From contig JACPEY010000027.1 of NCBI GenBank assembly GCA_016183245.1, positions 1-36,714 of the forward strand: a DNA stretch of 36,714 bases, in the 5' to 3' direction. Source of the stretch: Candidatus Daviesbacteria bacterium (lineage in GTDB: Bacteria > Patescibacteriota > Microgenomatia > Daviesbacterales > UBA10151). A program made the translations under genes and the position numbers. Shown in pieces: positions 1 through 36,714 of this stretch (positions are counted from its first letter, which is position 1; every line of letters starts with the position of its first letter). The notes under the pieces are model-generated. The model made no database searches, had not been told where the DNA came from, and saw only the letters and a list, made by a program, of their open reading frames with translations.

Positions 1-230
1 AATTTAACTAACACTTCTCCCTGAACATATTCCGGTTTTTTGTCTGCATCACTCTTAAAAACGTCTGCTTTCTTTTCATAAGCTTTAGGTTTGAAAATTT
101 GTTGTTGTTTAACTAAATACGTGCCTATTGGGATAGAAACTAAAAGAAGAAGAAAGATTATTAAAGAGGCAATGTTTTTCTTACCGGATATAAGACTTTT
201 TAACTGGTCCACTAATCCAGTATGTTTCAT
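1..230 (-). CDS. N-terminus of an exported, membrane-anchored protein (partial)
   Basis: The gene starts at the ATG complementary to 228-230 and runs off the left edge of the window. About 76 residues are visible. A short basic, polar N-terminus ends in SGKKN and is followed by one hydrophobic segment (ASLIIFLLLLVSIPIGTYLV). Next come KQQQIFKPKA and a polar stretch ending YVQGEVLVK. This is the pattern of a single-pass anchor with an extracytoplasmic domain. The closing YVQGEVLVK resembles the start of the propeptide of subtilisin-like (S8) proteases, but too little is visible to assign the family. No Shine-Dalgarno sequence is visible. An element of the palindromic repeat family lies 57 bp upstream of the start. 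Confidence 0.6.
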   Translation of the reverse strand, partial: MKHTGLVDQLKSLISGKKNIASLIIFLLLLVSIPIGTYLVKQQQIFKPKAYEKKADVFKSDADKKPEYVQGEVLVK

Positions 231-286
231 TAGACGAACTTTTGTCAATCCAATTTGCCCTAACCTTACCCCGGTTTGTAGCTAAC

Positions 287-395
287 CTGTCATTCTGGAG
301 ACGAACACTTCGACTTCGCTCAGTGTAAACTCCGTGAGGACTCCAGAATCCAGATTCTGGATGCGGTCGCCGAGGCGACCTTACCAGAATGACAG
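287..395. repeat. Palindromic repeat element, intergenic copy
   Basis: The outer arms CTGTCATTCTGG and CCAGAATGACAG are perfect 12-bp inverted repeats. Inner inverted modules include CCAGAATC/GATTCTGG and GGTCGCCGAGGCGACC. The element lies between two minus-strand genes. Read on the plus strand it encodes a peptide containing TPESRFWMRSPRRPYQ, almost the same as the peptide inserted in the polyprenyl synthase at 14002-14085. The element is therefore open in that frame even where it is not part of a gene. The rest of 231-440 shows no gene. Confidence 0.9.
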
Positions 396-440
396 AAGTG
401 GAGTAATTTCAGGATCTACCAGTTGGCAGAAGAACGAGTA

Positions 441-1475
441 TCAGATCTTTTCCCAAAGGCTTAAATCCTCTCCTCCCAACCTCCAGAAAACAAACTGGTA
501 TATTCCGTACTCCCGGGCAATTTTTATTTTATACAAAACACTTTCACTGTCTTCTACCCAGATAACATTTTCTATCCCATTTTCAAAGAAATTTATTACC
601 TGTTCGTAAGAAACTTCATCTCTTTTAAAACCAGCTTCAGTTTTTTTTGCTATATCCTGCACAGTCTGATACTCTACCGGGCTGTTTTTAAATTTATTCC
701 ACTGGTAACCATAAAAAGGCAGGCCGACAACTAATTTTTCCGCGGGGATAATCTTTGCAGTATATTCCAGGACTTGTTTATACTCCTTCACAGGGGTAAT
801 AGGACCAGGATCAGTTTTTATATTGTGGTAATCATAAATCATGACTCTGATAAAGTCAGCGTATTTTGCGATTTGTTTTAAATCCTGGGCTTTAGTGGCA
901 CTCCTGTCACTTAAAGTCCCGCTTTGGGCATGAACACTGACAAAGAGCATTAAACCTTTTTCGTGCAATTTAGCGGCAAAATCACTGATAAATTCCGTGA
1001 AAGACTTTCTATCGTCCGGATTCATTTCCTCAAAATCCAAATCATACCCTTGATAGCCTGCTTCCAAAGCCAGATTTATTAAGTTTTGAATCTGAATTTG
1101 ATAATTTTGCTTATCTTTTAAGAAATCAGAAATTCTTTGGCCGTCAAATTCATTAAAAATAACGGGGATAATTTTTACTCCCTTTTGGGTCAAAAGAGCT
1201 TTAATTTGATCTTTTCTACTATCTTTTATTTCCTCAATTTTCTGCCGGGGGTTTAACTTATACCAGACCGGTGAAACATACGATAATTTAGCTGAAGATG
1301 TGGCCAGAGATTCTAAAACTTTATCCTGGTCCCAGGTCGGAATCCAGGCAGAATAGCTTAAAGGAGATAACTTTTTTTGGGGTTGTATATTTTGACTGTT
1401 AAAATCAAGGGTCTTTATTGCTGCCAAATAACCCAGCACTATCAGTATTCCCAAAGCAGCCAATAATCTGGTCAT
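441..1475 (-). CDS. GH18-type glycoside hydrolase, YaaH-like, membrane-anchored
   Basis: A 344-residue protein with an N-terminal hydrophobic anchor (LLAALGILIVLGYLAAI) and an extracytoplasmic TIM-barrel of the glycoside hydrolase family 18 kind. The active-site strand reads GYDLDFEEM around residues 140-150. The catalytic Glu and the two preceding Asp of DxxDxDxE are present, but the first Asp is replaced by Gln. MIYDYH, PFYGYQW and the C-terminal FWRLGGED match the barrel motifs of YaaH-like cell-wall hydrolases. Probable role: cleavage of beta-1,4-linked aminosugar glycans. The ATG at 1475 is preferred over an upstream TTG because it overlaps the stop of the small membrane ORF (TAATG), which indicates translational coupling. 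It is the last gene of a deacetylase/GT2/small-TM/GH18 operon, so it may trim or release the polymer made by the GT2. Confidence 0.8.
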   Translation of the reverse strand: MTRLLAALGILIVLGYLAAIKTLDFNSQNIQPQKKLSPLSYSAWIPTWDQDKVLESLATSSAKLSYVSPVWYKLNPRQKIEEIKDSRKDQIKALLTQKGVKIIPVIFNEFDGQRISDFLKDKQNYQIQIQNLINLALEAGYQGYDLDFEEMNPDDRKSFTEFISDFAAKLHEKGLMLFVSVHAQSGTLSDRSATKAQDLKQIAKYADFIRVMIYDYHNIKTDPGPITPVKEYKQVLEYTAKIIPAEKLVVGLPFYGYQWNKFKNSPVEYQTVQDIAKKTEAGFKRDEVSYEQVINFFENGIENVIWVEDSESVLYKIKIAREYGIYQFVFWRLGGEDLSLWEKI

Positions 1476-1594
1476 TACCCAATTGTACGCCAAAAGTCTA
1501 GCTTTTTCAGCCGGGATAACAAAAAGCCTGTCACCACGATTAAAAGATGAATTAAAAACAATAAATTTGTAAAAGGCAATCCGATAAAATACAT
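1475..1594 (-). CDS. 39-residue single-TM membrane peptide between GT2 and GH18
   Basis: A small frame, ATG at 1594 to TAA at 1475-1477, encodes 39 residues. One hydrophobic helix (LLFLIHLLIVVTGFLL) is followed by a basic tail SRLKKLDFWRTIG. It starts 4 nt after the GT2 stop, with GGGAG nine nt upstream of the ATG as a ribosome binding site. Its stop overlaps the GH18 start. This tight fit on both sides argues for a real gene. In Pga/Ica systems a small membrane protein (PgaD, IcaD) is encoded beside the processive GT2 and is needed for its activity. A similar accessory role is inferred here from size and position only; no sequence homology is claimed. It is shorter than IcaD and PgaD and has one TM rather than two. 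Confidence 0.6.
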   Translation of the reverse strand: MYFIGLPFTNLLFLIHLLIVVTGFLLSRLKKLDFWRTIG

Positions 1595-1598
1595 ATTT

Positions 1599-2660
1599 TT
1601 ATGCTCCCTGCAAAGTAAATCTTTGCACTTTATTCCATTTCACTTGAGAATTCAACCCAAAAGATTCCAGCAAATATGCTTTTAGAAAAATCAGGCTGGA
1701 AAATATCCGCAAAAAGTAAAAAAACGGGATATATTGAAAAATTCTCCAGTTCCTTTGTTTGAAAGCAGCAAAGCCAACAGTCGGTATTGTAAACAGCAAT
1801 AAATCCACGCTTACTGCAATCAAAACACTAACGGTCCATTTAACCAAAAGCCAGGGCAAAAGTATTAAAAAAACTGACACAAACAAACCATTAAAAACAC
1901 CTTCCAGAGCAGCCCACCCGACCTCTAAATCAAGAGTCTGCTTTTTAAAAGGAATTTTGTGTTTTACTAAACACTGCCAGAAGCCGCTGTACCACCGGTC
2001 CAGTTGCTTTTTAAAATCTTTTAAATTTTGCGGATCCTGCGTCTCTACGATAGCTTTTGAAGTGTAGATAATTTTCCCCAATTTTTTTCTATAAATGGTA
2101 AAAGTTAAATCCATATCTTCTGTTAATGTCTCATTACTAAAACAGGTCTTTTTAAATATTTCTGACCTGTAAACAGTTGCGCATCCTGAACAAACCATAA
2201 TTGCATTTAAATAATTCTGCGCCTTTTTGGTAATAGATTGAGAAGTTTCATATTCCCAAACCCTGTAGGCGGAAAATGCAGAAGTCAGACTGCCTTTAAC
2301 ATGACCTACTACAGCCATAACTTTTACCTCTTTATCTGTTCTGAAAACTTCAAAAATATATTTGAAAAACGATTTGTCGACTTTTGTATCAGCATCAAGA
2401 GGGAAAATAAAGTGATATTTATCAGTTAATTGAAAATGCTTGATAGCTTTATTTAAACTAAGGGCTTTACCTGAATTTAAATTAAGGCTTAATACGTTTT
2501 TGGTAAATTTTTTGGCAATTTTAGCTGTAAAATCTGTGGAAGCATCATCCACCAGATAAATATCTTTTCTATCCGCTACCTTAATAAGCTGCTTCAGACA
2601 GCCTGGCAGCACTTTTTCTTCATTGCGGGCAGGAATTACTATGGCTATTTGTTTTTTCAT
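1599..2660 (-). CDS. Processive family 2 glycosyltransferase (PgaC/IcaA/chitin-synthase-like)
   Basis: A 353-residue inner-membrane GT2 enzyme. The N-terminal GT-A domain carries IPARNEE at the start of the fold, VDDAS for nucleotide-sugar binding, DADT as the metal-binding DxD, TEDMDLT as the acceptor/base motif, and QLDRW as the QxxRW signature of processive beta-glycan synthases. The C-terminal part has two to three hydrophobic segments (roughly residues 255-295 and 310-330) that would form the membrane channel. The likely product is a beta-linked aminosugar polymer, but donor specificity cannot be read from the sequence. Its start overlaps the stop of the upstream deacetylase-like gene by 4 nt, and the 39-residue membrane peptide follows 4 nt after its stop. 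Confidence 0.85.
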   Translation of the reverse strand: MKKQIAIVIPARNEEKVLPGCLKQLIKVADRKDIYLVDDASTDFTAKIAKKFTKNVLSLNLNSGKALSLNKAIKHFQLTDKYHFIFPLDADTKVDKSFFKYIFEVFRTDKEVKVMAVVGHVKGSLTSAFSAYRVWEYETSQSITKKAQNYLNAIMVCSGCATVYRSEIFKKTCFSNETLTEDMDLTFTIYRKKLGKIIYTSKAIVETQDPQNLKDFKKQLDRWYSGFWQCLVKHKIPFKKQTLDLEVGWAALEGVFNGLFVSVFLILLPWLLVKWTVSVLIAVSVDLLLFTIPTVGFAAFKQRNWRIFQYIPFFYFLRIFSSLIFLKAYLLESFGLNSQVKWNKVQRFTLQGA

Positions 2661-3505
2661 ATGTTTGTACCTGCCTTGTTAGACGGGATAATTTCTGCAG
2701 GAACCTTAATATCCATGCCTGAGGCAGCAACTTTTTCCAAAACTTTAGAAAATTTTTCTTTAGTGATGCTGAAATCCTCATCACCTTCTGTAATTTGGTT
2801 AAAGGTTAAAATCACCCACTGGTTGTTACCTCTTGCCTGATTTATCCACTGCTCAACCTCTGCAAGAGTTGTTTTGGAATTTACAGTTCTGCTCTTTAAG
2901 GTATAAACACTTTCCAAAGGCAGGGTGTTATTACCCTCTTCCCCTATTTTTTGGGAAGAATAATAATATGAGGCCATATTGGAAAGACTTAAATCAACTG
3001 CCCCGCAAGGCGAAGCAAAATTTTCAGTTATTATGCCGTGGGAAAGAAATTGTCTTTTTGACCCGTATACGTTATCCCGAAGCTCGTCAATATTTAAATC
3101 ATTCCACTCGCACTTGTATATTTTGCCCAAAGAAACAATTTCCCAGCCTTTATTTTGCAGTGATTTTATCTCATCCCAATTTACAAATCCCGGATAATCC
3201 GTATATGAAGTAACTACCGAAACAGCTGCTTTTAATTTCCTTTTCTCAATCTCCGGCAAAGCCAGGGTATATTGAGATTTCCAGCCGCTATCAAACCAGA
3301 GAGTTATTACCCCTTTTCCCGAGCTTTTAAACGGCTCAAAAACAGGCAGGTCTTTGGGCACCTCGTTTACAAACTCTTCCTCTGAAACTTTTGCCAAAAC
3401 AGGAAAATTTTTGTAAGCAGAGGCTGTAAGCCAGATTAACAACGCACCGGCCAAAACACCCCACAAGGGCAACAGGAATCGATAATTTAGACTTATAGTT
3501 TTCAT
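2657..3505 (-). CDS. Polysaccharide-deacetylase-like (CE4 fold) anchored protein, probably degenerate
   Basis: A 282-residue protein with an N-terminal anchor (FLLPLWGVLAGALLIWLTA) and a NodB/CE4-like domain from about residue 60. ITLWFDSGW stands where the family has TFDDG, so the first Asp is kept and the second is Ser. The second motif, usually H(S/T)xxxH, is replaced by a stretch around EIVSLGKIYK that has no His. The usual Asp-His-His metal site is therefore not intact, and catalytic activity is doubtful. It is the first gene of the operon with the GT2, the small TM peptide and the GH18. The matching partner in Pga systems is PgaB. A strong promoter lies just upstream. Fold assignment is moderate and function is uncertain. 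Confidence 0.65.
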   Translation of the reverse strand: MKTISLNYRFLLPLWGVLAGALLIWLTASAYKNFPVLAKVSEEEFVNEVPKDLPVFEPFKSSGKGVITLWFDSGWKSQYTLALPEIEKRKLKAAVSVVTSYTDYPGFVNWDEIKSLQNKGWEIVSLGKIYKCEWNDLNIDELRDNVYGSKRQFLSHGIITENFASPCGAVDLSLSNMASYYYSSQKIGEEGNNTLPLESVYTLKSRTVNSKTTLAEVEQWINQARGNNQWVILTFNQITEGDEDFSITKEKFSKVLEKVAASGMDIKVPAEIIPSNKAGTNI

Positions 3506-3519
3506 AACTTAGGCTGTAA

Positions 3520-3548
3520 ATTATATCAAAAACAACCTCTAAAGTCAA
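3520..3548 (-). promoter_or_regulatory. Sigma70-type promoter of the deacetylase/GT2/GH18 operon
   Basis: On the minus strand, TTGACT (3543-3548) and TATAAT (3520-3525) are separated by exactly 17 bp. The expected transcription start lies about 7 nt before the ATG at 3505, so the 5' leader would be very short and has no Shine-Dalgarno sequence. Confidence 0.75.
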
Positions 3549-3563
3549 ACTATAAGCCTTGTA

Positions 3564-4784
3564 CTATGCTGCCTTTTGAAAAACTTCTGGCAAAAATGGG
3601 TTTAGTTCTTCCAGGCTGGACTCAGTTTTGATTTCTTTTTTTTCACCAGCCACCGACAAGGCTGTGGCTGGTTGAGATACAAGCATTTTCTTTTTTAAAA
3701 CCCTCTTTATAACTTCTTGGTGAGCCTGCCCTACTGGTTTGACTAACCTGTACTTAAAAACCCTGGCTACATCTTTATCTTCCACAGGCGTACCTTCCTT
3801 TCCGCGTTTAACTGGTTTTTTCTCTGCTACGAATCCATCAAATCTTCTCACTGCACTCTCGGCAGATTCAAGTTCACCTATTCCGGCTATGGCTTCTACT
3901 GTTTCCTGATAAGATCCGTCCGGTCCTGCCTTTTTAACCACCTGGCTTCTATTACCCTCATGCTCCGCAGGCAAAAATTTGGCAACCAGCCACCCGGTAA
4001 TTTTTTTCAAACCTAACCGATCTGCCTCTGTCCGGGCTTTAATGATAGCTTCTCTAATCTCCTGTCTTCTTTGTGCCGACACCTCCTCATCTTCCAGATA
4101 GATTTTTCTTTCAGCTTCCTCTTCCTCCACCATAGTTTCCTTTTGGCCTTGCTTCACTTCTATCTCTGTAATTACTTCCTCTATTTCTTGTTCTTCAAGT
4201 TTAGGCTGAGTTAATTGAGCATGCTCTGTCTGATTAAAAGATTCTGTCTTTGGTGCGGCTTTTGACTGCAAGAGGGGCTGTAAACCTAATACATGTTCAG
4301 CCTTTGTCCCGGGCCCCAAAGCCGGAGAAACTATGGTACCCCTTAACGTAGCTATGGACGATCGCACCAATCTACGTTCAACAAGATCGTACAAGTTATT
4401 GTTATGAAGTTGAGTTGCGCCTGCCAACCAGGTTGCTTGCTTTTCAGCTTTAACAGGATCTAATGCATAATCAGGTTCGTTTCCAAAAGCTCTCCGAAAG
4501 GCTTCCGGCACTTCTGTTTTAACAGGCAAATTAATCTCAGGCAATACTTGAGGAACAAAAACAATTGGCTCAATGGGAGCAGTCAGCTTTGCTCCTTTAA
4601 ATCCACTAATTGACACTGCTCTGCCTCCAACATCAGGCAAAACACTGATACCGGCAGGTTCTAAGTGTGCAAACCCCCCACCCCTGACCCCGCCAAAACT
4701 TGCAACAGGAGCCGTGCCTCTGCCTGCCGCAGAAGCAACGCTCCCCATTGCTGATCCAATTGACCCAATCGCTTCAATACCCAT
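3564..4784 (-). CDS. Unknown protein, Gly/Ala-rich N-terminus and acidic middle region
   Basis: A 406-residue protein that I do not recognise. The ATG at 4784 is chosen because GAAGGA stands 6 nt upstream. The N-terminus (GSIGSAMGSVASAAGRG) is small-residue-rich and low complexity, with no clear signal peptide. Residues about 195-240 are strongly acidic (EEQEIEEVITEIEV, then EEEEAERK), followed by a probably helical RRQEIREAIIKARTEADR and a basic C-terminal third (VIKRVLKKKM). It may be a structural or scaffold protein, but the sequence gives no support for a specific role. It is divergent from the ATPase/winged-helix gene and lies behind the promoter of the next operon. An 18-bp stretch at 4385-4402 matches the sequence in front of the mevalonate kinase gene. 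Confidence 0.65.
   Translation of the reverse strand: MGIEAIGSIGSAMGSVASAAGRGTAPVASFGGVRGGGFAHLEPAGISVLPDVGGRAVSISGFKGAKLTAPIEPIVFVPQVLPEINLPVKTEVPEAFRRAFGNEPDYALDPVKAEKQATWLAGATQLHNNNLYDLVERRLVRSSIATLRGTIVSPALGPGTKAEHVLGLQPLLQSKAAPKTESFNQTEHAQLTQPKLEEQEIEEVITEIEVKQGQKETMVEEEEAERKIYLEDEEVSAQRRQEIREAIIKARTEADRLGLKKITGWLVAKFLPAEHEGNRSQVVKKAGPDGSYQETVEAIAGIGELESAESAVRRFDGFVAEKKPVKRGKEGTPVEDKDVARVFKYRLVKPVGQAHQEVIKRVLKKKMLVSQPATALSVAGEKKEIKTESSLEELNPFLPEVFQKAA
4385..4402 (+). other. 18-bp sequence shared with the mevalonate-kinase upstream element
   Basis: The sequence GATCGTACAAGTTATTGT is identical at 4385-4402 and 18410-18427. Here it lies inside a coding region of unknown function. It may be chance, or a binding site of the same regulator. 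Confidence 0.35.
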
Positions 4785-4836
4785 AAATAGTCCTTCGTTA
4801 CAAACTACCAACTACTAACTCTAAACTAAACCCTGC

Positions 4837-4865
4837 TTGACTGCTTGATAATATTCTGATATAAT
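4837..4865 (+). promoter_or_regulatory. Promoter of the ATPase/winged-helix gene
   Basis: TTGACT (4837-4842), a 17-bp spacer and a perfect TATAAT (4860-4865). The predicted start of transcription is about 3-4 nt before the ATG at 4876, so the mRNA would be leaderless or nearly so. Confidence 0.75.
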
Positions 4866-4875
4866 CCTGACGGAT

Positions 4876-6060
4876 ATGACCACAAAAACTGTATATAATT
4901 TCCCTGAAGGAAAATTAGGGCCTGATTTTGCCAAAGAAAACTTGAAAAACTTCAAGCAGTTAATCGATGCTGCACTCTCTTTTGTGGTGGTTTCAATGCC
5001 AGGAGTTGGTGTTTCTTATTTTTTAAAATATCTGGCTACCCAAAACTTCGCTCGCTTTATTCATGTTGATTTATACAATCTCCCCACCCTTTCTCAACAC
5101 GAATTCTATAAATTACTGCTTTCTGAACTGGGCGGCATGCCCGGGTCAAAAACAGATGAGCAGATGCTCACAGAAATCAAGAAGGCTTTAAACCTGCTTT
5201 CCCAAAATCGGGAAAAGATTGTGATCATTTTCAGCCGGTTTGATCAATTAAAAGGGCAGTTTGACTGGAATTTTTTATCAAATATCCAAAGCCTGACAAC
5301 TGTTTCGCCGGGCTCGCCTCGCTCAACTCGAGTCGAAGCGGGCAAAATTGTATTAATCTTTACCGCTACTACACCCTTACACGATATTGCACCTGATGCC
5401 TTAAGCGGCGGAAATTTGAATTTCTATTCTGAGAACCTATATTTCAAGCCATATTCTGCGCGTGATTTAGAAAAACTCCTCAGTATTGAACCGGCAAGGC
5501 CGGGCCTTGCAAAACCAACACTGGAGAAGTTATTAGCTCTTTCAGGCGGCCATAACCAGCTTTTACATATCTTACTAAGCTCTCAAAAACAGCATAATCT
5601 GCTTCTGGACCATTTTGTGAAACTGCAGCTGAAAGAACTGGTTGATTATTTAGATTATCACCAGCGGAAAACTTTACAAAAAATTGCCCTGGGCAAGAAT
5701 GTGAATGAAGTGGATGAATATTTACTGGGCGTGGGCATGGTTAAAAATTCCAGCCTCCATCCTCCATCTTCTAACTTCCAGCTTTTTACTCCCCTTTTAA
5801 CCGAATACATTAAAACAAATATGCAGGTTAAGCTTCCGGTAAAAGAAGCAAAGCTTTTTAAGCTGCTGCGAGCTAATATGGGCAGGACTGTATCAAAAGA
5901 TGAAATCTTTAACGTGGTTTGGCAGGGCCATTCTGAAGGAGCCACAGACTGGGCTTTGGATGCTTTAATTTACCGCTTAAGAAAACATCCATTCATGAAG
6001 AACAATAATTACATCATCGAAAGCCAGAAAAAGGTGGGATATTCCCTTATACAAACGTAG
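4876..6060 (+). CDS. AAA/STAND-like ATPase domain fused to an OmpR-type winged helix
   Basis: A 394-residue protein, probably a cytoplasmic regulator. The N-terminal half looks like a P-loop ATPase. PGVGVSYFL sits in the Walker A position but lacks the Lys of GK[ST], and IVIIFSRFDQL looks like Walker B. The last 70 residues (LFKLLRANMGRTVSKDEIF, then ALIYRLRKHP and ending KKVGYSLIQT) match the OmpR/PhoB-type winged helix, which binds DNA. No receiver domain is present. With its altered P-loop it may bind nucleotide weakly or not at all. Two small palindromic DNA modules are read through in frame, at 5306-5345 (giving SPGSPRSTRVEAG) and 5494-5510 (giving PARPGLA). It is the only clear DNA-binding regulator in the window apart from the toxin-antitoxin proteins. 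Confidence 0.7.
   Translation: MTTKTVYNFPEGKLGPDFAKENLKNFKQLIDAALSFVVVSMPGVGVSYFLKYLATQNFARFIHVDLYNLPTLSQHEFYKLLLSELGGMPGSKTDEQMLTEIKKALNLLSQNREKIVIIFSRFDQLKGQFDWNFLSNIQSLTTVSPGSPRSTRVEAGKIVLIFTATTPLHDIAPDALSGGNLNFYSENLYFKPYSARDLEKLLSIEPARPGLAKPTLEKLLALSGGHNQLLHILLSSQKQHNLLLDHFVKLQLKELVDYLDYHQRKTLQKIALGKNVNEVDEYLLGVGMVKNSSLHPPSSNFQLFTPLLTEYIKTNMQVKLPVKEAKLFKLLRANMGRTVSKDEIFNVVWQGHSEGATDWALDALIYRLRKHPFMKNNNYIIESQKKVGYSLIQT
5306..5345. repeat. Short palindromic module inside the ATPase gene
   Basis: The core GGCTCGCCTCG...GAAGCGGGC is read in frame. The same module occurs inside SufB (29201-29229) and nested in the larger element of mevalonate kinase (around 18626-18658), so it is a mobile or exchangeable sub-unit of the repeat family. 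Confidence 0.7.
5494..5510. repeat. Perfect 17-bp palindrome in coding sequence
   Basis: GCAAGGCC, a central G, then GGCCTTGC. It is read in frame as part of PARPGLAKP in the ATPase/winged-helix protein. It is GC-rich against an AT-rich background. Confidence 0.6.
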
Positions 6061-6275
6061 ATTATATTTAACTTGCATTTTTGACTTTTGAATTTTGATT
6101 TTTGACTTTCTCAATCACCTCATACAATACTATCCCCAAAGACACCATAACATTAAGGCTAATATTGACTCCAAACAACTCTCATGCCCTACAACTAAAC
6201 AGATTGGCAGCTTATATTCAAACTGATCATAAGGAACACTTTTTTTACTCTGCTCTATTGCAATAACCAGCCCCC

Positions 6276-6357
6276 TGTCATTCCGAGTGATTAGCGAGGA
6301 ATCTCCAGATTTGTTTTTAATCTTGAGATCCTTCGTCGAGGACTCCTCAGAATGACA
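6276..6357. repeat. Palindromic repeat element inside the trmH-like gene
   Basis: The arms TGTCATTCCGAG and CTCAGAATGACA are inverted with one mismatch. The element is open in the gene's frame and encodes residues about 108-135 (CHSEESSTKDLKI and onward), between conserved segments of the methyltransferase. Confidence 0.85.
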
Positions 6358-6582
6358 ATTCCATAGACTTCTCACTTTCTTAATGGCTTCAACCGCACTC
6401 TCACAATATTCCCATTCCACCCAATCTGTAGTGTTAATCGAGGCTTTTTTAATCCTGGGATTAGGCGGGATTTCCGTCCCTCCGCAAAGATAAATTTTTT
6501 TGGCAGCTACCGCATCAGCCAACCGGAAGATCGAACCCACATTATAAGTATCCAAAACATTATCTAAAATTATATAGATCTC

Positions 6583-6625
6583 GCTATTGGCTATTGGCTT
6601 TTGGCTATTGGCTTTTGGCTGCGAA
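6583..6625. repeat. Short tandem repeat GCTATTGGCTTTTGG
   Basis: Copies of TATTGGCTTTTGGC follow each other inside the 5' part of the trmH-like gene and encode QPKANSQKPIANSE. The family normally passes directly into the first beta strand here, so this looks like an inserted low-complexity tract. Confidence 0.55.
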
Positions 6626-6662
6626 CCGCTAATAGCTAAGGGCGAATAGCTTCTCAACTGCT

Positions 6663-6715
6663 TTGCATTTAATTTCATGTGTATTATGATATATGAAAAT
6701 GAAGCAATTTGCCAA
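6663..6715. promoter_or_regulatory. Divergent, overlapping leaderless promoters
   Basis: Plus strand: TTGCAT (6663-6668), 16 bp, TATGAT (6685-6690), then 8 nt to the ATG at 6699. Minus strand: TTGGCA (6710-6715), 18 bp, TATCAT (6686-6691), then 7 nt to the ATG at 6678. The two -10 boxes overlap almost completely on opposite strands, so transcription of the two genes may be mutually exclusive. Both mRNAs would lack a leader. Confidence 0.55.
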
Positions 6716-7433
6716 AAGGCACTTGAAAAAACTTATCAAATCAGCCTATTATAAAAAGGTGGACCCCCAACTGCCTGACTCACAAAAACCAACTGTAATA
6801 AATTTCGGAAACAGCTTTTTTGATCAGTTGAAAAATTGGCGCGTTTTTATTCCTACTCTTACTGCTTTAGTCCTGCTGGCTGCTCTTAGCTTTTACCTCT
6901 GGCAGCAGAAAACACCTGTAAAAACTATTCCTGCGCCTGAAAGCAAGCCGCAAGAGACAGCATCCCTATTCCCTCCTCCCACAGATTATCAAAAAGGGCC
7001 ATTTTTGTGTCCAGGTATTCCTCAGTTTTGTCAAACAGGCAAGGATATTTTTATTGAGAAAAGTTATATTGGTTTTGGAAGCAGACTCCCTGCCAAAAGC
7101 CATATTTTTGCCAGCTTTGACGGAGAACTGGCTACATTTAAAGTAGCTATTAACCGGTCTCCTGCTGATAAAAAAACCCAAAATATCCTTGTTTCCACCT
7201 TGACTGACAAAGAACACCTACTCCGGGCTGCGTATTTTTTTACCGGCCAAGCTCCAAAAGACAGGCCTGTTAAAAAAGGCGAGGTCATTGCTACCTCAAG
7301 CGGGGAAACAATGCCGCTATATGATAACTCCTCACTGGTTTTTGTTTTGACCAGAAATGACATTGTTATGGGCAAAAGATTAGGCGGTGAAAGAGTGCAG
7401 CTTAAAAAAGCGGATTTTCAAAAATCTGATTGA
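6699..7433 (+). CDS. Single-TM protein with possible degenerate LytM/M23-like domain
   Basis: A 244-residue protein: a basic cytoplasmic N-terminus (KRHLKKLIKSAYYKK), one TM segment (FIPTLTALVLLAALSFYL, around residues 50-68), a Pro-rich linker and an external domain. The C-terminal PVKKGEVIATSS, then NSSLVFVLTRND, resembles the end of M23/LytM-type beta folds, but the His-x-His and Asp metal ligands are not seen, so any peptidase activity is unlikely. This fold guess is weak. The ATG at 6699 is favoured over 6693 because it lies 8 nt after a -10 box. The stop at 7433 is followed within 3 nt by the start of the next secreted protein, so the two are probably co-transcribed. Confidence 0.55.
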   Translation: MKQFAKRHLKKLIKSAYYKKVDPQLPDSQKPTVINFGNSFFDQLKNWRVFIPTLTALVLLAALSFYLWQQKTPVKTIPAPESKPQETASLFPPPTDYQKGPFLCPGIPQFCQTGKDIFIEKSYIGFGSRLPAKSHIFASFDGELATFKVAINRSPADKKTQNILVSTLTDKEHLLRAAYFFTGQAPKDRPVKKGEVIATSSGETMPLYDNSSLVFVLTRNDIVMGKRLGGERVQLKKADFQKSD

Positions 7434-7435
7434 AA

Positions 7436-9164
7436 ATGAATTTATATAAACCGGTTCTTATCCTGATCATTTTTTTAGTTTCTTTCCTGCCTTCTCCAGT
7501 TTCAGCCAGCACCTTAAGCAATCAGGTCCCCTGGGGGGCAAGGAATAACTATAATGCTTTTGATGGTTCAGGCTGGGATGCTTTTTTTAATGTCAGTTTC
7601 CCTGATTTTGGGCCGGGGGTGGATATTTATGCAGGAACAGGAGGAACAGCCGGGTCAGGTCCTTATCCTTCCGACCCCGCAGCTTACTTCAATGGTTTTA
7701 CTGCAGGACAAACCATTACCTTTAGAACTACCATTACCAACAGTTCAGGTAATACAGGCAAAGATAATTTCTGGTTTTCTGTATCCAAAGTCATTGCCTG
7801 CCCGGGCTTTAATCTTTCTTCACCAACTTTAACAGAACAAAACCTGTATGACTGCAGTGTAGCCGGAAACAGGATACTAACCAACCAGCAGCTGGTCTTC
7901 TGGTCTCCTTCTTTAACCTACCACCACCCGGGGTGTGCAACCGGCATTGACGGTAAGTTCTGCTTGAATATCTCCAATGCTGCACCAGACAATACTGCCG
8001 CCTTAACCTATACCTGGACACCTACTGAGGCAGGTTATTACCAGTTTGACTTTGGCAGTGATGATTATGGGCATGATTACCCTGGTGCCACAGCCTATGC
8101 AGCCGGCTTTCTCAGGGTCATCCCTGCCCCTCTGCCTCCACCACCACCTCCACCAGAAGGCACTAAAGCCTGTTCTATCACCAGTGTTTCTGCCGGAACT
8201 TCTTCTACCGAATCTTCCATTTCCTACAATGGCTGGGGCAGCACTACCACTGCTGAACCGGTTGGGTTATGGGTGGAGAAAAAAGTAAGTGGAGCTAATC
8301 CGGCCATTAGCCCTGCCCCCCAAGTTAATGGAGTTGAGGTTTTACCAACTATTTCCGGCTCCACATATTATTACCGGCTGGACTCACCCGGAGACTGTAA
8401 TGCCACCAGCACCATTTCCTGTTCTGCTTCCAAGTCTGTGATCTTACCTGTTGGAGAGTACTGGACCCATTGTGACCTTCCTACTAACCCTGCCTCCAAC
8501 CCACCCCTCCTGTTCTGCAGCAGACTTTGCAGAACTGGTTATTGCACCCAACCCTCCTGAAATCACCTCACTTGAGATTGGCAATAATCCTAACCGTGAC
8601 ACATTTACCACCACCTTTGAAGGTTCAGGCAGGCAAACAGGGCTTGAAGGGGGCAAAGGCTGGTATAACCCTATGACTGTTAAATTAAATGCAACCAAAG
8701 GGACTGGTGACATAAAACTTTATGTATCAGCCTTTTATGATAAAAGACAGGGGCAGACTACAGACCAGCAGGCTCTTTCTAATTTAACTGCCATTGAGGG
8801 TCAAATTAATGCAGATCCTGCCATAGGGTTTATGCTGGCTTATGCTGCCCAAAATTGCGCCAACCAAACAGACAATTGTTTAGTGGATAATACAGGATTT
8901 GGTTTTACCATCGGCAATTATTATGCGTTCGTTAAAGGCTCCGGGTGGGTAGATATTAGCAGTGAAATCATCAATGGGTATCCCATATATGACAACCTGG
9001 GTCAATCGATACTGACTGTTTTTCCTGTTTCCAAGGGTAATTATTTTGCCCAATGGAAAGTTAGGTATTATAAAGACTTTGGCAGCAAGAAGATGTATAC
9101 CCCCGGCTTTGTAATTGACAGCAATAATTTAAGCAGCTTCCAATCCGACATCCCCCCTAATTAG
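7436..9164 (+). pseudogene. Large secreted protein of unknown family, interrupted by one frameshift
   Basis: The first part starts at the ATG at 7436 with a clear signal peptide (KPVLILIIFLVSFLPSPVSA). It continues as a beta-rich, Gly/Ser/Thr/Asn-rich protein with paired Cys and a Pro linker (PLPPPPPPPE) near residue 235, and stops at 8560. The plus-one frame, open from before 8451 to 9164, continues the same protein as SCSAADFAELVIAPNPPEI. The second frame has no ATG near its beginning, so the two are one gene with a shift around 8500-8515, in a C-rich run (CCCACCCCTCC). About 570 residues would result. Function is unknown. Exported, Cys-containing, beta-sandwich-like modules suggest a cell-surface role. 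The shift may be a sequencing error in the C run or a genuine lesion. Confidence 0.65.
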
Positions 9165-10914
9165 CTGGCTGCATGACTTTCGGCAGATACAAAGCATAAC
9201 CACCTGCAATAGTGACTTTTATCCACTGGTCAGAAGATGTAATACCATTGGTAATCCGGCGAAGTAATAAACCATTATATGCAGTCTGATTAACTCTTAC
9301 GTCCCTTAGTAAATACCTCTCAGTACCCTGGGTTAAAACCGTCACAAACCGGCCCGGATCTCCGCGCATCCCTCCATTTGGCCAAGCAGGAGGTGAATCT
9401 CCGTCCTCCGGCACCAAAAACCTTTGGTTTAAATCTCCGGGCTTATCTAAAGAAAAAGTCTCAATATGCGGATATCTGATAACACTGGCCCTAGGAAGAA
9501 ATGCTGTTGACATATACCCTCTACCACCAGATAAATCTGCAACTGCGGCCGCAATCCCGATTCCTGATGTACCCCCTCCGGCGTTAATTTCAGGGTAACC
9601 CGTAATATTGGGACGCACATCTTTAGCGAAATCGCGTACATTATCAGTATTATGGATCAAAGTAGCCCATTGGTATGTGTTCTCAGGATCAGATGTATCA
9701 TTATTAACCATCCAGATAATATGTTCATTAATGGAATTATAATAATGGTTTAACCTTTTACTCATATTATGCCCCTCTTCCGAATGCCTTTGGGTGGTAG
9801 AGGCAGTTAAAGTGGTACGATTAAAAACAGTTTCCATATATCCCGGATAAGGAAAACCAGTACCGTAACTTGAGGAGGTATCGGCAGATACACTCACTAA
9901 CGGGCCTCCCACGCCACCAGGCAGACAACCACCGCATAAGTTAAACGTCCGGAAAGTCCTGGTAGCCAGGTCAAAATACTGGTAAAGATATTCTGTTTCT
10001 CCGGCCGAAATATTGCCTGCCCTAACAATAATGCCTGTTTTGTCCGGTGTGACTGTTCCGTCCAGAATACTGCCTTTACCGTTATTGTAAACCGATATGC
10101 CGCCATTTTCATACAAACCCAGCTTACCTTCATTCATACCAGGGCCAGTACTTCCTAATGCACCCATAATTGAACCATCGTCTGAAGCAATAACAGCTGT
10201 ACCCAGAAACGGCAACTTAGTTAACTTCTTTGCCAGAGCCAGCTCTCCGTCTTTTAGTCCTCCGCTGGCAATATACTGACCCAGATCACCCAGATTAATC
10301 AATGTTGCCAGCCTGTCCCTGCCTATTAACTGTAAATCAACCACAGTATAACTGGTAATTATCTGCTCTGAAAGCATCCCTCCTTTAGCTTCCAGTGGTT
10401 TTTTAGAAGTCGGATCACCAAGGTTTGATTCCTTTGCCTGAGCTGATTTTTGATCAAAATCAACACCAGAGGAAAGAATAGAGACTGCAACAACAAAAGC
10501 AGCTTCTGCAAACTGCAAGCATCTGCTACGTAATGAAGAATTGTTAATCTTGGGAGCTTTGAGAGGTTTTTCTCCAACAATAATATAGTCTTCTCCTGAT
10601 TCCAATAATTGCCCGTCAATATTTCTTACTGTCTGGGGAGAATCAGTTAAAACTGCCTGTCTCAGATCATCTTCTGCCAAACCAGCCTTAATTCTGTTTT
10701 GTCTGATAACTGCTCTTACTTGTGTAAGCTTGCCTAAATCTAAAACATTAGAACCAAACGGAGTAACAGGAATGGCAATTTTTGGAAAAAAAACTTCCAC
10801 CCCAAGGAGGTTAAGGGGTGATATTCTATCTTTTGAATTCTGACTAACTACTTTAGGACCAATTTCCTCTTCTCCAGGACATCGTCCCTCAGGAGTTATT
10901 AGACCGTTTGACAT
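9157..10914 (-). CDS. Unknown 585-residue protein, possibly surface-exposed
   Basis: I do not recognise a family. The ATG at 10914 is chosen because AGAAGG lies upstream at good spacing. Residues about 130-155 hold one hydrophobic stretch (CLQFAEAAFVVAVSILSSG), preceded by a charged region. The part after it is rich in Gly, Ser, Thr, Asn and Tyr, with many short beta-like repeats (GLYENGGISVYNNGKGS), as in extracellular beta proteins. LRSRCLQFAEAAF is too far from the N-terminus for a normal signal peptide, so a signal-anchor with a cytoplasmic head of about 130 residues is more likely. The last codons overlap the convergent secreted-protein gene by 8 nt. A small perfect inverted repeat covers the upstream region. 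Confidence 0.6.
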   Translation of the reverse strand: MSNGLITPEGRCPGEEEIGPKVVSQNSKDRISPLNLLGVEVFFPKIAIPVTPFGSNVLDLGKLTQVRAVIRQNRIKAGLAEDDLRQAVLTDSPQTVRNIDGQLLESGEDYIIVGEKPLKAPKINNSSLRSRCLQFAEAAFVVAVSILSSGVDFDQKSAQAKESNLGDPTSKKPLEAKGGMLSEQIITSYTVVDLQLIGRDRLATLINLGDLGQYIASGGLKDGELALAKKLTKLPFLGTAVIASDDGSIMGALGSTGPGMNEGKLGLYENGGISVYNNGKGSILDGTVTPDKTGIIVRAGNISAGETEYLYQYFDLATRTFRTFNLCGGCLPGGVGGPLVSVSADTSSSYGTGFPYPGYMETVFNRTTLTASTTQRHSEEGHNMSKRLNHYYNSINEHIIWMVNNDTSDPENTYQWATLIHNTDNVRDFAKDVRPNITGYPEINAGGGTSGIGIAAAVADLSGGRGYMSTAFLPRASVIRYPHIETFSLDKPGDLNQRFLVPEDGDSPPAWPNGGMRGDPGRFVTVLTQGTERYLLRDVRVNQTAYNGLLLRRITNGITSSDQWIKVTIAGGYALYLPKVMQPAN

Positions 10915-10916
10915 AT

Positions 10917-10940
10917 ATATACCTTCTGCTCGAGGTATAT
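10917..10940. promoter_or_regulatory. Inverted repeat over the ribosome-binding region of the 585-residue protein
   Basis: ATATACCT (10917-10924) and AGGTATAT (10933-10940) are perfect 8-bp arms with an 8-nt loop, just before the ATG at 10914. In mRNA it would form a hairpin holding the AGAAGG ribosome binding site. In DNA it could be an operator. Confidence 0.45.
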
Positions 10941-11009
10941 TTATTGGACCTATAGTACCATATTTATCACAAAAAGTCAAGATTGTAAATTACCCAAAAG
11001 CTTTATGGG

Positions 11010-11023
11010 CTTCTTGTACGATT
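11010..11023 (-). promoter_or_regulatory. ATCGTACAAG-type motif upstream of a secreted-protein gene
   Basis: The minus-strand reading contains ATCGTACAAG, the same 10-mer seen at 18411-18420 and 4386-4395. It lies 45-60 bp upstream of the ATG at 11068. It may be a member of the operator family proposed for the mevalonate genes. Confidence 0.35.
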
Positions 11024-11067
11024 GTAGCTTGCAAAAAAATTTCCAATGTTGCAATAATAGATTAGGT

Positions 11068-11511
11068 ATGGATTTAAAACGCTGTCTTTTTACCTATTCC
11101 TTTATTGCACTCGTTGTTTTTGCATTCCTACCTTCTTCCGCGCTTGCCGCCTGGAATTTTGATGCCACTCCTCCTACTTGCGATCTTTATCCAAAATCTG
11201 CCATCTTTACTGTAGGAGAACTAATTAGTATTTATACAAGCTCTATGAGTGCTGATGTTGCTTCAACAACTTTAAGCAGCATACCCCCAATTGCCGGCCT
11301 GACTTTGCCTTTCCCCTGGAACACGGCAGGATTTGCTACAGGAGACTATAAATTTACCTTAAGGCTTGTTGACACAGCAGGTAATGTAAGTACTGATACA
11401 TCGTGCGCTCCAATTACAATTACCCTCAGTGCAATACAACAACCCTGGTTAAAAACAACCGGCGGAGATGTCCATTCCAATAAAGAAATAAACTCCCCCC
11501 AAGGACCATGA
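11068..11511 (+). CDS. Small secreted protein with Ig-like segment
   Basis: 147 residues from the ATG at 11068, chosen because it begins a signal peptide (basic DLKR, hydrophobic FIALVVFAFLPSSALA, then AW). The mature part has the alternating pattern of a bacterial Ig-like domain (YKFTLRLVDTAGNVSTD) and two to three Cys. The tail QQPWLKTTGGDVHSNKEI is polar and ends abruptly. The stop codon overlaps the start of the next gene (ATGATGA), so the two are co-translated. The pair may be parts of one surface structure. Function is unknown. Confidence 0.65.
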   Translation: MDLKRCLFTYSFIALVVFAFLPSSALAAWNFDATPPTCDLYPKSAIFTVGELISIYTSSMSADVASTTLSSIPPIAGLTLPFPWNTAGFATGDYKFTLRLVDTAGNVSTDTSCAPITITLSAIQQPWLKTTGGDVHSNKEINSPQGP

Positions 11512-12380
11512 TGAGGATTAAAGTTCTACAAATAGAATTAATAACAGCTCTATTCTTATTCCTGGTACTTTCATTTTACTTCCATCCTGCTTTTGCAGCA
11601 ACAGGCGAACCATGGAATATGCCTTGCCCGGTACAAAATCTTAATCAAAGGGCTGATGGGTTAATCAGTGCAAAAAATATTTCAGTTAAATTCGGCAACC
11701 CAAAAGGCGCCTGCGTTATCTCCCCTCAAGCCCCTTTTGCGCCCTACGCAATTGATACTTATGATGACTTAAAATCGCGCTATTATGCCCAGGCTAAATC
11801 TTCTGCTGCAGTCACAAAACATGATCCCATACCCTTAAATTATAATGGTGCTACAGATATATATGAAAGTTCCATAGATTTCAGAGACAATACAAAAAAC
11901 CATCTTTATTTGATCAATGGCAACTTATTAAAACGCCCCGGCTTAGGCTTTCTCCAGGATCCTGATCCACTCAAACCACCTGGTCTGGTATTTGTAGAAG
12001 GGAACTTTTCCATACAAAGCGATATAGGATATACCGGCGGGCTGGTTTTTGTGGTAAAAGGAAATGTGTTAATTGACAAATCAGTGACGGTAATTAATGC
12101 AGTTATAATTTCTTCCGGCACTCTATATACGGCAACTGACACTTCTAATATCCTCAACCCAAACACCTGCAGCCATAACAGTCCTGTTGCTGCCAGCCAG
12201 CTTACTGTCAACGGCAGTTTAATTGCTCTTAACAGCAGCAATAAAATTGAATTCTGCCGGACACTGGGAGCAGCCAACAATACTACCCCTGCTGAACTAA
12301 TTCAACATCAGCCAAAATATCTGGTTATTTTAAGGAATTTGTTCTCCGATACTTTCCAAAAGTGGTCAGAAATTCAATAG
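11508..12380 (+). CDS. Secreted protein with beta-helix-like C-terminal part
   Basis: 290 residues. A signal peptide or anchor (ALFLFLVLSFYFHPAFA) is followed by an extracellular domain. From about residue 165 repeated short strands (GLVFVEGNFSIQSDIGYTGG, then VVKGNVLIDKSVTVINAVII and SQLTVNGSLIAL) suggest a right-handed beta-helix. The end, QPKYLVILRNLFSDTFQKW, is a compact hydrophobic cap. There are no recognisable catalytic motifs. It overlaps the upstream secreted gene by 4 nt. Surface-structure or filament component is a guess from the repeat pattern only. A palindromic repeat follows the stop. Confidence 0.65.
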   Translation: MMRIKVLQIELITALFLFLVLSFYFHPAFAATGEPWNMPCPVQNLNQRADGLISAKNISVKFGNPKGACVISPQAPFAPYAIDTYDDLKSRYYAQAKSSAAVTKHDPIPLNYNGATDIYESSIDFRDNTKNHLYLINGNLLKRPGLGFLQDPDPLKPPGLVFVEGNFSIQSDIGYTGGLVFVVKGNVLIDKSVTVINAVIISSGTLYTATDTSNILNPNTCSHNSPVAASQLTVNGSLIALNSSNKIEFCRTLGAANNTTPAELIQHQPKYLVILRNLFSDTFQKWSEIQ

Positions 12381-12406
12381 GCCTAGCAGTCATCTCAAAA
12401 CCCTAA

Positions 12407-12511
12407 TGTCATTCTGGGGACGAACGTAGTGAGGACTCCAGAATCTGTCTGATCCGTGGATTCTGGACTCGATGACTCGTCTGCAGCCTGCAAAGCGGGC
12501 CCAGAATGACA
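12407..12511. repeat. Palindromic repeat element between convergent genes
   Basis: The arms TGTCATTCTGGG and CCCAGAATGACA are perfect 12-bp inverted repeats. Inner modules CCAGAATC and GATTCTGG are also inverted. It fills most of the gap between the secreted protein (ends 12380) and uppS (ends 12541), where it could also serve as a bidirectional terminator hairpin. Confidence 0.9.
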
Positions 12512-12540
12512 GTTTTGAAATAGGCTCTAAGTAACATAAG

Positions 12541-13245
12541 TTACTTACCAAAGTTACGCTTCTGATCCTGATACCACAAAATGGCTTTTTTTAACTTCTT
12601 AGCATCAAAATCCGGCCACAAAGTAGTAGTAAAGTAAAATTCCGAATAGGCTGTCTGCCAAAGCAAAAAATTTGAAAGCCTACTCCGTCCTCCTGTCCTG
12701 ATTACCAAATCAGGGTCAGGCTGGCCTTTGGTATATAAATGCTTTGCCACCAGTTCTTCATTGATTTTGTTTACATCTATGCCGTTTTCCAGCAAATTCT
12801 TAAAAGCCGCTACAATTTCTTTTTTCCCGCCGTAATTTAAGGCAATATTTAATTTGATGGATTCACTTTTAATGTAAGTTTTCCTCACCTGGTCTATCAG
12901 CTTTTTTATGGTACCTGGAAGGCCGTGCATCTCCCCTAAAACAGTCACACTTACCCCTCTTTGCATCATTTTTTTAAGCCTTGAATGATACCCTTTCCTA
13001 AAGATTTGAAAAAGTCCCAATATCTCCCTTTTAGCACGCTCTTTAATATTTTCAGTCGAGAGTGCATAAACTGTAATAGTTTTTACTCCAAACTTCTCAG
13101 CTGCCTCTACCACTTTATCCAAAGTCTCTGCCCCTTTTTCATGCCCTTTCATATCAGGCAATCCCTTTCCCCTGGCCCATCTTCTGTTCCCATCCATGAT
13201 TATGGCTATGTGGGAAGGAATGTTCTGTTTATCTGTTTTTCTCAT
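12541..13245 (-). CDS. uppS: Undecaprenyl-diphosphate synthase (cis-prenyltransferase)
   Basis: 234 residues, normal length. It extends an allylic diphosphate with IPP units in cis to give the C55 carrier for cell-wall and glycan assembly. The signature IAIIMDGNRRWARGKG near residue 15 carries the catalytic Asp. VYALSTEN, LNYGGKKEI and DLVIRTGG, then RLSNFLLWQTAYSEF, are the other family motifs. RTGGRSRLSNF differs from the usual RTxGExR because Glu is replaced by Arg. The neighbours are a trans-polyprenyl synthase and the mevalonate genes, which fits a dedicated polyprenol branch. An AT-rich repeat region separates it from the trans-synthase on the same strand. Confidence 0.92.
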   Translation of the reverse strand: MRKTDKQNIPSHIAIIMDGNRRWARGKGLPDMKGHEKGAETLDKVVEAAEKFGVKTITVYALSTENIKERAKREILGLFQIFRKGYHSRLKKMMQRGVSVTVLGEMHGLPGTIKKLIDQVRKTYIKSESIKLNIALNYGGKKEIVAAFKNLLENGIDVNKINEELVAKHLYTKGQPDPDLVIRTGGRSRLSNFLLWQTAYSEFYFTTTLWPDFDAKKLKKAILWYQDQKRNFGK

Positions 13246-13249
13246 AGAA

Positions 13250-13384
13250 TATAAGTCAAAAATTAAAAATTAAAAGTCAAAAGTACAAGTTAAAATTAAA
13301 AAGTTCTACACTTTTAACTTTTCAATTGTAATTTTGTTCTGCCGAAGGCAGTTTGAAAAACATTTTGCATTTTTACTTTTGAAT
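13250..13384. repeat. AT-rich inverted repeat tract (AAAGTCAAAA/TTTTGACTTT family)
   Basis: Runs built from AAAAATTAAAAGTCAAAAGT on one side face TTTTAACTTTTCAATTGTAA and CATTTTTACTTTTGAATTT on the other. The hairpin CTGCCGAAGGCAG (13339-13351) lies between them. The tract fills the gap between uppS and the polyprenyl synthase. It belongs to a second dispersed family also seen at 6061-6115, 15696-15815, 16865-16948 and 27955-27998. Confidence 0.6.
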
Positions 13385-14281
13385 TTACTTAATCCTTTTA
13401 ACTAAATACTCTCCCATCTGTTCTAATAATTTACTCATATTCTCATCTTTAGTTATATCTGATAATAAGTTCAATGCCTGTTTTGTATATTTTTCTGCGG
13501 CTTTTCCGGCCGACTCTAACTTTTCAATATTATCTGTTTCATTATCTAAAATATCGTCCCTGATTTGATAAGCTATTCCCAATTTTTCCCCAAACTGCCC
13601 AAATATCCTAATCTTTTCCTCGTTTGCGCCGGCTAAAATTGCTCCAAGTTGTAAAGGCCCGGCAATAGTATAGCAGGCGGTTTTAAATTTCATCACAATA
13701 AGCGGATCAGTATCCTCCAAATCCAACAATTCCCCCCAGGCAGTATTCATCATAATCTGAGAAAATAATTTAAGGGCAGAAATTTTATAATCTGTAGGGA
13801 AATCACTTTCTGAAATCAGCTTAAAACTTAAGAAAAAACCATAATCTGCTAAACTGATGGCCTGAGAGAGAGCGTAATGATTCCCTCCCAAAGCCTGATG
13901 CAAAGCAGGCTGGTCACGGCGCAAAGGACTTTGATCAATAATATCATCGTGAATCAAAACTGCGCTGTGGAGTATTTCATAAGCTGCCGCAACTTTATAA
14001 ATGTCATCCTGGTAAGGTCGCCTTGGCGACCGCATCCAGGATCTAGATTCTGGAGTCGTCGCTTCCGCTCCTCCCCAGAATGACATTCCTAACTGGTATC
14101 CCAAAACCACCAAAGCCCCCCTAATCCTCTTCCCTCCCCGGCATGATTTAATAAAAGCGAAAAGAAGAGGCACCAGCTTTTTATCAATTTCTCCGGCCTC
14201 ATTTAGTTGCTTATTTAAAATTCTTTCTATCTCTTTGTCTGTTGCTTTGACAGACTCTTTCAGATACTTTTCAAAATCCAC
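13385..14281 (-). CDS. Trans-polyprenyl diphosphate synthase (IspA/GGPPS family) with in-frame repeat insertion
   Basis: 298 residues from a GTG start. It condenses DMAPP or allylic diphosphates with IPP and supplies the primer for UppS. Both Asp-rich motifs are present: DDIID in ILHSAVLIHDDIIDQSPLRR and DDILD in AYQIRDDILDNE. SCRGGKRIRG is the conserved IPP-binding region. Residues about 66-94 (WGGAEATTPESRSWMRSPRR) are encoded by a palindromic repeat element. They fall between an N-terminal helix and the helix before the first DDxxD, where homologues have a short loop. Chain length cannot be read reliably. The gene is divergent from HMG-CoA reductase, with a shared 143-bp regulatory gap. 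TAAATT lies 6 nt before the GTG, consistent with a leaderless mRNA. Confidence 0.88.
   Translation of the reverse strand: MDFEKYLKESVKATDKEIERILNKQLNEAGEIDKKLVPLLFAFIKSCRGGKRIRGALVVLGYQLGMSFWGGAEATTPESRSWMRSPRRPYQDDIYKVAAAYEILHSAVLIHDDIIDQSPLRRDQPALHQALGGNHYALSQAISLADYGFFLSFKLISESDFPTDYKISALKLFSQIMMNTAWGELLDLEDTDPLIVMKFKTACYTIAGPLQLGAILAGANEEKIRIFGQFGEKLGIAYQIRDDILDNETDNIEKLESAGKAAEKYTKQALNLLSDITKDENMSKLLEQMGEYLVKRIK
14002..14085. repeat. Palindromic repeat element inside the polyprenyl synthase gene
   Basis: Arms TGTCATCCTGG and CCAGAATGACA (one mismatch), with inner GGTCGCCTTGGCGACC. The element is open in the minus-strand frame used by the gene. Its peptide TPESRSWMRSPRRPYQ nearly equals the one potentially encoded by the intergenic copy at 287-395. 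Confidence 0.9.
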
Positions 14282-14342
14282 TTGATAAATTTACCACAAG
14301 TCCTACATTAACGCCAATGTATACAGCTTCTTAACTTTACAT

Positions 14343-14372
14343 CAATTACTTGTACAATCGCACACTATATTG
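14343..14372 (-). promoter_or_regulatory. 30-bp operator-like element upstream of HMG-CoA reductase
   Basis: This 30-bp sequence matches the reverse complement of 18397-18426 at 28 of 30 positions. It contains the core CTTGTACAATCGCACACTAT. It lies in the divergent gap between the polyprenyl synthase and HMG-CoA reductase, 53 bp before the reductase ATG. Conservation over 30 bp in non-coding DNA in front of two genes of the same pathway suggests a transcription-factor site. Confidence 0.6.
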
Positions 14373-14389
14373 TCAACTCTAGAATCAAT

Positions 14390-14417
14390 TTGAGTTTTGA
14401 TAGACTTCTGTTAAAAT
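14390..14417 (+). promoter_or_regulatory. Putative promoter of the HMG-CoA reductase operon
   Basis: TTGAGT (14390-14395), 16 bp, TAAAAT (14412-14417), then 7 nt to the ATG at 14425. The message would be leaderless. The -35 match is only moderate. Confidence 0.5.
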
Positions 14418-14424
14418 TGGCTAC

Positions 14425-15726
14425 ATGAAGAACAAATTATCTTTACGCGACTTTCCCTCAGCGCAAAAAAGGCGTGAATTTTTGGAAACAGAATTGAATA
14501 TCAAACTGGATAATGTTGGATGTTTTAGTTTTACAGAAGACCAGGCTGTTGGCCGCAACATCGAAAACCTGATTGGAGCCACCCAGATCCCGTTAGGAAT
14601 AGCAGGCCCATTATTAATCCATTCTTCTGTCATCCTGAGGGAGTCTTCGACCGAAGGATCTCTGACGAATGTCAGAATCTCAAACAAGTCTTCGACCCTG
14701 AGGCTCAGACCCGAAGGGTTGAGAGATTCTTCGCTTGTCGCTCAGAATGACAGAACAGGAAAAAAATATTATCTCCCTCTAGCCACTACCGAGGGAGCGC
14801 TCGTTGCTTCTGCCTCCCGGGGGTGCAAAGCTATCAATCAATCAGGCGGAGCGGAAGTCTTGGTAGAAGAAGTCGGGGTAACACGCGGGCCTGTTTTTAA
14901 AGTTAAGGGTATCAGGGAAGGCATACAGATTAAACAGTGGATCAAAGACCATTTTGCTGATTTGGCCAAAGTTGCAGAGACAACTTCCCATCACTTACGC
15001 TTAAAAAAAATGGGCTGCAGGTTAGTAGGCAGAAACTTATTTGCCCGTTTTTATTATGATTGCCAAGATGCCATGGGCATGAATATGGCCACCATTGCTA
15101 CAGAGCAGGCAGTAAGTTTGATTGAACAGGGAACCGAAGCCAGATGTATTTCAATTGCCGGCAATTTTGATATTGATAAAAAACCCGGCTGGTTAAACTT
15201 TATCTCAGGCAGAGGCAAAAGGGTTTGGGCAGAAAGCGTTTTGAAAAAAGAAATTGTCAAATCAGTTTTAAAAACTACACCGGAAAAAATAGCTGAAGTT
15301 GTATATAGAAAATGCCAAATCGGCTCTGCCATGGCAGGTTCTTTAGGGTTTAATGCTCATTTTGCCAATGTGGTGGCAGCTGTTTTTGCAGCCACCGGCC
15401 AGGATTTAGCGCACGTTGCAGAAGGAAGTCTAGGCATAACTACTGCAGAAGTTTTGACAAACGGCGACCTTTATTTTTCAATCTATTTACCTTCTTTAAT
15501 GTGCGGTACTGTAGGCGGCGGAACACACCTGCCTGCCCAACAGGAAGCTTTATCTATTATGGGTGTTAAAGGGACCGGAGATAGTGTAAAATATGCCCAA
15601 ATTTTGGGATCTGCTATACTGGCGGTGGAAGTTTCCCTGATGGCCTCTCTGGCAGAAGGGTCATTGGCAAAAGCACACCAGAAACTAGGAAGAGGTCAAA
15701 AGTCAAAAATCAAAACTCAAAAGTAA
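14425..15726 (+). CDS. Hydroxymethylglutaryl-CoA reductase (class I-like) with in-frame repeat insertion
   Basis: 433 residues. It reduces HMG-CoA to mevalonate with NAD(P)H. ENLIGATQIPLGIAGP and LATTEGALVAS (catalytic Glu) lie in the N-terminal part. DAMGMNMAT is the cofactor motif, GRGKRVWAE has the catalytic Lys, GQDLAHVAEG the Asp, GTVGGGTHLP is conserved, and SLAKAHQKLGRG has the C-terminal catalytic His, so the active-site set is complete. Residues about 71-110 are encoded by a palindromic element. They replace the short loop between IAGPLL and the YYLPLATTEG strand. The last residues (GQKSKIKTQK) come from an AT-rich repeat tract. It is the first gene of the group with HMG-CoA synthase, thiolase and DUF35. 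Soluble: no membrane segments. Confidence 0.92.
   Translation: MKNKLSLRDFPSAQKRREFLETELNIKLDNVGCFSFTEDQAVGRNIENLIGATQIPLGIAGPLLIHSSVILRESSTEGSLTNVRISNKSSTLRLRPEGLRDSSLVAQNDRTGKKYYLPLATTEGALVASASRGCKAINQSGGAEVLVEEVGVTRGPVFKVKGIREGIQIKQWIKDHFADLAKVAETTSHHLRLKKMGCRLVGRNLFARFYYDCQDAMGMNMATIATEQAVSLIEQGTEARCISIAGNFDIDKKPGWLNFISGRGKRVWAESVLKKEIVKSVLKTTPEKIAEVVYRKCQIGSAMAGSLGFNAHFANVVAAVFAATGQDLAHVAEGSLGITTAEVLTNGDLYFSIYLPSLMCGTVGGGTHLPAQQEALSIMGVKGTGDSVKYAQILGSAILAVEVSLMASLAEGSLAKAHQKLGRGQKSKIKTQK
14636..14754. repeat. Palindromic repeat element inside HMG-CoA reductase
   Basis: Arms TCTGTCATCCTGAG and CTCAGAATGACAGA (one mismatch), with the inner hairpin TCTGACGAATGTCAGA. The whole 119-bp element is open in the plus-strand frame of the gene and adds about 40 Ser/Arg/Glu-rich residues. 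Confidence 0.92.
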
Positions 15727-15815
15727 GGTAATTTCTCAACTATCGTTTCGAAATATATATTGTTCAAGCAAAGCGAGAACATACCACAATTTTGAATTTT
15801 GCATTTTGAATTTTA
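15696..15815. repeat. AT-rich inverted repeat tract between HMG-CoA reductase and synthase
   Basis: The left half AAAAGTCAAAAATCAAAACT begins inside the 3' end of HMG-CoA reductase. The right half ATTTTGAATTTTGCATTTTG ends just before the HMG-CoA synthase start. About 60 bp of unrelated sequence separates the halves. Same family as 13250-13384. Confidence 0.6.
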
Positions 15816-15823
15816 AATTAATC

Positions 15824-16864
15824 ATGACTGGTATCATTTCATACGGAGTTTACATACCAAAATATCGGATCAAACCATCTCAGATTGCCCATGCCTGGGG
15901 CAGAGAGGCAGATGGAATCGAAAAAGCTTTGGGGGTTTTCGAAAAAGCAGTTGCCTCAGTTGATGAGGATGCTGTTACTTTGGCAGTTGAGGCTACCCTA
16001 AATGCCCTCAAACCCTTCAATTTTGACCCTGCTAAAATCGGAGCCATAACCGTAGGGAGCGAATCACATCCTTATTCTGTAAAACCAACCGCCACCACCA
16101 TTGCCGGAATTTTAGGTTTGAGGGAAGACTTACTGGCAGTAGATTTGGAATTTGCCTGTAAAGCAGGAACTTCGGGAATCCAGCTTCTTTCAGGGCTTAT
16201 CGGTAAAGATAAAAAATATGTCTTGGCAATTGGTTCTGATGTAGCCCAATCCAAGCCTGCTGATGTTTTGGAATGCACTGCCGGATCTGCTGCAGCAAGC
16301 TATATTTTGGGAAAAACAGACACTATTGCCGATATTTTAGACTTTAATTCCTTTTCCTCTGATACACCGGACTTTTGGAGAAGGGACATTGAACGCTTCC
16401 CCTCCCACGGAGGCAGGTTTACCGGCGAACCAAGCTATTTTTATCACGTAACCGGAGCTTCCAAACTGCTTCTTAATAAAACCAAACTTAAACCAGCTGA
16501 TTTTGCCTATGCCGTCTTTCATATGCCAAACGGCAAATTCCCCAAAGAAGCAGCCAAAAGGCTGGGGTTTTCGGACGAACAGTTAAAACCGGGCTTTACA
16601 GTTTCTCAAATCGGCAATCCCTACTCTGCCTCATCTTTGGTAGGGCTGGCTGCCACTTTGGACATAGCCAAACCAAAACAAAAAATCTTTGTCTGCTCTT
16701 ATGGTTCAGGTGCCGGATCTGATGCTTTTGTTTTTGAAACTACTCCCCTTTTAAAGGAGTTCCAAAAGAACAATCATCATACTGTCCAAAGCCAGATTCA
16801 GGATAAACAAATGATAGATTATTCACTGGTAGCTAAAAATATTATTAATAAATATAGAATTTAA
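15824..16864 (+). CDS. Hydroxymethylglutaryl-CoA synthase, archaeal type
   Basis: 346 residues from the ATG at 15824; an upstream TTG in frame lies in repeat sequence and is rejected. It condenses acetoacetyl-CoA with acetyl-CoA. The N-terminus GIISYGVYIPKYRI is typical. AITVGSESHPYSVKPTAT carries the catalytic Glu, LEFACKAGTSGIQ the catalytic Cys, and YAVFHMPNGKFPKEAAKRLG the His. Length and motifs match the archaeal/bacterial short type rather than the eukaryotic one. In archaea this enzyme forms a complex with an acetoacetyl-CoA thiolase and a DUF35 protein that channels acetoacetyl-CoA; the same three genes follow each other here. AT-rich repeat tracts lie on both sides, so co-transcription with the reductase is likely but not certain. 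Confidence 0.92.
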   Translation: MTGIISYGVYIPKYRIKPSQIAHAWGREADGIEKALGVFEKAVASVDEDAVTLAVEATLNALKPFNFDPAKIGAITVGSESHPYSVKPTATTIAGILGLREDLLAVDLEFACKAGTSGIQLLSGLIGKDKKYVLAIGSDVAQSKPADVLECTAGSAAASYILGKTDTIADILDFNSFSSDTPDFWRRDIERFPSHGGRFTGEPSYFYHVTGASKLLLNKTKLKPADFAYAVFHMPNGKFPKEAAKRLGFSDEQLKPGFTVSQIGNPYSASSLVGLAATLDIAKPKQKIFVCSYGSGAGSDAFVFETTPLLKEFQKNNHHTVQSQIQDKQMIDYSLVAKNIINKYRI

Positions 16865-16948
16865 AGTTAAAAGTCAAAGGTTAAAAGTCAAAAGTATAGA
16901 AGTTTTCTTTGAAAACTTTTTAATTTTAACTTGAAATTTTGAATTAAA
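16865..16948. repeat. AT-rich hairpin tract between HMG-CoA synthase and thiolase
   Basis: Repeated AGTTAAAAGTCAAA units face TTTTTAATTTTAACTT. Inside, GAAGTTTTC-TTT-GAAAACTTTTT forms a stem followed by a T run that looks like a terminator. It could attenuate read-through into the thiolase gene. Confidence 0.55.
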
Positions 16949-16951
16949 TTT

Positions 16952-18071
16952 ATGCATATCAAAGTAGCCGGTATTGGACTGACAAAATTCGGAGAACTCT
17001 GGGACAAATCTTTACTTGATTTGGCCCTGGAAGCATCAAGAGACGCTATTGCCGATTCGCAACTGGCTACCAGCCAAATTGATGCGGTTTTTGTAGGCAA
17101 TATGTTAATCGGCAAAATTGCCGGACAGGACCACTTAGGCCCGGTAATTGCATCATCTTTAGGGCTAAATTGTGCATCTTTCCGGATAGAAGGAGCTTGT
17201 GCTTCCGGGGGTTTGGCAATACACCTGGCAATCCAGGGCATTTTAGCCGGCACTTATAAAAACGTCCTGGTGGTGGGAGCAGAAAAAATGACAGATGCCC
17301 CGGCCAGTCAAATCACCTGGGCTTTAATGGGTGCTTCCTCCTCAAAAGAAAGAAAAGCAGGGCTGACTTTTCCTGCACTTTACGCTTTAATGACCCAGGC
17401 TCATATGCAAAAATACGGCACTACCCGGGAACAACTGGCTGAGGTATCAGTTAAAAATCATTATCACGCAACTTTTAACAAAAAAGCTCAATACCCGTTT
17501 GAAATCACCCCGGAGAAAGTCTTAAACAGCAGCCTAATCTCTTACCCGATTACCCTGTTTGACTCTTCCCCCAGTAATCCTGTCGGCAGACAGCAACACC
17601 AAAGGTGTGTATATCACGGGCAGCGCTGTTGCCTCTGATACAATTGACCTGGCGCAAAGGAAAAGTCTAACAGAGCTAAAAGCTACCCAAATCGCTTCCA
17701 AAAAAGCCCTGGAGCAGGCAGGGGTGGAAATTTCTGATATTAAAGTTGCAGAAGTTCACGATTGCTTTAGTATTGCAGAAATTATGGCTATGGAAGACCT
17801 GGGCTTTTGTCCCAAAGGCGAGGGAGGCAAATTTATTGCAGGAAAAAATACCAAACTGGGAGGCAAATGCCCGGTCAATACCTCAGGAGGACTTAAGGCG
17901 TGCGGACATCCGGTTGGGGCAACCGGTGTCAAACAAATTATTGAAATAACGGAACAGCTGCGGAAAAATGCCGGCACAAGACAAGTCAAAGATGCAAATA
18001 TCGGGTTGGCCCACAATGTCGGAGGCACCGGGGCAACAGTAGTAGTTCATGTTTTACAAAATTATGAGTAG
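16952..18071 (+). pseudogene. Acetyl-CoA acetyltransferase (thiolase), archaeal SCPx-type, frameshifted
   Basis: The enzyme would make acetoacetyl-CoA from two acetyl-CoA. The N-terminal part has IEGACASGGLAIH with the nucleophile Cys and VVGAEKMTD. The C-terminal part has VAEVHDCFSIAE, LKACGHPVGATG (His and Cys region) and GLAHNVGGTG. The first frame ends at 17638 after FDSSP. The second frame, open from about 17559, picks up with VILSADSNTKGVYI. The conserved VTDGAAA-like segment that should join them is absent. A deletion of about 20 bp near 17572, not a multiple of three, explains this. As written, the gene gives only a truncated product, although both halves keep good conservation. This could be a recent lesion or an assembly error. 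The gene overlaps the DUF35 gene by 8 nt. Confidence 0.85.
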
Positions 18072-18384
18072 TCCTGTAACAGTTTGGAGACATCATAAAA
18101 ATATTAAAAATTACCTGAGAAAAGTGGGTAAGATTATTGTGTGGACTAAAGTATTTATTGCCCCTGCAGGCTTTGAACACGAAGCCCCCTATTTTGTGGC
18201 AATTGTAGAATTTAATCCTTCGGCAGGCTCAGGACTGGCAGGCACCAGAATGCCTTTACAGCTGGTTGATTTTGAGGAAAAAGATTTAAAACCAAATGCA
18301 AAAATAATTACAGTTGTGAGGAAACTGGGTAAAGTCAAACTTGATGAGGTGATAGAATACGGTATAAAAGCCAAACCCATTTAA
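18064..18384 (+). CDS. DUF35 OB-fold acyl-CoA-associated protein lacking its zinc ribbon
   Basis: 106 residues from the ATG at 18064, overlapping the thiolase stop. In archaea the DUF35 partner bridges thiolase and HMG-CoA synthase. The OB-fold core is recognisable (TKVFIAPAGFEHEAPYFVAI, later LQLVDFEEKDL). The family normally has an N-terminal rubredoxin-like zinc ribbon with two CxxC pairs. Here WRHHKNIKNYLRKVGKIIVW passes straight into the OB fold, and the protein has no Cys at all. Residues about 50-60 (NPSAGSGLAGT) are encoded by a CCTTCGGCAGGCTCAGGA module that looks like one of the dispersed repeats. It was probably translated with the thiolase. Confidence 0.8.
   Translation: MSSPVTVWRHHKNIKNYLRKVGKIIVWTKVFIAPAGFEHEAPYFVAIVEFNPSAGSGLAGTRMPLQLVDFEEKDLKPNAKIITVVRKLGKVKLDEVIEYGIKAKPI
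18211..18243. repeat. Short repeat module CCTTCGGCAGGCTCAGGA in DUF35
   Basis: A GC-rich insertion in an otherwise AT-rich gene, read in frame. It lies where homologues have a tight turn between two OB-fold strands. Confidence 0.5.
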
Positions 18385-18396
18385 TAATTCAGATAT

Positions 18397-18426
18397 CAAT
18401 ATAGTGTGCGATCGTACAAGTTATTG
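18397..18426 (+). promoter_or_regulatory. 30-bp operator-like element directly before mevalonate kinase
   Basis: Inverted partner of 14343-14372 (28 of 30 identical). The core GTGTGCGATCGTACAAGTTA ends a few nt before the ATG at 18432. It would overlap any promoter for that gene, so binding here could block or replace a normal -35/-10. Confidence 0.6.
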
Positions 18427-18431
18427 TCTAT

Positions 18432-19430
18432 ATGAGTAAGCAAATCATTGTTTCCGCTCCAGGCAAAATTCACCTTTTAGGAGAACATTTTGTGGTGTAC
18501 TTTGCACCGGCTATACTTGCTACCGTTGATCTAAGAACGACAGTTACAATCGCACGATGTCATTCTGGGGACTCCGACATTTTGTCGGAGGACACCAGAA
18601 TCTATTCAGGTAAGGATTCTGGACAGGCTCGCCTCGTCTCCGACGAGTCGGAGCGGGCCAGAATGACAGAAATAGTTGAACCTATCATCAAAAAACATCT
18701 TAAGATCAAAACCATTCCGCCTTATAAACTGGAGATCTCTTCCCAAATCCCCATTGGCGCAGGACTGGGATCATCTGCTGCAATTTCCGCTGCCTGCATT
18801 GCAGCCCTACTCTCTTTTCTAAAAGTTAAATGGGACTTGAACTTAATCAACAGCCTCACTTATGAGGCGGAAAAAGTCTTCCATGGCAACCCTTCCGGCG
18901 GTGATAATTCAACTATCACCTTTGGAAGTATCATTAGGTTTATCCGCGAGCCAAAAACCATCAAACCTTTAGGGATTAATATCCCGGAAAGGCTGGCCCA
19001 GAATTTTGTTTTAATAAATACCGGGAAACCCAAAAAATCAACCGGGGAAATGGTTTCTCTTGTCAAAGTTCTGCGCGAGAAAAACCCGCAGCTTTTTAAT
19101 GAGTCATTAAAAAGTCAAACTGAACTTGCAGAAAAACTTTTACCGGTATTAAAAAGCGGTGACAGCAGCAAGTTTATTAAAATAATCAGGCTGGGAGAAA
19201 AAAACCTGGAAGCAATCGGGGTAGTTTCCAAAACTTCTCAAAAAATTATCAGAAAGATTGAAAAAGCAGGCGGTGCAGCCAAAATATGCGGAGCCGGATC
19301 AACAACAGGCCCGACAGGAATCATCCTTGCCTACCACCCGGACAAAACAAAGGTAGAAAAAATTGCCAGGTCTTACAAACTCCCCTATTTTAGTACTACC
19401 CTGGGGGTTGAAGGAGTCAGACAGGAATAG
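18432..19430 (+). CDS. Mevalonate kinase (GHMP family) with in-frame repeat insertion
   Basis: 332 residues. It phosphorylates mevalonate at the 5-hydroxyl with ATP. VSAPGKIHLLGEH is GHMP motif 1, IPIGAGLGSSAAISAA the ATP-binding motif 2, and AKICGAGSTTGPTG motif 3. HGNPSGGDNSTITFG is the specific mevalonate-kinase signature with the catalytic Asp. Residues 43-79 are encoded by a palindromic element of exactly 111 bp, between the first beta strands and the helix before motif 2, where homologues have a variable loop. The start is 12 nt after the DUF35-downstream element, close to the operator-like 30-bp site. No Shine-Dalgarno sequence was found. Confidence 0.88.
   Translation: MSKQIIVSAPGKIHLLGEHFVVYFAPAILATVDLRTTVTIARCHSGDSDILSEDTRIYSGKDSGQARLVSDESERARMTEIVEPIIKKHLKIKTIPPYKLEISSQIPIGAGLGSSAAISAACIAALLSFLKVKWDLNLINSLTYEAEKVFHGNPSGGDNSTITFGSIIRFIREPKTIKPLGINIPERLAQNFVLINTGKPKKSTGEMVSLVKVLREKNPQLFNESLKSQTELAEKLLPVLKSGDSSKFIKIIRLGEKNLEAIGVVSKTSQKIIRKIEKAGGAAKICGAGSTTGPTGIILAYHPDKTKVEKIARSYKLPYFSTTLGVEGVRQE
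18558..18668. repeat. Palindromic repeat element (111 bp) inside mevalonate kinase
   Basis: Perfect 11-bp arms TGTCATTCTGG and CCAGAATGACA. Nested modules are CTCCGACATTTTGTCGGAG and GGCTCGCCTCGTCTCCGACG, the latter shared with the ATPase gene and sufB. The length is a multiple of three and the frame stays open. Confidence 0.93.
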
Positions 19431-19433
19431 ATT

Positions 19434-19467
19434 AACGTACATTGATACGATCGTACACATGTACGTT
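19434..19467. promoter_or_regulatory. 34-bp nested palindrome upstream of the methyltransferase gene
   Basis: Outer arms AACGTACAT (19434-19442) and ATGTACGTT (19459-19467) enclose the perfect palindrome TACGATCGTA (19446-19455). The centre shares CGATCGTACA with the 30-bp element before mevalonate kinase. It lies 13 bp upstream of the -35 box of the next gene, a typical place for a dimeric regulator. Confidence 0.6.
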
Positions 19468-19480
19468 ACAGTCATGAATG

Positions 19481-19509
19481 TTGTAAAAAGCTCATACCTA
19501 TAGTAGAAT
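19481..19509 (+). promoter_or_regulatory. Promoter of the methyltransferase gene (leaderless)
   Basis: TTGTAA (19481-19486), 17 bp, TAGAAT (19504-19509), and 7 nt to the ATG at 19517. Transcription should start at or next to the start codon. Confidence 0.65.
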
Positions 19510-19516
19510 TCTTCCC

Positions 19517-20560
19517 ATGCGTACAGCACCGGAGTTTCACAATGAATCCTTAATGCCGATAATAATGGGCTCCCCTTACCGTGTTCCCGATTATGCTTAC
19601 CCGCTGTATGGATTAGGCAGGTACATTGATGAAACTAAGGCGCTACAAGCTTATAAAGAAGAATGGGCTTCGGGGACAAAGGCCCAAAATGATTTAGTTA
19701 CACAAGTCACCATAGAAGCCGGATTTGGTGATTATAATGGTATGTTGCAACAGGCGGCAGCCCGAGTCGCCGTAGCAGCCATAGAAATATTATCTTTAGA
19801 ATCACCTGTCGTGTTAGATGTCGGAGCCGGTGCCGGAGCATCGGGTATAGCCGTAGCTAGGCTGCTTCCCAAGCATATTAAACGCAACACTACTATGCTT
19901 CTTAATGATCTGGCCGGGGATAAACTGCAGGTGGCCGGACAACTGATGGAAGAAGCGGAAGTCGAATACCAAAAATTAGTCGGGTCAGATATAGAAGTAT
20001 TAAGAAATTTAGAACCTAGTTCGGTTGATATTTTAACCGGAGTTGCTTCTGTCCATCATCATGCCAGAGTTCCCTTTGAGGAATACGCGCGGGTATTGAA
20101 AAAAGGCGGTTTTGCCATCTTTGCAGACTGGCATCACGATCTCTGGGAAAATCCGGCCCGTGTATTGGAGGAATTTTTAAAAAGATTTGACTGGCCCAAA
20201 AAAGAGGAGGGTCTGGCTAATTGGGTAGCTACCTACCCACAAGCTTTAAATAACCCTGATAATGGCCTCCAACCAACGATTCAAGATCTAACGGCAAGAG
20301 AACAAATTACCAGGTTTTGGCTAACAGAACAAAATACTGCCGCGAGAGCCAATTTAGGACCAAATGCCATCTGGCCACTGGAAGGACACAGGCCTGTAAG
20401 GCGATACGTTGAGGGTTGTAGGCAAGCTGGTTTATACACTGATACTGCTGCAATTCGACTCCTTATTCGGCATGAAACTATTCCTCAAAATCCCTTCCAA
20501 CTACTCAGAGATTCCAGTCTCTTGCAAGTTGTTATTGCTCAACTTTATAGTTTACCTTAA
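19517..20560 (+). CDS. Class I SAM-dependent methyltransferase of unknown substrate
   Basis: 347 residues. The Rossmann motif I reads VVLDVGAGAGASGIAVARLL (about residues 98-117). LNDLAGDK follows, then VDILTGVASVHHHARVPFEE as motif IV and RVLKKGGFAIFADWHHDLW as post-motif. These fix the fold as a class I methyltransferase. The substrate is unknown. The long C-terminal part (after residue 220) has no feature I recognise. The gene lies between mevalonate kinase and the rest of the mevalonate genes and is followed after 4 nt by an HD-domain gene. It has its own promoter and an upstream operator-like palindrome. No transmembrane segment. Confidence 0.75.
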   Translation: MRTAPEFHNESLMPIIMGSPYRVPDYAYPLYGLGRYIDETKALQAYKEEWASGTKAQNDLVTQVTIEAGFGDYNGMLQQAAARVAVAAIEILSLESPVVLDVGAGAGASGIAVARLLPKHIKRNTTMLLNDLAGDKLQVAGQLMEEAEVEYQKLVGSDIEVLRNLEPSSVDILTGVASVHHHARVPFEEYARVLKKGGFAIFADWHHDLWENPARVLEEFLKRFDWPKKEEGLANWVATYPQALNNPDNGLQPTIQDLTAREQITRFWLTEQNTAARANLGPNAIWPLEGHRPVRRYVEGCRQAGLYTDTAAIRLLIRHETIPQNPFQLLRDSSLLQVVIAQLYSLP

Positions 20561-20564
20561 TCTT

Positions 20565-21656
20565 ATGACTGTAGATTTAGAAAGAATTAAACTAATTGAT
20601 CAAGCTGCCATCACCTATCTCAGTAAACACCGCGACCCGCGTAAAGCCTATACAGGTCACGAAGAAAGCCACCTGCGGAACGTAGCCCACCTGACAGAAC
20701 TTGCAGCAATTGCAGCTAATTTTCCGGAACGGGATATTTTAGTCTTAAGGATTCCGGCATGGATGCATGATTTTGAAAGATCAAATAATCAAATCAATGA
20801 AAAATTAGATACTTATTTAAGTGCTAAGGCAGCCTTAAGATTTTGTAAGGAATTAAGCGATAAAGGCATCTTTGAACCAACTTTATCAGAAAAAAGGGCT
20901 ATCGCTTTCTCAATCAGGGCAAATGAGCGTGTCCCGAAATTCTTTATTACTAAACCTGATCCGGCAAAATGGTCACCAGGACAAAGGATATTAGGCGCTC
21001 TCTATATTGCAGACAAAGCTGAAGCTAACGGTGTTTCAGTAATTGCCAGAAGAAGCGCTTTTGTGGCTGGAGCCAGATTACAGGGAGAAGGGGCTGACCT
21101 CCCAAAGTTTGGCCTACAAGCAGGACGAAACGAAATTGATGCAATCCTACTTGAAGGGGCTGTCAGGTTAGTTTATATCAACCCTCAATCTGTTTATCCG
21201 GAAGCAGTTCAGGAATTAATTGCACCTTTGTACGATGTTCAAAGAGACTGGATGCATGGTTTATTGCATGCCAGGGGTTTATCTATTCAGACTTATGCTG
21301 AGTTAGTACTGTCAACTAAAAATGGACAGGGTAGAAATTATATTGAAGCAAGAAAAGGGCTTATCTCACCAGCAACCCCAGAAGAATTAGCCGAAAAAAT
21401 TACCAGCATCGGCGGTTTGACTGATGAGGGAATCCAAAACACCCGGGGGGATTTGGCAGATTCAGCTGTAGAAGCAGTAAGTTACTTCAGCAGAAACTTC
21501 AGAAGGCCCTTAGGCAAACTGATCGAGGAATGGCGGCCAAAAGGAATAACTGCTCAACAATGGGCTCAGTCCTTAAAAGATTATAGCAGCCAACAATGGT
21601 ATATTAGAACCAGAGAAGAACTTCTGACAAAGAGTGTTAGAAACGCTTCAGGCTGA
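20565..21656 (+). CDS. HD-domain phosphohydrolase-like protein
   Basis: 363 residues from the ATG at 20565, 4 nt after the methyltransferase stop. Its longer in-frame extension inside that gene is not used. GHEESHLRNVAHLTELAAI (His) and IPAWMHDFERSN (HD) near residues 25 and 70 are the metal ligands of the HD superfamily. ILGALYIADKAEANG supplies the later Asp. The C-terminal half is not recognised. HD proteins hydrolyse phosphate esters or nucleotides; the substrate here is unknown. It is tightly paired with the methyltransferase. A Phd/PIN toxin-antitoxin pair follows after 40 nt with its own promoter. Confidence 0.7.
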   Translation: MTVDLERIKLIDQAAITYLSKHRDPRKAYTGHEESHLRNVAHLTELAAIAANFPERDILVLRIPAWMHDFERSNNQINEKLDTYLSAKAALRFCKELSDKGIFEPTLSEKRAIAFSIRANERVPKFFITKPDPAKWSPGQRILGALYIADKAEANGVSVIARRSAFVAGARLQGEGADLPKFGLQAGRNEIDAILLEGAVRLVYINPQSVYPEAVQELIAPLYDVQRDWMHGLLHARGLSIQTYAELVLSTKNGQGRNYIEARKGLISPATPEELAEKITSIGGLTDEGIQNTRGDLADSAVEAVSYFSRNFRRPLGKLIEEWRPKGITAQQWAQSLKDYSSQQWYIRTREELLTKSVRNASG

Positions 21657-21661
21657 AATCA

Positions 21662-21691
21662 TTGACAAAATGTATATTTGAGTGTACATTT
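21662..21691 (+). promoter_or_regulatory. Promoter/operator of the Phd-PIN toxin-antitoxin pair
   Basis: A consensus TTGACA (21662-21667) is followed by the inverted repeat AAATGTA (21668-21674) and TACATTT (21685-21691). A -10-like TACATT lies inside the right arm. Antitoxins of this type commonly repress their own promoter by binding such dyads. The ATG at 21697 follows after 5 nt. Confidence 0.6.
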
Positions 21692-21696
21692 AGAAT

Positions 21697-21963
21697 ATGC
21701 AATATATTACTTTTACACAACTTAGGACAAAGTCAAATAAACTCGCCAAATCTTTAGAAAAGGGCGAAGAGGTCAAACTTATACGAAGGTCTGAAGTTAT
21801 CGGCAGAGTCATACCTGAAAAGGAAACCAAAGAAAAAATAATTGATGCTAAAAAGCTTGAGGCTAAAATTCAAAAACTTGATCTTCCAAGGCTAACACTT
21901 AAGGAAATCGACAGAAGATATAGGGCAGCAATGATGAAAAAACATGGCCAGGGTCTTTCTTGA
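21697..21963 (+). CDS. Phd/YefM-type antitoxin
   Basis: 88 residues. The N-terminus MQYITFTQLRTKSNKLAKSL, then GEEVKLIRRSEVIGRVIP, is the DNA-binding Phd/YefM fold. The C-terminal half is charged and helical, as expected for the toxin-binding arm. It overlaps the toxin gene by 20 nt. It probably neutralises the PIN toxin and represses its own operon at the dyad just upstream. Confidence 0.8.
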   Translation: MQYITFTQLRTKSNKLAKSLEKGEEVKLIRRSEVIGRVIPEKETKEKIIDAKKLEAKIQKLDLPRLTLKEIDRRYRAAMMKKHGQGLS

Positions 21964-22309
21964 TACAAATCATTTCATAGGTCTTACCAACAGAGCACCA
22001 GAAGTTGAGACAGAGATACTAGACGAACAAAAAGGATTTATCTCTACTCTATCCTGCCATATATTATTTTACGTAAATAAAATAGCTGTTCCTGATAAAA
22101 AGATGGATTCTTTTATCAGTGATTTTAATTTGATAAATCTAAGCCACGATATTTTAAATAAAGCTTTAATCGGACCAACAAAAGATCTGGAAGATAATAT
22201 TCAACTCCACAGCGCAGCACAAGCAGATTGTGATATTTTCTTAACCTATGATGCCGGATTGCTTAAACTTAAATTTTTTGGTAAAACAGAAATCAAATCT
22301 CAGTTATGA
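21944..22309 (+). CDS. PIN-domain toxin (VapC-like), probably altered active site
   Basis: 121 residues. VFLDTNHFIGLT at the N-terminus has the first catalytic Asp, LEDNIQLHSAAQADCDIFL and TYDAGLL hold the later acidic residues. This is the PIN ribonuclease fold. The Glu usually found in the second helix (around SCHILFYVNKI) is not visible, so activity could be reduced. The stop overlaps the ATG of the next gene, the phosphomevalonate-kinase-like GHMP kinase, by 4 nt (ATGA). The toxin is therefore translationally coupled to a metabolic gene. Confidence 0.72.
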   Translation: MARVFLDTNHFIGLTNRAPEVETEILDEQKGFISTLSCHILFYVNKIAVPDKKMDSFISDFNLINLSHDILNKALIGPTKDLEDNIQLHSAAQADCDIFLTYDAGLLKLKFFGKTEIKSQL

Positions 22310-23349
22310 AAAAAATTACTGTTTCAGCTCCGGGGAAATTAATGCTTTTTGGTGAACATGCTGTTGTTTACGGCAGACCTTGCATTGTGACAGCTGTAGG
22401 GCAGCGCATGAGGGCTACTGTAGAGCTTTTGGATAAGCCGGTATTTGAGCTTGAAGCTCCTGATGTTAAAGTGACAGGTTATAAAAAGCCAATGGATCAA
22501 TTAGGGGTTGACGACATTCCCAAAGGGGCTAAATTTGTGGAGATGGCGGTCAAGAATTTCATGGAGAATGTCATTCTGGGGAACGAAGTGACTCCAGAAT
22601 CAGCTCGATCCGTGGATTCTGGACGCGGTCGCCATGGCGACCTTGCCAGAATGACAGGAATCAGTATTACCACCCAATCAGAATTTTCTTCCCAATTCGG
22701 GTTTGGCTCCTCTTCTGCCTCAACAGTATGCGTTATTAAAGCTATATCAGAAATTACCGGCGCCAATTTAGACAACAGAGCTATTTTTGATCTGGCGTAC
22801 AAAACAGTTTTAGATATTCAGGGCAAAGGGTCGGGCTTTGATGTGGCCGCGGCAGTTTACGGAGGAACTTTGTACTACATTACACCCGGCAAAACCATCG
22901 AACCCTTAAATATTGAATCGCTTCCCTTAATTGTTGGTTATTCCGGCATTAAAGCAGACACAGTTACCTTAATGAATCAGGTTTCAGAATTGGCCCAGGA
23001 AAATCCCCAGATGGTAGAAGATATCTACAATAATATTGGAAAGTTGGTAGAGCAAGCTAAAGTAGCTATCTTGAGTAAAGATTGGACTACCTTAGGTGAG
23101 CTCATGAATTCTAACCAGAAGCTGCTGGAAAACCTCGGAGTAAGCATCGAAAAGTTCGATAATATGATTTTAGGCGCTAAAGCGGCTGGAGCATATGGGG
23201 CAAAACTGTCCGGTGCCGGCGGCGGCGACTGCATGATTGCCTTATCCCCTGAAGAAAAAACTCAGGCTGTCAAAGACGGGATCACTTCCGCCGGCGGGCA
23301 GGTAATAGAAGTTGAAGCAAGCGTCCAAGGTGCTAGAATCGAGGACTAG
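22306..23349 (+). CDS. GHMP kinase, probably phosphomevalonate kinase, with in-frame repeat insertion
   Basis: 347 residues. VSAPGKLMLFGEHAVVYG is GHMP motif 1, FGFGSSSASTVCVI motif 2, and GAKLSGAGGGDCMIAL motif 3. KGSGFDVAAAVYGG resembles phosphomevalonate kinases rather than mevalonate kinase, which is already supplied by 18432-19430. It would turn mevalonate 5-phosphate into the 5-diphosphate. A second mevalonate kinase cannot be excluded from sequence alone. Residues about 88-117 (GNEVTPESARSVDSGRGRHG and onward) are encoded by a palindromic element between VKNFM and the ISITTQSEF strand. The 4-nt overlap with the toxin stop suggests coupling. A separate repeat follows the stop. Confidence 0.8.
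   Translation: MKKITVSAPGKLMLFGEHAVVYGRPCIVTAVGQRMRATVELLDKPVFELEAPDVKVTGYKKPMDQLGVDDIPKGAKFVEMAVKNFMENVILGNEVTPESARSVDSGRGRHGDLARMTGISITTQSEFSSQFGFGSSSASTVCVIKAISEITGANLDNRAIFDLAYKTVLDIQGKGSGFDVAAAVYGGTLYYITPGKTIEPLNIESLPLIVGYSGIKADTVTLMNQVSELAQENPQMVEDIYNNIGKLVEQAKVAILSKDWTTLGELMNSNQKLLENLGVSIEKFDNMILGAKAAGAYGAKLSGAGGGDCMIALSPEEKTQAVKDGITSAGGQVIEVEASVQGARIED
22569..22656. repeat. Palindromic repeat element inside the PMK-like kinase gene
   Basis: Perfect 11-bp arms TGTCATTCTGG and CCAGAATGACA, with inner CCAGAATC/GATTCTGG and GGTCGCCATGGCGACC. It is open in the plus-strand frame. The reading frame differs from that used in the polyprenyl synthase. Confidence 0.92.
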
Positions 23350-23355
23350 TCTTTC

Positions 23356-23447
23356 TGTCATTGCGAGGAGGGAGTCTTCGACCGACGTGGCAATCTACCA
23401 CCGCGGAAGATTGCTTCCCCCGGACTTGATCCGGGGTCGCAATGACA
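23356..23447. repeat. Palindromic repeat element (TCATTGCGA subtype) before the Nudix gene
   Basis: Left arm TGTCATTGCGA and right arm TCGCAATGACA are perfectly inverted. Inner CCCCCGGACTTGATCCGGGG is a further hairpin. It fills the gap between PMK and the Nudix gene. This subtype also occurs at 26609-26689. Confidence 0.9.
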
Positions 23448-23454
23448 AAATATT

Positions 23455-23928
23455 ATGGATCAAGTAATTTGGGTTGACGAAAAAGACAATATTTTAGGTA
23501 TAGTTTCCAGAAAAGAAGCCCATCAAAAAAGCCTGCTACATAGAATAATCGCAATTATTATTTTAAATGATAAAGGTGAAATACTTCTTCAAAAAAGAAG
23601 CAAAAACAAGGATACCTTTCCTGGAATGTATACCATATCTGCCTCAGGTCATGTTGACAGAGGGGAAAATTATAATCAAGCAGCTCAAAGAGAGATACAG
23701 GAAGAATTAGGCGTAAATGCAAAACTAACCTTCATTAAAACAGTTATCAATGACCATCCAGAGCATAGACAAATGCAGGCATTTTATCTGGCAAGACATA
23801 ATGGCCCCTTTAAAATCCAAAACGAGGAGGTTGACGAAACAAGATTCTTTACTACCGCAGAAATAAAAAATATGCTACCAAATGTTACCCCAACAGTTAT
23901 AATTGCTTTAGAATTACTAAAATCATGA
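23455..23928 (+). CDS. Nudix protein, IDI/YfcD-like; possible IPP isomerase
   Basis: 157 residues. The Nudix box GHVDRGENYNQAAQREIQEE is complete. The N-terminus VIWVDEKDNILGIVSRKEAH and DTFPGMYTISASGHV match the type I isopentenyl-diphosphate isomerase/YfcD branch. In bona fide type I IDI the catalytic Cys lies in a TNxxCxHP-like strand. Here the aligned residue is Ser (TISASGH), so isomerase activity is uncertain. The position between PMK and the decarboxylase fits the isomerase role, since DMAPP is needed by the prenyl synthases and no type II IDI is seen. An alternative is a Nudix hydrolase acting on another diphosphate. The stop overlaps the decarboxylase start by 4 nt. Confidence 0.65.
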   Translation: MDQVIWVDEKDNILGIVSRKEAHQKSLLHRIIAIIILNDKGEILLQKRSKNKDTFPGMYTISASGHVDRGENYNQAAQREIQEELGVNAKLTFIKTVINDHPEHRQMQAFYLARHNGPFKIQNEEVDETRFFTTAEIKNMLPNVTPTVIIALELLKS

Positions 23929-24914
23929 AATCAACAGCCATTGCACCGTCAAATATAGCCTTTACTAAATACTGGGGCCGCAAAGATGAAATTTTAAGAC
24001 TGCCGGAAAACAGCAGCGTCTCCATGTGTTTAAGCAATTTATTAACCACTACCACTGTAGAATTTTCCCAAAATTACCAAAAAGATGAAATTATTATTAA
24101 CGGGGGCGGAATCGAAGAAGGCGAAGCAGGTCGAATCATCAAGCATTTAGACCGGGTCAGAAAACTGGCCGGTCCGCCAGCTGGCGGATTAAAAGCCAAA
24201 GTTGTTTCCAAAAACAATTTCCCTTCCGGTACCGGGCTTTCTTCTTCTGCTTCCGGCTTTGCAGCTTTAAGTCTTGCAGCCAGTAAAGCTGCAGGATTAG
24301 ATTTATCAGAAAAAGATTTATCCATTTTGGCAAGACAAGGTTCAGGTTCAGCCTGCAGGTCTATCCCTTCAGGATTTGCGGAATGGCTTGATGGTGACAC
24401 CTCGGACACCTCATATGCAGTCCAAATTTTCCCGCCTGACCATTGGGCTATTGCTGACATAGTAGCAGTAGTATCTGAGGGTAAAAAGGAAGTTTCCACA
24501 TCGATTGGCCAACAAACTGCCACCTCTTCCCCATTTATGGGTGTCAGGCTTGCCCATATGAAAGAAAAAAATGAGCTGGTTAAAAAATTAATTGCCGAGA
24601 AAAACTTTAAAGAGTTTGGGCAATTATTGGAGGCAGAAGCTTTGGAGCTTCATTCCATTATGCTAACCCAAACCCCGCCCTTAATTTATTGGACTCCCGG
24701 GACTTTGAAAATTATGAAACTGGCAGGACAATGGAGAGCAGAAGGTATTCCGGTTTATTTTACCATCAACACAGGCCAGGATATTCATTTAATTTGTGAG
24801 GCTGAAAATATTGATAAAGTTGAGGCTAAATTGAAAGAGCTGCCGGAGGTCAAAGAGATTATTATCAACACCCCTGGCCTAGGTACCAGACTCTCTGATA
24901 ACCACTTATTCTGA
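23925..24914 (+). CDS. Diphosphomevalonate decarboxylase-like GHMP protein
   Basis: 329 residues. It should convert mevalonate 5-diphosphate to isopentenyl diphosphate. APSNIAFTKYWGRKDE, NFPSGTGLSSSASGFAALSL and GSGSACRSIPSGFAEW are the family's substrate and ATP motifs, including the Ser and Arg. The catalytic Asp normally found in a (F/T)xDAGPN motif is replaced by Asn in YFTINTGQDIHLI. This may lower activity or mark a subfamily with another substrate. A 16-bp perfect palindrome encodes GPPAGGL at residues about 83-89. It is the last gene of the mevalonate run and overlaps the Nudix gene. Confidence 0.8.
   Translation: MKSTAIAPSNIAFTKYWGRKDEILRLPENSSVSMCLSNLLTTTTVEFSQNYQKDEIIINGGGIEEGEAGRIIKHLDRVRKLAGPPAGGLKAKVVSKNNFPSGTGLSSSASGFAALSLAASKAAGLDLSEKDLSILARQGSGSACRSIPSGFAEWLDGDTSDTSYAVQIFPPDHWAIADIVAVVSEGKKEVSTSIGQQTATSSPFMGVRLAHMKEKNELVKKLIAEKNFKEFGQLLEAEALELHSIMLTQTPPLIYWTPGTLKIMKLAGQWRAEGIPVYFTINTGQDIHLICEAENIDKVEAKLKELPEVKEIIINTPGLGTRLSDNHLF
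24173..24188. repeat. Perfect 16-bp palindrome in the decarboxylase gene
   Basis: TCCGCCAGCTGGCGGA, GC-rich and in frame, encodes part of AGPPAGGLK. Confidence 0.6.
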
Positions 24915-24940
24915 ACCTTTTGTTATTCAGGCAGGAATCT

Positions 24941-26188
24941 TTATTTATAATCTAGTCTAAAAAGATCCAATCCTTTTTGCCAATCTTGTGGGTTTTCTGA
25001 CAGGAGTAACTTTCTGAATTGATCCAGATCCACCTTTTCAGCAAACATAACTTCAAATCTAGCATCTGATTTTCTTAAGCTGGCGACTCTTAAAGAGATA
25101 CTACCTCTCTTCCTACCCACGGAATAGGAATTATTGTCAAAAGAGTAAATCTTGCTGTCTGCTACTCGGGCATTATGGAATTCTTTTTCTAATCCTTCTC
25201 TAAAAGACAATTTAAACTCATCTACTCGTTCCTGATCTGGAAAACAAAAAACAGAGTAACTACCGCTTTGCTCTAAATCAAAGTAATGGCTTTTTAAAAG
25301 AAAAATTATAGTTTTTTCCAAAACAGTTTTGATAACATCATTTCTTTGTGCTTGTAACATAGTAAGATAATTAGCTGGCAGTTTGCCTAAGACTCTTAAG
25401 CTGAGCCAGCAGGCGAATTCAAAAGCTTCTTCGAAAGATAGTGCTTTTCCTTCTACTTGCTCGGCAACCTCTGTCAATTTCATAGCCGTCGCTAAGACAT
25501 CTGCGTTTGCCTCTAGTGTTTCTTCTGAGCTCCACCCTTTTCTGTATTTCTCTACAATCATTTCTTGCGTGCTTTCTTCTAAATTAGGATCTGATTCGCT
25601 TTCACCAAGTATTTGATTAAGTAATCTACTCTCCGAATCTCTGAATAATTTAGCACCCCTAAATGCAAAAACTTGAATGAGATGACGAAGGTTATCTTCT
25701 AATGGTTTCTGTGTAAAATCTTCCATTTGATCTGTAGTAACTTGATTGCAATCTAACACAAAAGAATCAAATACGCCTAAGTGGGTGTAACGAATATCCA
25801 AGTTACTAAAATCTTTTTTTGGCAAAGTGAGTGCGGCAATCAGTGGCCAACTACCAAATCGGTCAATCAGACTAATATTTTTTGGTATACCTGATTCTTG
25901 CCTTTCGGACAGCGAATAATTATACTCTGCTTTTATAAGACTACCCTGCTGAGCTGGGTGATATTTGACCGTTTCTACGAGTCTTCTCTCAAGAGGGATT
26001 GCAAACCAGCGATCTATTCTTTTTCTAGTAATACTTACCTCTGAGCCTGTTTCTGATACCGCCTTTTCATACCTGATTTTAGCTCTAGAATCAAGAGACA
26101 TCTCTTCAGCAAAATATACTTTTTGCCCATACACTGGATATTCGGTTACTTCTTTCCAAGCTTCCGGATTTTCAGGTTCTAATCTCAT
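24941..26188 (-). CDS. Unknown 415-residue protein
   Basis: I do not recognise a family. There is no signal peptide or TM segment. The protein is charged and mixed alpha/beta, with a helical middle region (residues about 180-280) and a C-terminal segment KIYSFDNNSYSVGRKRGSIS, then LRVASLRKSDARFEVMF. The start at 26188 is well fixed by a strong promoter 8 nt upstream of the ATG. It is convergent with the mevalonate run and separated from it by only 26 bp. It is on the same strand as the SUF operon but has its own promoter. Codon usage and composition look like the neighbours. Confidence 0.65.
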   Translation of the reverse strand: MRLEPENPEAWKEVTEYPVYGQKVYFAEEMSLDSRAKIRYEKAVSETGSEVSITRKRIDRWFAIPLERRLVETVKYHPAQQGSLIKAEYNYSLSERQESGIPKNISLIDRFGSWPLIAALTLPKKDFSNLDIRYTHLGVFDSFVLDCNQVTTDQMEDFTQKPLEDNLRHLIQVFAFRGAKLFRDSESRLLNQILGESESDPNLEESTQEMIVEKYRKGWSSEETLEANADVLATAMKLTEVAEQVEGKALSFEEAFEFACWLSLRVLGKLPANYLTMLQAQRNDVIKTVLEKTIIFLLKSHYFDLEQSGSYSVFCFPDQERVDEFKLSFREGLEKEFHNARVADSKIYSFDNNSYSVGRKRGSISLRVASLRKSDARFEVMFAEKVDLDQFRKLLLSENPQDWQKGLDLFRLDYK

Positions 26189-26196
26189 AATCGGGC

Positions 26197-26225
26197 ATTA
26201 TAGCAGAACTAAAACTCAAATTCAA
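26197..26225 (-). promoter_or_regulatory. Leaderless sigma70-type promoter of the unknown 415-residue gene
   Basis: TTGAAT (26220-26225), 17 bp, TATAAT (26197-26202), and 8 nt to the ATG at 26188, all on the minus strand. Confidence 0.75.
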
Positions 26226-26227
26226 TT

Positions 26228-26596
26228 CTATAGGACACCATTAACAGCTTTTTTTAGAGTTTTCAAAGAAAGCAAAGCGCATTGGAGCCGCGAAGGAGTT
26301 AGAGGAATTCCCAACAGCGTTAAAACAACATCCTCATTCAACCCTTTAATTTTCTTTAGATCTTTAACTTTTTTAACCTCACCTATTAATAAACTGGCAG
26401 CAGCCTGGGAAATCAAACAACCTTCTCCGGAAAAACAAATATCAATCACCTTTCCCTGCTCCAGCTTAATATAAATTTTCAAGCTGTCACCACATAAGGG
26501 ATTATCCATTTCCCCCTTTAAAGTAGGATTTTTCATCTTTCCTTTATAAGGAGACTGCCTTCCGTGCTGTAAAATAATTTCCTCTGTTAAATTCAT
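26228..26596 (-). CDS. sufU: SufU/IscU-type iron-sulfur scaffold or sulfur-transfer protein
   Basis: 122 residues. The three conserved Cys are present in NPLCGDS, SGEGCLISQAA and RLQCALLSL, and the Asp in CGD is kept. This matches SufU, which accepts sulfur from SufS. Absence of SufE in the window fits this role. It is the last gene of the suf group, 62 bp after the SufS stop, with a palindromic repeat in between. Confidence 0.9.
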   Translation of the reverse strand: MNLTEEIILQHGRQSPYKGKMKNPTLKGEMDNPLCGDSLKIYIKLEQGKVIDICFSGEGCLISQAAASLLIGEVKKVKDLKKIKGLNEDVVLTLLGIPLTPSRLQCALLSLKTLKKAVNGVL

Positions 26597-26608
26597 AATC
26601 CGACCTAA

Positions 26609-26689
26609 GTCATTGCGAGGAGGGAGTATGACGACCGACGAAGCAATCTAGATTGGAGCTAGATTGCTTCGCTAATCGCTCGCAATGAC
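26609..26689. repeat. Palindromic repeat element that supplies the 3' end of sufS
   Basis: Arms GTCATTGCGAG and CTCGCAATGAC are perfect. Inner GAAGCAATCTAG and CTAGATTGCTTC are also inverted. The last codons of sufS and its TAG stop (26659-26661) lie inside the element. The C-terminal peptide SLRAISEAI is encoded by it. Confidence 0.9.
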
Positions 26690-27999
26690 GTTACTAATTT
26701 ATCTACATCCTCCAGATTATTATAAATATAAAAACTAATTCTCACAGAAGATTTAACCCCCAATCTTTGATGAAGCGGCATGGCACAATGAGAACCGGCC
26801 CGTACTGCAATCCCGTCTTGATCCAGCAGACTGGCCACATCATGCGGATGGACCCCCGCCAGATTAAATGAAATAATGCCACCGCGCTTTTGAATCTCTA
26901 AAGGGCCATAAATATTCAACCCTTGCACTTTTTGCAGCTTTTCCAAAGCATATTCTGTCAAAGATTTTTCATGCTCTCTTACTTTATCCATTCCCAGCTT
27001 TTGCAAATAATCAATAGCTGCCCCAAACCCAATTACCCCTTCTATATTAGGTGTTCCGGCTTCAAATTTTTGAGGGCTGTCCAGATATTGGACCTCTTTT
27101 AGACTTACTTTGCTAACCATCCCGCCGCCTGTTAAAAATGGAGATAAACTTTGAGCAATACTTTTCCTCATCCAAAGCACGCCTACTCCGGAAGGGCCTA
27201 ACATTTTATGGGCGGAGAATGCATAAAAATCACAACCCAACTTTTTAACATCAACTTTCATATGCGGTACAGCCTGGGCTCCGTCTATTAAAACCAGAGC
27301 ACCGGCCTGGTGAGCTTTTTTAGTAATCTCTTCAACCGGATTAATTGTCCCCAAAACATTCGACACATGCGTAATCGCCACCAAATCTACTCCTTTCAGT
27401 TTTTTATCCAAGCCAGACAAGTCCAATTCCCCTTCTTTATTTATATCCAAAAAGTCCATTTTTGATTTTTGCTCTTTGATATTTGATATTACTATCTGCC
27501 ACGGCACTAAATTACTATGATGCTCCATGACTGAAACTAAAATTTTGCCATTTTTTTTGTCATCCTGAGCCCGAAGGGCGAAGGATCTCCCACGAATGTG
27601 GGCCTCAAATAAATTGGGAGATTCCTCGCTTCGCCCGCCTCTGGCGTGGCTTCGCTCGGAATGACAATAGCGAAGGGTTTTTGCTACTAAATTTATGCTC
27701 TCTGTAGTATTTTTGGTAAAAATAATTTCTTCCCTTTCAGCATTAATTAACTTAGCCGCTTTATCCCTGACTTCCTCATACTTCCGGGTAGCCTCCTCAG
27801 ATTCCCAATAAATCCCCCTGTGCACATTAGCTGAGTATTGTTCATAAAAATCAGTCACAGCCTTAATTACCTGTTTAGGTTTCAAAGAAGTCGAAGCAGA
27901 ATCAAAATAAATTAATTTCCTGCTGCTCTTCCTTAATATGGGAAAGTCATCTTTCCTACCATATTTTTGACTTTTGACTTTTGAATTTTGACTTTTCAT
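26659..27999 (-). CDS. sufS: Cysteine desulfurase SufS with in-frame repeat insertion
   Basis: 446 residues, about 40 more than usual. A PLP enzyme that takes sulfur from cysteine for Fe-S assembly. IYFDSASTSLKPKQV, ANVHRGIYWES, SAHKMLGPSGVG (PLP Lys) and RAGSHCAMPLHQRLG (catalytic Cys) are all intact. Residues about 112-148 (CHSERSHARGGRSEE and onward) come from a palindromic element between INLVAKTLR and KILVSVMEHHSNLVPW. The first 13 residues (MKSQNSKVKSQKY) look like translation of the AT-rich repeat family. The C-terminus ends inside another palindromic element. The start overlaps the sufB stop by 4 nt. Confidence 0.92.
   Translation of the reverse strand: MKSQNSKVKSQKYGRKDDFPILRKSSRKLIYFDSASTSLKPKQVIKAVTDFYEQYSANVHRGIYWESEEATRKYEEVRDKAAKLINAEREEIIFTKNTTESINLVAKTLRYCHSERSHARGGRSEESPNLFEAHIRGRSFALRAQDDKKNGKILVSVMEHHSNLVPWQIVISNIKEQKSKMDFLDINKEGELDLSGLDKKLKGVDLVAITHVSNVLGTINPVEEITKKAHQAGALVLIDGAQAVPHMKVDVKKLGCDFYAFSAHKMLGPSGVGVLWMRKSIAQSLSPFLTGGGMVSKVSLKEVQYLDSPQKFEAGTPNIEGVIGFGAAIDYLQKLGMDKVREHEKSLTEYALEKLQKVQGLNIYGPLEIQKRGGIISFNLAGVHPHDVASLLDQDGIAVRAGSHCAMPLHQRLGVKSSVRISFYIYNNLEDVDKLVTSLRAISEAI
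27558..27666. repeat. Palindromic repeat element inside sufS
   Basis: Arms TGTCATCCTGAGC and GCTCGGAATGACA (two mismatches), with inner CCACGAATGTGGG. It is open in the minus-strand frame of the gene. Confidence 0.9.
27955..27998. repeat. AT-rich repeat unit at the sufS start
   Basis: TTTTTGACTTTTGACTTTTG and following TTTGACTTTT units cover the first codons of sufS. It is a half-copy of the AT-rich family. Confidence 0.55.
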
Positions 28000-29348
28000 G
28001 CCGCTCCTTCCATTTCCAGCCTGATCAGTTGATTCAGTTCAATGGCATATTCCATAGGCAATTCGCGAACCAAAGGCTTGATAAAACCATTAACTATCAT
28101 AGCTTCAGCTTCTTCCTTTTCTATCCCTCTGCTTTGCAGGTAAAAAATTTGTTCTTCTGAAATTTTAGAGATCGTAGCCTCATGCGACAACTCACAGTTA
28201 GCACCAATGGCAGAAATTGCCGGGTAGGTTTCCGATTTGGACCTCTCGTCCATGATTAAGGCCTGGCAAATGGTTTTGGATTTAACATCTTTGACCCCGG
28301 GTGCAATTTTTACCAAACCCCGGTAAGAGGTTTTGCCGCCATGGTGGCTGATAGATTTAGACCTAATTACCGATGAGGTTTTAGACGCAAGATGGATCGC
28401 TTTGCCACCGGTGTCTTGAACCTGTCCGGCCCCGGCCATGGCCAAAGAAAGCATATCTACTTTAGCACCACGGCCCACCAATAATGCTGAAGGGTATTTC
28501 ATAGTCAGCTTTGACCCATTATTAAAATCCACCCACTCCATTACCCCATTTTCTTCCACTTTAGCTCTTTTGGTCACCAGGTTATAGACATTTTTGGACC
28601 AGTTTTGCACTGTGGTGTAGCGGACTCGGGCTCCATGTTTGACAATAATCTCCACCACTCCGGCATGCAAAGAGTCTGTGGTATATACCGGAGAAGTACA
28701 GCCTTCAATGTAGTGCACAAAACTACCGCGATCAGCAATGATTAAAGTCCTTTCAAATTGACCAATATTTTTGGCATTGATCCGAAAATATGCCTGAAGG
28801 GGCAGAGAAATGGAAACTTTGGGCGGTACATAAATAAAACACCCCCCTGACCAGACTGCACTATTTAAAGAGGCAAATTTGTTATCATTTATTGGTATCA
28901 CGGTACCAAAATACTCTTTAACCAGCTCAGGATATTGCTGCAACCCTTCATCCATGCTTAAAAACACCACTCCCTGCTCTTTTAGGTCTTTTAGAAGCGA
29001 TCCATAGACCATTTCGCTGTCCCACTGGGCAGAAACTCCTGCTAAAAACTTTTGTTCTGCTTTGGGAATTCCCAATTTGTCATAAGTTCTTTTAATCTCT
29101 TTTGGCACATCTTTCCAGGCATGTTTCACTCCATTGCCGGATTTAATAAAATAGTGGATTTTATCAAAATCCAATCCGGACAAATCCCCGCCAAAAGCTG
29201 GCTCGCCTCGCTGAGCGGGCGAAGCGGGCATGGGAGCCTTTTGAAAGTATTCCAATGCCTGTAATCGGAGTTTTGTCATCCAGAAAGGATCTTTTTTATA
29301 AACAGAAACCTCTTCAACTATTTGCTTGCTTAAACCCTTAGTCATCAT
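27996..29348 (-). CDS. sufB: SufB, Fe-S cluster scaffold subunit
   Basis: 450 residues, normal size. SufB forms a complex with the ATPase SufC. The core shows SVSAQWDSEMVYG-like GVSAQWDSEMVYG, SAVWSGGCFIYVPP, FVHYIEGCTSP, HHGGKTSYRGLV and the C-terminal ELSHEATISKISEEQIFYL. No separate SufD follows, so a SufB-SufB homodimer with SufC is likely. Residues about 40-50 (ASPAQRGEPAF) interrupt the usual PMP-W-G-DLSGLDF stretch and match a short palindromic module. The start ATG at 29348 has GGGAG 7 nt upstream. It is 4 nt-overlapped by sufS. Confidence 0.93.
   Translation of the reverse strand: MMTKGLSKQIVEEVSVYKKDPFWMTKLRLQALEYFQKAPMPASPAQRGEPAFGGDLSGLDFDKIHYFIKSGNGVKHAWKDVPKEIKRTYDKLGIPKAEQKFLAGVSAQWDSEMVYGSLLKDLKEQGVVFLSMDEGLQQYPELVKEYFGTVIPINDNKFASLNSAVWSGGCFIYVPPKVSISLPLQAYFRINAKNIGQFERTLIIADRGSFVHYIEGCTSPVYTTDSLHAGVVEIIVKHGARVRYTTVQNWSKNVYNLVTKRAKVEENGVMEWVDFNNGSKLTMKYPSALLVGRGAKVDMLSLAMAGAGQVQDTGGKAIHLASKTSSVIRSKSISHHGGKTSYRGLVKIAPGVKDVKSKTICQALIMDERSKSETYPAISAIGANCELSHEATISKISEEQIFYLQSRGIEKEEAEAMIVNGFIKPLVRELPMEYAIELNQLIRLEMEGAA
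29201..29229. repeat. Short palindromic module inside sufB
   Basis: GCTCGCCTCG and GAAGCGGGC flank a short centre. It is the same unit as in the ATPase gene (5306-5345) and in the mevalonate kinase element. Confidence 0.7.
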
Positions 29349-29364
29349 TTCATTACTCCCTTTC

Positions 29365-29444
29365 TGTCATTCTGGTAAGCGAGTCATCGAGCGCATCCAG
29401 AATCTGATTCTGGACTCCTCACTACGTTCGTCCCCAGAATGACA
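29365..29444. repeat. Palindromic repeat element between sufC and sufB
   Basis: Perfect 11-bp arms TGTCATTCTGG and CCAGAATGACA, with inner CCAGAATC/GATTCTGG. It fills most of the 107-bp gap and could form an mRNA hairpin between the two cistrons. Confidence 0.92.
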
Positions 29445-29455
29445 TTTGAAATAAT

Positions 29456-30250
29456 CTATATTCCCGCATAACCTTTTTCCTCAATTTCTCTTGCCAGTTT
29501 GACCTGACCGGATTTAACAATTCTCCCCTCTTTCAGAACATGGACTACATTTGGTTTGACATATTTTAAAATTTTTTGATTATGGGTAATCAGCAGTACA
29601 CCAGTTCCCTTTTTTACTAGTTGATTAACCACTTCAGCTGCCTTTTTTAAAGTATCTACATCCAAACCTGAATCAATTTCATCCAAAATCACAAATTTTG
29701 GCTGGAGACTTAACAGCATCAAAAGCTCTGCCTTTTTCTTCTCTCCCCCGGAAAAGCCGTCATTTATAAAGCGCTCCAGCATTTCCTCTTTTAATCCCAT
29801 ATTTTTGGCCTGCTTTTTAACAGTTTCATAAAACTCCCTGATATCAGCTTTGCCATCGCCTGTAATACTTTTATAGGAAGACCAAATTAACTGCCCTAAA
29901 CTCACTCCAGGCACAGCCACCGGATTTTGGAAAGATAAAAATAAGCCTAATTTTGCTCTTTCATTAGGTTTTAAACTGAGTAAATTTTTTCCACCCAGCT
30001 CTACTGAACCGGAAACCGCCTGATAAGCCGGATGGCCCATCAAAACCAAAGCCAAAGAAGACTTGCCAGACCCGTTCGGCCCCATCAAAGCATGTACTTC
30101 CCCGCTCTTAACTGTTAAATTAACCCCGAAAACCACCCTCTTCCCTCGCCTCGCCGACTTGTCCACCGGAGCTTCAGCGAAGGTGGAAGCTTCATGCGAA
30201 GACGGGTCAACCTCAACTGATAACCCTTTAACCTCAAAATTACTCTTCAT
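29456..30250 (-). CDS. sufC: SufC, ABC-type ATPase of the SUF complex, with in-frame insertion
   Basis: 264 residues. Walker A is GPNGSGKSS, the signature is FSGGEKKKAELL, Walker B is FVILDEIDSGLD and the switch His is in LLITHN. It energises the SufB scaffold. About 20 residues near 15-35 (PSSHEASTFAEAPVDKSARR) are inserted between LSVEVD and GKRVVFGV. They are encoded by a repeat module with inverted CCACC/GGTGG. The insertion lies in the first beta hairpin, away from the nucleotide site. TAAAAT lies 7 nt before the ATG at 30250, consistent with leaderless transcription. It is the first gene of the suf operon. Confidence 0.92.
   Translation of the reverse strand: MKSNFEVKGLSVEVDPSSHEASTFAEAPVDKSARRGKRVVFGVNLTVKSGEVHALMGPNGSGKSSLALVLMGHPAYQAVSGSVELGGKNLLSLKPNERAKLGLFLSFQNPVAVPGVSLGQLIWSSYKSITGDGKADIREFYETVKKQAKNMGLKEEMLERFINDGFSGGEKKKAELLMLLSLQPKFVILDEIDSGLDVDTLKKAAEVVNQLVKKGTGVLLITHNQKILKYVKPNVVHVLKEGRIVKSGQVKLAREIEEKGYAGI
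30146..30207. repeat. Repeat module inside sufC
   Basis: Contains GTCCACCGGAGCTTCAGCGA and AGGTGGAAGCTTC, with inverted CCACC and GGTGG. About 60 bp, GC-rich and in frame. Confidence 0.7.
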
Positions 30251-30257
30251 CCCGCAA

Positions 30258-30263
30258 ATTTTA
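30258..30263 (-). promoter_or_regulatory. -10 box of the suf operon
   Basis: TAAAAT on the minus strand, 7 nt before the sufC ATG. No good -35 is visible, so the call is moderate. Confidence 0.45.
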
Positions 30264-30299
30264 CCATCTGAAGCCTCAAAAAGCTAAATTTCCACTCTC

Positions 30300-30360
30300 T
30301 GTCATTACGAGAAGGGAGTCTTCGGCCGGTGAAGCAATTCAATATATTTTCGTCATTATG
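30300..30360. repeat. Truncated palindromic repeat (left half)
   Basis: TGTCATTACGAGAAGGGAGT and the following TCTTCGGCCGGTGAAGCAAT match the TCATTGCGA subtype at 23356 and 26609, but the right arm is missing and the end is replaced by CGTCATTATG. It looks like a degraded copy. Confidence 0.65.
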
Positions 30361-30384
30361 CTTAAAATATTATATAATTTTAAA

Positions 30385-30708
30385 ATGCTCTCATTTCTCT
30401 CAAAAACAGCGTTACTTTATTTAGTAATCCTAATAGTAATAATCTTGATTATGGTAACCCTGGAGAAATTTACCCGGGTTTCTACGAAAATATTATTCGG
30501 CTGGTTCTTCCTCGGAATAGGCGTTTTTGATGTAATAATTTACCTACTCTGGGCAACAAGAATATTAAAAAGAATCCCTGGTTATCTCTTTTTCTGGTTT
30601 GAGCCAATGATGGAACAATCAGGAATAAAGGCTATATTTTTTCATTTATTAAGATATGCTATTTTGCCAATTATAATGGGTCTTTCAATCTTATCCGGCC
30701 GTATATGA
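30385..30708 (+). CDS. Small integral membrane protein of unknown function
   Basis: 107 residues with about three TM segments: ALLYLVILIVIILIMVTL, ILFGWFFLGIGVFDVIIYLL, and a C-terminal ILPIIMGLSIL. The ATG at 30385 lies 6 nt after TATAAT (30373-30378), so it is preferred over the ATG at 30358, which is upstream of that box. No family is recognised. It lies between the suf operon and pflB with its own promoter. Confidence 0.6.
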   Translation: MLSFLSKTALLYLVILIVIILIMVTLEKFTRVSTKILFGWFFLGIGVFDVIIYLLWATRILKRIPGYLFFWFEPMMEQSGIKAIFFHLLRYAILPIIMGLSILSGRI

Positions 30709-30758
30709 TTTAGGATACGCTGCGCGTGATAAATTAATCAGGTTTCATCGATAAATGA

Positions 30759-30764
30759 TATAAT
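30759..30764 (+). promoter_or_regulatory. -10 box of the pyruvate formate-lyase gene
   Basis: A perfect TATAAT 6 nt before the ATG at 30771. The -35 region is weak. Leaderless transcription is expected. Confidence 0.55.
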
Positions 30765-30770
30765 TCGTAT

Positions 30771-32996
30771 ATGGAGAAAGCTTTTAAACGGGGTGAATGG
30801 GAAAAGGTTATTGATGTCAGGGATTTTTTATTCCACAATCTTTCCTCTTATGACGGCGGCCTGGATTTTCTAGAAGGTCCCTCCCCTAAAACCAGAAAAC
30901 TTTGGGAATACTGTAAAAGCTTACTTAAAAAAGAAGCGGAAAAAGGCGGAGTTTTAAATATTGATACCAAAACCATCTCCACTGCTATTTCTCATAAACC
31001 AGGGTTTATCAAAAAAGATCTGGAAATCATTGTGGGTTTACAAACTGATGAGCCGCTAAAACGGGCTATCAAACCTTTTGGCGGAGTCCGGGTAGTTGAA
31101 CAGGCCTGCAATGATTATGGTTACACTTTGGATCCGGAAGTCAAAGAAATATTTATCAAATACCGCAAAAGCCACAATGACGGTATCTTTGACGCCTACA
31201 CCGAAGAAATGAGGAAATACCGCTCCTCCGGAGTCATCACCGGACTACCGGACAACTACGCCCGCGGCCGGATTATCGGTGACTACCGCCGGGTGGCACT
31301 TTACGGTATTGACCGCCTTGTTGAAGAAAAACAAAAAGATTTGGAACAAAAATCTGGTGATATGACTGATTCAAAAATCCGCGACCGCGAAGAATTGAGT
31401 GATCAGATTGAGGCTCTGCATTTAATCAAAGAAATGGCCAAATCTTACGGATTTGATATCTCCAAACCTGCCACAAATGCCTTTGAGGCAATCCAGTGGA
31501 CCTATTTTGCTTACCTTGCAGCTTTAAAAGAACAGGACGGGGCTGCTATTTCTTTAGGCAATGTCAGCGGCTTTTTTGACGTTTACATTGAAAAGGAAAT
31601 TGCTGAAGGCAAATTAACAGAAAATGCAGCCCAGGAGCTTATTGACCAGTTTATTATCAAACTCCGCTTAGTCCGTCAGCTTCGGATGAAAGAGTATGAC
31701 CAAATTTATGCCGGCGACCCGACCTGGCTGACTGAGTCTTTGGCAGGGATGTTTTTAGATGGTCGCCACAAGGTAACCAAAACCACCTACCGCTTCCTCC
31801 AATCTTTGTATAATTTAGGAGCAGCACCGGAACCGAATTTGACAATACTCTGGTCCGAAAAACTGCCGGAAGCTTTCAAAAAATTTGCAGCCCGGGTTTC
31901 CATTGATACCTCCTCTATTCAATATGAAAATGATGATTTGATGAGAGAAATTTCAGACTGTGATGATTACGGTATTTCCTGCTGTGTTTCCCAGCAAAAG
32001 AGCGGCACCCAAATGCAGTTTTTCGGGGCCCGTTGTAACCTGGCTAAAACTTTACTTTTGGCTTTAAACGAAGGCCGTGATGAAAAAAGCGGCGTGCAGC
32101 TTGTGGAAGAAATTAAATCTTTAGGCGATGAAGTATTAGACTACAATAAAGTAATGGCGGAGTTTAAAAAAACTTTAACAAAGGTGGTACAAGTTTATAC
32201 TAGCAGCATGGATGTTATTCACTACATGCATGATAAATATTACTACGAAAGGGTTCAAATGGCTTTTTTGGATACAAATGTTGATCGGTTAATGGCATTT
32301 GGGATTGCCGGACTTTCAGTGGTGGCAGATTCACTTTCTGCCATCAAATATGCCAAAGTTACCCCAATCCGTAACAATAATGGGATTACAGAAGGTTTTG
32401 AGGTTGAAGGAGATTTTCCTAAATTCGGCAATGATGACGAGCGGGTTGACAAAATTGCCAAAGAGCTGGTTGATGATTTTAACGCGGAGCTCAAAAAACA
32501 CCATATTTACCGGAATGCTACCCCAACTTTGTCTATTTTGACTATTACTTCCAACGTTATGTATGGCAAAAAAACCGGCGCCACCCCTGACGGCCGCAAG
32601 GATGGCGAGCCTTTTGCACCGGGCGCTAACCCCATGCACGGCCGTGATACCAAGGGCGCAATTGCTTCTTTAAATTCGGTGGCCAAATTAAATTATAAAA
32701 ATGCCCGGGACGGTATTTCCAATACTTTCTCCATTGTCCCCAAAGCTCTGGGCAACACTAAAGATGACCAAATCAACAACTTAGTAGCACTCCTTGATGG
32801 TTATTTTACCAAAGGGGCACAGCATTTAAATGTCAATGTTTTAAACCGGGAAACCCTACTCAAAGCCATGGCCCACCCGGAAGAATATCCCCAGCTGACT
32901 ATCAGGGTTTCAGGATATGCAGTGAATTTTGTCAAACTTTCCCGGTCTCACCAGCAGGAAGTCCTCGCCCGCTCTTTCCATGAATCACTCTCCTAG
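30771..32996 (+). CDS. pflB: Pyruvate formate-lyase (formate C-acetyltransferase)
   Basis: 741 residues, close to the family length. It splits pyruvate with CoA to acetyl-CoA and formate, without oxygen. The adjacent Cys pair of true PFL is in [10 protein letters not shown], and the glycyl-radical loop is [20 protein letters not shown] near the C-terminus. [18 protein letters not shown] and [11 protein letters not shown] are other conserved parts. The Cys-Cys pair favours PFL over glycerol dehydratase-like relatives. The activating enzyme is encoded at 33888-34613. The 3' end overlaps the convergent 81-residue gene by 12 nt. Confidence 0.93.
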
Positions 32997-33230
32997 ATTT
33001 GCCAACCACCTTATATGCGGATTTGGGTCTATTTCTACAATATAATCCCAACGAAAACGGCTATGCTCTCGCGGCGTTCTTCCAATCAAGGTGTCTAGAG
33101 AAACATCTCCTTCTTTTTCAATTATAGCCCTTACATCTGCAATATGCGCTTTTAATCTTTCAGTGTAGTTCACTCTTCCAGGTTTTGATTCCTCAAGTTT
33201 TCTCGCTAAATATTTTTCATAATCTACCAT
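32985..33230 (-). CDS. Unknown small protein (81 residues)
   Basis: Not recognised. From the ATG at 33230, chosen because AGGTG lies 6 nt upstream. It is basic in the first half and acidic later, with a helical middle ([20 protein letters not shown]) and [20 protein letters not shown] at the end. It has the best consensus promoter in the window and a true leader with a ribosome binding site, unlike most neighbours. Confidence 0.6.
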
Positions 33231-33292
33231 TTTCTTCACCTCTTTTCGGAATAAATTTTTAAAAATTATATTTTAAAGATCTATTTTCCGAT

Positions 33293-33320
33293 ATTATAAG
33301 AGATTTAAAGACATTGTCAA
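33293..33320 (-). promoter_or_regulatory. Consensus promoter of the 81-residue protein gene
   Basis: TTGACA (33315-33320), 16 bp, TATAAT (33293-33298) on the minus strand. The predicted leader is about 55 nt and contains an AT-rich hairpin and the AGGTG ribosome binding site. Confidence 0.75.
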
Positions 33321-33386
33321 CTTTAGCTTGTATATCACAGTCGTAACATCAATGAAATTCTAATTTTCAAAAATAGTAATTTGTGG

Positions 33387-33392
33387 TAAAAT
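33387..33392 (+). promoter_or_regulatory. -10 box of the hicB-hicA-pflA group
   Basis: TAAAAT, 6 nt before the ATG at 33399, with a weak TTTTCA 17 bp upstream. The rest of 33231-33398 holds the divergent promoter described separately and no gene. Confidence 0.5.
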
Positions 33393-33398
33393 TTGGTC

Positions 33399-33668
33399 AT
33401 GTATAAACAAACTAAAAAAGTCTCTGAATATGAATTACCCATAAAAATTGAACCGCAAAAAGAAGGCGGGTACGTGGTAACTTGTCCTAACTGGTCTGAT
33501 TGTTACGCTCAGGGCGATACTGTGGATGAAGCTATATTAGAAGTTACCGGAGTAGCTCAATCTCTGATAGATTTGTATAAGGAAGAAGGTTTAAAGATTC
33601 CTCTTCAAAAGCAAAAAGAAAAAGGTGTTACAAACGCCATCACACTTCCTGTCATAGTAGCTGCATAA
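33399..33668 (+). CDS. hicB: HicB-type antitoxin
   Basis: 89 residues from the ATG at 33399. YELPIKIEPQKEGGYVVTCP, then GDTVDEAILEVTGVAQSLID, is the partial RNase-H-like fold of HicB. The C-terminal part (GVTNAITLPVIVAA) lacks a clear DNA-binding domain. It precedes the toxin, whereas hicA usually comes first. The stop and the HicA start share one nt (TAATG). Confidence 0.82.
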   Translation: MYKQTKKVSEYELPIKIEPQKEGGYVVTCPNWSDCYAQGDTVDEAILEVTGVAQSLIDLYKEEGLKIPLQKQKEKGVTNAITLPVIVAA

Positions 33669-33883
33669 TGCATAAACCTTTAACCTACAGAGAATTAATC
33701 AGAAAAGCTCGAAAAGCTGATTTTGTTTTCAGAAGAAATACCGGAGGAACTCATGAAATTTGGTGGAGCGAATCCAGAAAAAAGACCTGCGTGATCCCTC
33801 ATCACCATGAAATTAAATCAGGAACCATTAAAAGTATCATTAAGCAAATGGGGATTACTAAAGAGGAGTTTGATAAAATTTAA
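33668..33883 (+). CDS. hicA: HicA-type toxin (dsRBD-like mRNA interferase)
   Basis: 71 residues. LTYRELIRKARKADFVFRRN is the N-terminal helix and strand, GTHEIWW carries the catalytic His, and VIPHHHEIKSGTIKSIIKQM is the closing segment. The enzyme cleaves mRNA in translation-dependent fashion in characterised members. Only 4 nt separate its stop from the pflA start, so it is co-transcribed with the PFL activase. Confidence 0.85.
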   Translation: MHKPLTYRELIRKARKADFVFRRNTGGTHEIWWSESRKKTCVIPHHHEIKSGTIKSIIKQMGITKEEFDKI

Positions 33884-33887
33884 TCTT

Positions 33888-34613
33888 ATGCTCCAGGTTC
33901 ATTCTATTGAAACATTAGGCACACACGAAGGCCCTGGCATACGTTTAGTCGTATTTATGCAAGGGTGCAACTTCCGCTGCCTTTATTGCCACAACCCGGA
34001 TACCCGGCCTCATAAAGGCGGCAAACAGATGAAGTCAGAAGAGATTCTGAACATGCTGGAAAAATCCCGGCCGTATTTTAAAAATATCGGCGGTTTGACA
34101 GTGTCCGGCGGCGAGTCACTTTTGCAGAGACAAGAACTAGCCGACCTCTTCACCAAGGCTAAAAAGGCTGGGTTTAATACCACTTTGGATACCAATGGTT
34201 CAATTTTGGATGAAGATTCAAAAAAACTTTTGGAAGTAACTGATTTAGTGCTGTTAGATGTCAAACACATAGACCCGGTTTGGCATATGAAGGTTACCAA
34301 TGCCTCAAATGAACCTGTGCTGCAATTTGCCAAATATCTGGAAAATATTGGCAAGCCTATGTGGCTGAGGTATGTACTGGTGCCGGGTTACACCAACCAG
34401 CAGGAGTTTTTGGAAAAATGGGGTGCTTATTTTAAAAATTACCAAAACATCAAAAGAGTAGAAATTTTACCCTTTCATAAGTACGGGTTTTACAAATATA
34501 AAGAATTAGGTATTGAAAACCCTTTGGAAGATTGTCCTGTTCCAACTCAAGAACAAATTAAGGAAGCAGAAAATATCTTCAAAAAATACTTCAAATCAGT
34601 ATATATTAGGTAA
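33888..34613 (+). CDS. pflA: Pyruvate formate-lyase-activating enzyme (radical SAM)
   Basis: 241 residues from the ATG at 33888. MQGCNFRCLYCHNPDTR holds the CxxxCxxC cluster motif, followed by LTVSGGESLLQ for AdoMet binding, and TNGSILDEDS, LLDVKHID and RYVLVPGYT. It generates the glycyl radical on PFL. There is no extra ferredoxin domain, as in simple PflA. An upstream frame starting inside hicA is not used. It follows hicA by 4 nt and is convergent with kbl. Confidence 0.93.
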   Translation: MLQVHSIETLGTHEGPGIRLVVFMQGCNFRCLYCHNPDTRPHKGGKQMKSEEILNMLEKSRPYFKNIGGLTVSGGESLLQRQELADLFTKAKKAGFNTTLDTNGSILDEDSKKLLEVTDLVLLDVKHIDPVWHMKVTNASNEPVLQFAKYLENIGKPMWLRYVLVPGYTNQQEFLEKWGAYFKNYQNIKRVEILPFHKYGFYKYKELGIENPLEDCPVPTQEQIKEAENIFKKYFKSVYIR

Positions 34614-34616
34614 ACC

Positions 34617-35816
34617 TCAGGAGATCACTTTTAACTCCCTGCCAACTCCAGAAAAACTTTCAATACCAAAATCCAAATCTTTTTTACTGTGGGCAGCAGA
34701 CGGGATAATCCGGATCCTGGCTTTTCCTTTGGCAACCATTGGAAACACAATTGGCGATGCAAAAACACCCAGCTCAAAAAGTTTCACACTAAATTCCTTT
34801 GCCAAATCTTCATCCCCCATCATAACCGGAGTGATTGGTGTTTGGGAATTCCCTGTATCAAAGCCCAGTTTTTTCAGCTCTGTCCTTAAATAGTCAGTGT
34901 TATCCCACAACTTTTTAACCAGTTCATCAGACTCCTCTAAAATCTTAACCACTTCCAAAACTGCAGCAGTATCGGCAATTGTCAAAGCATTAGAAAATAA
35001 AAACTGCCTGCTCTTTTGTTTATAGAAATCTATTAATACCTTTTTGCCGGTAATAAATCCACCCATAACGCTAAATGCTTTGGATAAAGTTCCTACCTCA
35101 ATATCAACTTGCCCATGTAGATTATAGTGATCCACAATGCCTCGTCCTCCCCGCCCCAACACTCCCTCGCCATGCGCATCATCAACCATAGTCAAAGCTT
35201 CATATTCTTTAGCTAGTTTTACAATTTGGGGCAAAGGAGCCAAATCACCATCCATAGAAAACACGCCATCCGTGACAATTAAAATTAACGGTTTGCTGCC
35301 GTCCTCTTTGGGGGTGTTTTGCAACTGCTTTGCTTCTTTTAACCGCTCCTCCAGCTCTCCCATATCCAGATGCTTATAAATCAATTTATTTTTAACCTGA
35401 GAAAGCCTGATAGCATCAATAATTGACGCATGATTTAACTCATCTGAGATGACTATATCTTCTTTAGAGACAATAGTTTGAATGGCAGCACAGTTGGCCA
35501 GATAGCCGCCCGTTAAAAGTATTGTAGCCTCAGCTCCCTTAAAACGCGCTAAAGCTTCTTCAGCTTGAATATGCAAAACATGAGTCCCTGCCAAAGTCCG
35601 ATACCCTGTTCCCATTCCATACTTCTCCACTGCCTCACAGACTGCTTTTTTAATCCGCTCATCTTCTGCCAATCCCAAATAATGACTGGAGCAAAAATTT
35701 AATTTCTCTTTTCCATCAATTGTTAAATATGCCCCCTGACCCGAGGTTATAACATGAGGGATCTTGCCGCTTTTGACCTCTTCTCCCAGATTACTGTAAA
35801 AATCCGCAATACTCAT
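34617..35816 (-). CDS. kbl: Glycine C-acetyltransferase (2-amino-3-ketobutyrate CoA ligase)
   Basis: 399 residues. A PLP enzyme that converts 2-amino-3-oxobutanoate and CoA into glycine and acetyl-CoA. [50 protein letters not shown] and [12 protein letters not shown] (PLP Lys) are the family's motifs. The related AONS (BioF) reaction is possible, but adjacency to threonine dehydrogenase strongly favours Kbl. The start overlaps the end of the dehydrogenase by 4 nt. It lies tail-to-tail with pflA, 3 bp apart. Confidence 0.9.
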
Positions 35817-36714
35817 GGTTCCAAAATAACCTTACCACACTTTCTGCTTTTCATCACAGACATGGCTTTTTCAAAATCTTCCAACTTAAACCTGTGGGTA
35901 ATGGTTTTAGATAAATCAATCTTGCCTGATTTCAAAAGCTTGGTTGTCTGATGCCAAGTTCGCCAAAGCTGCCGGCCAAAGACTGATAAAATTGTCAATT
36001 CTTTATCAATTAAATACTTACCCCAATCAATAGTAATATTTTCTCTCGGTATCCCGAATGCAATTATAGTTCCGGCAATCCTTACTGCATCAAACGCTTC
36101 CTGAATACCTAACCTGTTGCCCCCGCCTGTAAGGCTCATTATTAACTCCAACCACTTCTTTTGCCCCATGCGCCCAGGCTACAGCTCCGGCACAAAGCCC
36201 GGTAGGCCCAAGCCCCATAATCAAAACCTTTTTGCCGGCAACTTTTGCCTTAGTAACCGCATTGACAGCATTTCCCAAAGGCTCCTGCACGCTCATTACC
36301 TCAGCAGGAATTGAAGGATCATTTTTCCAGGTAGTGCGGAGTGGAATTGTGGCATATTCGGCAAAACCGCCTTCCCTGCCGATCCCGAAAAGCTTCATGT
36401 TTTCGCAAACATGATAATTTTTAATCTGGCATTGGAAACAATTCAAACAAAAAATGTGAGTTTCAGAAGAAACTAGATCACCCTTTTTAAAATTAGTCTT
36501 TTTGCTGCTGTTAACTTCCAAAACTTCTCCCACTATTTCATGACCAATTACTTGCGGAGGCTTTATGTGGGACGCTGCCCAGGGAATCCAGTCATAAATG
36601 CCAATGTCAGTGCCGCAAATTGAGGCATATTTTACCTTAACCAGTACTTCATCTTTGCCGGGTTTGGGAATGGGAATTTTTTTGATCGAAACACCGGGAG
36701 CAGCTTTTTCTTTT
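35813..36714 (-). pseudogene. L-threonine 3-dehydrogenase (zinc MDR family), partial and frameshifted
   Basis: The gene enters from the right edge. Visible parts are ASICGTDIGIYDW and GHEIVGEVLEV (zinc ligands), CLNCFQCQIKNYHVCENM (structural zinc Cys), EPLGNAVNA, and the Rossmann motif VLIMGLGPTGLCAGAVA. The frame breaks near 36138-36146 after KEVVGV. The next frame resumes at IMSLTGGGNRLGIQEAFDAV and runs to 35813. About 45-50 residues that normally join these segments are missing, so a deletion that is not a multiple of three is inferred. The enzyme would oxidise threonine to the Kbl substrate. A glutathione-type or other MDR dehydrogenase is less likely given the kbl neighbour. Confidence 0.8.

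Follow-up and report, generated by a model that had tools for sequence, protein, structure and literature searches.

The stretch of DNA analysed here (the window, 36,714 nucleotides) comes from a 1.08 Mb draft genome, in 73 contigs, of an uncultured, Daviesbacteria-like member of the Patescibacteria. The window holds nine palindromes of the TTCTGG/TTCTGA class and two of a sister class with the layout GTCATTGCGAG...CTCGCAATGAC; these and their host genes are as follows.

288..394, no strand: intergenic REP-like dimer, TTCTGG class (arms 11/11 at both ends; fold z -5.8)
6130..6678, minus: TrmH/SpoU methylase gene, host (Pfam SpoU_methylase, 5.6e-15)
6276..6357, minus: in-frame element in TrmH, TTCTGA/TTCCGA arms (arm matches, frame)
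12407..12511, no strand: intergenic element, TTCTGG class (arm matches, fold)
13385..14281, minus: polyprenyl synthase, host (Pfam, 9.6e-42)
14002..14085, minus: in-frame element in polyprenyl synthase (frame, orthologue comparison)
14425..15726, plus: HMG-CoA reductase, host (Pfam, 4.9e-119)
14628..14752, plus: in-frame element in HMG-CoA reductase, residues 68-109 (frame, orthologues, model)
18432..19430, plus: mevalonate kinase, host (TIGR00549 above cut-off)
18558..18668, plus: in-frame element in mevalonate kinase (frame, orthologue comparison)
22306..23349, plus: second mevalonate-kinase-like GHMP kinase, host (TIGR00549, 208 bits; fold 6mde)
22569..22656, plus: in-frame element in second GHMP kinase, residues 88-116 (frame, orthologues, model)
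23356..23447, no strand: sister-class GTCATTGCGAG element, intergenic (7 and 8 nt to flanking genes)
26608..26690, no strand: sister-class GTCATTGCGAG element (overlaps 3' end of sufS frame)
26659..27999, minus: SufS cysteine desulfurase, host (TIGR01979, 1.6e-162)
27558..27666, minus: in-frame element in SufS (frame; sole homologue compared is without insert)
29365..29444, no strand: TTCTGG-class element between sufB and sufC (arm matches, fold)
30300..30340, no strand: probable single or decayed half-element, GTCATTRCGAG class (direct reading)

The arms are present in the window beyond chance: the arm TGTCATTCTGG has 24 matches with up to two mismatches where 10.1 are expected, and none of 100 shuffles reaches 24. 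Each of the nine paired TTCTGG/TTCTGA-class elements folds better than all 200 of its shuffles (z -3.3 to -6.8), and Rfam at gathering scores gave no match in the window. A preliminary description of this DNA had reported palindromes both between genes and inside conserved genes, and this is borne out, with six of the nine paired elements in frame. Two details are corrected: the elements it placed at 23356 and 26609 belong to the sister class, and the HMG-CoA reductase element starts at 14628 rather than 14636.

All six intragenic elements of the window, in hosts recognised by Pfam, are open in the host frame, just as that description stated for every internal copy. Five of the six hosts look intact. 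In the sixth, SLNVMVSLGIVLYE, which we take to be the conserved C-terminal motif of TrmH, sits downstream in a different frame from the element-bearing part, and because of this the gene, or its sequence, is damaged apart from the element; the TrmH copy is indeed in frame, but the example is a weak one. Thiolase and alcohol dehydrogenase genes in the window look frameshifted as well. The second GHMP kinase had been called "PMK", but only the mevalonate kinase NCBIfam passes its cut-off (TIGR00549, 208 vs 163 bits), and the structures nearest to its model are mevalonate kinases (6mde). In this model, residues 95-113 of the insert have pLDDT below 50, as do residues 74-109 of the HMG-CoA reductase model, between strands 57-72 and 113-120. 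In other words, both modelled inserts lie in low-confidence loops between ordered elements, in agreement with the earlier suggestion that such copies are tolerated in loops.

Copies inside and outside genes across the genome

The preliminary description had proposed a search of the full genome for the arms, with a count of copies inside and outside genes, and this search extends the picture well beyond the window. Across the genome the arm pattern has 126 matches with up to one mismatch, against 16 for the pattern reversed. In a sample of 379,185 bases, consisting of the window and 35 stretches picked for arm hits and therefore non-random, there are 68 arm-paired inverted elements with their tags outward (the detector seeks pairs only), and 30 of them are in frame within 26 proteins, each matched by Pfam. 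The hosts include UvrA, CarB and RecG (two elements each), DnaX, PolA, TopA, tRNA synthetases, NusG, L1 and AtpG; the NusG element lies in an N-terminal extension, and that of a GTPase 17 residues from the C-terminus. To arrive at 30, ten of 40 element-and-frame rows were dropped, namely nine second frames or unsupported short ORFs, plus L035:563-1384. The final 30 include L035:125-235 and leave out L035:760-853, so that the set used for frame openness differs from them by one element each way. Element L035:760-853, a gene-breaking copy beyond the 30, stops the frame of an aminopeptidase gene; because of this copy and the damaged TrmH, not every host can be called intact. Among 17 ORFs flanking nine extragenic elements, none looked like part of one split gene: at eight sites different families lie on either side, and at the ninth one side is unmatched.

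It had also been proposed that the elements are tuned to stay open in several frames, and this we reject. The 15 TTCTGG-class copies classed as extragenic have 2.0 of six frames open vs 2.06 in dinucleotide shuffles, and the 38 copies of all classes so classified (one later found in frame) have 1.18 vs 1.72. That the internal copies are open is better accounted for by selection acting once they had inserted. The same DNA is read on different strands and in different frames, as first described, but 21 of the 30 intragenic copies share one left phase (the others fall into 7 and 2), which blind insertion alone does not predict. The length of the intragenic elements leaves a remainder of 1, 2 or 0 on division by three in 15, 10 and 5 cases, with no constant insertion footprint. 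Serine makes up 14.7% of the insert residues vs 6.5% in the hosts, and the inserts are poor in Phe, Tyr and Trp.

Orthologues and reuse of the same loops

In UvrA, CarB, RpL1, LeuRS, HMG-CoA reductase (HMGR), polyprenyl synthase (PPS), mevalonate kinase (MVK) and the second GHMP kinase (MVK2), the insert is absent from most orthologues while the flanks align. Alignment with relatives had been suggested as a way to define the insertion edges; these cannot be fixed to the base because the loops of the relatives themselves differ. The orthologue rows of these eight genes contain 20 elements, 12 of them in the loop that is also occupied in the window genome (UvrA 3/4, CarB 3/5, HMGR 1/1, MVK 2/2, MVK2 3/4), and ten of these 12 carry other arms. 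The reversed-sequence control, run on the eight gene sets with the host genes of the window genome and the 10 elements in them included, gave two. Different palindromes fill the same loop of mevalonate kinase in L061 and L063, and that of the second GHMP kinase in L059, L064 and L066. Among the orthologues of RpL1 (three elements) and LeuRS (one), none occupies the loop that carries the insert in the window genome; none of ten polyprenyl synthase rows has a paired palindrome, some having other, longer loops; and the single SufS homologue compared is without the insert. The genomes with an element at CarB 458 (G000, G033 and G041) are non-sisters: in the tree, the sister of G033 is G037 (support 0.94) and that of G041 is G038 (1.00), and neither G037 nor G038 has an element there.

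Counted on long open frames only, without a Pfam check of the hosts, 15 of 18 elements in G037 (among them L281:2129, which apparently precedes the start codon), 11 of 17 in G033 (10 of 16 without a chance match in native ValRS sequence) and two of four in G041 are in frame; more distant carriers show a smaller share (3/18 and 6/15 copies). The strongest points, which the preliminary description had missed, are the genome-wide scale and the way in which other species repeatedly have different repeat classes in the same loops.

Movement of the elements and alternative explanations

It is very probable that these are non-autonomous, REP-like palindromic dimers. The unit comprises two inverted halves, in each of which an ATTCTGG...CCAGAAT stem follows a TGTC tag, and the tags lie outermost. 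Elements of several sequence classes have spread through the Daviesbacteria-like genome, probably without regard to genes, and copies would be kept where they are harmless, in intergenic gaps or, in frame and free of stops, in flexible surface loops that are used again and again. We infer that translation of the in-frame copies yields a hydrophilic peptide of some 20-45 residues and that the copies are neutral to their hosts. The recurrent occupation of the same loops by different classes across species may reflect how few loops of a protein can accept an insert.

How the elements travel may be glimpsed in G033 and G037. In the same loops of CarB, ValRS and aminopeptidase, their elements are identical at 66/66, 64/65 and 64/65 nt (98-100%), whereas the host DNA is about 75% identical and identity falls off at the element edges; among 8,127 host windows of 66 nt, the highest identity is 95.5%. 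Either the element alone has moved recently, it would seem, or insertions have occurred in parallel. In the DNA ligases of the non-sisters G037 and G041, elements at slightly different positions agree at 53 of 55 nt. One may ask whether there is a homing-like spread through permissive protein loops, in which whole elements pass from one related species to another and enter the same sites anew. We regard this as a tentative and rather doubtful idea, against which other element pairs at the same sites are unrelated; in seven pairs of a G000 copy with one from a different species, sited identically or close by, identity is 52-60%. As for viral carriers, two exact patterns had no match in viral_contigs, nor did the 67-nt CarB element in phage records.

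It is rather unlikely that the host's RAYT-type (Y1, HUH) tyrosine transposases move the elements, as is thought for REPINs. The REP-like plan with outward tags would suit this; PF01797 matches occur in the window's own genome (three) and in 41 of 45 family genomes, and over all 45 their number shows a weak rank correlation with the exact-arm count (rho 0.35, p 0.018, uncorrected for kinship). However, 40 of the 46 PF01797 loci of the genus (11 of 12 genomes, G038 left out), each read together with some 1.5 kb of surrounding DNA, contained six arm-like matches (up to one mismatch) in five loci, none paired, fewer than the 11 in ten loci of the reversed-sequence control. No transposase gene flanked by elements was found at these loci, and some genomes rich in PF01797 have few exact arms (G025, 12 genes and one arm; G012, nine genes and none).

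A function of the retained palindromes beyond mere tolerance, as a peptide or an RNA hairpin in regulation or partner binding, seems improbable to us. It would account for the strong preference for one left phase and for the three G033/G037 elements that surpass the best host window, but the hosts are unrelated proteins, the same loop elsewhere holds unrelated palindromes, short tandem repeats or nothing, and the G000 pairs have diverged to the extent given above. Assembly chimeras, that is, repeats misjoined into genes, are disfavoured and very improbable: the draft state of the genome and the frameshifted-looking thiolase, alcohol dehydrogenase and TrmH genes might raise the suspicion, but the frame is preserved on both sides in 30 cases, genomes that were assembled separately share the occupied loops, some of them on long contigs (G037 C1, 770 kb), and in 12 genomes of the genus nothing elsewhere comes near to identity with the CarB 557 element (next best 85%). 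That the residues are native to the protein families and the DNA palindrome coincidental is refuted by the orthologue alignments, for apart from one chance detector match in native ValRS sequence, most orthologues lack the residues, as does the chain 5dot of mitochondrial carbamoyl-phosphate synthase, which aligns across CarB site 1, the same DNA is also found between genes, and the reversed control was low.

Relation to known palindromic repeats

Discussion of palindromes that encode protein sequence has centred on Rickettsia and certain REP-rich bacteria. The Rickettsia palindromic elements (RPE) were reportedly described by Ogata et al. in 2000 and 2002. The preliminary description drew this parallel and inferred a spreading element, and both are supported. 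Like the RPE, as they appear in the available part of PMC10969869, the elements are short palindromes of more than one sequence family, found between genes and, in frame, inside unrelated genes (30/68 in our sample). Their occurrence in Patescibacteria, their nested two-half plan and their TGTC tags set them apart from the RPE as described, and here different classes fill the same loop in different species.

The occurrence of translated-looking palindromes in core replication, translation and isoprenoid enzymes of a reduced-genome Patescibacteria lineage bears on the frequency with which old proteins gain peptide from mobile DNA, and on the spread of elements that have no transposase of their own. 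The related species amount to a natural insertion experiment on which loops bear some 30 extra residues, and the near-identical shared elements make the travel of such palindromes directly testable. In practice, domain models and phylogenies of these bacteria may be led astray by inserts of this kind. In the literature searched, we found no account of such elements in the Daviesbacteria-like lineage, of loop recurrence on this scale, or of near-identical elements at the same sites of two species with about 75% identical hosts.

The elements resemble TGTC-tagged REP dimers, with a plan similar to that of the CGTC-tagged REPs and the RPE. According to the available portions of Di Nocera et al. 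2013 (PMC3733652), the tag of CGTC REPs is often TGTC, the stem opens with A-T pairs, most are inverted dimers without a dedicated transposase, and intragenic GTAG and CGTC REPs encode 20-30 residues in uvrA, DNA polymerase I, DNA ligase and tRNA synthetase genes. Here, the arms read TGTCATT..., or in some elements CGTCATT..., dimers and intragenic copies are found, and the 40 PF01797 loci read show no association. In those portions, CGTC repeats are listed in five phyla, Patescibacteria not among them, the REPs are mostly intergenic, unlike the 30/68 in our sample, and different REPs at about the same site are given for one case, recB of two Xanthomonas, whereas here recurrence affects several genes. 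REPIN/RAYT systems, as presented in the available parts of PMC3116915 and PMC2817692, share the inverted pair of tagged palindromes and Y1 transposase genes in the genome, but 0/40 Y1 loci here are flanked by a paired element. The stem ATTCTGG/CCAGAAT, read directly, has 7-8 bp with A-T first; that of CGTC REPs has 8-9 bp with A-T at pairs 1 and 2. The tail is not CCA, and the loops are mostly longer than the 4-5 nt of CGTC REPs and contain inner hairpins, while short element forms have a 5-nt loop in one of their two halves.

Paired palindromes within conserved genes

The elements consist of paired inverted arms and are 80-125 nt long in the window. As read directly, one half-unit runs TGTC, ATTCTGG, a loop and CCAGAATC, and the second half-unit is its mirror image, so that the tags face outward. 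Allowing up to two mismatches, TGTCATTCTGG has 24 matches in the window versus 10.1 from shuffles; the genome-wide arm search proposed in the preliminary description gave 126 matches with up to one mismatch, versus 16 for the reversed pattern. All nine window copies of the main type have fold z-scores between -3.3 and -6.8. The palindromes first noted by eye are therefore real, paired and above chance; another two in the window are of a sister class, GTCATTGCGAG.

In the window, six recognised genes carry an in-frame copy: a TrmH-like gene, polyprenyl synthase, HMG-CoA reductase, SufS and two enzymes resembling mevalonate kinase. The earlier count of at least six thus stands, with the reservation that TrmH is a damaged gene whose conserved end is found downstream in another frame. 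The second kinase (22306..23349), previously labelled PMK, is better described as mevalonate-kinase-like, because its modelled fold resembles mevalonate kinases (6mde, TM 0.79/0.90).

We then took the window together with 35 stretches of the same genome chosen for arm matches (379,185 bases), which hold 68 paired elements. Thirty of the 68 are in frame within 26 proteins, each with a Pfam match, a proportion that reflects stretches selected for arms and is not a genome-wide rate. Host names such as RecF, UvrA, ValRS and TopA are our interpretation of broader Pfam matches.

Hosts of in-frame elements beyond the window
One element each: NusG, ribosomal L1, RecF, DNA ligase, TopA, ValRS, CysRS, DnaX, LeuRS, PolA, ATP synthase gamma, CCA transferase, a GTPase, a Mur ligase, an aminopeptidase
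Two elements each: CarB, UvrA, RecG
Glycosyltransferases: two, one of them carrying two elements

The sole frame-breaker among the 68 stops the aminopeptidase frame (L035:760-853); this gene (L035:1-1384) also has the in-frame element at 125-235. Outside long in-frame genes lie 37 elements, eight of them within 20 nt of both adjacent ORFs, and some overlap ORF ends. When the flanking ORFs were scanned at nine of these non-genic sites, different families were found on either side at eight, and the ninth had a family match on one side only. In a ribosomal L4 gene (L024:7167-8081), counted outside the 30, in-frame elements lengthen both ends (7210-7305 and 7949-8060).

The left phase of the 30 in-frame copies is phase 2 (x-Val-Ile-Leu) in 21, phase 0 in seven and phase 1 in two, and the right arm has a stop in one phase. 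The proposal that the element is tuned to stay open in several frames did not hold: intergenic copies do not exceed shuffled sequences in openness, which argues that the elements are not built for coding. Selection would instead retain readable copies after insertion. Two other window genes are each divided over two overlapping frames, a thiolase-like gene (16952-18071; a frameshift of gene or assembly) and an alcohol-dehydrogenase-like gene (35813-36533).

Inserted residues in orthologues and models

Alignment to relatives indicates that the intragenic elements are insertions and not ancestral, since most orthologues lack the residues. Palindrome-free rows exist at each site in UvrA (12 rows, 11 genomes), CarB (12), L1 (12) and LeuRS (8), and a mitochondrial carbamoyl-phosphate synthase chain (5dot) aligns over CarB site 1 without an insert. 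For HMG-CoA reductase, sequences from 12 of the 20 matching family genomes were compared. Palindrome-encoded inserts occur in two of them, the window genome and G015, and are dissimilar; the loop of G005 is longer and of a different kind, and the remaining genomes read have short loops.

Models built from 25-row alignments, a check suggested at the outset, placed two inserts in low-pLDDT stretches between ordered elements. In HMG-CoA reductase (mean pLDDT 79.4), residues 74-109, which lie between strands 57-72 and 113-120, fall below 50, other low stretches being both ends and 47-52. In the second kinase (mean 88.3), the only stretch below 50 is 95-113, between helix 73-90 and strand 118-125. 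Inserts are Ser-rich and poor in aromatics, and from these loops and this composition we infer that they probably lie at the protein surface. By eye, additional residues in SufC (29456-30250; about 15-37, near the N-terminus) and SufB (27996-29348; N-terminal PASPAQRGEPAFGG) look like translated repeats of other kinds.

Reuse of the same loops

At UvrA site 2, the TTCTGG, TTCTGA and TTGCGA classes occupy the same place in the same reading phase in the window genome, G041 and G033, respectively. A paired-palindrome search over orthologue rows of eight host genes found 20 elements outside the window genome, versus two in total in the reversed-sequence control; no duplicates occur among the 20, although at least one species has two rows in the HMG-CoA reductase set. 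Twelve are at the window-genome loop, ten of these with arms that differ from the window-genome copy, and eight are elsewhere, including all those in L1 (three) and LeuRS (one). Pairs that share a site, or lie at neighbouring sites, also occur in TopA, AtpG, PolA, DNA ligase and aminopeptidase. In a tree of UvrA, CarB and L1, G033 pairs with G037 and G041 with G038, the deeper nodes being weak. Because neither G037 nor G038 has a palindrome at CarB site 1, entries there appear independent, and separate insertions are the simplest reading.

By eye, some of these loops hold tandem repeats in other species, often of a 7-nt unit (e.g. AATTTTC, GTCGTCA). The window itself has 7-nt arrays (units TTTTGAC, GCTATTG and others) at 6079-6109, 6583-6620, 13258-13302, 15695-15724, 15788-15819, 16863-16895 and 27965-27996, between genes and in coding DNA, the latter at the N-termini of TrmH and SufS and the C-terminus of HMG-CoA reductase. 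Repeats resembling these arrays occur in relatives, within loops occupied by palindromes in the window genome.

Movement and range

Three elements shared by G033 and G037 are nearly identical (CarB 66/66 nt, ValRS 64/65, aminopeptidase 64/65; 100, 98.5 and 97% counted codon-wise), whereas their 60-nt flanks are 69-83% identical. Across 12 genus genomes, the next closest copy of the CarB element shows 85% identity, and seven pairs involving the window genome reach 52-60%. A fourth shared element, in a probable membrane protein (L276, L298), has one hairpin swapped (81% overall) and is read, unlike most copies, in a hydrophobic phase (LSFWLVQNRFW...); a fifth same-site pair, at a second aminopeptidase site, reaches only 65%. 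Recent movement of the element alone, which we rate likeliest without claiming it, could account for the identity, as could insertion in parallel, or constraint acting on almost all bases. Neutral descent fails to account for it; the best of 8,127 66-nt host windows in the four element-sharing genes is 95.5% identical.

Y1 transposases are doubtful as the mobilising agent. Their genes are common (three matches in the window genome; present in 41 of 45 family genomes), but about 1.5 kb around each of 40 of the 46 genus matches yielded six arm-like matches in five loci, none paired, and the reversed control gave more (11 in ten loci), for which reason we rate this explanation lower. The lack of element pairs at these 40 loci resembles CGTC-tagged REPs (repetitive palindromes), which are stated to have no dedicated transposase (PMC3733652). 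Three queries found no copies in viral contigs or phage records.

Intragenic REPs (PMC3733652) and Rickettsia palindromic elements (PMC10969869) are already known. Among the open-licence literature matches listed, none reports such elements in Patescibacteria by its title or abstract start. Within the literature that this search covered, the following are new: the lineage, the scale seen across core genes, the recurrent filling of the same loops by elements of different classes, and the sharing of near-identical elements.

Exact arms occur at least once in 26 of 45 family genomes (maximum 67), and four of 116 genomes drawn phylum-wide have at least five (67, 39, 27 and 8). In two distant arm-rich genomes, long ORFs contain 3/18 and 6/15 of the elements in frame, fewer than the 15/18 in G037.

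Follow-up and report, generated by a model that had tools for sequence, protein, structure and literature searches.

The CGTC-tagged REP superfamily, which includes RPE-4 and RPE-6 of Rickettsia and dRS3 of Neisseria, has units with an unpaired CGTC tag (often TGTC), a stem of 8-9 bp starting with AT, a loop of 4-5 nt and an unpaired three-base tail with the consensus CCA (Di Nocera et al. 2013, PMC3733652). These units occur mostly as inverted dimers, are also found inside genes and have no associated transposase; they show a bias to DNA repair genes, and uvrA carries two inserts (PMC3733652). The Rickettsia palindromic elements (RPE; Ogata et al. 2000, 2002), of about 100-150 bp, lie in frame in many unrelated metabolic genes, where they are predicted to be translated as extra loops (PMC10969869). 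REPINs, or GTAG REPs with RAYT transposases, are non-autonomous inverted dimers of short palindromes (PMC3116915). Enterobacterial MITEs of the RU/ERIC type, as described in the sections of Delihas (2007, PMC2759123) drawn on here, carry ORFs inside genes and are small mobile repeats that add in-frame amino acids.

Here we describe a palindromic element in the HMG-CoA reductase (HMGR) gene of an uncultured Daviesbacteria-like Microgenomates bacterium (genome G000; 1.08 Mb in 73 contigs). The window is the whole 36,714-nt stretch of contig JACPEY010000027.1 that was analysed, and coordinates refer to it unless another contig is named.

Results

The HMGR gene and its extra segment

The best solved relative of the ORF at 14425-15726 is 6hr7 (Table 1). 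By fold (Foldseek) and by its catalytic Glu, Lys, Asp and His (alignment) the protein is a class I HMGR, and the top Foldseek matches of its model are archaeal and human class I enzymes. E123, K252/K253, D327 and H418 are invariant in a 58-row alignment, and the catalytic residues are therefore kept. A second HMGR copy was searched for in the genome and none was found, and the branch of this species in the HMGR tree (0.32) is not longer than that of its sister (0.44). Together, the single copy, the conserved catalytic residues and the unaccelerated branch argue for a working gene. Elsewhere in the cluster an acetoacetyl-CoA thiolase-like gene (16952-18071) is split into two overlapping ORFs; near 17570-17590 a conserved region is interrupted by a frameshift and lacks a few codons, which may be either real damage or an assembly error.

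From GP to the LPLATTEG strand this HMGR has 54 residues, compared with 13-14 in most other HMGRs, and it thus has about 40-41 extra; the roughly 41 added residues are placed between GPLLI and KKYYLPLATTEG. They correspond to a 125-nt nested palindrome (TGTCATCCTGAG...CTCAGAATGACA) that is read in frame as codons 68-110 (S-VIL...QND-R). Its arms (14625-14642 and 14738-14755) are 89% complementary and, across 61 genomic copies, complementarity is at chance level immediately beyond TGTCAT...ATGACA, which sets sharp ends at 14628 and 14752. The plan of a tagged, tailed REP-like unit (Table 1) is found in 95 of 122 half-elements as against 3.5% in shuffled controls. The element strand has a predicted fold of -57.7 kcal/mol (z = -4.3), and an Rfam search of 14000-15000 returned no match.

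In an AlphaFold2 model built from 58 sequences, mean pLDDT is 87.8 and most of the core exceeds 90, while values of 45-59 occur in blocks spanning residues 71-110. Strands 57-72 and 113-120 flank this loop, and the element occupies the turn of a hairpin whose second strand runs into ATTEG. The protein is thus predicted to combine a confident class I core with a disordered surface loop of about 40 residues. An initial annotation of this DNA had recognized an in-frame, repeat-derived segment of about 40 residues in place of a short turn, with the catalytic Glu, Lys, Asp and His remaining, all of which the dispersed genomic copies, the terminal inverted repeats, the residue counts and the alignment bear out. 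Its limits of 14636-14754 do not hold, as the start was placed 8 nt too far in. Structure prediction had been proposed there as the check, with a disrupted core as an adverse sign; the core is predicted with high confidence and without such disruption.

Table 1. Coordinates of the HMGR gene, its element and other copies of the repeat in the window.
Feature	Position	Strand	Basis
HMG-CoA reductase gene, class I-like	14425..15726	+	433 aa; PF00368 E=4.9e-119; fold match 6hr7/6hr8 and human HMGR
Palindromic insertion element, inverted dimer of two TGTC-tagged REP-like units	14628..14752	none	terminal inverted repeats, fold, genome-wide copies, ends from 61 copies
Left REP unit: TGTC tag, ATCCT...AGGAT stem, CTC tail	14628..14662	+	sequence; unit plan shared with other half-elements
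Spacer with two smaller hairpins (TGACGAATGTCA; CTTCGACCC...GGGTTG)	14663..14722	+	sequence, predicted fold
Right REP unit, inverted: TGTC, ATTCT...AGAAT, CTC on minus strand	14723..14752	-	sequence; unit plan
Intergenic repeat copy	288..394	none	repeat match, ORF layout
Intergenic repeat copy	12407..12511	none	repeat match, ORF layout
Copy in SpoU rRNA methylase gene 6130-6678(-)	6276..6357	-	in frame
Copy in polyprenyl (GGPP-type) synthase gene 13385-14281(-)	14002..14085	-	in frame; rare third frame, MSFWGGAEATTPESRSW
Copy in GHMP kinase gene 18432-19430, mevalonate kinase by context	18558..18668	+	in frame
Copy in GHMP kinase gene 22306-23349, phosphomevalonate kinase by context	22569..22656	+	in frame
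Copy in SufS-like aminotransferase class V gene 26659-27999(-)	27558..27666	-	in frame

A repeat dispersed over the genome and the class

The HMGR element is one copy of a repeat dispersed over the whole genome. With at most one mismatch, the half-site TGTCATYCTGAG occurs 130 times in the 1.08 Mb, compared with three times for a reversed control, and over 100 nt the HMGR copy shares 91% identity with an intergenic copy on contig 46. Given these 130 half-sites against three and the z-score of the fold, the extra segment in HMGR is not a chance sequence. Of 281 genomes in the class, 112 contain the exact half-site, and control hits are very few.

Pairing half-sites gave 61 complete elements in about 215 kb of stretches fetched around matches, so that element counts apply to stretches selected for the repeat and should not be read as frequencies over the whole genome. 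A few ends set by the pairing rule are wrong; the 187-nt copy in CarB, for example, really occupies 16241-16316 of C16. Nearly all 61 elements have TGTC at both outer ends. No target-site duplication was found among the 61 copies, in which 2-nt matches at the ends lie within the spread of other offsets. The genome holds three genes with a Y1 transposase domain and none is flanked by the repeat: no half-site lies beside those in L045-L046, and in L047 the only half-sites are those of uvrA, about 1 kb off. Several intergenic copies (G000 contigs 5, 25, 40 and 48, and 12407-12511 of the window) have longer outer flanks in common (AAAACCCTAA...TTAGGGTTTTGA), which suggests a larger compound palindrome.

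Copies inside other genes

In-gene copies were defined as those in frame and without a stop in an ORF of at least 150 aa; 25 of the 61 elements, in 23 genes, are of this kind. The other 36 lie between ORFs or at ORF ends, and often a start or stop codon is no more than 10 nt away. Each of the 23 host ORFs has a Pfam match, some of the gene names being assigned by Pfam family and sequence only. CarB and UvrA have two copies each, those in uvrA (L097) being separate and both in frame (G000 contig 18, 45165-45237 and 45447-45543). Single copies are found in CysS, NusG, RplA (ribosomal protein L1), AtpG (ATP synthase gamma), RecF, an ATP-dependent DNA ligase, a GT4 glycosyltransferase, WecG, a Mur ligase, Cca (CCA transferase), TopA, a LeuRS-type synthetase, Fmt, UvrD, an ABC-2 membrane protein, SpoU, the polyprenyl synthase, HMGR, two GHMP kinases and SufS.

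The repeat enters its host genes in the VIL frame in 17 cases, in the CHS frame in seven and in the third frame in one; in TGTCATYCTGAG (TGAG-type) copies the third frame runs into TGA at once. The used frames are open in 25 of 25 copies, which is partly by construction since an open ORF was a condition for counting a copy as in-gene, compared with 10 of 50 for the unused sense frames, and any one frame is open in 8-19% of intergenic copies, about as in shuffled sequence or less. Even so, the contrast marks the in-gene copies as a filtered subset. Independent support comes from gene integrity: as judged by ORF layout rather than homology, none of the 61 elements was seen to split a gene; if targets are random, most insertions into genes must have been lost. 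The lengths of the in-gene elements leave remainders of 0, 1 and 2 on division by three in 4, 12 and 9 cases, respectively, and therefore clean insertion with a fixed target duplication cannot explain all copies.

Other repeat families seem to have left loops in the window as well, in the SufB-like (27996-29348, PMPASPAQRGEPAFGGD) and SufC-like (29456-30250, SSHEASTFAEAPVDKSARRG) proteins and in a Trans_reg_C protein (4876-6060, TTVSPGSPRSTRVEAGK).

The element and the HMGR turn in relatives

The 43-residue translation of the element matches SucD of G020 and PurL of G017, members of two further genera of this family. G067, a congener of G020, has a SucD that lacks the element and is 89-92% identical on either side; it is a natural empty site, with an exact junction left unfixed because the bases adjoining the element differ between the two genomes.

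Most relatives have HMGRs without any loop at the turn. It is enlarged in six lineages: this species, G026, G031 (L123), G010, G006 (L120) and L133 (Levyibacteriota). The loops of the five further lineages are longer, palindrome-derived and mostly unrelated in sequence, and sit at the same hairpin tip. In G026 the turn holds a unit of the same repeat family (GTCATTCCGAACGAAGTGAGGAATCT), in L133 the insert ends in a related unit (GCTCGCGATGACA), and the HMGRs of G006, G008, G010 and G031 have other palindromes. A different hairpin of the CCTCCGGGG type, encoding GVKAHLRGV, is present at the same turn in L051, L053 and L120; the peptide DKKAHLRGG in PurL of G017 is similar to it. On a tree built without the insert columns, in which gains and losses look alike, the six insert-bearing rows need six separate changes, at least four of them forced by well-supported branches, and the differences between the insert sequences favour separate gains. 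The initial annotation had considered this an unusual place for an insertion. Since at least five other Microgenomates lineages have HMGRs with this turn enlarged, mostly by differing palindromes, it is rather a recurrently occupied, permissive site.

The polyprenyl synthase has one loop that carries differing inserts in this window, in G002 and in G010. The G010 insert in the GGPP synthase (TGTCATTCCTGCGAATGCAGGAATCCA...TGGATCCCCGCCTACGCGGGGATGACA) is a textbook CGTC-1-like REP dimer, with a true 8-bp stem and a CCA tail.

Discussion

It is very likely that the HMGR insert is a translated passenger repeat, built as an inverted TGTC-tagged REP dimer and tolerated because the turn is permissive, and not a device specific to HMGR. 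Under this scenario, two REP-like hairpin units with unpaired TGTC tags, inverted around a structured spacer, would form a miniature non-autonomous mobile repeat, one copy of which inserted into a surface beta-hairpin of HMGR, at its turn. In the frame it enters (xGTC ATC CTG..., the VIL frame) the repeat happens to be open, the total insert length preserves the reading frame, and the turn would tolerate the added residues. Because of this open frame, frame-preserving length and tolerant turn, HMGR may have stayed usable with the element as a translated, disordered and probably harmless loop. The element presumably moves by transposition, and copies that break genes were presumably purged by selection, leaving those in frame in exposed loops and those between genes.

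HMGR is a classical control point, and this general knowledge, along with the repeated enlargement of the turn in related HMGRs, might suggest that the loop was recruited to regulate the enzyme through a binding partner, degradation or ligand gating and was kept by selection. However, a regulatory loop is very unlikely, as the loops vary in sequence and length among lineages, most relatives have none, the one studied here is predicted to be disordered, and the same peptide is found in SucD and PurL. Decay of HMGR to a pseudogene, or an insert created by misassembly of the metagenome-assembled genome, is even harder to sustain. The frameshifted thiolase of the same cluster does point to some damage or error in the contig, but the only HMGR of the genome keeps all invariant residues in an open 433-aa frame, its branch is not accelerated, and inserts of this kind recur at the turn in independent genomes, so that this reading is already largely excluded.

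The element may also be imagined to remain untranslated, either excised from the RNA or skipped by the ribosome like the byp elements of Magnusiomyces mitochondria. The strong nested hairpin would suit such a mechanism, and there is a precedent in the bypassed palindromic inserts of a yeast mitochondrion (cited in PMC6649704). Yet an open frame would be needless in a bypassed element, whereas all in-gene copies are in frame and stop-free and the unused frames mostly are not, and 14000-15000 has no Rfam match; we regard this as scarcely credible. A wider reading, in which several unrelated palindrome families of Patescibacteria repeatedly re-seed the HMGR and GGPP synthase turns as a supply of new loops, some of them now functional, is unlikely.

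To our knowledge, selfish palindromes that lie in frame in core genes have been regarded chiefly as a peculiarity of Rickettsia. The bacterium studied here, which belongs to another phylum and is streamlined and presumably host-dependent, has them in about 20 conserved genes, including genes for translation, replication and repair, the ATP synthase and at least four enzymes of isoprenoid synthesis. The open-licence literature yielded no account of palindromic repeats within genes of Patescibacteria. Thus, the kind of element is already known, while this family, in this phylum and with repeated capture of one enzyme turn, appears to be new. The repeated and independent filling of a single HMGR turn offers natural replicates, with which it can be asked where proteins are open to new sequence and whether loops of this origin ever become useful. 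It also calls for caution, as protein loops in genomes of this type may be DNA parasites rather than adaptations.

Among the described systems, the RU/ERIC-type MITEs resemble this repeat in being small mobile repeats that give in-frame residues, but they are an unrelated element group and, in the sections of the source drawn on here, offer far fewer examples in essential core genes. With REPINs it shares non-autonomous inverted dimers of short palindromes; it has no GTAG tag, however, and, unlike in REPIN/RAYT systems, the Y1 genes are not flanked by the repeat. Closer are the RPE, whose in-frame insertion into many unrelated genes is found here too (25 copies in 23 genes), although the host phylum differs and the likeness to RPE-4 and RPE-6 is one of tag and plan by description (PMC3733652).

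The CGTC REPs share with the Daviesbacteria repeat the C/TGTC tag, a stem starting with AT, a putative three-base tail, inverted dimers, intragenic copies and the lack of a linked transposase. Two inserts in uvrA are likewise common to both, and the copies in uvrD, recF, the DNA ligase gene and topA echo the bias to repair genes. The putative tail is mostly CTC (57 of 95 units) and CCA in five. The stem, however, has 5 bp with a tandem G.A interruption in most units instead of 8-9 bp, the loop is very variable instead of 4-5 nt, with hairpin units of 19 to 46 nt, and Patescibacteria are outside the phyla listed in PMC3733652. Since its stem and loop lengths fall outside the definition of the superfamily, we do not file the repeat as a member, but it appears to work like a CGTC REP.
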